A stretch of DNA of 53,654 bases, from contig JAFGHF010000025.1 of the NCBI GenBank assembly GCA_016939375.1, positions 1-53,654 of the forward strand, in the 5' to 3' direction. Of this stretch, positions 1 to 53,654 are shown one piece after another. The translations under genes and the position numbers were made by a program. The DNA is from Candidatus Omnitrophota bacterium. Lineage in GTDB: Bacteria > Omnitrophota > Gorgyraeia > JAFGHF01. Positions within the stretch are counted from its first letter, which is position 1; each line of letters opens with the position of its first letter. The notes below the pieces were generated by a model. That model was not told the DNA's origin. It searched no databases and was given only the letters and a program-made list of their open reading frames with translations.

Positions 1-111
1 ACCATAAGGCGCTGGATAATAAGTGCTAATAGTGACTTGGTCCTGTGCCCAAACAGTGGCTGCTATGATAACACACCCGAGAGCTAAGAAAATTAGATAT
101 TTTTTTCTCAT
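1..111 (-). CDS. Secreted protein, N-terminal fragment (paralogue of the next gene)
   Basis: The gene is cut by the window edge; only about 37 codons are visible. They encode a signal peptide (MRKKYLIFLALG...) ending in VWAQ, followed by a STYYPAPYG motif. The neighbouring gene at 113-868 has the same layout (VWAQ then AYYQAPYG), so the two are tandem paralogues. The ATG at 109-111 lies one base after the upstream stop codon, with a GGAG ribosome site inside the end of that gene, so the two are translationally coupled. The product is inferred to be exported; its function is unknown. Confidence 0.7.
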   Translation of the reverse strand, partial: MRKKYLIFLALGCVIIAATVWAQDQVTISTYYPAPYG

Positions 112-112
112 T

Positions 113-868
113 TTATTTCTCCATATTCAAGTTTCGTCTTGTTGTTTTAACTCGGGCGATTTTTTCTTTTAAGGCATCTATTTCTTGCTGTTGATATTGC
201 AGGTATTTAGTCAAATAGATCACAATTTCATGCGTAGACAGACCACAGGCAAGTCCTTCGTCATCTATGGAAACCGCTTCCGGGATTACCTCTGCTACTT
301 CTTCAGCAATAAAGCCTATATCTTTGGTGCCTCCATTTTCCGGCTTCCAAGTAAAACTGACGGGCCTAAGATTTGGTATCTTTTCCAAGGCCTCTTTGGT
401 ATCTATGTCAGTAATATTTTCTTTCCAGCGGTAGCTGCAAGGAGGAGGATTCCAGGCATTGGCTCGTCCTTCTCCGCCATTTCCAGCAGTATTAGGAAGG
501 ACAATTCTGCTACTGGCAGTGCCTGCGATTCCCACATAGCCATTGGCGGGCATAAACCTCACTACTTCACTACCATAAGTCTCTGAATAAATATCCAAAT
601 GTCCTCCGTTTGATGTATCAAACTCCCAATAAGCAGCAGCGTCAGTATCTTCAAGCCTTATGTCAAAAGTATTGTTGCCGATTATATCAAGTGGAGTCTG
701 AGGGGAAGTGGTTCCCAGGCCTAATCTGTTGTTCGCGGTCAGTCCCCTGTATACACCATACGGCGCCTGGTAATAAGCGCTTCTTTCTACGTAGTCCTGG
801 GCCCAGACTGTGGCCATCAATAGCAAGAATAAAGCCGATATGCTTAAAGCCAGATATTTACGTTTCAT
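113..868 (-). CDS. Secreted protein with peptidase-S74-like C-terminal domain
   Basis: This 251-residue protein has a signal peptide (residues 1-23, ending VWAQ), a YYQAPYGVY motif, a short LGLGTTSPQTPLDI stretch typical of tail-fibre-like proteins, and an S74 domain from about residue 142 (RWKENITDI ... DIGFIAEEVAEVIPEAV). S74 domains are intramolecular chaperones that trimerise fibres and then may cleave themselves. The position usually held by the S of the SDxRxK-type motif appears to be Cys (PPCSYRWKEN), so autocleavage is uncertain. The C-terminus (QYQQQEIDALKEKIA) is predicted coiled coil. It follows argG by 21 nt with an AAGGAG site. A surface fibre role is inference. Confidence 0.7.
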   Translation of the reverse strand: MKRKYLALSISALFLLLMATVWAQDYVERSAYYQAPYGVYRGLTANNRLGLGTTSPQTPLDIIGNNTFDIRLEDTDAAAYWEFDTSNGGHLDIYSETYGSEVVRFMPANGYVGIAGTASSRIVLPNTAGNGGEGRANAWNPPPCSYRWKENITDIDTKEALEKIPNLRPVSFTWKPENGGTKDIGFIAEEVAEVIPEAVSIDDEGLACGLSTHEIVIYLTKYLQYQQQEIDALKEKIARVKTTRRNLNMEK

Positions 869-889
869 ATCTTTCTCCTTAAAAAAATC

Positions 890-2059
890 TTACTTTTGAT
901 ATGGCAAGCCCCAGATTTTTATAAACCCGTTGGCTGCAGATTGGTCAAATTTATCTCCTTTGTCATATGTCGCCAGCGACTTTTTGTATAGTGAGCAAGG
1001 AGACCTTCTGCCTACACAGACACAATTTCCTTTATATAATTTTAAATCGATGACACCTTTAAGTCTTATTTGTGTTTGATCGATAAATTTGTCTAAAGCC
1101 GCTTTAAGCGGGGTGTGCCAAAGGCCATTATAGACCAGCTGGGCGTATTTCTCAGCGACCTGTTTTTTAAATTGAGCGGACTCTTTATCCAAAATCAAGC
1201 TTTCTAACTCTTGGTGTGCCAAATATAATACCGTGGCTGCCGGTGCTTCGTATATCTCCCTGCTCTTTATGCCCACCAGCCTATTTTCTACCATATCAAT
1301 TCTACCTACGCCACAACCTCCGGCCAATTTGTTTAGCCTATTGATCAGCGAAACCGCCTTACTGTCTTTGCCGTTTAATCTGACCGGGATACCTTTAGAA
1401 AACCCTATTGTCAGATAGAGGGGTTTGTTGGGGCATTTTTGCGGGTCTTTGGTCAGTTTATAAATATCGGGCGGCGGGGCATTTGCCGGGTCTTCCAGGA
1501 CCCCGCACTCAATGCTTCTGCCCCATAGGTTTAAATCGGTGCTGTAGGGGCTTTTCTTTGTTGCCTCGACCTGTATATTATGGGCCCAGGCGTATTTTAT
1601 TTCATCGTCTCTTGTTTTGAGCTCCCATTCTCTTAACGGGGCGACCACCTTTAATCTTTTATCCAGGGCGGCGACAGAGACCTCCAGCCTTACCTGGTCA
1701 TTGCCCTTGCCCGTACAACCATGGGCAATGTATTGGGCATTTTCCTTGTGGGCAATCGCTACTAGCCCTTCAGCGATCAGAGGTCTTCCCAGGGCCGTAG
1801 CCAACGGATACTTAGCCTCATAAATAGCCCCGGCCTTTAATGCGGGAAAAACAAAATCATTCAGGAATCTATCTTTTAAGTCTACGATGTAGGCCTTTTT
1901 TACCCCGCAACGTTTGGCTTTTTTCTTTAATTGCGCAAAATTTATACCTTGACCCAAATCGGCAGTATATGTTATTACTTCAAAACCCCTGTCCTGCAAC
2001 CAAGCTACGCAACAGGAAGTATCAAGCCCTCCTGAATATGCTAAAACAACTTTTTTCAT
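890..2059 (-). CDS. argG: Argininosuccinate synthase
   Basis: This enzyme joins citrulline and aspartate with ATP to form argininosuccinate, the penultimate step of arginine synthesis in the cytoplasm. The protein is 389 residues, close to the usual 400. It begins with the ATP-pyrophosphatase loop AYSGGLDTS (residues 7-15) and carries the expected HGCTGKGNDQVR and YSTDLNLWGRSIE segments. It is the last arginine gene of the argCJBDFG run. It sits 29 nt after argF with a clear AAGGAG ribosome site. argH, the last step, is not in the window. Confidence 0.97.
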   Translation of the reverse strand: MKKVVLAYSGGLDTSCCVAWLQDRGFEVITYTADLGQGINFAQLKKKAKRCGVKKAYIVDLKDRFLNDFVFPALKAGAIYEAKYPLATALGRPLIAEGLVAIAHKENAQYIAHGCTGKGNDQVRLEVSVAALDKRLKVVAPLREWELKTRDDEIKYAWAHNIQVEATKKSPYSTDLNLWGRSIECGVLEDPANAPPPDIYKLTKDPQKCPNKPLYLTIGFSKGIPVRLNGKDSKAVSLINRLNKLAGGCGVGRIDMVENRLVGIKSREIYEAPAATVLYLAHQELESLILDKESAQFKKQVAEKYAQLVYNGLWHTPLKAALDKFIDQTQIRLKGVIDLKLYKGNCVCVGRRSPCSLYKKSLATYDKGDKFDQSAANGFIKIWGLPYQK

Positions 2060-2088
2060 TCTCGTGCTCCTTGATTGAATCAGCCTAT

Positions 2089-3009
2089 TTAAAAACTACC
2101 AACTAGATGCAATAGTATCGCCTTTTGCACGTGCATCCTATTTTCCGCCTGGTCGAATACTATAGAATTTGGCCCATCGATTACATCATCGGCTATTTCC
2201 TCGCCCCTGTGTGCCGGTAGGCAATGCATTATCAGACAGTCCTTTTTCGCTAGTGAAACTAGCCCCTGATTGATTTGAAAGCCGGCAAAATCCTTTGCCC
2301 TTATTTTGCATTCAGATTCCTGGCCCATGCTTGTCCACACATCCGTGTAGATCACGTCTGCCTCTTGGGCCACCTCTCTGGGGTCTTGCGAAAGATAAAT
2401 ATCGGCCCCTTTCTTCTGGGCGATATTTATGGCCTCTTTTACAATCTCGTCCTTTGGCCTGTGGTTCTTAGGCGTAGCTACGTTAAGGTTAATTCCCAGC
2501 TTCGCGCATCCATAAAGCAGGGAGTGGACTACATTATTACCATCACCGATAAACGAGATCTTGGCGTTTTTTAGATTGCCTTTTTTTTCTTTGATAGTAT
2601 ACAAGTCGCTCAAGGCCTGGCAGGGGTGAAATAAGTCCGTAAGGCCGTTTATCACCGGTATGGCGCAAAACTGCGCCAACTCCACCAATTGTTTTTGGGA
2701 AAAGGTCCTTATGACTAACACGTTCAGATATCGCGACAGCACGCTTCCGATATCTTTTACGGCTTCCCTGGTACCAAATTTTATATCTTCGGGGGACAAA
2801 TAAAATGTGCTTCCTCCCAGGTGGGCCATTCCTGCCTCAAAGGACACCCTGGTCCTTAACGATGGTTTTAAAAAGATGAGGCCCAGACATTTCTCTGATA
2901 AGGCAGAACTAAAATCTTTGACCTTTGCCTTTAAATCATCGGTAAGGCTGAAGATATGCTCTATCTCTTCTATTTTTAAATCTTTTATAGATAAAAGATC
3001 CTTTTTCAC
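2089..3009 (-). CDS. argF: Ornithine carbamoyltransferase
   Basis: This cytoplasmic enzyme transfers the carbamoyl group of carbamoyl phosphate to ornithine, giving citrulline. The 306-residue length is normal. Visible motifs are the carbamoyl-phosphate loop SLRTR (residues 50-54), HPCQ (128-131), and the ornithine-binding HCLPAHRGEE near residue 264. The start codon lies 5 nt after argD, which indicates co-transcription. Confidence 0.97.
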   Translation of the reverse strand: MKKDLLSIKDLKIEEIEHIFSLTDDLKAKVKDFSSALSEKCLGLIFLKPSLRTRVSFEAGMAHLGGSTFYLSPEDIKFGTREAVKDIGSVLSRYLNVLVIRTFSQKQLVELAQFCAIPVINGLTDLFHPCQALSDLYTIKEKKGNLKNAKISFIGDGNNVVHSLLYGCAKLGINLNVATPKNHRPKDEIVKEAINIAQKKGADIYLSQDPREVAQEADVIYTDVWTSMGQESECKIRAKDFAGFQINQGLVSLAKKDCLIMHCLPAHRGEEIADDVIDGPNSIVFDQAENRMHVQKAILLHLVGSF

Positions 3010-3014
3010 TAAGC

Positions 3015-4202
3015 TTAAACCCCTTCTTTTTGAAAGACAGCTTCGAGGATGCTTATGGCCTTGTCTATCTCTTTCTTACTCACAGCTAGTTGCGGCATGA
3101 TCCTCAATACAGTTTGATGCGTGCAGTTGATAAGCAGCCCTCTATGTAGACATTCTTCGTATATTGTTTTGCCCGGTTTATATAATTCCACCCCTAGCAT
3201 CAATCCTTTGCCCCTTACTTCTTTCATTATATTATATTTCGCTTTTAAAAGCGTTAATTTTTTGTATAAATATGCCCCCATCTTCTTTGTATTATAGATA
3301 AGTTTTTTGGTCCTGATCGTATCGAAGGCGGCCAAGGCACAAGAGCAAGCCAGTGGGCTGCCGCCAAAGGTGGAGGCATGGGTCCCTGCCCCTAAAGTAT
3401 CAGCGAACTTTCTTTTTGCTACTGTCGCTCCTATGGGAAATCCTCCGCCAAGTGATTTGGCTAGAGTCATTATGTCCGGCTCGACATTATAATGTTGATA
3501 ACAAAACATTTTTCCTGTCCTGCCCATGCCTGTCTGCACCTCATCGACAATCAAAAGCAAACCCTTTTTGGTGCAGAGCCTTCTCAAGGCTTTTACATAT
3601 CCAGGGTCAGCGACATTGATTCCGCCTTCCCCCTGGATCAGCTCCAACATGACTGCCACGGTCTTGGAGCTTATTTTTTTCTTTATCGCCTCTATATCGT
3701 TAAAGGGAGCGTGCACAAAACCCTTGGGTAAGGGGGCAAAGCCCTGTTTATATTTAGTCTGTCCCGTTGCGGCAACCGTAGAAAGGGTCCTGCCGTGAAA
3801 AGAATCTGACATAGTTATGATCTCGTATTTTGACTTTGCGCTGCCATGCATCCTGGCCAATTTTATTGCTCCTTCTACGGCTTCAGCGCCACTGTTGCAG
3901 AAAAAGACCTTTCCGTCAAAGGAATTATTGATAATCTCTTTTGCCAATTTCGCTTGCCACTCGTTATAGTAATTATTTGGAACATGGAGAATCTTTTTTG
4001 CCTGTTTATTTAATGCTGCGGCTATAGCTGGATGCGCATGCCCTAGGCCGCTGACCGCCCACCCGGGGAAAAAGTCCAAATACTCTCTTCCGCTTACATC
4101 CCAGACCCTGGAACCTTTGCCTTTTATCAATACTAAAGGCGTCCTGGTGTAGGTAGGCATCACATACTTTTTGTATTCATCTATTAAGGTTTTTTTATTC
4201 AT
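3015..4202 (-). CDS. argD: Acetylornithine aminotransferase
   Basis: This PLP-dependent class III aminotransferase converts N-acetylglutamate semialdehyde to N-acetylornithine. It is 395 residues long. The cofactor-binding aspartate lies in IVDEVQTGMGRTG (D220) and the Schiff-base lysine in TLAKSLGGGFPIG (K249). The substrate loop NSGAEAVEGAIKLAR is at about 103-117. It is separated from argB by a 50-nt spacer holding a short CTGATAGCTGAA-type repeat, the only real gap in the first part of the operon. Confidence 0.95.
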   Translation of the reverse strand: MNKKTLIDEYKKYVMPTYTRTPLVLIKGKGSRVWDVSGREYLDFFPGWAVSGLGHAHPAIAAALNKQAKKILHVPNNYYNEWQAKLAKEIINNSFDGKVFFCNSGAEAVEGAIKLARMHGSAKSKYEIITMSDSFHGRTLSTVAATGQTKYKQGFAPLPKGFVHAPFNDIEAIKKKISSKTVAVMLELIQGEGGINVADPGYVKALRRLCTKKGLLLIVDEVQTGMGRTGKMFCYQHYNVEPDIMTLAKSLGGGFPIGATVAKRKFADTLGAGTHASTFGGSPLACSCALAAFDTIRTKKLIYNTKKMGAYLYKKLTLLKAKYNIMKEVRGKGLMLGVELYKPGKTIYEECLHRGLLINCTHQTVLRIMPQLAVSKKEIDKAISILEAVFQKEGV

Positions 4203-4220
4203 AGCTTTTCCAAGGTATTT

Positions 4221-4255
4221 AAAGCTGACAGCTGAGAGCTGATAGCTGAAAGCTA
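4221..4255. repeat. Short AGCTGATAGCTGAA-type tandem repeat
   Basis: The argB-argD spacer consists of degenerate repeats of the 10-11-mer AGCTGATAGC/TGAAAGCTGA; the end of the tract runs into the argB stop codon. The same motif recurs at 41789-41816, where it codes for protein, and inside the cassettes at 49345-51994. It is a lineage-wide microrepeat rather than a gene-specific signal. Confidence 0.8.
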
Positions 4256-5107
4256 CTTAATAATCTGGGTACCGATACCTTCGTTGGTAAAGATCTCTAA
4301 AAGTAAAGAACGGGGAATGCTGCCATCGATTATGTGTGTTTTCTTAACCCCCTTTTTCAGGGCTGTGATACAGGCGTTAACCTTAGGTATCATCCCTTCT
4401 TTAATTACCCCTCTTTTTATCAATCCCGGCACCTCCGCCATTTTTAAAGTGGAGATCAATGAGTTTTCGTCCGTTTGGTCATATAATATCCCCTGCACAT
4501 CCGTTAATAACACTAATTTCCAGGCGCCGAGTTTAGCCGCGATCTCTGCGGCAGCCATGTCAGCGTTTATGTTATAAACCTGCCCTTCCTTGCCGATACC
4601 CAACGGAGAAATCACAGGGACATAATTATCGGCCAGCAGTTTCTTCAGCGGCTCTTTGCGTATGGAAGCGACATTGCCCACAAAGCCGATATTTTTTGTC
4701 AATTTAAGTTTTCTGGCTTTGATTATCTTGCCTATTTTACCGCTTAAGCCCCTGGCCTTGGCCCCAAATTGAATGATTTTGCTTACCATCTGCTGGTTCA
4801 GCTCTCCCAGCTCGCTAATCACAATCTTCAATGAGTTCTCATCAGTCACTCGATGCCCATGGTGAAATTCAATCTTATGTCCGAGTTTGCGCATCTTTTC
4901 CGTTATACTCGGGCCGCCCCCGTGGATTAAAATAGGATTTAATCCTACACAGTTCATAAAAACGATGTCCTGGAGGATATTGTTTATAATATCCTTTTGG
5001 ATAATCTGCCTGCCGCCGCATTTGATTACCATTGCCTTGTGCTGAAACCTTTTGATATAAGGCAATGCTTCGATTAAGATATCCGCTTTAGCGATTGCTC
5101 TTTGCAT
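4253..5107 (-). CDS. argB: Acetylglutamate kinase
   Basis: This amino-acid kinase phosphorylates N-acetylglutamate, the second step of arginine synthesis and the usual target of arginine feedback. It is 284 residues, standard for the family. Visible motifs are VIKCGGRQI (about 28-36), the glycine-rich LIHGGGPSI (about 60-68), and PVISPLGIGKEGQVYNINAD (about 160-179), which binds substrate and nucleotide. The ATG overlaps the argJ stop codon (TAATG). The C-terminus ends exactly in the short repeat at 4221-4255. Confidence 0.96.
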   Translation of the reverse strand: MQRAIAKADILIEALPYIKRFQHKAMVIKCGGRQIIQKDIINNILQDIVFMNCVGLNPILIHGGGPSITEKMRKLGHKIEFHHGHRVTDENSLKIVISELGELNQQMVSKIIQFGAKARGLSGKIGKIIKARKLKLTKNIGFVGNVASIRKEPLKKLLADNYVPVISPLGIGKEGQVYNINADMAAAEIAAKLGAWKLVLLTDVQGILYDQTDENSLISTLKMAEVPGLIKRGVIKEGMIPKVNACITALKKGVKKTHIIDGSIPRSLLLEIFTNEGIGTQIIK

Positions 5108-6294
5108 TAGTACTCCGCGTTTATGGTAATATATTTGTGTGTTAAATCAGATGTATAAACCGTTGCCTTTGCCTTGCCGAGACCCAAACATATCTTGATC
5201 TGGATCTCACTTTTTTTAAAAATCGTGCCCAGTTTTGTGCTATTTGTCGCTATTGCCGCACCATGATGCATGACTTTTTCCGAACCCAAAAAAATACTCA
5301 GATTGCCTTGTGTTATAGCACCATCGGCTGCCCCCACACAGGCAGCGATCCTGCCCCAATTGGGATTTTCCCCATAAATTGCTGTTTTGACCAATGGAGA
5401 ATTAGCCACTTTTAGAGCAACCTTCTTGGCTTGCAGCGCATTGTTGGCTTCTTTGACTTCAATTGCCACAAATTTAGTGCCCCCTTCAGCGTCTTTTACT
5501 ATCATTTTAGCCAAAGACAAGCATACATGCTCAAGGGCCTCTTGAAAAAGTCCGAGGTTTCTTCTGCTCAATTTTGCATTAGCCGCCAAGCCGTTTGCTA
5601 AAATCAACACCATGTCATTTGTACTAGTGTCTCCTTCAACGGTTATGCTATTAAAAGAAGCATCGACAGCCCTCTTCAATGTCTTTCTTAATTCTTTGCT
5701 TGCGATTGCGGCATCGGTAGTCAAAAAAGCCAGCATGGTAGCCATATTGGGGGCGATCATTCCCGCGCCCTTGGCGATGCCGCCTATAGTCACGATCTTA
5801 TTGCCTAACTTTACTTTGACAGCGCTTTGTTTTAACTTGGTGTCGGTGGTAAGTATGGCTTTGGCCGCATTTGAGCTGCCGTTGGCATTTAGCTTTTTGA
5901 CCAAGAAGGAGGCTTTGCTTACTATTTTTCCGATTGGCAGCCTTTTTCCGATTATTCCGGTGGAGGCGACCAAAACGTTTTCTTTGGCTATGCCTAATTC
6001 TTTGGCTATAGATTTAGCCATCTGTTGGGCATCGCTGAGGCCGATTTTCCCTGTGCAACAATTAGCGTTCCCGCTGTTTGTGACTATAGCCTGGGCCCTG
6101 TGGTTAGCAAGATGCTTTTTGGTGAGCTTCAGAGGAGCTGCCTGAACCTTATTCTGAGTAAATACACCGCAGGCCACGCAGGGGTTTTGTGAATAGATTA
6201 AGGCTAAGTCCTTATTTTTGTACTTTATCCCGCAGTGCATTCCCGTAGCCAAAAAACCTCTTGCCGCTGTTACCCCGCCCTTTACGCTCTTCAT
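5107..6294 (-). CDS. argJ: Bifunctional glutamate N-acetyltransferase / ornithine acetyltransferase
   Basis: ArgJ recycles the acetyl group from N-acetylornithine to glutamate, and in bifunctional forms also makes N-acetylglutamate from acetyl-CoA. The precursor self-cleaves before a threonine nucleophile. Here the site is PNMATMLAFL, cleaving between A185 and T186, giving alpha and beta chains of a normal 395-residue precursor. STGIIGKRLP (111-120) is the oxyanion-hole region, and VEGDTSTND is conserved in the beta chain. With argJ present a separate argA is not needed. It overlaps argC by 4 nt (ATGA). Whether it is mono- or bifunctional cannot be told from sequence alone. Confidence 0.96.
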   Translation of the reverse strand: MKSVKGGVTAARGFLATGMHCGIKYKNKDLALIYSQNPCVACGVFTQNKVQAAPLKLTKKHLANHRAQAIVTNSGNANCCTGKIGLSDAQQMAKSIAKELGIAKENVLVASTGIIGKRLPIGKIVSKASFLVKKLNANGSSNAAKAILTTDTKLKQSAVKVKLGNKIVTIGGIAKGAGMIAPNMATMLAFLTTDAAIASKELRKTLKRAVDASFNSITVEGDTSTNDMVLILANGLAANAKLSRRNLGLFQEALEHVCLSLAKMIVKDAEGGTKFVAIEVKEANNALQAKKVALKVANSPLVKTAIYGENPNWGRIAACVGAADGAITQGNLSIFLGSEKVMHHGAAIATNSTKLGTIFKKSEIQIKICLGLGKAKATVYTSDLTHKYITINAEY

Positions 6295-7310
6295 AATAGA
6301 CCTTCTGTCTCCTCAAAACCATACATAATGTTCATATTTTGCACTGCCTGTCCGGAAGCGCCTTTGACCAAGTTATCAATAGCGGTGACGATAATGGCCA
6401 TGTTTTTTTTCTGGTCCAGTTTCAAACCTATATGGCAATAATTGCCCTGGGTTACATCTTTTAGTTGCGGCGACTCACCCAAAGGCAGAATTTTCACGAA
6501 AGGTTTATCCATGTAATATTGCTGGTATATTTTATGTATCTCTTGTTCGCCCATCTGTTCATTGAGCCTGATATAAATCGTACTCAAGATCCCTCTTTGT
6601 ATCGGGATAAGATGTGGTACGAATATTATGACAGTCTCTTTTCCTGAGATTTCCGTCAGTTCTTGATCTATTTCCGGTGCATGCTGATGCATATTGATTT
6701 TATAGGCCATAAAATTGTCTTTCAGCTTAGGTATAAGCACCGCCTCTTTCTCTCTGCCGGCACCGCTTAAGCCAGTTTTAGAATCGGCAATTATGCTTTG
6801 ATTATCCGCAATATGCTTAACTAAAAGAGGCAGGCAACCTAAAATTACGCCGGTTGGAAAACAGCCTGGATTGGCGATTAGCGTTGCCTCTTTGATCCTG
6901 TCTTTGTAAACTTCCGGGAGCCCATACACCGACTGATCCAGGTAATTTGGGCTTGAATGTTGTATGCCATACCATTTTTCATAAGTATTTTTGTCTTTTA
7001 ATCTGTAGTCAGCGCTTAAGTCGATTACCTTTTTTTCGGCCTTAAGAAATAAAGGGGCAATCTGCATCGATACACGGTGCGGCAGCGCCAGGAAAGCTAA
7101 GTCGCATCCGCAGACTATTTTGTCGAAATCCGGCTCGCTACAAAGCAGATCTATTTTCCCGGAAAGATAAGGAAATATAGCACTGATTTTTTGCGGCTGG
7201 TCTATTTTAGCCGAGACAGAAGTTACTTCTGCCTTTTTGTGATTAGCTAGTATTTTTAATAATTCTTCGCCGGCATATCCGGTTGCCCCGACAACAGCTA
7301 CTTTTACCAT
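6291..7310 (-). CDS. argC: N-acetyl-gamma-glutamyl-phosphate reductase
   Basis: ArgC reduces N-acetylglutamyl phosphate to the semialdehyde with NADPH. The 339-residue protein has the dinucleotide-binding GATGYAGEE (8-16) and the catalytic cysteine in ANPGCFPTG (C150). It is the first gene of the argCJBDFG operon. A promoter lies 37-66 nt upstream of the start. The ribosome site is AAGG, 7 nt before the ATG. Confidence 0.97.
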   Translation of the reverse strand: MVKVAVVGATGYAGEELLKILANHKKAEVTSVSAKIDQPQKISAIFPYLSGKIDLLCSEPDFDKIVCGCDLAFLALPHRVSMQIAPLFLKAEKKVIDLSADYRLKDKNTYEKWYGIQHSSPNYLDQSVYGLPEVYKDRIKEATLIANPGCFPTGVILGCLPLLVKHIADNQSIIADSKTGLSGAGREKEAVLIPKLKDNFMAYKINMHQHAPEIDQELTEISGKETVIIFVPHLIPIQRGILSTIYIRLNEQMGEQEIHKIYQQYYMDKPFVKILPLGESPQLKDVTQGNYCHIGLKLDQKKNMAIIVTAIDNLVKGASGQAVQNMNIMYGFEETEGLL

Positions 7311-7346
7311 TTTATTACCTTCGTTTCCCTTTTAATGAATAGCGCT

Positions 7347-7376
7347 ATTATAAAATAATAAAGCCTACTCCGTCAA
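7347..7376 (-). promoter_or_regulatory. Sigma-70-type promoter of the arginine operon
   Basis: Reading the minus strand, TTGACG and a perfect TATAAT are separated by 18 bp. The start of argC is about 37 bp past the -10 box. The spacer contains GAGTAGGC, which is one arm of the inverted repeat at 7363-7432. No ArgR operator could be recognised with confidence. Confidence 0.8.
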
Positions 7377-7432
7377 GCAATTTCGCCGACCCGCATGCCC
7401 ATATTGTCATGGGCGGGCAGGTAAGAGTAGGC
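7363..7432 (-). repeat. GC-rich nested inverted repeat between rpsI and argC
   Basis: Outer arms GCCTACTC (7425-7432 on the minus strand) and GAGTAGGC (7363-7370) are perfectly complementary. Inside them is a second hairpin made from CCCGCCCAT and ATGGGCATGCGGG. On the minus strand the outer arm is followed by TTTATTATTTT, so the element may terminate rplM-rpsI transcription. Its last arm lies in the promoter spacer of argC. Confidence 0.6.
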
Positions 7433-7489
7433 ATCTGTTTCGAATTCACTTTATGTCATAAAAATTAGATTATAAAACCGTACCCCCCC

Positions 7490-7882
7490 TTATCGCTTTG
7501 TCCACTGGAAGCGCCGCCGCGCGCCTTTTTGGCCGTATTTTTTACGTTCCTTCATTCTTGGATCGCGGCTCAAAAAGCCAGCGCTTTTTAAATTTACCCT
7601 TAGGCTATCGTCCGCCTTGATAAGAGCTCGGGCAATCGCCAAGCGTATTGCTTCGGCTTGGCCGGCGGTCCCCCCGCCAGTTACATTTGCGCTTACATTG
7701 AATTTGGCGGCAGTCTGTGTAGCAGCCAAAGGTTCCCTTATGCAAACGCGCAAGACTTCGGTGGGGAAATAATTTTCGAACGCCCTGCCGTTTACGGTGA
7801 TTTTTCCTTCACCAGCGGAAAGAAACACTCTGGCCACAGCGGTTTTTCTTCTTCCTGTTGCCTGAAACTTTTCTATAGCCAC
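7490..7882 (-). CDS. rpsI: 30S ribosomal protein S9
   Basis: S9 lies in the head of the small subunit, and its C-terminal tail contacts tRNA at the P site. The 130-residue protein has ATGRRKTAVARVFL at the N-terminus, GGGTAGQAEAIRLAIARAL in the middle, and ends in the typical basic tail GARRRFQWTKR. The start codon is GTG and overlaps the rplM stop by one base (TAGTG). The rplM-rpsI pair is conserved across bacteria. Confidence 0.98.
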   Translation of the reverse strand: MAIEKFQATGRRKTAVARVFLSAGEGKITVNGRAFENYFPTEVLRVCIREPLAATQTAAKFNVSANVTGGGTAGQAEAIRLAIARALIKADDSLRVNLKSAGFLSRDPRMKERKKYGQKGARRRFQWTKR

Positions 7883-8313
7883 TATTCGACCTCCAACACC
7901 TTGGGAGATTGTGCCTTATGCGGATGTTCGCCATCGGCATATACCTTCAGGTTCCTAAAAATATCGGCCCCTAAGGAACCTTTGGGCAGCATTCCCTTTA
8001 TTGCGTGCTTTAGAACAAATTCTGGTTTTTTCTTGAGCATATCTCTTAATGCTATCTGCTTTAGGCCGCCGGGATAACCGGAGTAGCTTTTATACATTTT
8101 TTCCAGCATCTTTTTTCCCGTAACCATTATATCTTTTGCGTTTATGATGATCACCCCATCACCACAGTCTACATGCGGGGTAAAAATGGCCTTATGTTTG
8201 CCGCGCAGGATTCGGGCTGCTTGAGTTGCCACGCGCCCAAGGACCTTGCCTTTAGCGTCAATTAGATACCATTTCTTTTTGATTTTTTTATAATTTGCCA
8301 TAAATGTCTTCAT
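7882..8313 (-). CDS. rplM: 50S ribosomal protein L13
   Basis: L13 is an early-assembly protein of the large subunit. I place the start at the ATG at 8311-8313 (MKTFMANYKK), giving 143 residues, the family norm; AGGA lies 4 nt upstream. A longer frame reaching 8352 would extend into the promoter and is rejected. Visible conserved stretches are WYLIDAKGKVLGRVAT, GDGVIIINAKDI and GMLPKGSLG. It heads the rplM-rpsI operon. Confidence 0.97.
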   Translation of the reverse strand: MKTFMANYKKIKKKWYLIDAKGKVLGRVATQAARILRGKHKAIFTPHVDCGDGVIIINAKDIMVTGKKMLEKMYKSYSGYPGGLKQIALRDMLKKKPEFVLKHAIKGMLPKGSLGADIFRNLKVYADGEHPHKAQSPKVLEVE

Positions 8314-8340
8314 TGTATCCTGCTCCATTTTGAAAGATGG

Positions 8341-8369
8341 AGTATAACACAAGTTTAGTTGCTTGTCAA
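8341..8369 (-). promoter_or_regulatory. Strong sigma-70 promoter of rplM-rpsI
   Basis: On the minus strand a perfect TTGACA is followed after 17 bp by TATACT. The -10 box lies about 28 bp upstream of the chosen rplM start, giving a short leader. The leader contains CTCCAT and ATGGAG as a small inverted repeat beside the ribosome site. Confidence 0.85.
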
Positions 8370-8387
8370 CCCTTTTATCGGAAAAAC

Positions 8388-9155
8388 CTAACTTTTATAT
8401 TTTACCCGCATCAAGCAAAGACCCCTGGCCGGAGCACAGGGTCCAGCATATTTTCTATCTTTGGTTTTTAATATCTTGGCTATATCTGGGGGTAATAACC
8501 TTCCCCTGCCTACCTCTATAAGAGTCCCCGCGATGTTTCTCGCCATCTTGTAGAGGAAACCATCCGCCTCGATATAGAGTTGTATTAAGTCAGCGCGTTT
8601 TTTTATATCCAAAAGCAGTATTTTGCGTACTGAATGCCTTTGCTTTTTGTCTGCGGCCTGAAAAGAACGGAAATCATGCCTGCCTAGAAAGTATTTCGCG
8701 GCCTGGCGCATCCTTTTTACGTCCAATGGCTGCTTGACCAGATGCGCGTATTGACGAATAAAAGGAGAAGCGTATTGATTATTTACAACCGTGTATCGAT
8801 AGAGCTTACTTTTTGCTGAAAATCTGGCATGAAATTTATTGCTAACTTCTTGGATCCGGGCTATTTTTATATCTTTGGGCAAAACGCCGTTTAAGGCCCG
8901 CGAGAGCTGCTTGAGATCCATCTGCGTATCTGTAAGAAACGAGGCTACCTGAGCTTCTGCGTGAACTCCGGAATCGGTCCTGCCTGAACCGATCACCTTC
9001 GTTTTTTTTTGTAGAATCTGTAAAAGAGCTTTTTCTAAAGTCTCTTGAACCGACCTGGTCGAACGTCGCACGTCGCACGACGAACGACGATTCTGTGTCT
9101 GCCAGCCACAGTAATTCGTCCCCTCATACTCAAGCACTATTTTGATATTGCGCAT
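8388..9155 (-). CDS. truA: tRNA pseudouridine(38-40) synthase
   Basis: TruA converts uridines 38-40 in the tRNA anticodon stem to pseudouridine. The 255-residue protein has YCGWQTQ near the N-terminus and the catalytic aspartate in GSGRTDSGVHAEAQVA (GRTD at about residues 57-60). Between WQTQ and SVQE there is an extra stretch of about nine residues relative to E. coli TruA. It is encoded by a CGTCG/CGACG-rich microrepeat at 9060-9091, so it looks like an in-frame repeat insertion. The gene overlaps asd by 19 nt. Confidence 0.94.
   Translation of the reverse strand: MRNIKIVLEYEGTNYCGWQTQNRRSSCDVRRSTRSVQETLEKALLQILQKKTKVIGSGRTDSGVHAEAQVASFLTDTQMDLKQLSRALNGVLPKDIKIARIQEVSNKFHARFSAKSKLYRYTVVNNQYASPFIRQYAHLVKQPLDVKRMRQAAKYFLGRHDFRSFQAADKKQRHSVRKILLLDIKKRADLIQLYIEADGFLYKMARNIAGTLIEVGRGRLLPPDIAKILKTKDRKYAGPCAPARGLCLMRVKYKS
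9060..9091. repeat. CGACG-rich microrepeat inside truA
   Basis: The 32 bases consist of alternating ACGTCGCACG and ACGACGAACG units and are partly self-complementary. They encode about residues 22-34 of TruA (RRSSCDVRRSTR), a segment with no counterpart of that length in E. coli TruA. Confidence 0.65.
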
Positions 9156-10135
9156 ACCAGTTCGGCGATTTGCACAGCGTTCAGTGCCGCGCCCTTACGT
9201 AGATTATCCGCAACCACCCAAAGCCACAACCCGTTCTTTACAAACGGATCCTTCCTGATCCGGCCGATAAAGACGTCATCCGTCCCGGCTGCATCAATAG
9301 GTAGAGGAAAAGCGCTTTTTTCAGGCTTGTCGATCAATTTGATGCCCCTGCTTTTACTTAAAATGGCACGTACCCTTTTTAAACTTATTTCCTTTTTTGT
9401 CTCAAGATATACCGCTTCAGAATGGCCGGTAACCACGGGTACCCGGACACATGTCGCGCTGACCCTTATTTTTTTGTCGTGAAGTATTTTGCGGGTCTCA
9501 TTGACCATTTTCCATTCCTCTGAGGTATAGTCAAAAGGGCCAAAGCCGCCGATTTGGGGAATAACATTTTTCGATATCCTGTAGGCAAAAGCCGCTATTT
9601 GGGCATTTTCGCCCTTATACTCGCCTTCCAACTGCCTTACACCACCGCGGCCCGCACCCGATACGGCCTGGTAACTGCAGACTATCGCCCTTTTTATACC
9701 CGCGGCTTTATAGATTGGCCATATAGCGACTACAAATTGGATGGTTGAGCAATTTGGGTTGGCGATTATTCCTTTGTGTTTTTTCACGTCCCTGGGATTT
9801 ACCTCCGGGACCACAAGAGGGACATCTTTCTTAAGTCGGAAATCGGCGCCGTTATCAACGACGACGGCCCCTCTTTTTTTAGCTTCCGGGGCGTAGGTTA
9901 CGGCTGCTCCCTTTTCACCCTCTGTGCCTGCGAACAAGGCTACGTCGATGCCGGCAAAGGCCTCCGCAGATATCTTTTGCACGCTATATTTTTGGTTGTC
10001 GACGAATATTTCGCGGGAGCTGCGGGCAAAGACCTTAAGCTCGTTTATAGGGAATCTGCGCTGGGCCAAAACCCGCAACATCTCCTCCCCTACCGCACCT
10101 ACTCCCACAACCGCCACATTAAACTTCTTCTTCAT
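9137..10135 (-). CDS. asd: Aspartate-semialdehyde dehydrogenase
   Basis: The enzyme reduces aspartyl phosphate to aspartate semialdehyde, the branch point to lysine/diaminopimelate, threonine and methionine. The 332-residue protein has a dinucleotide-binding N-terminus VAVVGVGAVGEEML, the catalytic cysteine in ANPNCSTIQ (C129), and SYQAVSGAGRGG. The glycine loop reads GVGAVGEE rather than the more common GATGAVG, but the catalytic core is intact. It follows leuB after 44 nt and overlaps truA. Confidence 0.93.
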   Translation of the reverse strand: MKKKFNVAVVGVGAVGEEMLRVLAQRRFPINELKVFARSSREIFVDNQKYSVQKISAEAFAGIDVALFAGTEGEKGAAVTYAPEAKKRGAVVVDNGADFRLKKDVPLVVPEVNPRDVKKHKGIIANPNCSTIQFVVAIWPIYKAAGIKRAIVCSYQAVSGAGRGGVRQLEGEYKGENAQIAAFAYRISKNVIPQIGGFGPFDYTSEEWKMVNETRKILHDKKIRVSATCVRVPVVTGHSEAVYLETKKEISLKRVRAILSKSRGIKLIDKPEKSAFPLPIDAAGTDDVFIGRIRKDPFVKNGLWLWVVADNLRKGAALNAVQIAELVCAISK

Positions 10136-10162
10136 TTATATTCCCTTTTACTTATTTTCTGA

Positions 10163-10196
10163 TTTTAATTTTGAATTTTTCATTTTAAATTTTGAA
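10163..10196. repeat. AT-rich AAATTCAAAATTTAAAA-type microrepeat at the end of leuB
   Basis: The leuB-asd spacer holds alternating CAAAATT, TTAAAAT and GAAAAATTC units. The repeat runs into the leuB reading frame and supplies its last codons (QNLK and the TGA). This is a separate repeat class from the CTGATAGCTGAA type. Confidence 0.6.
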
Positions 10197-11241
10197 CTAC
10201 TAAGTCTCCTACTTCTGTGGTTGAATAACCCATTTTTCCTGCTGCCAGGCTCTTTAATTTATGCTCAGTGACATATATTATTGCATTTTCCACCATCTCA
10301 GAAGCCTTTTCTTCTCCTATTTCATAAAGAAGCATCTGCAGTGCCCCGATAGCGGCCAAGGGATTGATTACATTCTTGCCGGTATACTTAGGTGCCGAAC
10401 CGCCTATAGGCTCGAACATCGAGACCCCTTGGGGATTAATATTGCCCCCGGCGGCGATGCCCATTCCGCCCTGGATCATCGCCCCTAAGTCGGTAATGAT
10501 GTCCCCAAACATATTATCAGTCACTATGACGTCGAACCATTCCGGGTTCTTCACCATCCACATGCAGGTGGCGTCGACATGGGCATAGTCGGTGGTGATA
10601 TCGGAGTACTCACCAGCTACTTCGTGAAATACCCTTTCCCATAAATCCCAGGCATATGTAAGCACGTTGGTCTTTCCGCAAAGCGTGAGCTTTTTTCTTC
10701 TATTGCGCTTACGCGTGAATTCAAAAGCATAACGGATACAGCGCTCTACCCCTTTACGGGTGTTTCGCGAAACCTGCAAGGCAGTCTCATTTTTAGTGCC
10801 TTTTTTAATAAACTCCCCCTCTCCTACATAGAGCCCTTCATTGTTCTCGCGCACGACGACAAAGTCTATGTCTTCAGCGCTTTTATCCTTTAATGGAGTC
10901 CAAACTCCGGGATAGAGCTTTATCGGCCGCAGGTTAATATATTGATGTAAGCCGAATCTCAATTTGAGCAATAGACCCTGTTCCAATATACCGGGTTTTA
11001 TCCTGGGGTCTCCCACAGCCCCTAGGTATATCACATCATATTTCTTAAGTTCTTCCAGCCCTTCATCAGGCAAGACCTCTTCGGTCTTTAAATAGTTCTC
11101 GGCACCATAATCAAATATTTTCAATTTATATTTAAAACCGGCTATCTTGCTAACTGCTTCCAGTACCTTCAATCCTTCTCTTGCTACCTCTGGACCAGTG
11201 CCGTCTCCTGGAATTGCGGCAATCTTGTAAGTCTTGCTCAT
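10180..11241 (-). CDS. leuB: 3-isopropylmalate dehydrogenase
   Basis: This oxidises and decarboxylates 3-isopropylmalate with NAD in leucine synthesis. The 353-residue protein belongs to the isocitrate/isopropylmalate dehydrogenase family: [14 protein letters not shown] at the N-terminus, the substrate arginine region [25 protein letters not shown], the metal site [18 protein letters not shown], and the nucleotide loop [14 protein letters not shown]. The position beside leuC and leuD makes leuB the best call. By sequence alone a related beta-decarboxylating dehydrogenase, such as one for tartrate or homoisocitrate, is not excluded. It overlaps leuD by 4 nt. Confidence 0.88.
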
Positions 11242-11732
11242 TTTTTGTAATGCCTCCTTATATAGCTTAAAAGCCCTCCTGCATTAATCAATTCTTGCAT
11301 AAATTTAGGAAAACTTTGCGCAAAATACGTTTTGCCTGTGGATAAGTCCTTGATTTCTCCTTTGGCCAGGTTGATTTCCAGTTTATTGCCCGGGACAATT
11401 TTTCCTGAATCTTTACATTCTAGTATGGGCAAGCCTATATTTATGGCGTTTCTATAGAATATTCTGGCAAAACTCTTGGCCACCACGCATGAAACACCGC
11501 AGGCCTTTATTGATAGCGGGGCATGTTCCCGCGAAGAACCACAGCCAAAATTTTCTCCCGCGACAATAATGTCGTGTTTTTTGACTTTTTTGGCGAACCC
11601 TAAGCTTATTCCCTCCATGCAGTGCCTCGCCAATTCGCCAGCATCGCTGGTATTTAGGAATTTAGCCGGGATTATCTCATCCGTATTAATATTATTGCCG
11701 AACTTATGTACTTTTCCCCTAATCTTCTTCAT
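11238..11732 (-). CDS. leuD: 3-isopropylmalate dehydratase small subunit
   Basis: LeuD is the swivelling-domain subunit that works with LeuC to isomerise 2- to 3-isopropylmalate. At 164 residues it is the short form common in thermophiles and archaea. Visible motifs are NINTDEIIPAKFL and the active-site loop FGCGSSREHAP (62-72). A homoaconitase or citraconate hydratase small subunit would look similar. It is separated from leuC by a 164-nt spacer dominated by a long palindrome. Confidence 0.92.
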   Translation of the reverse strand: MKKIRGKVHKFGNNINTDEIIPAKFLNTSDAGELARHCMEGISLGFAKKVKKHDIIVAGENFGCGSSREHAPLSIKACGVSCVVAKSFARIFYRNAINIGLPILECKDSGKIVPGNKLEINLAKGEIKDLSTGKTYFAQSFPKFMQELINAGGLLSYIRRHYKK

Positions 11733-11767
11733 TTTCTTACCTAAAACATGCCAAGAGCATCAAGTTA

Positions 11768-11890
11768 ATTTTGCGGGTGGCGAGGGTGCCAGCTTTTGGA
11801 GCACAGCAAAAGAAAACACGGATAATATAAGTTTCTTCTGCTGTAATTTTGCGAGCACCAAAAGCGCACCCGAGACAGGACCCGCAAAAT
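11768..11890. repeat. 123-bp imperfect palindrome between leuC and leuD
   Basis: The ends ATTTTGCGGGT (11768-11778) and ACCCGCAAAAT (11880-11890) are perfect 11-bp complements. Further in, GGGTGCC/CAGCTTTTGG faces CCAAAAGC/GCACCC, and CAGCAAAAGAAAAC faces GTTTCTTCTGCTG. The whole spacer can fold into one long hairpin with a few internal loops. There is no T-run after it and no open reading frame in it. Confidence 0.8.
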
Positions 11891-11896
11891 CTATGC

Positions 11897-13171
11897 TCAG
11901 AGCTCTTCGGGATGCGCTATCCTTCCTTTGACGGCACTCGCCGCCGCTACTGCCGGATTCGACAAATAGACCTTACTGCTTAACGCCCCCATTCTACCGC
12001 GAAAATTACGGTTTGTAGTAGCGATGGCCACCTCATTTTCTCCCAAGATGCCCATGTGGCCTCCCAGGCATGGGCCGCAGGTCGGCGGACAGACAACGCC
12101 TCCTGCTTTTATAAACTCACCGATTAATCCAGACCTCAACGCCTGCCGATAAATTAACTGTGTACCTGGAAAAATCAACAGCCTTACCCGTGAGCTAACC
12201 CTTCTATTCTTAAGCACCTTAGCGGCCATTTTTAAATCCGACATGCGTCCATTGGTGCAGGAGCCGATAACTGCCTGGTCTATGTTTATTTTCTTTAAGT
12301 TTCCCGCCGGCTTTACATTGCTGGGAAGATGCGGACAAGCTACCTGTGGTTCGATCCGGCTTACATCATATTCTTTTACCGCGCTATATACAGCACCTTT
12401 GTCACTTTTAAACGTTTTCTTGCGCACCAGCGAAGAGGGGCCGTTGAAAACTGAGGCCAAATATTTGCGCGTTATTTCATCGGGTTCTACAATACCCGAT
12501 TTGCCTCCAGCTTCGATAGCCATATTGCACATCGAAAACCTATCATCCATTGGAAGGCGCCTGATCGTTGGTCCCGAGAACTCCATCGCCTTATACAGGG
12601 CGCCCGATACCCCGATATCTCCTATCGTATGCAGTATGAAATCCTTGCCGCCTACCCAGGCCCTTGGCCTGCCGGTATAGACAAATTTTATTGTCTCCGG
12701 AACCCGCAACCAGACCCTGCCCGTAATCCAAGTAGCAGCCAGATCTGTAGAGCCTACCCCTGTTGAAAACGCTCCCAAAGCACCATAAGTACATGTGTGT
12801 GAATCGGCGCCAATAACCAGACTGCCGGGTAAAATCAAACCCTGCTGCGGCAAAAGCACATGTTCAATGCCCCCGTTTCCCAACGTGTAGTGATTAGTGA
12901 TTTTGAATTCCCGAGAGAAATCCTTAAGGATCTTTGTCTGTTTGGCGCTTTGCGCGTCCTTATTGGGCACAAAGTGGTCCGCCACCAAGACCACCTTTTT
13001 TCTGTTAAAGACCTTTTTTGACGCCATAGCCTTGAATTTCTTAATGGCTATGGGAGCGGTGATGTCGTTGCCTAATGCCAAATCGACGCGGGCATTAATG
13101 AATTCACCAGGGTGAACAGACTTCTTTTCAATATGAGCCAACAAAATCTTTTCTGTAATAGTAAAGCTCAT
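11897..13171 (-). CDS. leuC: 3-isopropylmalate dehydratase large subunit
   Basis: LeuC carries the [4Fe-4S] cluster of isopropylmalate isomerase. The 424-residue length matches the short aconitase-family form. The three cluster cysteines are visible: C305 in GSCTNGR, and C365 and C368 in PTCGPC. Other family motifs are VADHFVPNKD, GADSHTCTYGALG and the C-terminal NRNFRGRMG. Its stop overlaps nothing downstream because of the palindrome spacer; its start overlaps glgC by 4 nt. Confidence 0.93.
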   Translation of the reverse strand: MSFTITEKILLAHIEKKSVHPGEFINARVDLALGNDITAPIAIKKFKAMASKKVFNRKKVVLVADHFVPNKDAQSAKQTKILKDFSREFKITNHYTLGNGGIEHVLLPQQGLILPGSLVIGADSHTCTYGALGAFSTGVGSTDLAATWITGRVWLRVPETIKFVYTGRPRAWVGGKDFILHTIGDIGVSGALYKAMEFSGPTIRRLPMDDRFSMCNMAIEAGGKSGIVEPDEITRKYLASVFNGPSSLVRKKTFKSDKGAVYSAVKEYDVSRIEPQVACPHLPSNVKPAGNLKKINIDQAVIGSCTNGRMSDLKMAAKVLKNRRVSSRVRLLIFPGTQLIYRQALRSGLIGEFIKAGGVVCPPTCGPCLGGHMGILGENEVAIATTNRNFRGRMGALSSKVYLSNPAVAAASAVKGRIAHPEEL

Positions 13172-14394
13172 TGTACAATAGTCCCCTTGGGAACGACCAC
13201 TATGCCCGAATCAGTGACCGTGAACTTTTTTCTGTCCTCATCCAGATCGTAACCGATTGTCGCACCGCGGGATATCTGGCAATTTTTATCGATTATCGCT
13301 TTTTTTATCTTGGCGTATCGTCCCACGTCAGTGCCTTCCATGATTATTGAATCGTATACCTCTGAGAAACTGTTAATACGCACTGCCGGAAAAAGTATAG
13401 AATGTTTGATGGATCCTCCGCTGATGATACAGCCGCTGGCGATCAGTGATTGCGTAGCCTTGCCAATACGGGCCTTATTTATCTCACCCGCCCACACTGT
13501 CTTTGCCGGGGGAAATTGACCGTGATAAGTGCGTATAGGCCAATCCTTATCGTAAAAATTGAACTCTGGAGTAACGCTAGCCAGATCCATATTGGCCTTG
13601 TAATATTCATCAATGTCCCCTACATCGCGCCAATAACGAGGTTTATCGCTTTGAGGGTCTTTGAAATTATAGGCGAAGATCTTTTTTGACTCGGACACCA
13701 TCTGCGGGATAATATTCTTGCCAAAGTCATGCCCGGTATCGGCATTCTTGGCGTCTTCTTCCAATGCCTCAACCAAAACCTCTCTTTTAAATACATAAAT
13801 GCCCATCGAGGCATAGACAAAACCCGATCTCTTGAAAATCGATTTGGGCTCAGTAGGTTTTTCTTGGAAACCTTTTACCTGCATCTTTTCATCGACGTCG
13901 AAGATCCCCAGTTGCCTGGCACGGTCTTTTTTGAATCTCACTACTGGAACAGTAAGATCAGCGTCCGTCTGTTGGTGAAAATCCAGCATTTCCGAGTAGT
14001 CCATCTTGTAAACATGGTCGCCAGCCAAGATAAGCACATAATCGGGTTTCTCCTGGTGTACCAGATATAGATTCTGATAGATGGAGTCCGCGGTACCCAG
14101 ATACCATGTGTCGCTGATCCTTTGCTGTGCTGGCACAACGTCAATATATTCGCCTAATTCACTGTTCAAGATATTCCAGCCCATAATCAGGTGCTGGGTC
14201 AGTGAACTTGACTTATATTGCGTCAGCACGCAAATCTTACGAAAACCCGAATTGATGCAGTTGCTTAGCGTAAAGTCGATAATGCGGTAATTGCCGCCAA
14301 AAGGCACCGCCGGCTTGGTCCTCTCTTTGGTCAGCGGATAAAGCCTTTCGCCTTTACCGCCCGCCATTATAAATGTAAGTACTTTTTTGGCCAT
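13168..14394 (-). CDS. glgC: Glucose-1-phosphate adenylyltransferase
   Basis: GlgC makes ADP-glucose from glucose-1-phosphate and ATP, the committed step of bacterial glycogen synthesis. The 408-residue protein has the nucleotidyltransferase signature AGGKGERLYPLTKERTKPA near the N-terminus, LAGDHVYKMDY for metal binding, GFQEKP and YWRDVGDIDEYY. The C-terminal part is a left-handed beta-helix (ISGGSIKHSILFPAVRI and following). It lies between mscS (8 nt) and leuC (4-nt overlap). The GH57 enzyme at 31800-33851 may act on the same alpha-glucan pool. Confidence 0.96.
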   Translation of the reverse strand: MAKKVLTFIMAGGKGERLYPLTKERTKPAVPFGGNYRIIDFTLSNCINSGFRKICVLTQYKSSSLTQHLIMGWNILNSELGEYIDVVPAQQRISDTWYLGTADSIYQNLYLVHQEKPDYVLILAGDHVYKMDYSEMLDFHQQTDADLTVPVVRFKKDRARQLGIFDVDEKMQVKGFQEKPTEPKSIFKRSGFVYASMGIYVFKREVLVEALEEDAKNADTGHDFGKNIIPQMVSESKKIFAYNFKDPQSDKPRYWRDVGDIDEYYKANMDLASVTPEFNFYDKDWPIRTYHGQFPPAKTVWAGEINKARIGKATQSLIASGCIISGGSIKHSILFPAVRINSFSEVYDSIIMEGTDVGRYAKIKKAIIDKNCQISRGATIGYDLDEDRKKFTVTDSGIVVVPKGTIVQ

Positions 14395-14402
14395 ACGCGT
14401 TA

Positions 14403-15257
14403 TTACCTTACCAGTCTGTACGTAGGATAAGCGAAGTTGATATCTCTTTCCGCGGCAAAATCATCTAAGACGTTCTTGGATATCCTGTCTTCTGTAGTCC
14501 TTCTTTCTTTTACTTCTGTCAAATAGCGTAATGTTAGAGCTACGCCGTTATCGGCTATTTTGACATAGACAATAGGGGTGAGTTTTTCATAATGGATCAT
14601 GTATTGTTCGGCCATCCTTCTGATGGAGTATTGTACTTTTTCGGTCATTTTGTCCATCTCTGGATTGGCATGGCGTAAGATTATTTCCTGGGCCTTTTTC
14701 CAATTACTCTCAAATGTGACAACGATCTTGATCTCATTCCAGATGCACCTAAAGCCCTCGGTATAATTGTAGACTTTTTCTTTAAACACCGAGCTATTGG
14801 GGATATGCACTACCCTTCCCGTGCTCTGATCCGCATCCACCCAGTTGCCTACTTCCAGAAGCGCTGTCTGAAACATCCTTACGTCGATGACATCACCCTT
14901 GATAGTACCTATTTCGATACGGTCACCTACCGTAAAGGGGTGCTTGAGCATTATCAACACCCATCCGGCAAAACACATGATTACATCCTGCAGGGCGACT
15001 ACAAGACCGGCCCCCATAATGCTTATCACCACGGCTACTGATTTTATGCTCTCCAACCAGAATATGATGCCGAAGACTATGATGAGCAATCCGCTCGAAT
15101 AAAGGGTGATTTTGCGTGCCGTATGCCGCCGGCGTAAATCCCATGTCTGCCTATTGATGATTTTTACAATCAGGCTGCCTGTTAAATAGATAGCTACAGC
15201 AAAAAGAAAAAACTGTACTGAATTCTTATCCAGAAAGACCGCAATCGCCCCAATCAT
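14403..15257 (-). CDS. Small-conductance mechanosensitive channel, MscS family
   Basis: MscS-type channels open under membrane tension to release solutes. The 284-residue protein has three hydrophobic segments (about residues 15-33, 50-68 and 74-104) and the conserved beta-domain start KHPFTVGDRIEIGTIKGDV, followed by NSSVFKEKVYNYT. The third segment includes the glycine-rich pore-like MGAGLVVALQDVIMCFAGW. It heads the glgC-leu-asd-truA run and has its own promoter. Confidence 0.9.
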   Translation of the reverse strand: MIGAIAVFLDKNSVQFFLFAVAIYLTGSLIVKIINRQTWDLRRRHTARKITLYSSGLLIIVFGIIFWLESIKSVAVVISIMGAGLVVALQDVIMCFAGWVLIMLKHPFTVGDRIEIGTIKGDVIDVRMFQTALLEVGNWVDADQSTGRVVHIPNSSVFKEKVYNYTEGFRCIWNEIKIVVTFESNWKKAQEIILRHANPEMDKMTEKVQYSIRRMAEQYMIHYEKLTPIVYVKIADNGVALTLRYLTEVKERRTTEDRISKNVLDDFAAERDINFAYPTYRLVR

Positions 15258-15287
15258 ATTGAACCCCCTTTTTTTAGGTGTTCATAA

Positions 15288-15316
15288 ATTATAACTAAAT
15301 GCATGTCAAATTGCAA
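15288..15316 (-). promoter_or_regulatory. Probable promoter of mscS and downstream genes
   Basis: On the minus strand a perfect TATAAT (15288-15293) is preceded, 17 bp away, by TTGCAA (15311-15316). A TTGACA also occurs, but only 10 bp from the TATAAT, so it cannot be the partner. Confidence 0.6.
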
Positions 15317-15332
15317 CTAAAAATAACCAAAA

Positions 15333-15362
15333 CAAAAACCCCATAAAAAGCTATGGGGTTTA
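15333..15362 (-). terminator. Rho-independent terminator after the 15402-15986 gene
   Basis: On the minus strand AAACCCCATAG and TTTATGGGGTTTTTG form a stem followed by T-rich sequence. It closes the exopolysaccharide run before mscS. The A-rich opposite side could also work in the other direction, but no plus-strand gene needs it. Confidence 0.85.
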
Positions 15363-15401
15363 TGTTTGCTTTAGCTCGTAGTTTATATATCTCTGCTTCT
15401 T

Positions 15402-15986
15402 TTAAGAGGTCGGGCTACCGGCGGTTTCTCTTCTAGGCCTTCGCTGTCCTTCGGGATTCTTAGGAGCTGGCGCTACAAGATTGACGCCCTCTGCTCCCAG
15501 CGCACCAATCGTTACCGGGCTATAGGCCTCAGCGACTGCGGCAGATAGCTCAGGAATGTTCAGCAAGGCGATTATATCATCGTTAGACATGGTATCACAA
15601 TTATACCCACCTTCCGAACTCATATAATCGTTCTGCATAAGGTACTCTAGCTTCTCTTCTACGCTTGCTTCATTCGGTCCCATTATCGCGTCATAAAGCA
15701 CATCGGCTAGGTCGCAACGGTTAACAATCTCATCAAGTTTGCTATCCGCAAAAATCGTCACTCCCGCTTCGGTCAGCATGTTTGCTTGGACCTCAAAAAG
15801 CTCGGCATCCGCAAGTTCATCAGAACCCTCAGGCATCTCTATTCCTAAGGTCCTCACCAGGATATCAGCGAGTTGAGCAAAACTCATATTCTGCTCTCCT
15901 TCTGCCTCCTGGCACATGGCCTCGCCTGCGACCAAGCACATGCTCAATAGTAAAACCGCTACCCAGGCGTTTTTCATCTTTCTCAC
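15402..15986 (-). CDS. Secreted protein of unknown function, paralogue of the 31101-31631 product
   Basis: The 194-residue product has a signal peptide ending GEAMCQ. The mature part begins MSFAQLADILVRTLGIEMPEG. This matches MTYAQAATLLGRLLEIEMPAG in the protein at 31101-31631. Both continue with a second DLAxxLYDAIMG-like stretch and a VEEKLEYLMQNDYMS-like helix. The AQLADILVRTLG pattern resembles S-layer-homology helices, but I cannot assign that family firmly. The tail is basic and proline-rich. The first possible start is GTG; an ATG three codons later (15977) is equally plausible. A perfect promoter precedes it. Confidence 0.75.
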   Translation of the reverse strand: MRKMKNAWVAVLLLSMCLVAGEAMCQEAEGEQNMSFAQLADILVRTLGIEMPEGSDELADAELFEVQANMLTEAGVTIFADSKLDEIVNRCDLADVLYDAIMGPNEASVEEKLEYLMQNDYMSSEGGYNCDTMSNDDIIALLNIPELSAAVAEAYSPVTIGALGAEGVNLVAPAPKNPEGQRRPRRETAGSPTS

Positions 15987-16037
15987 CCTGTCTTTCCCTT
16001 TCTCCCCCTCGCTATACTATATTTAAAATGGAACCAC

Positions 16038-16066
16038 ATTATATCGCAAAAAGCCCTAAATGTCAA
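16038..16066 (-). promoter_or_regulatory. Perfect-consensus sigma-70 promoter
   Basis: The minus strand carries TTGACA, 17 bp, then TATAAT, a complete match to the consensus. It drives the secreted-protein gene at 15402-15986 with a leader of roughly 45 nt that contains GAGGGGGAGAAAGG, as in the paralogue's leader. Confidence 0.92.
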
Positions 16067-16078
16067 GCCATTTTATCT

Positions 16079-16657
16079 TCAATCTTCCAAATGAAATTCA
16101 ACATATTGGGCCAATAATTCTTTGATCTTTTCCGGTGGCAATATCAAGAAATAATGATCGATTATTGCATGGGCTATCTCATGGGCCAATACCTCTTCAG
16201 ATATCGCAGATTCAGTTGTGTAAATAGTGGTATATTTATGCACATAATATGAAATTCGCTGTTTTGAGCTAGGGCCAAACAACTGGTAATAACAGTCATC
16301 TAATTGTTGCTGGTCTTCATAGATCGCTACATTGATATGTATCTTGCGTGGAAACATATCTAAAATCTGCTGTACCCTTTCAAAGAGACGGTCGAACTTC
16401 TCGGCCAATTTTTGCTCCACTTCTTCCACTTTGACCTTATAATATTGCGGGTTAAAGTCAAAAAAAGTCAGATCTATCTTTCTGTTTATCTTTTTCAGGT
16501 CTACTTCGGGCCGATAGCGGATGGTACAATATTGCGACTCTATGTTCCTCCACTCTGGGGTCTCAAAGGCAAGAGCATCTTCAGCAGAGGCTTCTCCCGC
16601 AAAATGCAAACAAGCAAGTGTTATTAAATATATTATGTGAAATCCAAATCTTTTCAT
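16079..16657 (-). CDS. Secreted HEIAH-motif protein, putative metallopeptidase
   Basis: The 192-residue protein has a signal peptide (to about residue 25, EASA) and a motif LAHEIAHAIIDHY near residue 158. This has the HExxH form of zinc metallopeptidases. A third zinc ligand cannot be assigned; the protein ends only about 30 residues later, so the catalytic domain would be very short. It lies 4 nt after the HAMP protein in the exopolysaccharide cluster. Related small HExxH proteins occur beside polysaccharide genes in other bacteria, but the role here is inferred. Confidence 0.65.
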   Translation of the reverse strand: MKRFGFHIIYLITLACLHFAGEASAEDALAFETPEWRNIESQYCTIRYRPEVDLKKINRKIDLTFFDFNPQYYKVKVEEVEQKLAEKFDRLFERVQQILDMFPRKIHINVAIYEDQQQLDDCYYQLFGPSSKQRISYYVHKYTTIYTTESAISEEVLAHEIAHAIIDHYFLILPPEKIKELLAQYVEFHLED

Positions 16658-16661
16658 CAGC

Positions 16662-17261
16662 CTATATCTTAAAATATCCTAACGCGCTATTCAGCGCTTC
16701 TTTTTTTTCGTCCAGTTTCGTCAGCGTCTCTTGTGCCTTTTCAGACAGAGCGCTTTCCCTGCCCAGCAGTCCCTTAAGGCTGTCTATCTGGGTACCCAGT
16801 TCCGTGGAATGTGTTTGTATCTTAGCTATATTACTCTGCAGGCTTTTGGACATTTCGTTTAGACAATCCGCCAATTTGGTCATTTCATCTGTCGAGCGCA
16901 ATTTTATCTTTAGGTTTAAATCCCCGGTTGCAATTTGCTGTGCACTCCTCTCTAGATTAAACAAAGGCCCGGCTATGCGATGCGACTGATACATCACCAC
17001 AAAAACAGTGGCTATGCTGACTAAGACGAGCGTTACTAGGCTTGAACCTATTAGACCAGGTAAGATATAATCCGCGGTAGAGACAATGGTCAGCCGGGAT
17101 TGTATAAAGGCAGTCGTCAGGGTGTCACCGGCGAAACGCAATAGCAAGATCCCCGAGATAACAGAACCCAAGAAAACCAAACCGCAGAACTTGATGATGA
17201 ATTTGCGTTGAAAATCCTTTTTTATAAAGTAATTTGTCCTTCTGTTTTTTTGATTTGACAT
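16662..17261 (-). CDS. HAMP-domain membrane protein without output domain
   Basis: The 199-residue protein has two membrane segments (about 26-44 and 69-92) flanking a very short extracytoplasmic loop, then a HAMP linker (YQSHRIAGPLFNLERSA through EMTKLADCLNEMS). A coiled coil runs to the end. No kinase or methyl-accepting domain follows, so it is a truncated receptor layout. It begins with NYFIKKDFQRKFIIKF. A role in sensing or organising the export machinery is inference. A GGAGG ribosome site is present. Confidence 0.8.
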   Translation of the reverse strand: MSNQKNRRTNYFIKKDFQRKFIIKFCGLVFLGSVISGILLLRFAGDTLTTAFIQSRLTIVSTADYILPGLIGSSLVTLVLVSIATVFVVMYQSHRIAGPLFNLERSAQQIATGDLNLKIKLRSTDEMTKLADCLNEMSKSLQSNIAKIQTHSTELGTQIDSLKGLLGRESALSEKAQETLTKLDEKKEALNSALGYFKI

Positions 17262-17273
17262 GGCAATGCCTCC

Positions 17274-17741
17274 TTATTTCTTTTCCAAATCTGATAAGAC
17301 ACGCTTATAAACCTTTACATCCGCCTTTTTATAGATTTTATCCAAATTCTCATCTAAGGTCTTATTTCTTAAATCCGCGGGCACTCCACTAGCGAAAACC
17401 TGTTCGTTTTCCTCGCGCAGCAGCTCTCTGATCAGGGTCTGTTCCCAGTAGCGCTCAATGGTTTTCATGAAGCTACTCTTAAGATGCAGGCCTTGCCTTT
17501 GCGCTTCCTGGATCAAGATCTGCTTTTTTACCGCCAGATCGAGTATTTCCTCTAAATTTTGCGCGTTTTTAGCTGCATAAGGAGCGTTTTCGATCTCCTC
17601 TTTTAGGTCTGCGACGGTCATGACAAAATCGTTCACCTTGGCTACGACCTGCTTGTCATCTGGTTTTTTCCCACACCCCAGACCTATGCAGCATAAGCAT
17701 ACAAGCATTATTACCGGTAGCACAAACTTTTTCTTTATCAT
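17274..17741 (-). CDS. SurA-N-like lipoprotein (EpsD-type)
   Basis: The 155-residue product has a lipoprotein signal with lipobox LGC (residues 21-23) followed by GKKPDD. The mature part (VVAKVNDFVMTVADLKEEI ... LDLAVKKQILIQEAQRQGL) matches the SurA/PpiC N-terminal chaperone fold, but the parvulin isomerase domain is absent. Similar proteins sit in exopolysaccharide clusters and are called EpsD. It is 12 nt before the HAMP gene. A chaperone-like role in the periplasm is inferred. Confidence 0.72.
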   Translation of the reverse strand: MIKKKFVLPVIMLVCLCCIGLGCGKKPDDKQVVAKVNDFVMTVADLKEEIENAPYAAKNAQNLEEILDLAVKKQILIQEAQRQGLHLKSSFMKTIERYWEQTLIRELLREENEQVFASGVPADLRNKTLDENLDKIYKKADVKVYKRVLSDLEKK

Positions 17742-17775
17742 CAGATACCCCCCTATTTATCATATATTTTATTTA

Positions 17776-17804
17776 ATCTTACACTATCCAAACAGATTTG
17801 TCCA
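17776..17804 (-). promoter_or_regulatory. Possible promoter of the EpsD-like gene
   Basis: On the minus strand TGGACA and TAAGAT are separated by 17 bp. The match is weaker than that of the other promoters in the window, but the 72-nt spacer has no other clear candidate. Confidence 0.4.
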
Positions 17805-17813
17805 CTTAAAAGC

Positions 17814-19262
17814 TTAACTTGCCCCCACCCCGAGCATTACCACGGGAATAGTCTTCATCAAGATCTTGAAATCCAACCATAAAGACCAGTTATCTATATA
17901 TTTCAGGTCTAGCTCGACCCATTGCTCAAAGCTGATCTTGTTTCTGCCATTGACCTGCCATAGACATGTCAAGCCCGGACGCAAGCTCAGGCGTCTTGCC
18001 TGCCAATGTTCATACCTATTCACCTCAGAAGGTAAAGGCGGACGCGGGCCGACGATACTCATCTGGCCCAACAAAACGTTAAATAATTGCGGCAGTTCGT
18101 CGATACTGCTGCGCCTTAAAAACTTACCTAACGGTGTGATTCTGGGGTCGCTTTTAATTTTAAAAACCGGTCCGTCCATCTCATTGAGATGTTCCAGTTT
18201 GCTCAATTCCTTCTCGGCATCTGAATACATGGTGCGGAATTTAAATAAAGTGAATATCCGGCCATTGACACCTAACCTTTTTTGCTTAAAAAGCACAGGG
18301 CCACGAGAGGTGATTTTGACTAAGATGCCTGTCAGCACCAAAAGTGGGCTAAGGAACAGCAGGCCCATAAATGATGAAAATAAATCAAATGTGCGTTTAG
18401 CTAATAACTGCCATTCCTGGCCAAAAGTAGTCTCAAAGCTCAGCAAAGGAAAACCATTTAAGTCTGTTTGCTGGGCCCTGGCCACTTTCAGTTCGAATAG
18501 GTCCGCGGCTACGCTGGTACGTACGCCTTGTGTCTCACAAGCAGCAATGGTCTCCTGTATCCGGTCCAACCACATCCGCGGCACTACAAAAACGACCTCA
18601 TCAATGACATTTTCCCTTAAAATTTTTGGTACATTAGCAAGTACACCAATCACCTTTATGCCGAAAAAATCCTTACCCACTTTATCCGGTTCATCATCGA
18701 TTAAGCCCGTGATCCTTAGACCCCATTCGCCGTGCCCCTGGACCATCCTTACAAAACGTTTTGCCCGCGGGCCAGTCCCTACCACTAAAATACTACGGAA
18801 GTTATAACCTTTTTTTCGCAGATAGCGGGAGGCTGAGACCAAAGTCCATTTCTCCAATATCAGCAAACCTGTGCACAGCACCATGAAGATAATAAAGAAA
18901 ACCCTGCTCACAAATTGAATCTTAAATACGAAAGCCAAACTGCCAAAAGCAAGAATACTAAAGAAGGCGGCCTTGATTATCTCCCAGGTAATTTCCAAGA
19001 AGTTACGTGTGCGAAAAGGACGATATAATCCGTTAAAACTTAACATCAATACCCAAAGCGGCACACAGACAATAAGCACAATCAGATATAACTGAAAACT
19101 CACAGGAGAGCTCATTACTTTGATTGAAGGGATCAAATCGAGTTTATAGAACGCGCGAAAATGCAGACGCAAAAAGTAGGCGCTGATAAAAGCCAAAGCT
19201 ACCACCGCGCCATCCAAAAGCATCATACCATGCCTAACCAGCTTTTCTTTTTCCTTTAACAT
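17814..19262 (-). CDS. Polyprenyl glycosylphosphotransferase (exopolysaccharide initiating enzyme)
   Basis: This enzyme transfers a sugar-1-phosphate to undecaprenyl phosphate, starting the polysaccharide repeat unit. I place the start at the ATG at 19260-19262 (MLKEKEKLVRHG), with GAGGGAA upstream, giving 482 residues. A longer frame to 19523 only overlaps the upstream gene. It has four N-terminal membrane segments, a Rossmann-like CoA-binding middle (LVVGTGPRAKRFV), and a C-terminal bacterial sugar transferase domain (KRTFDLF, FKFRTMY, KFLRRSSIDELPQLFNVL, GPRPPLPSEV). This is the WbaP/EpsE layout. It overlaps the O-antigen-ligase-like gene by 7 nt. Confidence 0.93.
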   Translation of the reverse strand: MLKEKEKLVRHGMMLLDGAVVALAFISAYFLRLHFRAFYKLDLIPSIKVMSSPVSFQLYLIVLIVCVPLWVLMLSFNGLYRPFRTRNFLEITWEIIKAAFFSILAFGSLAFVFKIQFVSRVFFIIFMVLCTGLLILEKWTLVSASRYLRKKGYNFRSILVVGTGPRAKRFVRMVQGHGEWGLRITGLIDDEPDKVGKDFFGIKVIGVLANVPKILRENVIDEVVFVVPRMWLDRIQETIAACETQGVRTSVAADLFELKVARAQQTDLNGFPLLSFETTFGQEWQLLAKRTFDLFSSFMGLLFLSPLLVLTGILVKITSRGPVLFKQKRLGVNGRIFTLFKFRTMYSDAEKELSKLEHLNEMDGPVFKIKSDPRITPLGKFLRRSSIDELPQLFNVLLGQMSIVGPRPPLPSEVNRYEHWQARRLSLRPGLTCLWQVNGRNKISFEQWVELDLKYIDNWSLWLDFKILMKTIPVVMLGVGAS

Positions 19263-20512
19263 GACTGTTCCCTCGCTTTTCCTTTGTTTGCCCCCCGCAT
19301 AATAATCCCAGCGTAAAAAGCCACAACCAACATGTTCGCGGTTATATGAAAATTGAAGTCTACTAAACCATGAATTGCTAAACTTAATATTCCTATACCT
19401 GCGCCTAGTACTATACCTTGTTTCAGTCCAAATTCCCTCTTTCTGTCTAGGGCTTCTCCGATCACCACGCAAAAAACCCACAGTACTAAAGGCAATGCCA
19501 TTATGCCCATCTCTGCCATCCATTGAAGATAATCGTTGTGGGCGTAATGAGCTCGTACTCCCATAAGCCCCTCTGGGCGGTATTTGGGTAGCCCCCAGAC
19601 AAAAGTACCTATCCCGGTGCCCTTTAGCGGGTTGGATTTGATCATATTAACAGTGCCTAGCCATATTTTTTGACGCACCTCGGAAAAATACTGCTCGTTG
19701 ATTTTTTTCACTGTCCTAAGGCGCTCGGCTATATCATCGTGTCCTCCATAAATGTAAGCCACCGCCAATATTAGGATCAAGGCGAAAATGAAAATACTTT
19801 CTTTTTTGAGAATCTTTCTTTTTACAAGCAGCAAGTTCATAATAAACAGGGAGATAGTCAGGCTCAACCAAGCTCCCCTGGACTGCGAGAACACAAAAGC
19901 CGCTAAAAGTATTACTATCGACAGGCCTAGGCCAATTTGCCAAAGTCTGACTTTAAAGCGCGTATAATTTGTGTTTTTAAGCGCAATGGCCACTGCGATT
20001 GCCATCGGTATCGCTAGTTCCAGATAGCCCGCAAAGTGGTTATGATTGACATAGGTAGCGGCAAGCATATCTTGCGGTTTCCACCAAGAATGGTCTAAGC
20101 CAAAAAAGTACTGGCCTAATCCCAATAAAGACATAGCCGTAGCCACAATTATCACTAGAACCGCTAATTTAACCGTCATCTGTCTGTCAAAGTTATTTAC
20201 TGCCAGATAAAATACAGCCATCATGGCTGATAAACGCAAGAGCTCATAAAAACTGCCATATTTATAAATACTGAACATTGCTGAAATGATACACAGGGCC
20301 AGAAACAACCAGATCGGAGTATCTAGCGGAGTTTTTCTAAATTCAAGGTTATAGTTGTTTACCCTCCAAAGCCAAGTAAAAATAAGCGTAAAAACTAACA
20401 GCTCAATCACAGACACAGACCAAACCTGGACAGCCGCTTTTGCCAAAGGGGCAAAAACCATTACAGCGCCAAATCCCAAGAGCAATATATTTTTGTAGAC
20501 TTTTTCAGTCAT
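19256..20512 (-). CDS. O-antigen ligase / polymerase-like membrane protein
   Basis: This is a polytopic protein with about 12 membrane segments and a large periplasmic loop. The loop carries RAHYAHNDYLQWMAEMGI, which fits the H...Q...E.G pattern of the Wzy_C/WaaL family. Such proteins join or polymerise polysaccharide units at the periplasmic face. I favour the start MTEKVYKN at 20512, which overlaps the TPR gene by 8 nt. A start at 20527 (MGYGG) is possible; the frame extends to 20602 but that part lies in the upstream gene. Confidence 0.85.
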   Translation of the reverse strand: MTEKVYKNILLLGFGAVMVFAPLAKAAVQVWSVSVIELLVFTLIFTWLWRVNNYNLEFRKTPLDTPIWLFLALCIISAMFSIYKYGSFYELLRLSAMMAVFYLAVNNFDRQMTVKLAVLVIIVATAMSLLGLGQYFFGLDHSWWKPQDMLAATYVNHNHFAGYLELAIPMAIAVAIALKNTNYTRFKVRLWQIGLGLSIVILLAAFVFSQSRGAWLSLTISLFIMNLLLVKRKILKKESIFIFALILILAVAYIYGGHDDIAERLRTVKKINEQYFSEVRQKIWLGTVNMIKSNPLKGTGIGTFVWGLPKYRPEGLMGVRAHYAHNDYLQWMAEMGIMALPLVLWVFCVVIGEALDRKREFGLKQGIVLGAGIGILSLAIHGLVDFNFHITANMLVVAFYAGIIMRGANKGKAREQSC

Positions 20513-21665
20513 TCCACCATATCCCATATGGAGTCGCCTTTGCTTCTCCGATATAAAGATTTCTGTCCGTGTCCTGATTTGAATCTCCACCGTCGTTCGC
20601 AAAGGTAACGCTTAAGACCTTTAGACCACCACTCGAATTTATTTTAAAGTGGTATTCCCGCCATTCAGGTTTATCGACAAACGTCTCGCCTATCTCTTCT
20701 CCATCCAACTCTACGACCATATATGGCCAGATATCAGCGGCCGATTCCCCTTTTGCCCTGATTATGATTATGGATCTGTGGGCAGGTATGTCCAGTACTT
20801 TATGCATGGTTCCGGACCAATACATCTCACCATCTTCGTAAACATTGCCATTTCGCGATGTCCCCACCCAGTCGAGTTCATCTCCCAATGATTTCTTAAA
20901 CCGTAGCCATTGCAATAGTTCTCTTTCCTCTTTTCTGTGTTGGCTAAACGCCTTAAAGTCCTCTTTCTCCCTGTAAAAATCGACCATATTTTGTTGAGCC
21001 CTTCTATACTGCCAAAGGTTATTTTCCTCTATGAGAGAATATAGTTGTTCATGTGCCTTAAGGCTTCTCGGTGTCACTTGTTGCGCTAATTTAAAATCCT
21101 TGGCAAAATATATTATTGTAGGATAGATATTATTTTTATAATTTTCACCAGAACTTAATATAAACCCCAACCTATCTTTGGCAAAGCTTTTCTCTGCCTC
21201 GCTTAGAGATCTCCAGACCTTGAGCAAATTGTAGGCGATAAGATAGTTATTGCGGAAATTATATGGATCTTTCTCTAGGGCTAACTTAAAATCATCAAGA
21301 GCTTCTTCTCTTTTGCCTAGCTCCAAACACACCTCTCCCAACATGTACCTGTATTCGGCATGTTCCGGATTCAGTTTGCAGGCACGTTGGAATAGTTCTT
21401 CCGCCTCTTTTAGCCATATTTCTTTTTCTTTGTGTTGTCTACTTGCTCGCAAGCTAAATTCGGCGGACTGGGCAAAATACTGTGCGTTGAACGGGTTTAA
21501 GCGTAGCGTGGATTGATATTTTTCTTTCGCTTTTTTGAAGCGGTAGTTCGATTCCAATTTTTTTGCTTTATCCAGCTGGCGTTCGGCCGTCCACAGCAAA
21601 GCTACAGCGCCATTTAAAAAAATAAAAACCGTAATTATAATCATATTTATTATGTGGCGTTTCAT
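20505..21665 (-). CDS. TPR protein with C-terminal carbohydrate-binding-like domain
   Basis: The 386-residue protein has an N-terminal membrane anchor (residues 5-25), TPR repeats from about 28 to 160 (AKEKYQSTLRLNPFNAQY, LFQRACKLNPEHAEYRYMLG, ALDDFKLALEKDPYN), a helical linker, and a beta-rich end (about 285-380). The end contains YMVVELDGEEIGETFVD and VTFANDGGDSNQDTDRNL. That pattern resembles calcium-dependent xylan-binding modules (CBM60-like). Placed between an O-antigen-ligase-like protein and a glycosyltransferase, it could hold the polymer or organise its assembly. Confidence 0.72.
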   Translation of the reverse strand: MKRHIINMIIITVFIFLNGAVALLWTAERQLDKAKKLESNYRFKKAKEKYQSTLRLNPFNAQYFAQSAEFSLRASRQHKEKEIWLKEAEELFQRACKLNPEHAEYRYMLGEVCLELGKREEALDDFKLALEKDPYNFRNNYLIAYNLLKVWRSLSEAEKSFAKDRLGFILSSGENYKNNIYPTIIYFAKDFKLAQQVTPRSLKAHEQLYSLIEENNLWQYRRAQQNMVDFYREKEDFKAFSQHRKEERELLQWLRFKKSLGDELDWVGTSRNGNVYEDGEMYWSGTMHKVLDIPAHRSIIIIRAKGESAADIWPYMVVELDGEEIGETFVDKPEWREYHFKINSSGGLKVLSVTFANDGGDSNQDTDRNLYIGEAKATPYGIWWND

Positions 21666-22420
21666 CTAAAAAACCTTTGCCTGATTACCAACCAGAAAAA
21701 GCTCATGTCGGTGATTAAGTATCTTTTCCAAAGACGCTTCGGCTCAAGTGATAGGCGCCAGAACCACTCTAGCCCTGCTTTCTGCATCCACAATGGAGCC
21801 CGTTTTATCTTTCCGGAAGCAAATTCAAAACTCGCCCCTATGCCTATTGACAAAGGCACCTTGTATTCTCCTTTATGCTCAAAAATCCATTTTTCCTGTT
21901 TAGGAGCGCCTAAACCCACAAATAAAATATCTGCTTTTGATTCCTTAATCATCTCGACTATCTTTTGGTTTTCGCTCGGGCTACTCTCAAAATCAAAAGG
22001 AGGAGAGTAAACGCCGACGATATTGATTTTAGGATGTTTCATTTTTAAGACTTCGGCGGACCTCGAAGCCGAACCCTCACTCCCCCCCAAAAAGAACAAT
22101 CTATATCCTTTCGCCGCTGCAATCTCGCAAAGCCTGGGAAAAAGATCGGAACCGGATATTTTTCCTTTAAGCGGTGTGCCCAAAAACCTCGCTGCCCATA
22201 ATAAAGGAACCCCGTCTGCGATGACCAGGTCGGCATTTCTGTATATGTCTCTGAACTGAGGGTTTTTCTGCAAACAAACTATATGATCGACATTGGGCGT
22301 AACTACATAAGCTTGCCGGCCTTTTAGGATAAAAGAGTGGATATTAATTAGAAGTTCCTCAAAAGTAATATTATTGATCTCTATCCCACAGATATTGACA
22401 GGTGTTCTTTTCATAAACAT
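21662..22420 (-). CDS. WecG/TagA/CpsF-family glycosyltransferase
   Basis: GT26 enzymes add a sugar, often N-acetylmannosamine, to a lipid-linked acceptor. The 252-residue protein has VTPNVDHIVCLQKNPQF, DLVIADGVPLLWAARFLG, GYRLFFLGGSEG, and the C-terminal VGLGAPKQEKWI and GIGASFEFASGK, all typical of the family. It overlaps the TPR gene by 4 nt and follows the CDP-alcohol phosphatidyltransferase by 2 nt. It is probably the second step of repeat-unit assembly; the sugar is unknown. Confidence 0.92.
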   Translation of the reverse strand: MFMKRTPVNICGIEINNITFEELLINIHSFILKGRQAYVVTPNVDHIVCLQKNPQFRDIYRNADLVIADGVPLLWAARFLGTPLKGKISGSDLFPRLCEIAAAKGYRLFFLGGSEGSASRSAEVLKMKHPKINIVGVYSPPFDFESSPSENQKIVEMIKESKADILFVGLGAPKQEKWIFEHKGEYKVPLSIGIGASFEFASGKIKRAPLWMQKAGLEWFWRLSLEPKRLWKRYLITDMSFFWLVIRQRFFR

Positions 22421-22422
22421 GT

Positions 22423-23088
22423 TTATTTACCCAACTTTTTATACGCAATGGGGGCGGTTACTAAGTAGATCAACGATACAAAGACAATTGTCTCTGTGAT
22501 AAATCCCGAAAGCGGTCCTAAGACCAAAATAAAGAAAGCCTCGTCTTGAGGTGAAAAAATATCATAGATCCTGCCTATTCCAAATAAGGCCGGCCGTTTC
22601 TGCTGCGGGATATCGATCAATGCATCGTTAGCGGCGGAGCGCTTGATCTTGAATAAGTAATGGTAGACAATGTGTATTCCGTAATGCAAGCCGAATATAA
22701 CCGCCATTCCTAAAAGCAATTGCCCCTGTTTAAAATAGTATCCATATATTATGCCCAAAAGCGGAAATAATTTGTTTATTTTATCTATAGAAATATCTAG
22801 TTTCGCACCCAATTCGGAGATCTGCCCGGTCATCCTGGCGACCTTGCCGTCTGTCTTATCAAGCAGACAAGAGAGGTAGTAGAAAAGGCTTCCTCCGGGA
22901 AAAAATCCTCCAGCAAAGCAAGCTGTGGCGACAATCATGAAAATGAGGCTTGAGAGCGTTATCATATTCGGCCGGATCCATCTTAATCTGGAAAAAAATA
23001 CAGCCAGGGGAATGGCTATTGGTTCGATAAAATATATGGTGGTCCAATAAGTTTTCGCTTTCACCCCTTTTAAGACTTTATTATTCAT
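22423..23088 (-). CDS. CDP-alcohol phosphatidyltransferase family protein
   Basis: Members transfer a phosphate-linked group from a CDP-alcohol to an acceptor alcohol within the membrane. The full signature D-x2-DG-x2-AR-x8-G-x3-D-x3-D is present as DKTDGKVAR...G..LD..ID at about residues 77-102. The 221-residue protein has about five membrane segments. In a polysaccharide cluster it may make a phosphodiester-linked precursor or modification rather than a bulk phospholipid. The substrate cannot be read from sequence. Confidence 0.88.
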   Translation of the reverse strand: MNNKVLKGVKAKTYWTTIYFIEPIAIPLAVFFSRLRWIRPNMITLSSLIFMIVATACFAGGFFPGGSLFYYLSCLLDKTDGKVARMTGQISELGAKLDISIDKINKLFPLLGIIYGYYFKQGQLLLGMAVIFGLHYGIHIVYHYLFKIKRSAANDALIDIPQQKRPALFGIGRIYDIFSPQDEAFFILVLGPLSGFITETIVFVSLIYLVTAPIAYKKLGK

Positions 23089-24236
23089 CTTTTCAACCCC
23101 ACATTATAGATCAAGTCTTCCCATTTTTTACGTTCTTGCTCAACAGAGTAGTTCAACAATACAAAGTTTTGGGCGCTTTGCCCTATCCTTTTACGCAGGT
23201 CCGGGTTACTCAATAGCCGCTTGGCCTTCCCGCTGAACTCAGAAGCAAAGAGCGAACGGATAAGATAGCCGGTCTCTCCGTCTTTGACTATGTCCGCCAT
23301 ATCCCCCACATCGGAGCAAATAACCGGTAAACCGCAAGCCATGGCTTCAAGCGTAGCCTTTGATAAGCCTTCAGTGTCAGATGTCAGTAAAAATATTTTC
23401 GACTTCTTTAAATAGGTTTCTGGCGAACTAGACCATCCCGCAAACTCTATATTCTTATCCAACCCCAGGCGCTCTACCATTTCTTTTAAGCTAGCCATTT
23501 CGTTGCCTTCGCCAATAATAATTCCTTTAATATCGGGGTAGTCACTTTTTAAAATTCCCACCGCCGTTATAAAGCGATCAATCCTTTTGTGGGTCTTTAA
23601 ATTTGAAACAGTTATTAAGTCATAGTAATCTCTCTTTTTGTCAAAACCTTTTTTGGCACTGAATCTTTTCAGGTCGATAGAACCGGTGATATCTAAAATC
23701 TTATTTCTATTTATCCCTACCTCATTGACCAGAAATCTCCTTGAATCACTGCCCATGCTTATTATAAAATCAGCCCTCCTCAATGAAAACTTCAAAAACC
23801 GTTCAATCATTTTACCCGGTAAACTGTCCTTTTTTATCTTCTTTAACCTGTTATTTTGGTGGTTGGGGCCAAGAATAATCTCATTTTTTCCGCACATTAA
23901 ATTATGTGCCCACCTTACATTGAAAAAGGAAAAAAACAGACAAAATAGGCCATTGGGAACCATCGAGAAGCTCATTATCAGCTTTGGCCGAACCTTGAAC
24001 ATATACATCAAAGTCATGACAAATTTGGGAATTACCCTGCCTAACGATCTCTGTATAACATACGGCGGATAAATAAATTCGACCTTTGGCAGGTCATTCG
24101 GTATCAAGTGAAAAGGCTTAACCCTGGGGTGGTCTCTGATATTGATGACCTTTTCCACTTCCCCTAATTTGACCAAGGCCTGCAACTTTGTTTTGGCCAT
24201 ATTATCGCGTATAGTGCCAACAGTTAATACATTCAT
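23085..24236 (-). CDS. GT4-family glycosyltransferase
   Basis: The protein has a GT-B fold: C-terminal half with ITVSNLKTHKRIDRFI, IIGEGNEMASLKEMVERLGL, FLLTSDTEGLSKATLEAMAC, and the nucleotide-binding glutamate EGLSKATLE. I choose the ATG at 24236 (MNVLTVGTIRDN, 383 residues) because it gives a 4-nt ATGA overlap with the upstream stop; a frame four codons longer exists. It is a retaining glycosyltransferase of the polysaccharide repeat unit; the donor is unknown. Confidence 0.92.
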   Translation of the reverse strand: MNVLTVGTIRDNMAKTKLQALVKLGEVEKVINIRDHPRVKPFHLIPNDLPKVEFIYPPYVIQRSLGRVIPKFVMTLMYMFKVRPKLIMSFSMVPNGLFCLFFSFFNVRWAHNLMCGKNEIILGPNHQNNRLKKIKKDSLPGKMIERFLKFSLRRADFIISMGSDSRRFLVNEVGINRNKILDITGSIDLKRFSAKKGFDKKRDYYDLITVSNLKTHKRIDRFITAVGILKSDYPDIKGIIIGEGNEMASLKEMVERLGLDKNIEFAGWSSSPETYLKKSKIFLLTSDTEGLSKATLEAMACGLPVICSDVGDMADIVKDGETGYLIRSLFASEFSGKAKRLLSNPDLRKRIGQSAQNFVLLNYSVEQERKKWEDLIYNVGLKR

Positions 24237-25684
24237 AATTGAACCCATGTTCTTTTTTCCGTCTCCAGCAAAGAGCAGGCTATTCCTAACGTTGCAAAAA
24301 TGAAAAAGTTTTGAGGAGCTTTCAGGAGCGTTTGGCTGGCAATCGTCTCCACAATTGCCTCCGTCAGTATCATAAGGGAACCCAGAGCAAAGGCTCTCAG
24401 AAACATATCATTTATGGTTTTAAAGACTCTTACAACGCTCTTGATAATAGAAAACAGGATCCAGACATAACAAACACAGCCAAAAAAACCAAATTGGGCT
24501 ATAATGTAGGGCCAGAAAGTATCGGTTATAAAACGGCCTCCTTTTTGCAATCCATAAACGGTACTTATTCCGTATTGACTATACAATGGACTATAATATA
24601 GGGAAGATATCCACCCTGCAAAGGTACCAAGCCCTGAACCAAACGGGAAAAAATCTTTGGCGATACGCAGGCTCGTAGCATAGAGGACGTTCCTCGCTTG
24701 TCGAGAAAGGTCAGGTGCGCGCAGGTAACTATAAATTTTGTCTTCGAAAAGCATATTCACCTTATCGCCAAAAATGCTGGCTAGCAGTAAAATGATCAAG
24801 CCGGCCACGAATAGAAAGCGCACTTTTTTTGCACCGGGAGTCAGCATCAATGCCGCAAATATGGCGGCCGCTAGACCCAAAACCGGCTTAAGCCTCATTG
24901 AGAAAAGCAGCCCTAGGCTAAAACAAATGCTCAAAAAGAGACTACCTTTCCCTCTTAAGATTATGAAGAAGGCAAGTGTAAAACAGGCGCAAAAAGCCAT
25001 GAACCAGCCGAATACTCCGGGATGGACAAAAACCGATTGAATAGCTGGTATGCCGAAACGGTAATCGATAAATAGCTTATTATTGATTAAATTCCTAAAG
25101 CCTGCCGGGGCCAATAAATCTACAACACCGAACAATAGCACTAACACCGAAATACCAAAAAAGACTTTAGATATTTTTACGACATCCTCTTTTTTAAAGG
25201 GGAAATCGTAAAATATATAAAAAATTAAAAAGCTTTTCAACAATATAAAAAGGTCGAAAGACGCAACTTTATAAGCAACTATATTATTTGCAAACGAGCT
25301 TATGGCCGCAATAACGACTAGTAAAATCAGCGGTAAATCTATAGAGCTTTTTTTCCATTTTTCACCCAGAGCTGCCTTCCTAAGAACGGTTGTAGAAAAT
25401 AGCATCAGCAGTATTGCCTCTTCCGCCCTTTTCAACATTACCTCCCAAAGGCTTCCCTGGCTGAATTGCAAAGCTATTAGGTCTTGAAAAAGCAAAAAAA
25501 CGGCTAGAAAAAACAAAGTAAACTTAGGAAATTTTAAATATATGGCTAAAAAAGTTATAAGTCCCGCCATTGCAAAGATCGCCTGAGCCGGCAAATAAAG
25601 TACGGCCAATGCCGCAGTAGCAGCGGCAAAGAGCAATAGGACGGTATTATTTATTCCGATATTTATTGTGAGGCTTTTTATCAT
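24233..25684 (-). CDS. Polysaccharide polymerase-like membrane protein
   Basis: The 483-residue protein is almost wholly hydrophobic, with about 11-12 membrane segments and a periplasmic loop (about residues 310-390) containing RIAKDFFPFGSGLGTFAGW. The GxGxGTF pattern before the last segments is seen in O-antigen ligase/polymerase (Wzy-like) proteins. With the other ligase-like gene at 19256-20512 the cluster has two, one perhaps polymerase and one ligase. It overlaps the flippase gene by 4 nt. Confidence 0.8.
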   Translation of the reverse strand: MIKSLTINIGINNTVLLLFAAATAALAVLYLPAQAIFAMAGLITFLAIYLKFPKFTLFFLAVFLLFQDLIALQFSQGSLWEVMLKRAEEAILLMLFSTTVLRKAALGEKWKKSSIDLPLILLVVIAAISSFANNIVAYKVASFDLFILLKSFLIFYIFYDFPFKKEDVVKISKVFFGISVLVLLFGVVDLLAPAGFRNLINNKLFIDYRFGIPAIQSVFVHPGVFGWFMAFCACFTLAFFIILRGKGSLFLSICFSLGLLFSMRLKPVLGLAAAIFAALMLTPGAKKVRFLFVAGLIILLLASIFGDKVNMLFEDKIYSYLRAPDLSRQARNVLYATSLRIAKDFFPFGSGLGTFAGWISSLYYSPLYSQYGISTVYGLQKGGRFITDTFWPYIIAQFGFFGCVCYVWILFSIIKSVVRVFKTINDMFLRAFALGSLMILTEAIVETIASQTLLKAPQNFFIFATLGIACSLLETEKRTWVQL

Positions 25685-27039
25685 GTTAGCTCTTTTCTCA
25701 CGCTTATTTTAAATTGCAAGTAAAGAAACAAAAGACTGGCTGCGTTAACAAGGCTGGTTGCAAAGGCAATGCCTGCTACAGCGAAAAAACGCATCAGCAA
25801 TATATTGAGGAAGATATTCGAGATCGTGGATAAAAATGCCCCCTTCATTATTGCTTTCGTGTTTTTCAGGACCAAAAGCGCCCTGATTACGATCTGGTTC
25901 GAGAGAGAGAAAGTGATGCCCACTAAATAGCACAAAAATGTCGCTTTCACTAAAACTAACATCTCTAAAGGAAATTCTCCTCTGCCATAGGCAATATTTA
26001 CTATCTGTCTAGCAAAAAACGATAGAAATACTGTCAGGCTTATTGTTACTAAAGAGACGATGCCGATGGCTTTGTGCATGTCTCTTTTGAGCACTTGCGT
26101 TTTTTTATTGCGATAATATTTTTCGCTCCAGTGGCTTAATACAGCCACAATCAAGCCGGAGGCGATAAAGTTCACAGGTATAAAGTAAAGTCTATCGGCG
26201 TATTGAAGCACAGAAACACTACCGGTTGTAAGCCAGGAGGCCATAATCTTATCGACAACAGGATTTAAACCGATTGCGACCAGGCCAAACATTTGAAAAG
26301 ACAGAGTTTTAAAAAAGTTTATAATCGTACGGTCGAAAACAAAGTTTATTCGTAAAGAAATCAGTTTTTTTCTTGTTAAGACATAGCCAAATACTATCAG
26401 CCTTAAGAGTTCCCCCAGTATGTAGCCTACTACTATAGCGTGTATTCCTATTTTTTGACGCAGGGCGAATATCGTTGCTATACAGACAATGGCTCGAATG
26501 CCGGGAGAGACGGCTGGAAGCCAAAACTTAAAATACGCGTTCAAGACCCCGATCAAAATACTGGAACAGACGACTAATATCAAAAAGGGCGAAATCTCTA
26601 AAAATAGTTGCAATAACAGCTGAAAGGATCCTTCGGGGAAACGAGTAATCAAACTTAGCAAAGGCCTTGCCAAAAGCAAAAAGATGCAGACCAAAATAAT
26701 CATTGCCAAGAACGACAACAATAGCAGTTTGGTTATAAAATCGGGTATTTTTTTCTCAGCTTTTTGTCTTAGATCGGCGATAAAGGGGACAATATTGCTC
26801 TCCAGAGACCTGGAAAATACACCGGTAAGATAAATAACGATTCCATAAACAAAGAAAAAGATATCTGTTTTTACGCTCACCCCATACCAAGCGGCAATAA
26901 AAAAGGGTATCAAAATACCTATTCCCTTGCCGATTACATTCCAAATGGTAGTCGTAAAAGCATCCTTTACTAAAGGGCGGGCATAAAATTTTCGCCAAAT
27001 ACCAATCATATTAGGTGGCTTGGCATTTAGAGATTTCAT
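25681..27039 (-). CDS. MurJ/Wzx-like lipid-linked oligosaccharide flippase
   Basis: The 452-residue protein has about 12-14 membrane segments and MviN/MurJ-type features: KDAFTTTIWNVIGKGIG near the N-terminus, RSLESNIVPFIADLR, and YADRLYFIPVNFIASGLIVAVL in the middle. In this cluster it most likely flips the undecaprenyl-linked repeat unit across the inner membrane (Wzx role), not lipid II. It overlaps the HTH gene and the polymerase gene by 4 nt each. Confidence 0.85.
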   Translation of the reverse strand: MKSLNAKPPNMIGIWRKFYARPLVKDAFTTTIWNVIGKGIGILIPFFIAAWYGVSVKTDIFFFVYGIVIYLTGVFSRSLESNIVPFIADLRQKAEKKIPDFITKLLLLSFLAMIILVCIFLLLARPLLSLITRFPEGSFQLLLQLFLEISPFLILVVCSSILIGVLNAYFKFWLPAVSPGIRAIVCIATIFALRQKIGIHAIVVGYILGELLRLIVFGYVLTRKKLISLRINFVFDRTIINFFKTLSFQMFGLVAIGLNPVVDKIMASWLTTGSVSVLQYADRLYFIPVNFIASGLIVAVLSHWSEKYYRNKKTQVLKRDMHKAIGIVSLVTISLTVFLSFFARQIVNIAYGRGEFPLEMLVLVKATFLCYLVGITFSLSNQIVIRALLVLKNTKAIMKGAFLSTISNIFLNILLMRFFAVAGIAFATSLVNAASLLFLYLQFKISVRKELT

Positions 27040-27221
27040 TCGGGCCTATACCTCCGCCTTATATAGTTATCTATTTCCTGTGAAGGTATCCGGTAACCGC
27101 CACGCCGCCCTTCCTTATAAGCGGCTATCTTCTTGTTCCTTATAAGAGAACGCAGATATTCTTCGCTTATCCTTAAAATATCCGCAGCCTCTTTGGTCAG
27201 AAGCAGCTTCTTGTAGTCCAT
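27036..27221 (-). CDS. Small helix-turn-helix protein, excisionase/MerR-like
   Basis: The 61-residue protein is a single DNA-binding fold: LLLTKEAADILRISEEYLRSLIRNKKIAAYKEG then GYRIPSQEIDNYIRRR, the layout of HTH_17/excisionase-type domains. The ATG at 27219-27221 has a full AGGAGGG site 7 nt upstream, so I prefer it to a TTG two codons earlier. It is embedded in the exopolysaccharide operon, overlapping the flippase gene by 4 nt. A role as a local regulator is inference; no recombinase is nearby. Confidence 0.8.
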   Translation of the reverse strand: MDYKKLLLTKEAADILRISEEYLRSLIRNKKIAAYKEGRRGGYRIPSQEIDNYIRRRYRPE

Positions 27222-27307
27222 AATCAATCCCTCCTAAATACCATTTAATGTTTTTTATTGCAATGTACAAAGACACAAAAAAAGTCCCTTTAAGACCTGT
27301 TTTTGAA

Positions 27308-28969
27308 CTATTTTTTACTGGCGTAATAATAATGGTAATAATTGTATTCCTGTCCCCGGGATAGCTTGACTTTATTAAACAAGGTGCCTACTACCCTGGC
27401 GCGGGCCTTTTTTAGTAGTTGCTCGACCCTGGGAAGAGCCCTTCTGCTTGTTTTTTCAACCTCTATTACTAAGACAACGCCGTCGACTGCCCGTGAAAGA
27501 ATGCAGGCGTCTGTGACAACCGCGATCGGCGGGGAATCAAATATGACGAAATCAAAATTTTCCTTTGCTGTATTTATAAACTCGGCCATCTTATGGCTGG
27601 AGAGAAGCTCTGAAGGGTTAGGTGGATGTGGTCCTCCGCTTACTAAAGAGAGATTTTTGATTTCAGGCTTTTGTATTACCTCTTCAAAACCGGCCTGTTC
27701 AGAAAGAAAGTTGCTTAAGCCGATTTTATTGCTAATTTTAAATATTTCGTGCAATCTGGGCTTGCGCATATCGGCATCCACCAAAAGGACCTTGTTTTTA
27801 CTCTGGGCCATCGCTATCCCCAGATTGCAAAGCGTAGTTGTCTTCCCCTCTTGCGGACCAGCGCTGGTGATAACAATAGACTTTAAATGGTGCTCCTCTG
27901 TCGAAGAAAAGAGAATACCTGTGCGGATGGCACGATAGTTTTCGGTTATCGGGTCATCGGGCTGTTTGTGGGCAAAAAGGTCTTTTTGAGCATCATCCAT
28001 CCTTTTCTTTTCATCAATGAGGGGCATATTTCCCAAAAACGGCCAATCGGCTATCTTTTCTACGTCTTCTAAGCCCTTTACCGTATCGTCAAGATATTCG
28101 AAGAAAAAGGCCATCCCCGTACCGCCAAAGAAACCCACCAATATTGCCAAGACTATGTTCAGTCGTTTTTTCGGCTTTATTGGTAAAACCGGTGCTTCTG
28201 CCCGGTCCTGAATAGATATGTTGTTGGCTTTTAGTCCGGTTAGGTCGGAAATAAGGTTTCCGTTATTGACTTCGACAAAAGAGGCATCAGCGACGTCATA
28301 GCCGGCTACGCGCTCCTTCTCCTGTTTGATCCTCTGCGCCACCTGCTCTATCTCTTGATTAAGCCTTATCATCTTAGGATGCATGTGCTTATAGACCTTA
28401 GAATACTCAGAAAGCCTGGCCTGCAGCTTTAAGTATTCGTTTTTTAACAAGTTAATTACTTCGCTTTTTGCGATATAAGCAAGGTTACGGGCTACATAAA
28501 GTTCCGCTATTCGGTTGGCCATCTCGGCAGCGAGTTTTGGGTCTTCATTATCTACTTGTAATAGAAATAGCCTTGTGTCTCGCACAGTTTCAACTCTTAT
28601 GTCCTTAAGAAACTTATCTATAGGATCCTTGGTTTTGCTATATTTATCAATACGGCCTAAGTCGAATTCTTCAAAAACTTCTTTGGCGATGCTACGGCTC
28701 CTGACAATCTCTTTCTGACTTTGGAAATATTCCTTATACGTATAATAGTTGGAGTTCTCCAAAGCGACAGAGCCCGAAGCGGTAAGCACATTGGGGCTTT
28801 CCAGGTCAACAAGTATAGTTGCAGTAGCTCGATAGACCGGCTGCATCAAAAAGCTACCTGTGGTTACCACAGTCACAGTCACTAAGAAAAAGATGAGCAG
28901 AACATTCTTCCTTCTTTTGATTATTTTCAAGTAATCACTCAGATGGGCCTCTTTTACATAATCAGCCAT
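27308..28969 (-). CDS. Wzz/BY-kinase polysaccharide co-polymerase and tyrosine kinase
   Basis: This inner-membrane protein controls chain length and export by cycles of tyrosine phosphorylation. The N-terminal Wzz domain has membrane segments at about 22-44 and 272-292, with a periplasmic helix-rich part between. The cytoplasmic kinase has Walker A (GPQEGKTTT, 371-379), Walker A' (LLVDADMRKP, 395-404) and Walker B (FVIFDSPP, 474-481). The tail holds a tyrosine cluster (YNYYHYYY) of the kind that is autophosphorylated. It lies 13 nt after the wza-like gene. Confidence 0.94.
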   Translation of the reverse strand: MADYVKEAHLSDYLKIIKRRKNVLLIFFLVTVTVVTTGSFLMQPVYRATATILVDLESPNVLTASGSVALENSNYYTYKEYFQSQKEIVRSRSIAKEVFEEFDLGRIDKYSKTKDPIDKFLKDIRVETVRDTRLFLLQVDNEDPKLAAEMANRIAELYVARNLAYIAKSEVINLLKNEYLKLQARLSEYSKVYKHMHPKMIRLNQEIEQVAQRIKQEKERVAGYDVADASFVEVNNGNLISDLTGLKANNISIQDRAEAPVLPIKPKKRLNIVLAILVGFFGGTGMAFFFEYLDDTVKGLEDVEKIADWPFLGNMPLIDEKKRMDDAQKDLFAHKQPDDPITENYRAIRTGILFSSTEEHHLKSIVITSAGPQEGKTTTLCNLGIAMAQSKNKVLLVDADMRKPRLHEIFKISNKIGLSNFLSEQAGFEEVIQKPEIKNLSLVSGGPHPPNPSELLSSHKMAEFINTAKENFDFVIFDSPPIAVVTDACILSRAVDGVVLVIEVEKTSRRALPRVEQLLKKARARVVGTLFNKVKLSRGQEYNYYHYYYASKK

Positions 28970-28982
28970 TTAAGAGCCTCCT

Positions 28983-29570
28983 TTAAAAGAAGCTTTCGGG
29001 GACGAAAACGATATCCCCTGGTTTAAGCGGTATGTCCTTTTCTTTCATCCCCTTCTTGGTAATATCGGATATTTTGATGGGAATGGTTAACTCTTCGTTG
29101 TTTTCTTTGCGTATTATCTTTGTTCCGTTGGCATCGGCTATATTGGTAAAGCCGCCGGCCATGGCAATAGCTTCTAAAACCGTAGTCTCTCTTTCTGTAT
29201 ACATATCGTATTTACCGGGTTTTTGAACCTCACCAAGCACGGATACCTGTTTAATATGGTATTGTTCGATGAAAACCTGCACTTGAGGATTGACCAGGTA
29301 GTCTTTTTCAAGAAGCTGTTCAATCTTGTCTTTCAACTCACTAACAGTTAGGTCGGCGACGTCAAGTTTGCCTAAAAGCGGGAAGGAAATTTCACCAGTG
29401 GAGCCAATCCTAGTCCTTGTTTCCAGATCAGGCTGTTCGTAGACTGTTATATACAGGACGTCTTCGGGTTGCAGGCGATAACCGGGTTCCTGCGCCTGCG
29501 CGTTCATAAAGATCCCAGCGCATACAATAGATGACACAAAAATCATTAAGGACTTTTTAAAAGTTCCCAC
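28983..29570 (-). CDS. Wza-type polysaccharide export protein
   Basis: The 195-residue protein has a signal peptide (ending AQAQ), a polysaccharide export domain (YRLQPEDVLYITVYEQPDLETR through LGKLDVADLTVSELKDKI) and a SLBB domain (QVSVLGEVQKPGKYDMYTERETTVLEAIAMAGGF). It ends in LKPGDIVFVPESFF. Wza-type proteins form the outer-membrane or periplasmic export channel. It is half the length of E. coli Wza, as in the two-domain EpsA type, and has no lipobox cysteine. Confidence 0.93.
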   Translation of the reverse strand: MGTFKKSLMIFVSSIVCAGIFMNAQAQEPGYRLQPEDVLYITVYEQPDLETRTRIGSTGEISFPLLGKLDVADLTVSELKDKIEQLLEKDYLVNPQVQVFIEQYHIKQVSVLGEVQKPGKYDMYTERETTVLEAIAMAGGFTNIADANGTKIIRKENNEELTIPIKISDITKKGMKEKDIPLKPGDIVFVPESFF

Positions 29571-29591
29571 TTTTTTCTACTCCTTTAAATT

Positions 29592-29633
29592 GAAAACCAC
29601 TGAAGAAATTTCTTCTACCCCTCCAGTGGTTTC
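29592..29633 (-). terminator. Hairpin between the barrel gene and wza
   Basis: On the minus strand GAAACCACTG and CAGTGGTTTTC form a stem, with a palindromic GAAGAAATTTCTTC inside the loop. The T-run after it is short (TTTTCAATTT), so it may be a partial terminator that sets a lower level for the genes behind the abundant barrel gene. Confidence 0.6.
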
Positions 29634-29659
29634 GATTTAGGTTTTAGTTAAGGTTTTGG

Positions 29660-30946
29660 TTAAAAAGTGCCGGTTATGCTCGCGTTTATGCGGCTATTTT
29701 CGTAGTCATAAATAGAAAAGTTGGAATCTCTTGTGCGGAATTGATATTTCAGCTCGGCTACAAAATTCTTGGGAAATACGTACGTTATTCCCGCTCCGTA
29801 AGACCAAAAATCATCTTCCCTGTTGTCGGTCTGGTCGCCTTCGGTAGTTTCGATTGGATAATAGTTTAGCTGATATGACATCCCGATGTGACCAAAGAGC
29901 CTTTCAGTAAAGCCATGCTTGTATCCGGCACCTATATAAGTGCTTTCGAAATAAACATTGTCAGTATAAATCGTATCATTAGTGGTCCTCTTTAAGTCCA
30001 GACGCAAAGAATCGCGGGGTGTGAAATTCTCGATAATACTGCCGTCAAAGACAACGCTGGAGAAATCCTCAAAATCGTCATAATCCTGGTCGCGGTAGCC
30101 GATCCTTGCCTCCGCTACGCATTTAGCGGTAGGTTGTCCCCGAAGTCCCACTAAGAAGTCAAAATAATCGGAATCATTTTTATTGCCGGTATCATGGTCG
30201 ATCGTGCCATAATCCATGGTCAAAAGCAAGGCTGTCTTTTTCCAAAGTTTCAGCGCTGCCTCCACAGCACCTTCATTTTCCACACGGTCCAGGTCATTAT
30301 AGGTTAGAGGCACTCCATTTAAAGGCCCGATTGCATCATCAGAACGATAGTCTTCGTATCTATTCTCATAGCCCAAAGTCAAATCAAGCTTATTGAACAT
30401 AAATGTAAGATTTCCCTGGCCCAGATTTTGGGTACGGTCTATCCGGTTGGTATCCTCACTGCCAGATTGCTCTGAAAAGTAACTAAACCTATCATATAGA
30501 TCAATGCGTGCTTTTTTGGTTATGTCTAATTTGCCCGCTATGTTTGCCAGATGATTAAAATTATTCTGGTCGTCATAATCTGCATAGAAGTTCAGGTCCG
30601 CTAGATAGTCAAAGTAAAAGCCATGCTTTTTGAGACGCGGTTCGAACCTAAACCCCGGGTTGACGGTTGTTATCCAGTCATCCCTTTTGTCATCGTCTGT
30701 AAGGAATATATTATCATCGTACATTTGGCGCACAGAGATAAAGGGACTAAAGACGGGCTTTTCATCGGGAGTGTCATAAGGATGATAAATAGGCTGAAAC
30801 CAGTTATCGCTCTCGGGCGTGTATGGGAAGTAAAAAGGCTCAAAAACATTTTCTTCTTGCCCTTCTTCTTGAGCAAACACATCCCAGGCAAAAAACAAGG
30901 CTGTCCCCAGGCAAGCTACTATCAACATAACAGACAATTTTTTCAT
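29660..30946 (-). CDS. Outer-membrane beta-barrel protein (BBP2-like)
   Basis: The 428-residue protein has a signal peptide (ending VFAQ), an acidic proline/tyrosine-rich linker, then VFSPFISVRQMYDDNIFLTDDDKRDDWITTV, which matches the start of putative beta-barrel porin-2 proteins found with exopolysaccharide export. Alternating aromatic strands follow, and it ends in a terminal phenylalanine (ASITGTF), the signal for barrel insertion. It is the first gene of the long cluster and is probably the outer-membrane port or partner of Wza. Confidence 0.85.
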   Translation of the reverse strand: MKKLSVMLIVACLGTALFFAWDVFAQEEGQEENVFEPFYFPYTPESDNWFQPIYHPYDTPDEKPVFSPFISVRQMYDDNIFLTDDDKRDDWITTVNPGFRFEPRLKKHGFYFDYLADLNFYADYDDQNNFNHLANIAGKLDITKKARIDLYDRFSYFSEQSGSEDTNRIDRTQNLGQGNLTFMFNKLDLTLGYENRYEDYRSDDAIGPLNGVPLTYNDLDRVENEGAVEAALKLWKKTALLLTMDYGTIDHDTGNKNDSDYFDFLVGLRGQPTAKCVAEARIGYRDQDYDDFEDFSSVVFDGSIIENFTPRDSLRLDLKRTTNDTIYTDNVYFESTYIGAGYKHGFTERLFGHIGMSYQLNYYPIETTEGDQTDNREDDFWSYGAGITYVFPKNFVAELKYQFRTRDSNFSIYDYENSRINASITGTF

Positions 30947-31023
30947 CGTTTTCCTCTTTTTTCGATAAAACGCCGCTATTATTCTCTTTGGCCCGGGGTT
31001 AAATTGTCTAAATTAACCCAAAT

Positions 31024-31053
31024 ATCATACCAGAGTAGATATTTAAATGTCAA
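31024..31053 (-). promoter_or_regulatory. Promoter of the exopolysaccharide operon
   Basis: On the minus strand TTGACA and TATGAT are 18 bp apart. The leader of about 70 nt begins with GGGTTAA and TTTAACCC, which can form a hairpin, then reaches the barrel gene. Confidence 0.82.
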
Positions 31054-31100
31054 GGGAATAGGTATTAATTAAGGCCGTCTCTTTGGGAGGGTCCTGCAGT

Positions 31101-31631
31101 CTATATCTTGTCCTCGTTAGAATGTTCTGGAGGGCCATAGGCTTTTAAAACCGCATTTGTAAGTCCGGGGATGCTAAAAACTCCTATTATCTCATTGTAG
31201 CTCAATTCCATATAACATTCTTCTCTAAAATCAGGGCTGATATAGCCCTTCTTTACCATAAAATCGATTTTTTCTTCGGTTGTGGCCCTGGTGTCTCCAA
31301 CCACAGCGTCATAAATGATATTTGCCAGGTCGGCCATGGTCACTTTTTCATCAGGCCTGAGGTCGCCTTCGAGTTTTATCCCGCGTTCGGCTAAACCCTC
31401 TGCGCGGATCTGGAACGCCTCAGTCCGGGAAAGCTTATGCGCGCCAGCGGGCATCTCTATTTCTAAAAGACGGCCCAGCAAAGTTGCGGCTTGGGCATAA
31501 GTCATTGGCCTGCCCTTTGCCTGGCATACCGGCATCCCGGCTGAAAAAACAAGAACCCCTACACACACACATAACACAACCGGCCAAACACTACCTTTAC
31601 TCATCTGCTTACTGACCTTTCTCCCCCTCAA
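31101..31631 (-). CDS. Secreted protein of unknown function, paralogue of the 15402-15986 product
   Basis: The 176-residue frame has a signal peptide ending PVCQA, then MTYAQAATLLGRLLEIEMPAG, DLANIIYDAVVG and TEEKIDFMVKKGYIS, each with a counterpart in the other paralogue. The frame opens with TTG; an ATG at codon 10 (31604, MSKGSVWPV) gives a more usual signal peptide and is probably the start. It precedes the exopolysaccharide operon, as its paralogue ends it. A very strong promoter and a leader of about 125 nt suggest high expression. An S-layer-like or matrix role is only a guess. Confidence 0.75.
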   Translation of the reverse strand: MRGRKVSKQMSKGSVWPVVLCVCVGVLVFSAGMPVCQAKGRPMTYAQAATLLGRLLEIEMPAGAHKLSRTEAFQIRAEGLAERGIKLEGDLRPDEKVTMADLANIIYDAVVGDTRATTEEKIDFMVKKGYISPDFREECYMELSYNEIIGVFSIPGLTNAVLKAYGPPEHSNEDKI

Positions 31632-31761
31632 TACACAATTACATTTCTAACAAAATGTTCGCTGAAGACCGAAGGATTCCGTGCAATATGATATGTGTTA
31701 GATACTTTTTAAAAAGTTTTAGTAAGATTCCAAAAAAATAATAAAATTTTACTAGGAGGGT

Positions 31762-31790
31762 ATTATAACAGACCCCATATTTGTTGTCAA
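31762..31790 (-). promoter_or_regulatory. Perfect-consensus sigma-70 promoter
   Basis: The minus strand reads TTGACA, 17 bp, TATAAT, with no mismatch. The long leader that follows holds two palindromes (TAGTAAAATTTTATTA-like and ACTTTTTAAAAAGT) and a GAGGGGGAGAAAGG stretch shared with the leader of the paralogue at 15402-15986. Confidence 0.92.
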
Positions 31791-31799
31791 GTACTTTTT

Positions 31800-33851
31800 T
31801 TAAGATTTTTTTGGGGTTTTATGGGGCGAGATTAGAAAGTCCAAATTCGTATGCCAGGTGTTTTCAAGGGTAAATTTCCAGACGGGCACAATGACTGTTT
31901 GTTGGTAATTACGCTCAAAACCCGATTCTGAGGCCGAAACAGTTTGCAAGGGAAATGACCAGAGTTCAGGAAACTTCTCACAATGAATCCCGACCTTGAT
32001 CCCCGTGCAGGCATCATACAGGTATACACTTCTTATGCCTTTTGACTCAAAGTCCTCTGTCAAAGGATAGGCCCTTTCCCCCCATTCGCTGTAGCAATAT
32101 AGATAATTTCCCTTTCCCTGGCTTTCTGCGGCAATATTGAACTCTACTGCCAGGACAATATCAACAGGTTTTTTATTCAGGTTTTCAAGCTCGTATCTGA
32201 CATTGAACTTGGCATCAAGATTATTGAAAGACAGTACTTTTTTTAGGCTTATGGGTGTGGAGCGTCCTGAGTATGATACAACACCCTGTCTCTGTAATAT
32301 CACTGAAATGCCGCTAGGATATTCTTTTTGTTCTAAGCTATATTTACTTTTAAGGAAATCTCCCTGTTCTTCAAATATATTATTCTTAAAATCCGTTAAA
32401 GGTAAGCCGATAGGAAGGAAATGGTCCAAAAGCGAGAGGCGCCTGTAGGAGTCATACTGTAAATAGGCTTCCAGCCCCCTCTCCTTACAGCCCAATAGAT
32501 CATGTATGCTCAACGGTAAATCATCCTTGATCTTAACGGGTTTTTTCCTTAGGCTGGGTATTTTTTGGTGATAGGGCTCAGGCCTGCGGGTCATTACGTC
32601 CATTATGTTCCTGTTTTTTGGAACATAGTCAAGTTCAAATATCCCGCCTCCCAAGGCGGGGGTAATGAATACGTTTAGTTGGGGATTTCTCACAATCAGC
32701 TCATCAGAGCCATCTTTGTCAAAATCGATAAGTTCCTTTTCTATCCAGGGCCCGGTATAGTTATTTTTGAGAACCCTTTCTGCTATAATGAGATTGCTAT
32801 ACGCCGTATGGCGCAGCCGGCTTAAGTAAATACCTCCAAAGACCCCGTGCCAATAGGGACAATTGCACTGCCCCAAGTAAAGGTGTTTCTTTCCTTCTTC
32901 GCTGGCAGGGTTTGCCTTTTCCAAGCGTTCACTTACGTAGAGCATCCTGCTATAAAGGTTATTGGCCTCGGGATACTTCTTGAAAAAGTTCTCGAATCGT
33001 CCCTCTGACCAAGTCATCATTTCCTCATAGCTTGCCGCCGGTATCTGGATCTTGCCCAGCGGTTTGTGGCTACTCATATACTCACTTATCGTAGCCGTCC
33101 TAAGCCAATGCTTGTTCTCTGATAAAAGTCTTAGAAAACTCTCCAGCCATTTGCGCCGATAGACCAACTTATAGGTTCCGGGCCAAAGCCCGAATTTCTC
33201 TCCATCGTCTACAATCGTCGCCGCAGCACCCGGGTGTTCTCCGGCTATACCTTTTAGATGCGCTATTACCTTTGCCGGCGACCAAAAGGGTATCATATAC
33301 CTTAATTTTTTGCTGATTGGGAAAAAGGCCAGGGGCTGCTCTGTCTGCCCGTCAATATAATAGCCAAATAAGTTTTCTTCCGCAATTTTGGCGTTGATAA
33401 AATGGAAGTCGTCCAGAAGTACGTACTTAACGCCGGCCGCGGACAAGACCTGGGAAAGCTTTGGCTGCCAGACTCTTTCGCTCAGCCACATCCCTTGAGG
33501 TTCATATTCAAAATATCCCCTGATAAAATCGCTCATCATTTGGATCTGGCCATTTATATCTCTTTGAGGAATAATGGTAAAAACCGGTTCATAATATCCA
33601 CCGGTCAAAAGTTCGCATTGTCCGCGCTGGAGCATCTCTTTGAGTATCTTAAGCAAGTCCGGGTCATTTTTTAATAGCCAATCGATCAGGGAACCGCTTA
33701 AGTGAAAAACGCATTTGATCTGGGGAAATTTATAGAGTGTGCTGATGAAAGGGCGGTAGCATTCTTGAGTGGCCTTCTTAAAAACTTCCACAAAATTGCC
33801 TACCGGCTGGTGGTTATGGACCCCAAAAAGCAGATTTATCGATTTATCCAT
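31800..33851 (-). CDS. GH57 4-alpha-glucanotransferase / alpha-amylase-type enzyme
   Basis: GH57 enzymes of this type cut and rejoin alpha-1,4-glucans. The 683-residue protein matches the Thermococcus-type layout: catalytic domain with FGVHNHQPVGNF (9-20), the nucleophile in MWLSERVWQP (E125), the acid in ATIVDDGEKFGLWPG (D215/D216), then the middle DUF1925-like and C-terminal DUF1926-like beta domains, including DFDKDGSDELIV. There is no signal peptide, so it acts in the cytoplasm, presumably on glycogen. It follows the TraB-like gene by 6 nt. Confidence 0.92.
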   Translation of the reverse strand: MDKSINLLFGVHNHQPVGNFVEVFKKATQECYRPFISTLYKFPQIKCVFHLSGSLIDWLLKNDPDLLKILKEMLQRGQCELLTGGYYEPVFTIIPQRDINGQIQMMSDFIRGYFEYEPQGMWLSERVWQPKLSQVLSAAGVKYVLLDDFHFINAKIAEENLFGYYIDGQTEQPLAFFPISKKLRYMIPFWSPAKVIAHLKGIAGEHPGAAATIVDDGEKFGLWPGTYKLVYRRKWLESFLRLLSENKHWLRTATISEYMSSHKPLGKIQIPAASYEEMMTWSEGRFENFFKKYPEANNLYSRMLYVSERLEKANPASEEGKKHLYLGQCNCPYWHGVFGGIYLSRLRHTAYSNLIIAERVLKNNYTGPWIEKELIDFDKDGSDELIVRNPQLNVFITPALGGGIFELDYVPKNRNIMDVMTRRPEPYHQKIPSLRKKPVKIKDDLPLSIHDLLGCKERGLEAYLQYDSYRRLSLLDHFLPIGLPLTDFKNNIFEEQGDFLKSKYSLEQKEYPSGISVILQRQGVVSYSGRSTPISLKKVLSFNNLDAKFNVRYELENLNKKPVDIVLAVEFNIAAESQGKGNYLYCYSEWGERAYPLTEDFESKGIRSVYLYDACTGIKVGIHCEKFPELWSFPLQTVSASESGFERNYQQTVIVPVWKFTLENTWHTNLDFLISPHKTPKKS

Positions 33852-33857
33852 GTGTGA

Positions 33858-34796
33858 TTAAAATTTTTCTACCCTATAGCCGTTGTTTCTAAGCAGTCTG
33901 ATAATGCTTTTTTCTCCTATTAGATGCGCTACCCCCACTATGATAAAGTAGCTGTTCTCATCTTGCAAAAGCTGCTTGATGACAGAGTACATCTTTTCGC
34001 TCCTTTGACAGATCAATATATCATAAATCAATTCTAATTCAGGGTGTTTGCGGATACCTTTAGTCAGCAGCCTATCGATGGTCTCTATGTCGGCTTGTTT
34101 CCAAGCGCTGATGAGCGTGTCCATCTCTTCTTCTAATGTGCGTAAGTCTACGATAGTATGGAAAAGAAACAATTCTTGCAGGGGTTCGGATAAGCCGGCG
34201 AAAAACTTGATTTGCTCTTCGCTGCCTTCCAACTCAACAACTTCCAACTCACCTCTGGCCTTTTCCAAAAAATAACTCTCCAGGCCCCATTTGTGCTCAT
34301 AGCCCATTTGCGCAAGCTTCATATTAGTTATAGTTATTGCCAAAAGCCAGGGTCTGTACATATTGAACTGCTCAAAAGAAAGGCCCATTTGCTCCAGTTC
34401 ATCCCTGACGAATTTATAAGTGCCTATAGAAAGGTGGCTGGCCAATGTGGAGTTATCGGAATAAACTCCCTCTCTGGCCATTAAACTCTGTATCAGGCTT
34501 TTGTCTAAAGCGGCGACATCCGCTTCGACGACCAGCGTATCTGCCTGCTCGAATGCCTCTTCGATCTCGCTGTTTAAAGGATAGATGGTCTGGTTGGCCA
34601 CATGTATCGAACCAAGGATATAGGATGTCTTGGGGCCATCGTGGACGCTCCATAGAAGGCATTTTTCCTGCCCGCTTTGGCTATCTGCAAAGAGTGGCTG
34701 TTTGCGGTAAACCGTCAGGCTCAAGGAAAAAACTATTACCGCCAAAAAAATCAAAACTACTTGGGTAGTAACTTTGCAGTTTTTGCTTATCTTCAT
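33858..34796 (-). CDS. TraB/GumN-family protein
   Basis: The 312-residue protein has an N-terminal signal/anchor (about 11-30) and the two family histidine motifs: YILGSIHVANQTIY near residue 58 and FIIVGVAHLIGEKSI near residue 286. TraB/GumN (TIKI-like) proteins are proposed metal-dependent peptidases. It lies directly after the oligopeptide transporter genes, so a role in trimming extracytoplasmic peptides is possible but unproven. Confidence 0.87.
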   Translation of the reverse strand: MKISKNCKVTTQVVLIFLAVIVFSLSLTVYRKQPLFADSQSGQEKCLLWSVHDGPKTSYILGSIHVANQTIYPLNSEIEEAFEQADTLVVEADVAALDKSLIQSLMAREGVYSDNSTLASHLSIGTYKFVRDELEQMGLSFEQFNMYRPWLLAITITNMKLAQMGYEHKWGLESYFLEKARGELEVVELEGSEEQIKFFAGLSEPLQELFLFHTIVDLRTLEEEMDTLISAWKQADIETIDRLLTKGIRKHPELELIYDILICQRSEKMYSVIKQLLQDENSYFIIVGVAHLIGEKSIIRLLRNNGYRVEKF

Positions 34797-34802
34797 CGCA
34801 TT

Positions 34803-35759
34803 TTAATAGTGGTGGCAAGCGACAAGGTGCCCGGGAGAAATCTCTTTTAACTGGGGTTCGCGAAGGGAGCAGATATTGATCGCTAAAGGACAGCGATTTC
34901 TAAAACGGCACCCCGTAGGCAGATTAAAGGCTGAGCCTACCTCCCCTTTTACATCGGGCCTTTCTTTTCTTTTAGCGGGGTCGGATATCGGCATGGCCTC
35001 AAGCAACAACCTGGTATAGGGATGGGCCGGTTTATTAAAAAGCTCCTCTGTCTGCGAGACCTCAACCACCTTTCCCATATACATCACCGCTACATCATTG
35101 GCCACTTGCCTGGTTACATTCAAATCGTGGGTGATAAAAAGATAAGAAAGGCAGATCTTCTCTTGCAATTCGTATAATAAATTGATGATTTGAGCCTGTA
35201 CCGAAACATCCAAGGAGGAGACGGGCTCATCTAATACGATGAAAGAGGGCTTCATGCTCAATGCCCTGGCTATGCCGATCCTCTGTCTTTGCCCGCCACT
35301 GAATTGATGCGGATAACGATTAAGAGAATCGAGCGGTAGTCCCACCATATCTATAAGTTCTTTTACGCGTTGTTTGATCTCGTCTTTGGGGGCCAGCTTA
35401 AATATATGCATGCCTTCGCCTACTATCCGGCTTACTGTGAAACGCGGATTGAGCGAGCTATCCGGATCCTGGAACACTATCTGCATATTTTGCCTCAACC
35501 TGCGTATTGCCTGTCCTTTTAGACGAGTGACGTTTTCCTGCTCATAATAGATCTCTCCGCTATCCGGCTCGATAAGCCGCAAGATCGCACGACCCAAGGT
35601 AGTTTTACCGCAGCCGGATTCTCCCACAAGTCCCAGTGTAGAGCCCTTTTTAATCTCAAGGCTCACTCCATCGACAGCTTGTATCCAGCCTACGGTCCGG
35701 TGTAAAAACCCCCTTCTAACGGGGAAATATTTCTTTAAATTCTCTATTTTAACTATCAT
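34803..35759 (-). CDS. oppF: Oligopeptide ABC transporter ATP-binding protein (OppF-type)
   Basis: The 318-residue protein has Walker [15 protein letters not shown], the signature [17 protein letters not shown], Walker [15 protein letters not shown] and the switch histidine FITHDL. The oligopeptide-specific C-terminal extension contains [19 protein letters not shown], with the cysteine spacing of Opp/Dpp ATPases that may bind an iron-sulfur cluster. It is the last gene of the five-gene operon and overlaps the OppD-type gene by 11 nt. Substrate could be peptides or another solute of this family. Confidence 0.93.
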
Positions 35760-36738
35760 TTGTATCTGCCAATTTTTTGTGCTTGAAACAGCGCACTTTG
35801 TGCCCCTCTTCTACTTCTATCAAAGCTGGTACTCCGATCTGACACCCGGAATCAGCCATATTACAACGGGGATGAAAGGCGCATCCGCTGGGTTTATTCT
35901 TGGGATCAGGGACCACTCCCGGTATGGCGGCAAATTTTTGCCTGGGTTGACGTCGCGCCGGTATTGAATTTAAAAGTCCCAGGGTATAAGGATGGCGCGG
36001 CCGGCTGAATAAAGTAAACACGTCCGCTTCCTCTACGATCCTGCCGGCATACATCACACACACCCTGTCGGCGACTTCCGCTACCACCCCTAGATCATGG
36101 GTGATTAGCAAAAATGATGTCTCGGTAGTCTTTTTGAGATGAAAAAACAGTTCTAAGATCTCGGCTTGGATGGTGACATCTAACGCGGTTGTCGGCTCAT
36201 CAGCGATGACCAGTTCCGGGTTACAGGCAATGGCCTGGGCTATCATCGCTCTCTGACGCAAGCCACCGCTTAAACTATGCGGATAATCCTTAAATCTTTG
36301 TTTTGGATCGGGCATTTCCACTCTGCTTAAAAGCTGAATGGCTCTTTCCCTGGCCTGGCGTCCCTTGGCCCTTTTATGAGCAAGCAGGGCCTCTTTGATC
36401 TGGTATCCTATGGTGTAGAGCGGATTAAGCGAGCTCATTGGTTCCTGAAAGATCATCCCTATATGGCGCCCCCTTATTGTGCGCATTTTTGACGCGGGTA
36501 AACCAAGCAGGTCTTCTCCCTTAAAGAATATCTCTCCGGCCACGATTTTGCCCGGTGGCGATGGGACTAAGCGCATGATCGATAAAGCAGTGACGGTTTT
36601 TCCACATCCCGATTCGCCCACTAAGGCTAAAGTCTCCCCTTTGGTGACATTAAAGGAGACGCCTTCTACAGCGCGAGCCACCCCGACTTCTGTAAAAAAT
36701 TCTGTCTTTAAATTCTTGACCTCTAATATAGGCTGCAT
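35749..36738 (-). CDS. oppD: Oligopeptide ABC transporter ATP-binding protein (OppD-type)
   Basis: The 329-residue ATPase has Walker [16 protein letters not shown], signature [16 protein letters not shown], Walker [16 protein letters not shown] and [16 protein letters not shown]. Its C-terminus carries [15 protein letters not shown]. The signature reads SLSGGLRQR instead of FSGGMRQR, which is normal variation. It forms a heterodimer with the OppF-type protein. It overlaps the upstream permease by one base. Confidence 0.94.
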
Positions 36739-37850
36739 CAGAGTTTTCTGCCTACCTCCATTGTGGGGTCAAATGCATCTCTTAGGCCGTCTCCCAAGAA
36801 ATTAAACGCCATTACGGTTATGAAGATAAAAAACCCTGGAATAAGGATCCAGGGATGAAATTGTATTTGGGCTATGCCCATTGCCTCAGATAATAAATTG
36901 CCCCAACTGGCATGGGGGTCCTGTATACCCAGGCCCAATAGACTTAGTGCCGATTCGCCTAAAATATAGCCAGGGACCGAGAGGCTTAACGCTACTATGG
37001 TATAAGAGAGCGTATTTGGCAGCACGTGTTTGGAAACGATATATAGTGGGTTTGCCCCCAATCCTTTAGCGGCAAGCACAAACTCCTTCTCTCTGATAGA
37101 CATAGACATTCCCCTTACCACTCTGGCCAATCCCGCCCAGCCTATAAAGCTCATGATCACTACTATTAGAAGATATACCTGCGCAGAGGAAAGTTTTGGC
37201 GGAAAAGCGGCCCGTAGCGCCAACATCAGGTAAAATCCTGGTATCATCATTACCATTTCGCAAAGACGCATAATGATATTATCTACTTTTCCGCCAAAAT
37301 AGCCGGATATCCCACCTAACATAGTGCCTATCACAAAAGAGATCGCCACTCCCACCAGACCTATTGAAAGAGAAATGCGCGAGCCATAAAGGATACGTGA
37401 AAATAGATCCCTTCCTCTGGAATCAGCTCCTAGAAGATACAATCGGGCAGGCCCATCCACTCCAAAAAGGTGCAGATCGCTGGGGATCAACCACAACAGC
37501 TTGTAATGGTCCCCATGTCTCAAAAGCTTTATCGGATATCTCTTGGCCTTATTTTCTATATAAATACGCCTATAGAACTCATTAAATTCAAAGCCATAGT
37601 CGTAGACAAAAGGCCTTAGGTGAAACTTGCCTTTTTCATCAAAAAAATGTATCCTGGTGGGCGGATTGTATGACCGCAGGCGATCTTCGTTGTCATAATT
37701 GTAGGGGGCGATAAAATCGGCAAAGATGGCAGTCAGATAAAGTGCGACCAATATAAAAAAGGCCGTTACGGCAATCGGGTTTCTTTTTAACCTTTTAAGT
37801 GCCATCTGCAATGGACTTAACGGTTTTAACAATGAGAGATTCTCGTTCAT
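36738..37850 (-). CDS. oppC: Oligopeptide ABC transporter permease (OppC-type)
   Basis: The 370-residue permease begins with LKRNPIAVTAFFILVALYLTA, a membrane segment typical of OppC, followed by a long soluble stretch (about 60-150) that mentions no known domain. It then has five membrane segments with the coupling-helix EAA motif FVLAAKGLGANPLYIVSKHVLPN. It is about 70 residues longer than E. coli OppC because of that periplasmic insert. It overlaps the OppB-type gene by 4 nt. Confidence 0.92.
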   Translation of the reverse strand: MNENLSLLKPLSPLQMALKRLKRNPIAVTAFFILVALYLTAIFADFIAPYNYDNEDRLRSYNPPTRIHFFDEKGKFHLRPFVYDYGFEFNEFYRRIYIENKAKRYPIKLLRHGDHYKLLWLIPSDLHLFGVDGPARLYLLGADSRGRDLFSRILYGSRISLSIGLVGVAISFVIGTMLGGISGYFGGKVDNIIMRLCEMVMMIPGFYLMLALRAAFPPKLSSAQVYLLIVVIMSFIGWAGLARVVRGMSMSIREKEFVLAAKGLGANPLYIVSKHVLPNTLSYTIVALSLSVPGYILGESALSLLGLGIQDPHASWGNLLSEAMGIAQIQFHPWILIPGFFIFITVMAFNFLGDGLRDAFDPTMEVGRKL

Positions 37851-38812
37851 TTATATTGTATCCTCGGATCGGACCAGGCTAAAAGAATATCGGCAACAAG
37901 GTTGCCTCCTAAAAGCATTACCCCGCCCATAAGCATACTGCCCATCACCAAAAATATGTCCTGGCTCCTGACTGCCTGAAGCATGACTGAGCCTAATCCC
38001 GGCCAGCCGGTTATGATCTCTGTCAAAGCCGCTCCGCTTAAAAGCCCCGACAAAGAATAGCCAAAGATTGTTATCATCGGATTGATTGCATTGCGTAGGG
38101 CATGCTTGTAGATCACCCTGTGTTCGGAAAGCCCTTTGGCCCTGGCCGTGGTGATATACTGGGCCCTTAAGACCTCTAACATATTCCCGCGCATAATGCG
38201 TTGCAAACCGGCCAGGGCGCTTGTGCCTATGACTAGAGTGGGTATAGCAAGATGAGTCAAGACATCCCATATTTTAAGAAACAGGGGCAGCTCTTCGTGA
38301 TTGGCCAAGCGCATTCCTCCTAAGGGCAATAGTCCTGTAATGGAAGCGGCGTAAAGAAGCAACATAGCAAAGAAAAAGTTGGGTATGGAAAGGCCAATAA
38401 AAGAGAGCCCTGAGAAAAACCTGTCCGAAAACCTGTTTTGGTTGACTGCGCAATATATGCCCAGAGGGATAGCTATTAACCAGGTGAAAAGCATCGCTGA
38501 GAGAGAAAGTATAAAGGTATTAAAAAGGCGTGTCTTGATTACATCCGCAACCGGGCTCATCATCGAAAATGAATAGCCAAAATCAAGCCGAATAAGGCTT
38601 TTAAGCCAGTAGTAATATTGTATCAAGGCAGGTTTATCGAAGTGATATTTGCTTTCATACTGTTTGATAGTTTCTTCTGATATCTGAGGGTTCATGCGCA
38701 TCTGGTCGAAATAGTTGCCCGGGGCCATCTGGATGAACATGAACGTTATGAAGCTTATCGCCAATAACAGCGGTATAGATATCAATATTCTGCGTATAAT
38801 GTATGTCGTCAT
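37847..38812 (-). CDS. oppB: Oligopeptide ABC transporter permease (OppB-type)
   Basis: The 321-residue protein starts TTYIIRRILISIPLLLAISFITF, the usual OppB first membrane segment, and has six segments in all. The EAA loop is YITTARAKGLSEHRVIYKHALRN. It overlaps the substrate-binding gene by 4 nt, so the operon is oppA-B-C-D-F. Confidence 0.94.
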   Translation of the reverse strand: MTTYIIRRILISIPLLLAISFITFMFIQMAPGNYFDQMRMNPQISEETIKQYESKYHFDKPALIQYYYWLKSLIRLDFGYSFSMMSPVADVIKTRLFNTFILSLSAMLFTWLIAIPLGIYCAVNQNRFSDRFFSGLSFIGLSIPNFFFAMLLLYAASITGLLPLGGMRLANHEELPLFLKIWDVLTHLAIPTLVIGTSALAGLQRIMRGNMLEVLRAQYITTARAKGLSEHRVIYKHALRNAINPMITIFGYSLSGLLSGAALTEIITGWPGLGSVMLQAVRSQDIFLVMGSMLMGGVMLLGGNLVADILLAWSDPRIQYK

Positions 38813-40647
38813 TTGGAAGGCTTTTTATTCATCTTTTCGAAAAACGAGAATAGGCGGTTGCCCGTGCCAGCGGCAAGTCCCGCCTCTTTTGTTTTTTCTT
38901 GCACAAAGATATACTCCAAGTTATGGAACGCTCCTCCGTATGCCGTAGGGAAAAGGTTGCCGAACTTGTTACGTACGGCGAAAAGGCTGGTGGGTAAGAC
39001 AGTATAGATAAAAGGTACCTCATCGGCAACGATCTCCTGCCAGCGGTCATAAAGCCTCTTTCGTTTGGCTTTATCGAGTTCCTGGACTCCTTGGTTAAAT
39101 ATTTCGTCGATTTCTTTCTCCCAGGAAGTGGCCGGTTTTTCCTGCTTGGGGTACCACATATGCAATTGCCCGGAAGACTGCCAGACATTATTACCGAAAT
39201 GTGGTTCGATGCCGCCAGTCAGACCTAAGATTATGGCATCCCAGTCATAGGAAGAGTTTAGCTTCACCACCAGATTGTTGAACTCCAGTTGCATAAAATG
39301 GACCCTAAAACCCACCTTTTCAAGGTCTTTTCTGACAATGTTGGCAATCTGCACCCTTTCTGTGTTTCCGGAGTTAGTATTTAGGCTGAATTCAACATCA
39401 TTACCCTCTTTGTCTTCAATAATCCCGTCCTCATCGCTGTCCGAAAAACCTGCTTGAGCAAGCAGCTCTTGAGCCTTTTTCAGATCATATTTATATTTTT
39501 TTACATTTGGATTATAAAAATACCCGGCGCTGGGGCTTAATGCGGCGTCTTGAGCAGAGCCCAAGCCGTTCAACACTATGTTAATAATTGAATCTCTGTC
39601 TATACAATAAGCCATGGCCTGGCGAAACTTTTTATTTGTAAACCAGCTCAACTTTTCATCTGAAACATATTGTTTTCCTGTTTTGGGGTCTTGCCCGCGG
39701 TTTTGATTAAATACAAGGAAGTTAGTGCCAAAAGCAGGGCCCGTCTCATAGACTGTAAAATTGCCCTTTTTTTCTTCCGGTTTTAATATCGGATAGTCCG
39801 TACCACGCAGGCCGTAATAATCGAGCTCACCTTCCTTAAACTTCAATAATGCGGTGTCTTGGTTCTGGACGACCAGAAAGATTATCTTCTCGATGTAGGG
39901 CAACCTATTGTTCTCTTGGTCCGTTTTCCAATAGTCTGGATTTCGGCGCAGGATTATTCTCTGGCCTGCCTCGTATTTTTCCAACTTAAAGGGGCCTGTC
40001 CCTATTATTTCCTGCGGTTTTGTATTGAGAGTCCACTTTGAGTTAAAACGGCCCTTTTTTACGCAATCCTCTAAAATATGTTTGGGCAATATTTCCTGCC
40101 CCATTCCCCGTAAAAAAGGCGCAAATTTTACCGGTAGCGTAAAGCTCACCCTAAAGTCATCGACCTTTTCCACTTTGAAGGTTTTTCCCTCCACCGTAAA
40201 GATATCTCTGGCTGAATTGGGGATATCGGGACTATAGATAAGCTGATTAAAGGTAAAGACCACGTCATCGGCCGTAAAGCGTTGTCCATCAAACCAGAGC
40301 ACGTCTTCCCTTAATTTAAAGGTCCATTTTAGACCGCTTTCATCCACTTTCCAGGAGAGGGCAAGATTGGGTTCCACCTCGGTCGTAATCCCGTTTGTGC
40401 GTGTAAGTCCCTCAAAAATAAGCCCGGTTACCGCGGTAGTGGATGTCTCCTTAGCCAGTATAGGGTTGAATGATTTTGGGTCGGATGTCGTAGAGAAAAC
40501 CAATTCCCCGCCATATGTACCGATCTGCGGCCGATACTCTTCAGCCCGAGCTTCTAAATTCAGGCAGCTCAAGAATCCGGCGAGTAAAAATAAAAAGCCC
40601 CAATGCCTTTTAAGGGCGCTTGGGGCTACGCTGATTTTTGCCGCCAA
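38809..40647 (-). CDS. oppA: Oligopeptide ABC transporter substrate-binding protein (OppA-type)
   Basis: This family-5 periplasmic binding protein delivers peptides or related solutes to OppBC. I place the start at a TTG (40645-40647), giving about 613 residues; the frame extends upstream to 40731 but that part lies inside secG. The signal peptide (KRHWGFLFLLAGFL ... EARA) is encoded over the secG terminator hairpin. The mature part has GGELVFSTTSDPKSFNPIL, GLTRTNG and the family stretch GTGPFKLEKYEAGQRIILRRNPDYW. It is not a lipoprotein by lipobox, though a cysteine lies in the h-region. Confidence 0.85.
   Translation of the reverse strand: MAAKISVAPSALKRHWGFLFLLAGFLSCLNLEARAEEYRPQIGTYGGELVFSTTSDPKSFNPILAKETSTTAVTGLIFEGLTRTNGITTEVEPNLALSWKVDESGLKWTFKLREDVLWFDGQRFTADDVVFTFNQLIYSPDIPNSARDIFTVEGKTFKVEKVDDFRVSFTLPVKFAPFLRGMGQEILPKHILEDCVKKGRFNSKWTLNTKPQEIIGTGPFKLEKYEAGQRIILRRNPDYWKTDQENNRLPYIEKIIFLVVQNQDTALLKFKEGELDYYGLRGTDYPILKPEEKKGNFTVYETGPAFGTNFLVFNQNRGQDPKTGKQYVSDEKLSWFTNKKFRQAMAYCIDRDSIINIVLNGLGSAQDAALSPSAGYFYNPNVKKYKYDLKKAQELLAQAGFSDSDEDGIIEDKEGNDVEFSLNTNSGNTERVQIANIVRKDLEKVGFRVHFMQLEFNNLVVKLNSSYDWDAIILGLTGGIEPHFGNNVWQSSGQLHMWYPKQEKPATSWEKEIDEIFNQGVQELDKAKRKRLYDRWQEIVADEVPFIYTVLPTSLFAVRNKFGNLFPTAYGGAFHNLEYIFVQEKTKEAGLAAGTGNRLFSFFEKMNKKPSK
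40585..40626 (-). terminator. Terminator hairpin after secG, inside oppA
   Basis: On the minus strand GCCCCAA (40620-40626) and TTGGGGC (40597-40603) form the stem, with CGCC and AGGC inside. TTTTTATTTTT follows directly. It has all features of a rho-independent terminator, yet it lies within the first codons of oppA, encoding part of its signal peptide. Confidence 0.8.
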
Positions 40648-40654
40648 AGTTATT

Positions 40655-41080
40655 TTATTCCTGATTGGATTCAGGTAGGGGTTCACTTTCCCGTATTTCT
40701 TCTCCTGGTTCGATCTCAATTTTTGTGCCATCCTGTGTCTCTAATATTGCCGGCTCGCTTACTGCGGCTTCTTCTTCGACAACCGGCTCATCCACGAAAT
40801 CCAGGAGTATATCGGACTCCTCTACTCCACTCATGACCGATGAACCGAATCTCTTTGAAGAAAAAACCGTCAAAGTGATGCAAGTAAGCAAAAATACAAT
40901 TGCCGCTGTCGTGGTTGCGCGCACTAGAAAAGTAGAGGCACGAGTACCAAAAAGCGTCTGGGAGGTACCTCCCCCGCCGAATAAATCGGAAATGCCCCCG
41001 CCTCTTCCGGTTTGCAACAGGATCGAAGCTATTAAAATCAAACAGGCAATTGTGTGAATTACTATAACAAAAAGATACAT
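40655..41080 (-). CDS. secG: Protein translocase subunit SecG
   Basis: SecG is the small third subunit of the SecYEG channel. The 141-residue protein has two membrane segments (about 1-22 and 53-71) with the conserved GGGISDLFGGGGTSQTLFG between them. An acidic tail of about 60 residues follows, longer than in E. coli. I choose the ATG at 41078-41080 (MYLFVIV) because the GAGG ribosome site covers the earlier GTG. The gene follows tpiA and a barrel protein; a gap-pgk-tpiA-secG order is common in bacteria. Confidence 0.93.
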   Translation of the reverse strand: MYLFVIVIHTIACLILIASILLQTGRGGGISDLFGGGGTSQTLFGTRASTFLVRATTTAAIVFLLTCITLTVFSSKRFGSSVMSGVEESDILLDFVDEPVVEEEAAVSEPAILETQDGTKIEIEPGEEIRESEPLPESNQE

Positions 41081-41098
41081 GATCACCTCGAGTCTAGT

Positions 41099-41827
41099 TT
41101 AAAAGCGATATTTTATGCCGCCGTAAAATTCAGTCCCCGTCAGAAAACCTACCTCTATGTTGATTACAAAAGACTCATCTTTGCCTAAATAGATATCGCT
41201 ACCCACAAAGGGACCGACGTTGCCGTCCTCATCATAGGAGACAGTATTGCCCTCTCCATCGTCATAATTTAAATCGACGGTGGAAAACTTTATTCCCGCG
41301 TAAGGTTTAAACATCCCGAATTTCTTGGCCAAACAGGAAGCAATCTGCCATTCATACCAGTCGGCGTTGCCCTTACCACTGCTTTTATGATGTGACCTGA
41401 AATATAAAAACTGGGCCGAGCCATCCCATTCAAAATCATAATCCTCGCTTTCAAAGATTATTCCTTTGACCTGGCCGCCTAATGCCAACCCTCCGCCTAA
41501 GCTGGTCTTGGTAGCTGCCCCAGCTACGCTTTCATCATAGATATAGCCATACATCCCGCCGACTTTAGCGGTAAAAGTAATGCGGTCGGTAAAGGCATAG
41601 CTGCGGGAATGGTAGCCATAAAGGATATCTGTATGGTAGTCGCCAGTATCATCAGTCTCCATCGGCCTCTCGAGAATATAGCCACCCTCCAGGGCCATAT
41701 CCCACATCCCTTTTGCCAATAGACTGGCCGGGCTTCCGACCTGCGCCGCCTGTGCACACCCCACAAGAAGGAAATATATAGCAACTATAGCTGAAAGCTG
41801 ATAGCTGAAAGCTGATAGCTTCTTCAT
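41099..41827 (-). CDS. Outer-membrane beta-barrel protein of unknown function
   Basis: The 242-residue protein has a signal peptide, then alternating hydrophobic strands with many glycine, tyrosine and phenylalanine residues and a terminal phenylalanine (GTEFYGGIKYRF), as in outer-membrane barrels. Its N-terminus, KLSAFSYQLSAIVAI, is encoded by the CTGATAGCTGAA-type repeat at 41789-41816. The repeat therefore supplies part of the signal peptide. It starts with an ATGA overlap on tpiA. It may be a lineage-specific porin-like or stress protein. Confidence 0.75.
   Translation of the reverse strand: MKKLSAFSYQLSAIVAIYFLLVGCAQAAQVGSPASLLAKGMWDMALEGGYILERPMETDDTGDYHTDILYGYHSRSYAFTDRITFTAKVGGMYGYIYDESVAGAATKTSLGGGLALGGQVKGIIFESEDYDFEWDGSAQFLYFRSHHKSSGKGNADWYEWQIASCLAKKFGMFKPYAGIKFSTVDLNYDDGEGNTVSYDEDGNVGPFVGSDIYLGKDESFVINIEVGFLTGTEFYGGIKYRF
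41789..41816. repeat. AGCTGATAGCTGAA-type repeat inside a signal-peptide coding region
   Basis: Nearly three tandem copies of AGCTGAAAGCTGAT are read as codons for SAFSYQLSA in the barrel protein. The same microrepeat is intergenic at 4221-4255 and in the promoter cassettes. Confidence 0.8.
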
Positions 41828-42582
41828 TTTCTGGCCCCCTTTACGATCTGGGAAAAGGAATCGACTTTTAAGCTGGCTCCTCCCACAAGCGCTCCGTCTA
41901 AGTCTTCCTGGGCCATCAGCTCAGATATATTTGCCGGTTTCACGCTTCCACCGTATTGTATACGCACGGCTGCCGCGATATCTTCATTATACTTCTTTTT
42001 TAAGAAATCTCTTATGTATTTATGTGCTTCTTGCGCCTGTTGGGGAGTGGCGGTTTTGCCTGTGCCAATGGCCCATACGGGCTCATAGGCGATAATGATC
42101 TTTAACATATCATCGGCACTGATACCCTCAAGCCCCCCTTGCAAATGGTCCTCGAGCACCGCAAATGTCTTTCCCTGCTCACGCTCTTCTAACCTCTCGC
42201 CTATGCACATGATCGGCAAAAGCCCATGCACCAAAGCCGCCTTTATTTTTTTATTCACTGTTTCGTTGCTCTCGCCAAAGTAGGTCCTTCTTTCGGAATG
42301 GCCTATGATTACATAAGTACAGCCTATTTCCTTAAGCATAGCCGGGGCGATCTCCCCTGTATAAGCCCCGGAATCTTCCCAGTAGACGTTTTGCGCGCCC
42401 AGCTTTATATTTGAGCCCTCAATCGCCTTGGCGGCGTCTACTAGACTTGTAAATACAGGGCAAACAGCGATATCAACGTCTTTTATGTCGGCAAGCTCTT
42501 TTTTAAGGGCCTCTAATAACTCGACAGTTTCTTTAATATTTTTATTCAGCTTCCAGTTTCCCGCGATTATGGGCTTGCGCAT
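41824..42582 (-). CDS. tpiA: Triosephosphate isomerase
   Basis: The enzyme interconverts dihydroxyacetone phosphate and glyceraldehyde-3-phosphate. The 252-residue protein has the N-terminal AGNWKLNK, the catalytic histidine in IIGHSERR, and the catalytic glutamate in IIAYEPVWAIGTG. The phosphate loop YGGSVKPANI is also present. It lies 2 nt after pgk, with gap upstream. Confidence 0.98.
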   Translation of the reverse strand: MRKPIIAGNWKLNKNIKETVELLEALKKELADIKDVDIAVCPVFTSLVDAAKAIEGSNIKLGAQNVYWEDSGAYTGEIAPAMLKEIGCTYVIIGHSERRTYFGESNETVNKKIKAALVHGLLPIMCIGERLEEREQGKTFAVLEDHLQGGLEGISADDMLKIIIAYEPVWAIGTGKTATPQQAQEAHKYIRDFLKKKYNEDIAAAVRIQYGGSVKPANISELMAQEDLDGALVGGASLKVDSFSQIVKGARK

Positions 42583-42584
42583 GA

Positions 42585-43768
42585 TTACCCCTTATCCTCT
42601 AAAGCAGCTACCCCGGGAAGCGTTTTTCCCTCTAGAAATTCGAGAGAAGCCCCTCCGCCGGTAGATATATGGCTCATCCTATTGCTCAAATTGAACTTTG
42701 CTACGGCAGCAGCTGTGTCGCCTCCGCCGATAACCGTTGTCGCCCCGCTTGTGCTTAAAAACTGAGCGACCTTTTTGCTGGCCTTGCTAAAGGCATCCCA
42801 TTCACAGACACCTAAGGGACCGTTCCAGACCACAGTCTTGGCACTTTTTAAGGCCTCTATGAATTCATCAGTAGTCTGCGGACCGACGTCTAAGCCCATC
42901 CAACCTTCCGGGACTTCCTCGCCGACCAATTTATTCTGCGCCTGTGCGGAAAATGAATCGGCGATGACATTATCCTTTGGCAGAATTATTTTTACACCGG
43001 CGTCTTTGGCTTTTGACAAGATCTCTTTGGCTAAATCCAGTTTATCCGCCTCCAGCTTTGAGGAGCCGATGCTTTTGCCTTGAGTCTTTAAAAATGTATA
43101 GGCCATGCCTCCGCCTATTATAATCGCGTCGACCTTATCCAGCATATTGGTGATCATCCCGATTTTATCGGATACCTTGGCTCCCCCCAGGATCAAGACA
43201 AACGGCTTTTCCGGACTCTGAGTCACCTTGCCCAAATATTCGATTTCTTTCTCAAGTAAAAATCCTGCAGCCGAGGGCAGATAATGTGTCACGCCTTCTG
43301 TGGAGGCATGGGCCCGGTGGACACTGCCGAACGCGTCACTGACATAGAGGTCGGCCAAAGAAGCAAGCTGTTTGGCAAATTCAGGGTCATTGTCGGTTTC
43401 TTGCTTATGAAAACGGGTGTTCTCTAAAAGCAAGATTTCCCCTTCTTTCAAAGATTCTGCCTGGGCCTTTATTTGCTCTCCGATACAATCGTCGGCCATC
43501 TTTACTTCTCTGCCTAAAAGCTGGCTTAACCTGGTAGCTACCGGCTTTAAGCGCAACGTATCCACTACCTTGCCCTTGGGCCTTCCCAGATGGCTCATTA
43601 AAATGACCTTGGCTCCATTATCAAGCGCATATTGTATCGTGGGCAGGGCCGCTTTGATCCTGGTGTCATCGGTAATATTTTGTTTTTCATCCATAGGGAC
43701 ATTAAAGTCTACGCGTATCAGCACCCTTTTTCCTTTGATGTCTAAGTCTTTAATTGTCTTTTTATTCA

Positions 43769-43769
<1 letters not shown>
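42585..43769 (-). CDS. pgk: Phosphoglycerate kinase
   Basis: It makes ATP from 1,3-bisphosphoglycerate in lower glycolysis. The 394-residue protein shows [33 protein letters not shown], the nucleotide site [11 protein letters not shown], and the C-terminal GGGDTAAAV and [14 protein letters not shown]. Its stop lies 2 nt from tpiA, and it shares a base with gap. Confidence 0.98.
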
Positions 43770-44838
<1,069 letters not shown>

Positions 44839-44881
44839 GCCGAATTAATCCCCGGCCCAAAGGGCGAGGGGTCTCCCATGT

Positions 44882-45880
44882 TTAAATACTCACTTCCTTT
44901 AAATACCTTGTTGCCACTTCCGGCGGGGTAGGATTGATATAGAAACCTGAGCCCCATTCAAAGCCGGCAATCCGCACCAGCTTTGGCATTATCTCGATGT
45001 GCCAGTGATAGTCTTCTCTGTCCCTGTGCTCTATTGCCGATGTATGAATTATGAAATTATAGGGTGGGTCATGAAGCAGCTTTTTCATTCTTAGGAGGAC
45101 CTCTTTTAAGATCCTGGATAGGTCAATTACATCTTCATTTCTGATAAAGCTGAAATCGGAATGATGCTCCTTGGGCAGGATCCAGCTTTCAAAGGGAAAA
45201 CGCGAGGCATAAGGAGCGATACAGAGAAAACGCTCGTTTTCACAGATTATCCGCTCCTGCTCCTGATATTCCTGGGCGATTATATCACAGAAAATACATC
45301 TGTCTTTATAATCGTAATAAGAACCAGCACCCACTAATTCTTCCTTTACGTTTTTAGGCACCATGGGAAGCGCGATCAGCTGCGAATGGCTATGTGGCAG
45401 CGAAGCCCCTGCGCTAAAGCCGTGATTTTTAAATATCAAGATGTATTTGAAACGTTTATCGCCGCGCAGGTCTACACTGCGGTCGCGATAAGCCCAAATC
45501 ACTTTCTCCACCTCATGGTCCATCAAGTCAGCTAGGCTTTTGCTGTGGTCGGGCGTCTCGATTATTACCTCATGGGCGCCTACGCCATTAGACATATCGA
45601 ACATCCCCAGGCCCTGGCGGTCGATATTGCCCTCGATCCTTAATGCCGGGAATTTATTGGGCACCACACGGGTGGACCACCCAGATGAGTCAGGCTGGCC
45701 TCCGCCCTCCCTGTGGGCCTGGATTTCCGGGGGAGTCATCTTCTCGTTGCCGTAGCAGAAAGGGCACGTGCCCTTTCCCTCGGGATTTTTCTCTATCTCG
45801 AACTCCCCTGGGTCACTTGGGTTATCCGTATTTACTATTACCCATCTTCCCGCGATGGGGTCTCTTCTTAACTGGTCCAT
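44882..45880 (-). CDS. galT: Galactose-1-phosphate uridylyltransferase-like protein (active-site intact)
   Basis: GalT exchanges UMP between UDP-glucose and galactose-1-phosphate through a covalent histidine. The 332-residue protein has a zinc CPFC (39-42), WVIVNTDN and RVVPNKFPAL, and the catalytic HSHSQ (163-167), with nucleophile H165. It follows a paralogue by 2 nt. No galE or galK is visible here. The true acceptor sugar is not certain; it could be another hexose-1-phosphate nucleotidyltransferase in this family. Confidence 0.88.
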   Translation of the reverse strand: MDQLRRDPIAGRWVIVNTDNPSDPGEFEIEKNPEGKGTCPFCYGNEKMTPPEIQAHREGGGQPDSSGWSTRVVPNKFPALRIEGNIDRQGLGMFDMSNGVGAHEVIIETPDHSKSLADLMDHEVEKVIWAYRDRSVDLRGDKRFKYILIFKNHGFSAGASLPHSHSQLIALPMVPKNVKEELVGAGSYYDYKDRCIFCDIIAQEYQEQERIICENERFLCIAPYASRFPFESWILPKEHHSDFSFIRNEDVIDLSRILKEVLLRMKKLLHDPPYNFIIHTSAIEHRDREDYHWHIEIMPKLVRIAGFEWGSGFYINPTPPEVATRYLKEVSI

Positions 45881-45882
45881 CT

Positions 45883-46905
45883 TTAAACCTTCGTTTCTCT
45901 TAAGCTCTTAGCCGCCACTTCCGGAGGCGTGGGATTGATATAGAAACCCGTTCCCCATTCAAATCCGGCAACTCGGGTTAAGCGGGGCATGATTTCAATA
46001 TGCCAGTGAAAATCTTCTTCTATTGTCTTTAGATACCCTTTTTTAGGTGTGCGAAAAGGCGCCGTATGCAAGACAAAATTATAAGGCGGGTCGTTTAAGG
46101 CTGTCTTTAACTTAAGCATTACCTTCTTTATAATCCCGGCAAGATCCCTTCTGTGTTCAGAGCCGATCTTGAAGAAATCGCAGCAATGTTCTTTGGGCAG
46201 GATCCAGACCTCAAAGGGAAAACGTGAGGCAAAAGGAGCGATGGCTATCAAGCCGTCGATATCTATTATCAGTCTCTGGCCGTCTTCCATCTCTTGTTTA
46301 ATGATATCGCAGAATACGCAGCGCTCTTTGTACTCATAGTATCTTTTGGCACCGCGCAACTCTTCTTTTACTCTCTTGGGATTTACCGGTGTGGCGATTA
46401 TCTGTGAACGGGCGTGGTTTATGTGGCCCGCGCCGGCTGTATGACCGTAATTTTTAAACATCAGGGCGTATTTAAGGCGGACGTCTTTCTGCAGCTCCGT
46501 AAATCTGTGCACATAGGCATCGATTACCTTGACGATCTGCTCTTCTTCTAGGTCGGCGATATTGGCGATATGCTCGGGAGTCTCCACCACTATCTCATGC
46601 GCCCCAATGCCATCCATCAGATCATATATGCCTTTGCCTCGCCTATTCAATTCCCCTTCGACCTTTAAAAGAGGCTTTATGCTGGGTACTACCCGCACGT
46701 CCCATCCCGGCTGATTTTGCTTGGTCTCCGACTTTCGGATGGCAAATATCTCTGGCGGGGTCCTGTCTTCATTCCCCTTACAAAAAGGGCATATTCCTTC
46801 CGTGGCGGGTTCTTTATCGACCTTAAAATCCTCAGGTCTTTTTGCCCGCTCAGTGGCGATAATCACCCAACGGCCTATAACCGGGTCTTTTCTTAACTCA
46901 GGCAT
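45883..46905 (-). CDS. GalT-family paralogue with altered nucleophile
   Basis: The 340-residue protein is clearly paralogous to the next gene throughout: DPVIGRWVII, CPFC (39-42), RVVPSIKPLLKVEGE, GAHEIVVETPEH, KEHCCDFF and WHIEIMPRLTRVAGFEWG. The catalytic segment reads GAGHINHARSQ where its sister has GASLPHSHSQ. The nucleophilic histidine position is R166, and the segment is one residue longer. It may therefore not form the uridylyl-histidine. A hydrolase, a phosphorylase-like enzyme or a non-catalytic partner are options. It is the first gene of the sugar-glycolysis operon. Confidence 0.8.
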   Translation of the reverse strand: MPELRKDPVIGRWVIIATERAKRPEDFKVDKEPATEGICPFCKGNEDRTPPEIFAIRKSETKQNQPGWDVRVVPSIKPLLKVEGELNRRGKGIYDLMDGIGAHEIVVETPEHIANIADLEEEQIVKVIDAYVHRFTELQKDVRLKYALMFKNYGHTAGAGHINHARSQIIATPVNPKRVKEELRGAKRYYEYKERCVFCDIIKQEMEDGQRLIIDIDGLIAIAPFASRFPFEVWILPKEHCCDFFKIGSEHRRDLAGIIKKVMLKLKTALNDPPYNFVLHTAPFRTPKKGYLKTIEEDFHWHIEIMPRLTRVAGFEWGTGFYINPTPPEVAAKSLRETKV

Positions 46906-46931
46906 ACAATTATCTCCTTATTAGAGTGATA

Positions 46932-46959
46932 ATTATATCACATCCATATAAGAATGCAA
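46932..46959 (-). promoter_or_regulatory. Extended -10 promoter of the galT-gap-pgk-tpiA operon
   Basis: On the minus strand TTGCAT and TATAAT are 16 bp apart, and the bases before the -10 are TGA, forming an extended -10. It lies about 26 bp upstream of the first galT-family start. Confidence 0.7.
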
Positions 46960-46961
46960 GC

Positions 46962-47010
46962 AAAAAAAAGCAAGAAAATCGCCTTCAGCGATAACTTTTA
47001 AGCGATTTTC
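46962..47010 (-). terminator. Second terminator hairpin before the galT operon
   Basis: GAAAATCGC and GCGATTTTC form a stem on the minus strand. TTGC and a run of eight T follow. Together with the hairpin at 47045-47079 it insulates the operon from the gene upstream. Confidence 0.75.
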
Positions 47011-47044
47011 GCAGTGGTATCCGATATACTTTCCTAATACCAGA

Positions 47045-47079
47045 ACAAAAAATAAGCCCAGTTTTTCACTGGGCTTATG
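47045..47079 (-). terminator. Rho-independent terminator after the glycine-rich protein gene
   Basis: ATAAGCCCAGT and ACTGGGCTTAT form a perfect 11-bp stem around a short A-rich loop, followed by six T on the minus strand. Confidence 0.9.
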
Positions 47080-47136
47080 TAAAAATTACACTACGTTAGA
47101 GACTTCTTTGACTCTATTTTTTAAACATAACCGCGC

Positions 47137-47511
47137 TTATTCGACTGCACTTACGGCTTGGGCACCTTCGTTATAGCCCTGCTGGTAGCCCTGCTGGTAG
47201 CCATTAGTAAAACCCTGTTGAAAACCTCTCTGATAAGCGTCTTCTGCGCCAAGTCCAGCTGTCTGTGCCGGAGCTTCGGCCTTGCTGTTTTCCATAGCGT
47301 CAAAAAGCATGCCGCTAAAAATACCCACACCCGCGCCCACTCCCGCGCCTGTGCCCACTTTCCCGCCAGAAGCCGCTGAAGCAGCAGCACCCGTTGCAGC
47401 ACCCTGGACCGCATTCTTCAGGAATGAATTACTGAAGTCATCGGCCATAATAGCAGCACTAAAAGCAATCACTAAAACCGTAGCCAAAAAAACAACCACC
47501 ATCGCTTTCAT
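47137..47511 (-). CDS. Small secreted glycine-zipper protein
   Basis: The 124-residue protein has a signal peptide (to about residue 23, MADD), a glycine/alanine-rich stretch (AATGAAASAASGGKVGTGAG) of glycine-zipper type that could insert in membranes, and a C-terminal run of near-repeats (RGFQQGF, NGYQQGY, QQGYNEG). It stands alone between a strong promoter and a strong terminator, which suggests high expression. I do not recognise a defined family. Confidence 0.75.
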   Translation of the reverse strand: MKAMVVVFLATVLVIAFSAAIMADDFSNSFLKNAVQGAATGAAASAASGGKVGTGAGVGAGVGIFSGMLFDAMENSKAEAPAQTAGLGAEDAYQRGFQQGFTNGYQQGYQQGYNEGAQAVSAVE

Positions 47512-47551
47512 ACCACACTCCCCTTTCTTTCAAAGATTATTTTCATATAAA

Positions 47552-47579
47552 AGTATACCCTAATCTCTATAAATGTCAA
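47552..47579 (-). promoter_or_regulatory. Strong promoter of the glycine-zipper gene
   Basis: On the minus strand a perfect TTGACA and TATACT are 16 bp apart. The start codon lies about 40 bp downstream with GGGGAG before it. Confidence 0.82.
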
Positions 47580-47642
47580 CAACAAAAACCAAGGGCCTTT
47601 TGAACTCTAACTATTTGACGCTCTCACCCGCCAGTTTATTCC

Positions 47643-48458
47643 CTACTTTTTTACATCTACCGTAAGAAACATCACCATTCGGCCGCCTCTTTCGGTCTGC
47701 CTGCTTGCCAGGGGCAACCCAAAAAAGCTGGAATCAGACTCAACCGAACTATGCTCTGTATTAAGGCCGCCCAAGACTAAGGTATCCCCATCTTCGATGT
47801 TCACCTGCGTGGAAATCGACCTTTTATATGGGGTATTCCCCTCTATGGTGCTCCTTGAAGGCTGGATGCTTAAAAGCACGGAATTATCAGAGCGCACCTT
47901 GGGTAAGACCTCCAATATCTGGCCAATAGACTCTCTGATAGGGGTGATGGTCCTGCTGCCACTCTGCTGATGGATATTCTGCTCATATCCGATTATAAAG
48001 TCCTCGGTAAGCTGGATGCACGCAGGGCTATTGCTGATTGTGCTCACATTCGTCCTTGATTTAACATAGGAATCGCTGCTGTTTTCTATCGCACTTAATA
48101 GTGCCTGAAAGCGCGTTCCAGGGATCACAATTTGTCCTGACCTTATCCCCATATCGCTTAAGAACTCATCCGATGCCTCAACAATGGTAACCGCAATATT
48201 GACCATCCTCGTCTCTGGGTCCAGCTTCTCCAGCATCTCGGCAATCTTATCTAAGCTCTCGGGGGTATCGATAATTACCAGTTGTAAGGTATTAGCATCA
48301 TAAAAGACCTTGCCCTGGATGCTCTTAATATCCTCCAAAACAGAGACCAAAAACTCAGGGTCAGCCGAGTGCACATCAAAAGTGCGCACCTGGGTCTCCT
48401 GCGCCAGAACGATTAAAGGCAATAAACATAGCGATATAATCAAAAAGATTCTCTTCAT
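47643..48458 (-). CDS. Secretin-domain protein (mini-secretin)
   Basis: The 271-residue protein has a signal peptide (ending VLAQ), one secretin short domain (VFYDANTLQLVIIDTPESLDKIAEMLEKLD) and a secretin homology region (VNIAVTIVEASDEFLSDMGIR through GDTLVLGGL and MVMFLTVDV). Full secretins are at least twice this length; here only one N-domain is left and no other secretion genes are nearby. It may form a reduced outer-membrane ring or act as an accessory. It follows the membrane-protein gene by 5 nt. Confidence 0.82.
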   Translation of the reverse strand: MKRIFLIISLCLLPLIVLAQETQVRTFDVHSADPEFLVSVLEDIKSIQGKVFYDANTLQLVIIDTPESLDKIAEMLEKLDPETRMVNIAVTIVEASDEFLSDMGIRSGQIVIPGTRFQALLSAIENSSDSYVKSRTNVSTISNSPACIQLTEDFIIGYEQNIHQQSGSRTITPIRESIGQILEVLPKVRSDNSVLLSIQPSRSTIEGNTPYKRSISTQVNIEDGDTLVLGGLNTEHSSVESDSSFFGLPLASRQTERGGRMVMFLTVDVKK

Positions 48459-48463
48459 TTTAG

Positions 48464-48904
48464 TTATCTAAAACCCTCTTCATTGGTTAGGCAAAAATAG
48501 ACAATAGCTAAACGCAATAGAGTCTCGGCCGTAACGATTGGATAATTACCCTGGAATATAAAAGAAGCCGATGTCCATGCTGCCGCGAAAAACACCCATT
48601 TGATGGTCCAGGACCTTGCCGACCTGTCCATGCTTATTAAAGCCAAGCCCAATGAAATATAGATCAACGACCCTACCACTCCAAAAACTAAAAGGATACC
48701 CGATAAGTCCGATTTCATTAATCTTAAAGCGAAAAAACCGCCAACCCCCGAACCTAACATAACCGCAACAGCCACCAGGACCCTAATTGGTATCTTCATC
48801 TTCGTTGCTTTCGTCAACAGGAAAACAACAAGATAGGCTATTGCGCTGAATAGAAAACCCACTAAGAGGATTAGAAAAGGGTATTTTATCAACAGTTCTG
48901 TCAT
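48464..48904 (-). CDS. Four-segment membrane protein of unknown function
   Basis: The 146-residue protein has membrane segments at about 8-30, 38-60, 66-90 and 102-120. It is not recognised. It sits between another small membrane protein (37-nt gap) and the mini-secretin (5-nt gap), so the three probably form an operon transcribed from the cassette at 49345. Confidence 0.65.
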   Translation of the reverse strand: MTELLIKYPFLILLVGFLFSAIAYLVVFLLTKATKMKIPIRVLVAVAVMLGSGVGGFFALRLMKSDLSGILLVFGVVGSLIYISLGLALISMDRSARSWTIKWVFFAAAWTSASFIFQGNYPIVTAETLLRLAIVYFCLTNEEGFR

Positions 48905-48941
48905 ATCTATTGAATCTCCTCATTAGCTCGGAGAGTGCTTC

Positions 48942-49322
48942 TTATTTAAACTGCTTCTTGACCGCTGGACGGCGGACTATAACAAACATTACTAAGTTCA
49001 ATATTATCGGTTCAACAATTAATGCAACTATATCGGGAAGTTCTATCTTGAATGCAAAAATAGCCAAAAGAATATAATAAATGATTGTGCCCTTAAGAAT
49101 ATTAAGCGTTAATCCCAATCTTATTCTGTGTATCAGATTAGAGCCACAGAAAATCCCCAATATAGTCAAAAGAAAAGGGATTGCCGCAAGCGGGATTTTA
49201 AGTACAGTGTCTCCTTCCGTCGGTATCGCCAATAACATGGCGAACGGTGCCAAATAAAGGCAATTAAGCACTATTGCCACCGTCCCTAAAGCCGTGATCC
49301 CCTTGCCTCTTTTCTCTTCCAT
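48942..49322 (-). CDS. Small membrane protein of unknown function
   Basis: The product has four hydrophobic segments and a basic C-terminus (RRPAVKKQFK). The frame extends to 49346, but that first ATG overlaps the TATAAT of the repeated promoter cassette, so it would lie outside the transcript. I therefore use the next ATG (49320-49322, MEEKRGKG), which has GGGG 6-7 nt upstream and gives 126 residues. Function is unknown; it is probably co-transcribed with the next two genes. Confidence 0.6.
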   Translation of the reverse strand: MEEKRGKGITALGTVAIVLNCLYLAPFAMLLAIPTEGDTVLKIPLAAIPFLLTILGIFCGSNLIHRIRLGLTLNILKGTIIYYILLAIFAFKIELPDIVALIVEPIILNLVMFVIVRRPAVKKQFK

Positions 49323-49344
49323 ATCTAGCCCCTTTTTTTGAGCC

Positions 49345-49480
49345 ATTATAACCTTTAAGACAAAAAAGCCTCAAGAATTATCTTGAGGACAGCTTTCATC
49401 TATCAGCTTGTAGCTTACAGTATTCAGGCATCAGCCTGCTTAAACCCAAACCTTTTTCCAATTATCCCGGAAAGCGCTTC
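49345..49480 (-). repeat. Promoter-terminator cassette, copy 1
   Basis: Read on the minus strand: a GCTTTCCGGGATAATTGGAA box, a degenerate CTGATAGC-type stretch, the hairpin CCTCAAGATAATTCTTGAGG with CTTTTTTG behind it, then TATAAT 18 bp after TTGAGG. It precedes the membrane-protein gene ending at 48942. It is the most diverged of four copies. Confidence 0.85.
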
Positions 49481-49489
49481 TTATGCCCT

Positions 49490-49657
49490 TTAACGGCCTG
49501 CGCTTTTGCGCTTCGAAAAGCACTCCTTACAATATACCGGACGGTCCCCGCTGGGTTTAAAAGGAACTTCGCATTCTTTGTTGCAGTCTGCGCATGTCGC
49601 CTTGTACATCTGTCGCGGACCTCTGTCGAATCCACCCCTACCTTGTTGATATCCCAT
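49490..49657 (-). CDS. 55-residue zinc-ribbon protein
   Basis: This short gene is preceded by a perfect GGAGG 4 nt before its ATG (49655-49657). The product begins MGYQQGRGGFDRGPRQMYKA and has two CxxC pairs: CADC (22-25) and CKEC (43-46), about 17 residues apart, with the intervening GDRPVYC typical of small CxxC-x17-CxxC zinc ribbons found in many uncultivated bacteria. A fifth cysteine is at 29. The N-terminus is glycine- and arginine-rich, so it may bind nucleic acid. It stands alone behind cassette copy 2. Confidence 0.88.
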   Translation of the reverse strand: MGYQQGRGGFDRGPRQMYKATCADCNKECEVPFKPSGDRPVYCKECFSKRKSAGR

Positions 49658-49733
49658 GTTACCTCCTTTTTTATTCTTGTAAAGATTCTGAAACTTTCAC
49701 CCTACCCCTTTCCCTGATTTTCTGTTGCTCACC

Positions 49734-49890
49734 ATTATACACAATCCACAAGAAAACCTCAAGTCTTATCTTGAGGTCCGCTTTTCAGCCTTCAGCTATC
49801 AGTTTTCAGTTTGCAGTACTCAGTTGCCAGTTAAGGGCCACTTTCCTGCTTACGTCCAAACCCCTTTCCCGATTAGCTTGGAAAACGTTT
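49734..49890 (-). repeat. Promoter-terminator cassette, copy 2
   Basis: Minus strand order: CGTTTTCCAAGCTAATCGGG box, AAGCAGGAAAG, several CTGATAGCTGAA-like units, hairpin CCTCAAGATAAGACTTGAGG, then TTGAGG-17 bp-TATAAT. It lies directly upstream of the zinc-ribbon gene and ends just behind the HEAT-protein gene. Confidence 0.9.
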
Positions 49891-49905
49891 ATTATACAGT
49901 AAAAA

Positions 49906-50955
49906 TTAATAATCTTGTGAGATTTCCAATTGACGGTTTGTCTTTACGTCTTTGGCTTTTAATAATATCTTGTCTTCAGCTGTTACTGTTAAGGATATCT
50001 CCGTTTCCGTTTTCTCTTCCAAGTCCGATTGAAAACGAGTTACCTTAAACCGGCCTATTTCCCAATTATTTCTCGCCACAAAGGCATCTCCCTGTAATAA
50101 TTGAAATTCGATAGAATTTTGCCCCGGATTCATAGTATGTGTATATTTTCCTTCGCACGGAACATTTGTCTCAGCCTCTATGAGGATATTATAAGTGCCA
50201 TCCTTTGTAACTTTGCCTATACCCGCTGCGAGTTTATTATCTTCAATTAGGATGAAATTATCTGGCCATGAACCATTTTCGATTAGGTATATGATCCTTT
50301 TTGAATGTGAAAAGATTTGGTTAGCCATCATCATCCAAGTGGTGTCTGGCGTCATAAGCTTAAGTTGACCTCCCGACATAAATTCAGCTCTTTTTTCTCT
50401 ACAATAGTTTTCAACAAATGTTTCCCTTCCCTGTTTTAACATTTCTTTAAGTTGCTCTAGTGCGGGCCCGCCGATTTTTACTAAAGTTTGTTCGATAGCT
50501 TCATGTAGTTGAGGGTCATCGGCACACAATAATTGGGGCAATAACTTTAAGATATTTTCATCCCAAACATAGCCAAATGCAACTACGGCATTAATCTGCA
50601 GACCTTTAAATTGTAGGCTTTCAAATAACAAAGGGATGTCGGAATTTTTAAATTTGGAAAATTCCTCGCGTTGATTACAGGCCAATCTCCATACAACATT
50701 TTCTTCAGGAGTTGCGGGTTGCCAATTTGAGGCTGACAGGGCCTCAACGACAGACCGACGGACATTATCTTCGGGGGCCGCAAGCATTTGCTTTAAATAA
50801 GGAATGGCCGACTGTGACTGGATTTGACCAAGTGTTTTTGCTGCTTCAGCCCTCAAATTAGCATCTTTGTGCCCAAGAAGCTTAATAAGCTGCTTTTCAT
50901 TTCCCGATTTCTTAATTTCTTTAACATCCGGAGACTTAAATAGGTTTTTAAACAT
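49906..50955 (-). CDS. HEAT-repeat protein with Hsp70 substrate-binding-like C-terminal domain
   Basis: The 349-residue protein begins with HEAT/PBS-lyase-type repeats (about 15-75: ANLRAEAAKTLGQIQSQSAI, DNVRRSVVEALSAS; and about 115-175). From about residue 255 it resembles the beta substrate-binding domain of DnaK: ILIEAETNVP (DnaK has LIEKNTTIP), SIEFQLLQGDAFVARNNWEI (VTIHVLQGERKRASDNKSL) and ISLTVTAEDKILLKAKD (VTFDIDADGILHVSAKD). The Hsp70 ATPase and alpha lid are absent, and there is no signal peptide. A cytoplasmic protein-binding or holdase role is inferred. Promoter cassette copy 3 precedes it. Confidence 0.75.
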   Translation of the reverse strand: MFKNLFKSPDVKEIKKSGNEKQLIKLLGHKDANLRAEAAKTLGQIQSQSAIPYLKQMLAAPEDNVRRSVVEALSASNWQPATPEENVVWRLACNQREEFSKFKNSDIPLLFESLQFKGLQINAVVAFGYVWDENILKLLPQLLCADDPQLHEAIEQTLVKIGGPALEQLKEMLKQGRETFVENYCREKRAEFMSGGQLKLMTPDTTWMMMANQIFSHSKRIIYLIENGSWPDNFILIEDNKLAAGIGKVTKDGTYNILIEAETNVPCEGKYTHTMNPGQNSIEFQLLQGDAFVARNNWEIGRFKVTRFQSDLEEKTETEISLTVTAEDKILLKAKDVKTNRQLEISQDY

Positions 50956-50975
50956 TATTTTCCCTCTTTTTAGGC

Positions 50976-51113
50976 ATTATATCCCTAAAACAAAATAACC
51001 TCAAGATAAATCTTGAGGTCTGCTGTCAGCCATCAGCCTTCAGCTATCAGTTAAGGCACGCTCTTTCCTGCTTAAGCCCAAACCCCTTTCCCGATCACCC
51101 TGGAAAACGTTTC
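50976..51113 (-). repeat. Promoter-terminator cassette, copy 3
   Basis: Minus strand order: GAAACGTTTTCCAGGGTGAT box, TTAAGCAGGAAAG, two or three CTGATAGCTGAA units, hairpin CCTCAAGATTTATCTTGAGG, then TTGAGG-17 bp-TATAAT. The HEAT-protein ATG lies 20 bp beyond the TATAAT, with a GAGGG ribosome site. Confidence 0.9.
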
Positions 51114-51135
51114 TTCTAAAAAATATCTTTTAGGC

Positions 51136-51762
51136 TCACTTAAATAATTTCAATATTTCAGCGTTCCCTTGTTCCGTGGCAATTCTTACAGCTGTTTTTC
51201 CAAGACTATCTCTTATGCCTCTATCGGCACCTCTTCGTAGCAGCAACGCTGCGACTTTCGGGCAATTGGCCTGTGCCGTCCACATTAAAGCCGTGTATCC
51301 TCCCATATCAACGGCATTGATATTTGCACCATATTCCAACAATATATTTGCGGCTTCATATGCATCGTGCCAGGCCGCATGCATTAATGGTGTCATCTGT
51401 ACATTATCTCGTGCTTCAATATTTGCCCCAGAGTTTATCAGAAGTTCGATAGCTTTAGCATTGTTTGACCCAGCCGCCTCTATCAAAGGTGTTTTCCCGG
51501 TATCGCCTTTACCTTCAATGTAGGCTCCAAAAGACAACAATAAACTTATCATTTCCTCTGAAGCACACCCAGCCGCTTCGCACAAAGGGAAATAACCTTT
51601 CTCATTTGCAGCATTTACATCTGCCTCTTCAACAAGTATCAAATATTTTACTTCACGTACATCATTAAGCCTGATCGGATCCGATGGAATATACCGAGAT
51701 TCTCCCTCTGATATGCCGGTCCATAAAAAGACTAACAGTAATACAATAATTGCATTCCTCAA
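51136..51762 (-). CDS. Secreted ankyrin-repeat protein
   Basis: The protein has a signal peptide (about 1-21) and five ankyrin repeats, with DTGKTPLIEAAGSNNAKAIE, QMTPLMHAAWHDAYEAANIL, GGYTALMWTAQANCPKVAAL and SLGKTAVRIATEQGNAEILK clearly visible. I place the start at a TTG (51760-51762, read MRNAIIVLLL) because AAGGAG lies 7-8 nt upstream; the frame extends eight codons further. The mature 187 residues would lie in the periplasm. It stands alone behind cassette copy 4. Confidence 0.85.
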   Translation of the reverse strand: MRNAIIVLLLVFLWTGISEGESRYIPSDPIRLNDVREVKYLILVEEADVNAANEKGYFPLCEAAGCASEEMISLLLSFGAYIEGKGDTGKTPLIEAAGSNNAKAIELLINSGANIEARDNVQMTPLMHAAWHDAYEAANILLEYGANINAVDMGGYTALMWTAQANCPKVAALLLRRGADRGIRDSLGKTAVRIATEQGNAEILKLFK

Positions 51763-51836
51763 CTTTACTCTCCTTCCTACATACAAGAGACTTAGTCAGC
51801 TTATTCTGGAAGCTATTTTTTTGCTCTTCCAGAGCC

Positions 51837-51994
51837 ATTATACCCCCAACATAAAACAACCTCAAGACTTATCTTGAGGTCTGCTTTTGAGCTGTCAGCT
51901 ATCAGTTTTCAGCTATCAGCCTTCAGCTATCAGTTAGGGGACACTTTCCTGCTCAGAGCCAAAACACTTTCCCGATTAGCTTGGAAAACGTTTC
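51837..51994 (-). repeat. Promoter-terminator cassette, copy 4
   Basis: Minus strand order: GAAACGTTTTCCAAGCTAAT box, GAGCAGGAAAG, four CTGATAGCTGAA-like units, hairpin CCTCAAGATAAGTCTTGAGG, then TTGAGG-17 bp-TATAAT. It lies between the rRNA operon end and the ankyrin gene. The leader after the -10 contains an additional CTGGAAG/CTTCCAG inverted repeat. Confidence 0.9.
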
Positions 51995-52013
51995 TTTCAT
52001 GAGCCCTTTCTTC

Positions 52014-52310
52014 CCCTTCATTGCGAGGGGGATATTAAAGGGTTACAGGGGTCCATAAGGGCCTTTTTTCGGCTGCGAGCGGGAACTCGGGGGCGTTCTG
52101 CGAAGTGGGAGGATCCACACCGGGCGGAGGGGCCCACGAGCAGAAGTACCCCCGAGTCAACCGCTCGCCCTCTCCCTTCATTGCGAGGAGGATAATTGAA
52201 TGGGTATGGGCACAGAATGGAGCATTTTACGGCTTTTGCGGCGGCGAGGCACTTCCCAGTGAGCGAATGTGCTTTTTGAGCGAACGGGAAGTGCTGAGCA
52301 AAGCCGCAAA
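52014..52310 (-). repeat. Two large hairpin repeats downstream of 5S rRNA
   Basis: No gene is accepted here. The sequence CCCTTCATTGCGAGG(G/A)GGATA occurs twice, at 52014 and 52174, 160 bp apart, each followed by a large imperfect hairpin. Hairpin A (52075-52168) pairs GCGAGCGG, ACTCGGGGG and TTCTGC with their complements. Hairpin B (52230-52306) pairs CGGCTTTTGC with GCAAAGCCG and GCACTTCCC with GGGAAGTGC. The two hairpin bodies differ in sequence. The element looks like a repetitive palindromic family. A 110-codon frame across it is an effect of the repeats. Confidence 0.75.
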
Positions 52311-52315
52311 CAGAC

Positions 52316-52350
52316 AAAAAAAATGCCCCAAAGCTTATGCCTTGGGGCAT
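52316..52350 (-). terminator. Rho-independent terminator of the rRNA operon
   Basis: On the minus strand ATGCCCCAAGG and CTTTGGGGCAT form a stem, followed by eight T. It starts 12 nt after the 5S rRNA end. Confidence 0.93.
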
Positions 52351-52361
52351 TCAATTATTAA

Positions 52362-52477
52362 CCGAGCAACTACCTACTCTCCCACGGCGTTACCACCGCA
52401 GTACCATCGGCCTCGAAGGGCTTAACTACTGTGTTCGGAATGGGAACAGGTGTTTCCCCTTCAGCAAGGTCACTCGG
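52362..52477 (-). rRNA. rrf: 5S ribosomal RNA
   Basis: The 116-nt gene has the expected terminal helix: CCGAGTGAC at the 5' end pairs with GTTGCTCGG at the 3' end. Conserved internal elements are visible, including CATTCCGAACACAG, AGTTAAGCCC, GCCGATGGTACT and GGGAGAGTAGG. It lies about 110 nt after the 23S end. The spacer holds small inverted repeats (GATGCT/AGCATC and CAATTTTC/GGAAAATTG) that may guide processing. Confidence 0.96.
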
Positions 52478-52893
52478 AATTCAATTTTCCTTCTTCGCCA
52501 CGCTGAAAATTGATGCTGAGCGCAGCGAAGCATCTAAGAAATAACAACAACTACATAGCCAAATAGAATTAACTATAAATACAATGTGGTCAAGCCGATC
52601 GGCAGATTAGTATCTTTGAGCTAAAACGATTGCTCGTCTTACACCTAAGACCTATCAACCTTGTAGTCTCCAAGGTGCCTGTGTCCCCGAAGGGACGGGA
52701 TATATAGTCTTGAGGGGGGCTTGGCGCTTAGATGCCTTCAGCGCTTATCCCTTCCGGACACGGCTACCCAGCGATGCCACTGGCGTGACAACTGGAACAC
52801 CGGCGGTCCGTCAATCCCGGTCCTCTCGTACTAGGGATTGCTCCTATCAAATATCCTCGCGCCCACGACAGAGAGAGACCGAACTGTCTTACG

Positions 52894-53587
52894 CATGTTT
52901 ATCCGCTATTACTAACGGCATGGACTATATCTTCACCCTCTTGCCATTTTCAAGGAGGGGCTGACGTATTATAGCTTTTGAAGCTATCTCAGCTTACGCT
53001 TCAGTCTCTACGGGGAAAAGATTGGTTTTTAAAAACTGCTGAACTGTTTCGCTTGTGTTTGTCCTTTTCTTTGAGTAATTGAACCTTGCTGTGCCATCAA
53101 CTAGTTTACTCAATCTAATCAGCTCCTTCGGCGTCATCTTTTTGGGATGAAGCTCGATAAGCCTTATTACCTGTTCAGCAAGCTTTTTCTTCAAACGAAG
53201 ATACGGCAAGAGAAGCTTTAAAACACTCTTTACTTCCCTTAAACCAACTATGGTATATTCCACCATGTTATCGTTTCGTTGTCGAATATATCCATACTCT
53301 AATTGGTTTTTTAGCCATTGCAGTATCTCTTGATTCTTTGACTGTTGGTAAAACACGATGCTTGTCCTTATTTGGTAGCCGTAAACATAATCTTTACGGC
53401 GGACAAGCTGTGCCATTACGCAACCATCGCCATCAAGAAAACCTGCAATATATGGTATTTCTTCGCTTGACACCAATCTGATCTTCCCTCGGTATTGCCC
53501 TCTGAATGTTCGGAATTCAGTTCGGGTTTCACCGATATTAGTCAGATTTATTGTACCACATTTCTGTGGTAGAACGCAATGTAATTT
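52894..53587 (-). mobile_element. Group I intron in 23S rRNA
   Basis: The intron is 694 nt. Its borders are set by three features. The exon end AGAACGU pairs with the internal guide GCGUUCU (53577-53571), giving P1 with the standard U-G at the splice site. The intron ends in G. The classic S element AAGATATAGTCC lies near its 3' end (minus strand of 52922-52933). Rejoining the exons restores GAACGU-CGUAAGACAG. The insertion lies after E. coli position 2593, by my alignment. It carries a homing endonuclease gene. Confidence 0.93.
52994..53476 (-). CDS. I-CreI-like LAGLIDADG homing endonuclease
   Basis: The 160-residue protein is a single-motif, homodimeric LAGLIDADG enzyme. [16 protein letters not shown] (8-23) matches I-CreI YLAGFVDGDGSIIAQ, with the metal aspartate at D17. 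[34 protein letters not shown] and [16 protein letters not shown] match GYVRDRGSVSDYIL, QPFLKLKQKQANLVLKIIE and DSKTRKTTSETVRAVL. The start is TTG with GAGGG upstream; a GTG follows it. By analogy it cuts intron-less 23S genes at the insertion site. The position of I-CreI Q47 seems to hold Ser in a gap-free alignment, which needs a proper alignment. Confidence 0.93.
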
Positions 53588-53654
53588 ACGTTCTGAACCC
53601 AGCTCACGTACCGCTTTAACCGGCGAACAGCCGGACCCTTGGGACCTTGTCCAG

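Follow-up and report, generated by a model that had tools for sequence, protein, structure and literature searches.

We marginally favor the hypothesis that two genes, A and B, located at the opposite ends of a polysaccharide cluster in the 53,654-nucleotide stretch of Candidatus Omnitrophota DNA analyzed here (hereinafter, the window), encode secreted SLH-fold partners of a PEP-CTERM-type exopolysaccharide system that lacks an exosortase. Under this hypothesis, these two exported paralogs would share a sequence-degenerate SLH-type fold and be dedicated to the polysaccharide cluster. The SLH-like domain would bind a glycan, either the polymer produced by the cluster itself or peptidoglycan, and the C-terminal module of the family, which consists of an E-A-Y-x-P box, a linker and the terminal [DE]-x-x-A-[ST]-x-x-COOH motif, would dock the protein to the export machinery or be processed by it. 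Such docking or processing would therefore couple the polymer to the cell surface. A would be the copy that occupies the ancestral position, with an off-consensus tail, and B a faster-evolving, tailless copy, probably stranded at the opposite end by a permutation of the cluster, for example, via tandem duplication followed by loss.

The PEP-CTERM/exosortase system is the model for exopolysaccharide-linked protein sorting in diderm bacteria. If the proposed scheme holds, a related cluster with a PEP-like terminal motif but no membrane anchor and, mostly, no exosortase would represent an alternative solution and, with a single substrate per locus, one that is simple to test.

Genes A and B and the polysaccharide cluster

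Gene A (15402..15986, minus strand; start at GTG 15986 or ATG 15977) encodes a secreted protein that contains, in this order, a signal peptide, the SLH-like domain, a proline-containing linker and the tail ETAGSPTS. Its divergent paralog, gene B (31101..31604, minus strand), retains the box, in the form AYGPP, but lacks the tail and ends with SNEDKI; the program-called start, TTG 31631, overlaps a 14-nucleotide leader sequence described below, and ATG 31604 is the likelier one. A and B each carry an apparent signal peptide at the N-terminus, as read from the sequence; their assignment as lipoproteins was dropped, the lipobox being absent by eye. The similarity between the mature proteins claimed in the first-pass annotation reflects paralogy (in pairwise comparison, 139 aa align with 39% identity and an E-value of 1e-31), and a search of the host genome (1,743,987 bases in 76 contigs, 93% complete) detected A and B as the only two copies of the family. 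Phylogenetic analysis gave no settled placement of B relative to A, with branch lengths of 1.21 for B vs 0.48. Translation of B beyond its TAG stop codon (TAGPSQRDGLN) was judged unconvincing as a lost tail.

The two genes indeed bracket the cluster, as initially proposed: all the genes concerned are on the minus strand and, in the direction of transcription, B opens the cluster and A closes it. Between them are encoded an outer-membrane barrel protein (BBP2_2, TIGR03016-like; 29660..30946; 78.1 bits, under the cut-off of 90.85), a Wza/EpsE-like polysaccharide export protein (28983..29570), a Wzc-like chain-length/tyrosine autokinase protein (27308..28969), a WecG/TagA/CpsF-family glycosyltransferase, possibly a ManNAc-type transferase (21662..22420, over the cut-off), a TPR protein with a CBM60 match at the C-terminus (20505..21665), a Wzy_C/O-antigen ligase family protein (19256..20602) and a polyprenyl glycosylphosphotransferase (17814..19523, TIGR03025 over the cut-off). 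These are followed by a triad that includes a SurA-N/EpsD-like protein (17274..17741; EpsD at 26.9 bits, under the cut-off of 108.9), a HAMP-domain membrane protein (16662..17261) and an exported-looking HExxH...E metallopeptidase-like protein (16079..16657; no Pfam family over the cut-off). We denote the gene position after this triad the slot, with the HExxH protein gene as its conserved upstream neighbor, and the A/B-type protein found there X. The polysaccharide genes match XrtA/XrtB families at E-values from 1e-6 to 1e-44, under the curated cut-offs, and, with its EpsD-, EpsE-, EpsF- and TIGR03016-like genes, the cluster may be akin to the polysaccharide loci associated with PEP-CTERM and exosortase (EpsH).

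The link of A and B to the polysaccharide cluster is supported by the conservation of the slot in relatives, which were detected by whole-genome profile searches (searches with back-translated peptides found none). In the Omnitrophota relatives, a single X gene occupies the slot, often followed by the outer-membrane barrel, Wza and Wzc genes, with the full order triad-X-barrel-Wza-Wzc seen in loci L006, L042, L043 and L044. The cluster in the window is a permuted version of this arrangement with one slot-protein copy per end, the two flanking copies being an exception among the relatives. The X family is patchy, with representatives in 21 of the 384 genomes of the class and none in the four other searched genomes of the family to which the host belongs.

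It is conceivable, although we assign this a low probability, that the tail is processed by the HExxH protein from the triad, acting as a protease. Within the fetched loci, almost every slot gene with a tail has the gene for this protein as its closest upstream neighbor, an adjacency that is partly by design because the HExxH gene served as the search anchor. However, the triad is much more widespread than the tail, being present in 129 of the 384 genomes (11 protease places of this survey lie outside the fetched loci) and also carried by loci from Desulfopila and Desulfosediminicola, and 97 of the 130 triad loci have neither polysaccharide labels nor the tail, where the slot is undefined if the script retained no protease gene and two loci (L048 and L056) were scored as non-polysaccharide solely because the fetched stretches are short. 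Furthermore, A retains the protease gene and yet has a weak tail.

Promoters and leaders

Both genes are preceded by an exact TTGACA-17-TATAAT promoter (16038..16066 for A and 31762..31790 for B, minus strand), as originally noted. These are the only two TTGACA-N15..19-TATAAT matches in the window, both with the 17-base spacer, compared with 0.02 predicted by shuffling, and only eight exact 17-spaced sites are present in the 1.74 Mb genome (zero in the reversed-pattern control). A and B may be abundant products, as the first-pass annotation proposed from their promoters; the other exact promoters of the genome precede ORFs read as a Fur-type regulator, RecA, an Rrf2-type regulator and a 456-aa exported-looking protein, one more lies within an ORF that precedes a tRNA cluster, and one has no ORF within 128 bases downstream. 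Strong promoters recur before slot genes in the relatives: at least 10 of the 12 consensus bases are found upstream of 17 of 23 slot genes vs 84 of 293 other genes that have free upstream DNA. Another promoter-like sequence, TTGACA-18-TATGAT (31024..31053, minus strand; read by eye), lies between B and the barrel gene.

The untranslated leaders are about 150 nt long in B and about 50–60 nt in A. The shared leader stretch reported in the first-pass annotation is present in both as the 14-mer GAGGGGGAGAAAGG (15997..16010 for A and 31616..31629 for B, minus strand), about 12–20 nt 5' of the likely ATG codons (15977 and 31604), and is taken as the ribosome-binding region. Although none of the other gene-leader pairs (60 nt each, 1275 pairs in all) has a common stretch of this length, the second-longest is 13 nt, so that the 14-mer alone is weak evidence of a link between the two genes. 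A special regulatory site was rejected on the same ground, as well as because the exact 14-mer occurs nowhere else in the genome and, by eye, is unconserved in relatives. A structured RNA in the B leader was rejected as well (z -0.10; no Rfam matches over positions 13000–34000).

Predicted SLH-like fold

The AlphaFold2 model of A has pLDDT >90 across most of residues 31–140, and the comparison of this model with known structures points to an SLH-like fold. The top four rows in the Foldseek search are SLH domains, with E-values of 0.014–0.18 (none at 0.001 or better). In VIA-align, the 13 top rows are SLH-domain entries, all from two proteins, Sap and SpaA, aligned over 111–124 residues with Z of 9.0–10.5, where, according to the note of the program itself, values under about 13 may reflect a common arrangement in the case of helical models. 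Row 14 is an S-layer cytochrome (Z 7.6), and the next row that is unrelated is at Z 5.6. The prediction thus did not reveal unrelated folds, with the qualification that only A was modeled and the fold of B is extrapolated via the 39% identity.

Similarly to the SLH domain proteins (PF00395; SpaA of Paenibacillus alvei, Sap), A is exported and displays a predicted three-part helical arrangement (residues 22–152); some A/B relatives also contain segments that, by our own reading, are TRAE-like (LTREELA). Unlike the SLH proteins, the A/B-type protein is small and stand-alone, mostly with a C-terminal tail, and lacks a sequence-family match. Pfam searches found no SLH family at E 0.1 for A and B or at E 10 for eight long relatives, and PF00395 was detected in none of the 39 Omnitrophota genomes searched, so that a canonical SLH assignment by sequence is unsupported; in sequence profile searches, SpaA SLH appears at E 0.12–0.37, with Cas9 chains at similar E-values. 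Because of this lack of a sequence-family match, we term A and B SLH-like rather than file them as SLH. The findings suggest that SLH-like proteins escape sequence libraries in a phylum where the library SLH count for these 39 genomes is zero.

Known members of the SLH fold bind cell-wall polysaccharide, and the PF04230 pyruvyltransferase family would make the classical ligand. In this case, PF04230 was not found in the host genome and is present in only one of 22 genomes with slot proteins, leaving a pyruvylated ligand unsupported. Another parallel is with the outer-membrane tethers OmpM (PMC10628300) and SlpA, in which an SLH-type domain likewise occurs near an outer-membrane barrel in a diderm bacterium; here, in contrast, the SLH-like domain and the barrel are encoded by separate genes.

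A more skeptical interpretation, to which we give a minor share of the probability, is that the SLH match reflects a generic helical arrangement and the likeness of the tails is that of a functionless inherited linker. The Z-scores beneath the safe level for helical models are compatible with the former part, but the SLH rows are well separated from all the remaining ones. The latter part draws on the observation that X and the long family have the entire C-terminal region in common; against it, FecR-type proteins carry the same tail on another domain, and the strict tail motif is found in none of 922 ORFs outside the slot. Together, the tie to the cluster, the recurring strong promoters, the apparent signal peptides and the SLH-like model of A provide partial support for the initial reading of A and B as matrix or surface proteins.

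The C-terminal tail and its possible readers

Most slot proteins end with [DE]-x-x-A-[ST]-x-x-COOH. The strict form of the motif was found in 16 of the 938 ORFs from 136 loci (duplicates L111–L119 excluded), all 16 being slot proteins (11 X and five FecR-type), in a test that was not blind because the regular expression was shaped on X proteins, with some f19 and FecR tails already in view. The loose motif is present in 25 of the 28 slot proteins examined but also fits a few unrelated ORFs (in one survey, 29 of 644 ORFs matched, 16 of the 29 being strict). The loose tail adjoins 19 of 28 polysaccharide-type triad loci vs five of 102 others, a count in which L130, L133 and L148 are such unrelated fits. 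A further survey (13 of 697 strict) added just three new proteins (L180, L204 and L210) because many of its loci are the same contigs as the earlier G loci. A and B are the worst fits: the last eight residues of A (codons at 15405..15428, minus strand) match only the loose motif, and B has none. A DNA-pattern search for the tail in other proteins, with a pattern that requires P-A and covers neither AGY serine codons nor TGA stops, yielded 32 matches in 18 genomes vs 28 in the reversed control; of the 30 loci inspected, three matches lie at the end of plausible ORFs of at least 50 aa (two slot proteins and one ribosomal-protein-like). This is a weak test because only two known tails of those genomes were recovered.

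The occurrence of the tail in both X and FecR-type proteins suggests that it may function as a docking or sorting tag of a novel type. More tentatively, Omnitrophota could possess a soluble, exosortase-independent tag, [DE]-x-P-A-[ST]-x-x-COOH, that is PEP-CTERM-like but has no membrane anchor and is carried by one exported protein per polysaccharide locus, with interchangeable N-terminal domains (SLH-like, SLH-like combined with phage-baseplate-type beta, or FecR) and a receptor in the polysaccharide machine.

Two other functions of the tail appear less probable. PilO/TfpO-type enzymes glycosylate pilins on the C-terminal Ser, and by analogy, the Ser/Thr of the tail could be a glycan-attachment site, with a Wzy_C-family enzyme of the cluster linking the polymer to the protein, to yield a protein-linked polysaccharide. 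We consider this improbable: the cluster does encode two Wzy_C-like proteins (one over the cut-off and one just under), and the tails are Ala/Pro/Ser-rich, with an almost constant S or T, but an attachment site does not require the fixed distance of exactly two residues between the S/T and the free C-terminus that is observed in 21 of the 25 tails, and co-occurrence analysis tied no enzyme to the tail. Even less credence is given to a PDZ-type ligand ([ST]-x-hydrophobic or C-terminal Thr) through which a protease or an adaptor in the periplasm would control the turnover of the protein. Ligands that follow the class I PDZ rule end with [ST]-x-hydrophobic, and both the constant distance to the C-terminus and the many tails that terminate in I, V, L or T conform to such a reader; nevertheless, several tails end with Q, S or Y, conservation extends to the A and the acidic residues further upstream, and no PDZ protein was noticed in the cluster.

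Docking to, or processing by, the export machinery, the preferred reading, is best compared with PEP-CTERM, where exported proteins also carry a conserved C-terminal motif, the family tail resembling PEPA[ST]. Unlike PEP-CTERM, the tail is hydrophilic and is not followed by a transmembrane helix or a basic cluster but ends two residues after the A-S/T, and each locus encodes about one tail protein, in contrast to the many PEP-CTERM proteins of a genome. No PEP-CTERM match was obtained for A, B, L006, L044, L050 or L059. The exosortase (PF09721) was not found in the 93% complete host genome and is present in one of the 22 slot-protein genomes and three of 14 others; accordingly, it was rejected as the tail reader for most of the genomes. 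In the open-licence literature searched, we recognized no paper that describes the tail or the family.

FecR-domain exported proteins (PF04773; LipL45-like) occupy the same slot and carry the same tail in L059, L060, L083 and L091, the first of these being FecR-like by our own reading, with no family assigned by Pfam. A and B differ from these in carrying another domain, with no PF04773 match in either, and the single FecR match of the host genome is located elsewhere. Finally, in four Nitrospirota loci, whether or not these belong to a polysaccharide cluster, a PEP-CTERM-like protein is encoded after the triad, and only one of these four proteins passes the TIGR02595 cut-off.

Promoters and leaders of the paralogous pair

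The two secreted proteins encoded at the polysaccharide cluster, A (15402-15986, minus strand) and B (31101-31604, minus strand), are indeed paralogs, and the exact promoters and the shared leader that the first-pass annotation ascribed to them are present as stated. Exact TTGACA-17-TATAAT sites are rare: the genome contains eight (none for the reversed control), two of which are the promoters of A and B. A search of the same genome found no third copy. The 14-mer common to both leaders lies directly upstream of the start codons and tops 1275 leader pairs by a margin of just one base; it is therefore treated as a conserved ribosome-binding region.

Genes of this type typically occupy the slot that follows a triad of EpsD-like, HAMP and HExxH genes. 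In the 200 nt upstream, 17 of the 23 slot genes (15 of 21 without A and B) carry a site that matches 10 or more of the 12 consensus bases; among the 293 other genes whose upstream side has 80 nt free, 84 do so. The difference gives a Mann-Whitney p of 6e-6, an optimistic value because related genes are not independent. Thus, strong promoters are a property of the slot. They may mark abundant products, but other exact promoters in this genome precede ORFs read as regulators and RecA.

A patchy family with a predicted SLH-like fold

The AlphaFold2 model of A, obtained from an 11-row alignment, has a mean pLDDT of 78.3, with most of the core above 90 and the last 40 residues disordered. In a Foldseek search with this model, SLH domains fill the first four rows (E 0.014 to 0.18), with no row at E 0.001. 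VIA-align places SLH-domain entries from two proteins in the first 13 rows (Z 9.0-10.5 over 111-124 residues, although for helical models Z below ~13 may reflect a common arrangement), followed by an S-layer cytochrome at Z 7.6, and then 5.6. Sequence profiles reach the SLH domain of SpaA at E 0.12-0.37 with Cas9 chains beside it, and none of the sequence-family libraries names the A/B family. Given the modest Z, the weak profile matches and the lack of a library name, we call the predicted fold SLH-like.

Most contigs of the relatives carry the label Candidatus Omnitrophota, and the genome itself belongs to the class searched, so that the window probably comes from this phylum as well. A profile built from A, B and a single relative detects the protein family in 21 of 292 genomes of the class and a larger profile in 21 of 384; it is absent from all four other genomes of the taxonomic family to which this genome belongs. 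We consider the finding real and more than ordinary: an SLH-like family that is hidden at the sequence level, occurs patchily, is linked to polysaccharide export and has a putative function.

In four loci (L006, L042, L043 and L044), the gene order is EpsD-like, HAMP, HExxH, the A/B-like slot gene, outer-membrane barrel, Wza, Wzc; in the remaining relatives, the contig end is reached or no barrel is adjacent. The order in the window is B, barrel, Wza, Wzc, further genes, TPR, Wzy, glycosyltransferase, EpsD-like, HAMP, HExxH, A, i.e., the ancestral neighborhood is split, with one copy retained per half. Tandem duplication with loss may have produced this order; the branch of B is long, and the tree does not settle its placement relative to A.

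In a single taxonomic family, the slot proteins (L047-L050, L052-L054, L056; 475-500 aa) contain two baseplate-like beta domains between SLH-like helical parts. The beta domains match the phage-baseplate NCBIfam TIGR02243 at E 3e-15, under the family cut-off, and the P1 baseplate at Z 13.5 (rmsd 1.7 over 97 residues). Loci of the same taxonomic family that lack a slot protein (L055, L057, L058, L061, L182) encode a ~890-aa HAMP-domain sensor-like protein directly after the triad.

The C-terminal tail and a proposed mechanism

The conserved tail, in its strict form [DE]..A[ST].{0,3} at the C-terminus, was sought among ORFs of 100 aa or more that do not overlap each other. It is present in 16 of 938 ORFs (136 loci), all 16 in one of the first two positions behind the HExxH gene; 11 belong to the A/B-like family and five are FecR-type (PF04773 is matched by four, but not by L059). 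A sixth FecR-type slot protein, L098/L250, has no tail. Among 28 slot proteins examined over their full length, a loose tail is found in 25 (missing from B, L041 and L250), and S/T is located exactly two residues before the C-terminus in 21. By eye, an E-A/P/T-Y box ahead of the linker is common to the A/B-like, baseplate-like and several FecR-type proteins. The C-terminal motif is thus shared by unrelated domains. It also tends to accompany polysaccharide genes, with 19 of the 28 loci of this context having the tail vs 5 of 102 others. Since the tail of A is off-consensus and that of B is missing, this reading concerns the family more than this genome. Between the TAG stop of B and the next stop (31065-31100, minus strand), there is an in-frame TAGPSQRDGLN, of which TAG-P-S slightly resembles the tail of A, probably by chance.

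In the most likely scheme, the slot protein would be exported, its predicted SLH-like domain would bind glycan, and a component of the export machinery would recognize its C-terminal module. Alternatively, the tail may be a glycan-attachment site, a PDZ-type recognition signal or a protease-processing signal. According to the titles of structure entries, the SpaA ligand is pyruvylated ManNAc; the pyruvyltransferase family PF04230 was not found in this genome, hence the ligand is probably not the classical pyruvylated one. The cluster includes a WecG/TagA-family transferase (21662-22420, minus strand), and in L038, a gene read as WecG/TagA-type sits between the HExxH gene and the A/B-like gene, directly before the latter.

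The triad and its likeness to PEP-CTERM loci

The exported-looking HExxH(x16)E protein (16079-16657, minus strand), with no Pfam family over the cut-off, represents a family that occurs in 129 of 384 genomes of the class, as well as on contigs labelled Desulfobacterota or Nitrospirota; its neighbors are almost always EpsD-like and HAMP genes. The triad, likewise in 129 of the 384 genomes and extending to Desulfobacterota and Nitrospirota, is far broader than the tail. In five Desulfobacterota-type loci (L233, L240, L249, L254, L257), it faces Wzy, Wzc and Wza genes.

Cluster genes in the window match EpsD, EpsE/pepcterm_export, EpsF/pepcterm_TyrKin and TIGR03016, all below the cut-offs, and general polysaccharide families above them; an exosortase was found in only one of the 22 genomes that encode slot proteins and in three of 14 others. 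The locus would therefore resemble the PEP-CTERM/exosortase system, as set out in PMC1569441, in its mode of action, but is no member of it. In four Nitrospirota-labelled loci (L224, L229, L241, L256), the gene directly after the triad encodes a PEP-CTERM-like protein, at whose end VPEP is combined with a hydrophobic stretch and a basic cluster; one of these four passes the cut-off of TIGR02595, and two give sub-threshold hits.

Downstream of the HExxH gene in L062, L076 and L088, there are ORFs that we read as PilB/GspE- and PilC/GspF-like, suggesting that the triad may also function in pili or type II secretion.
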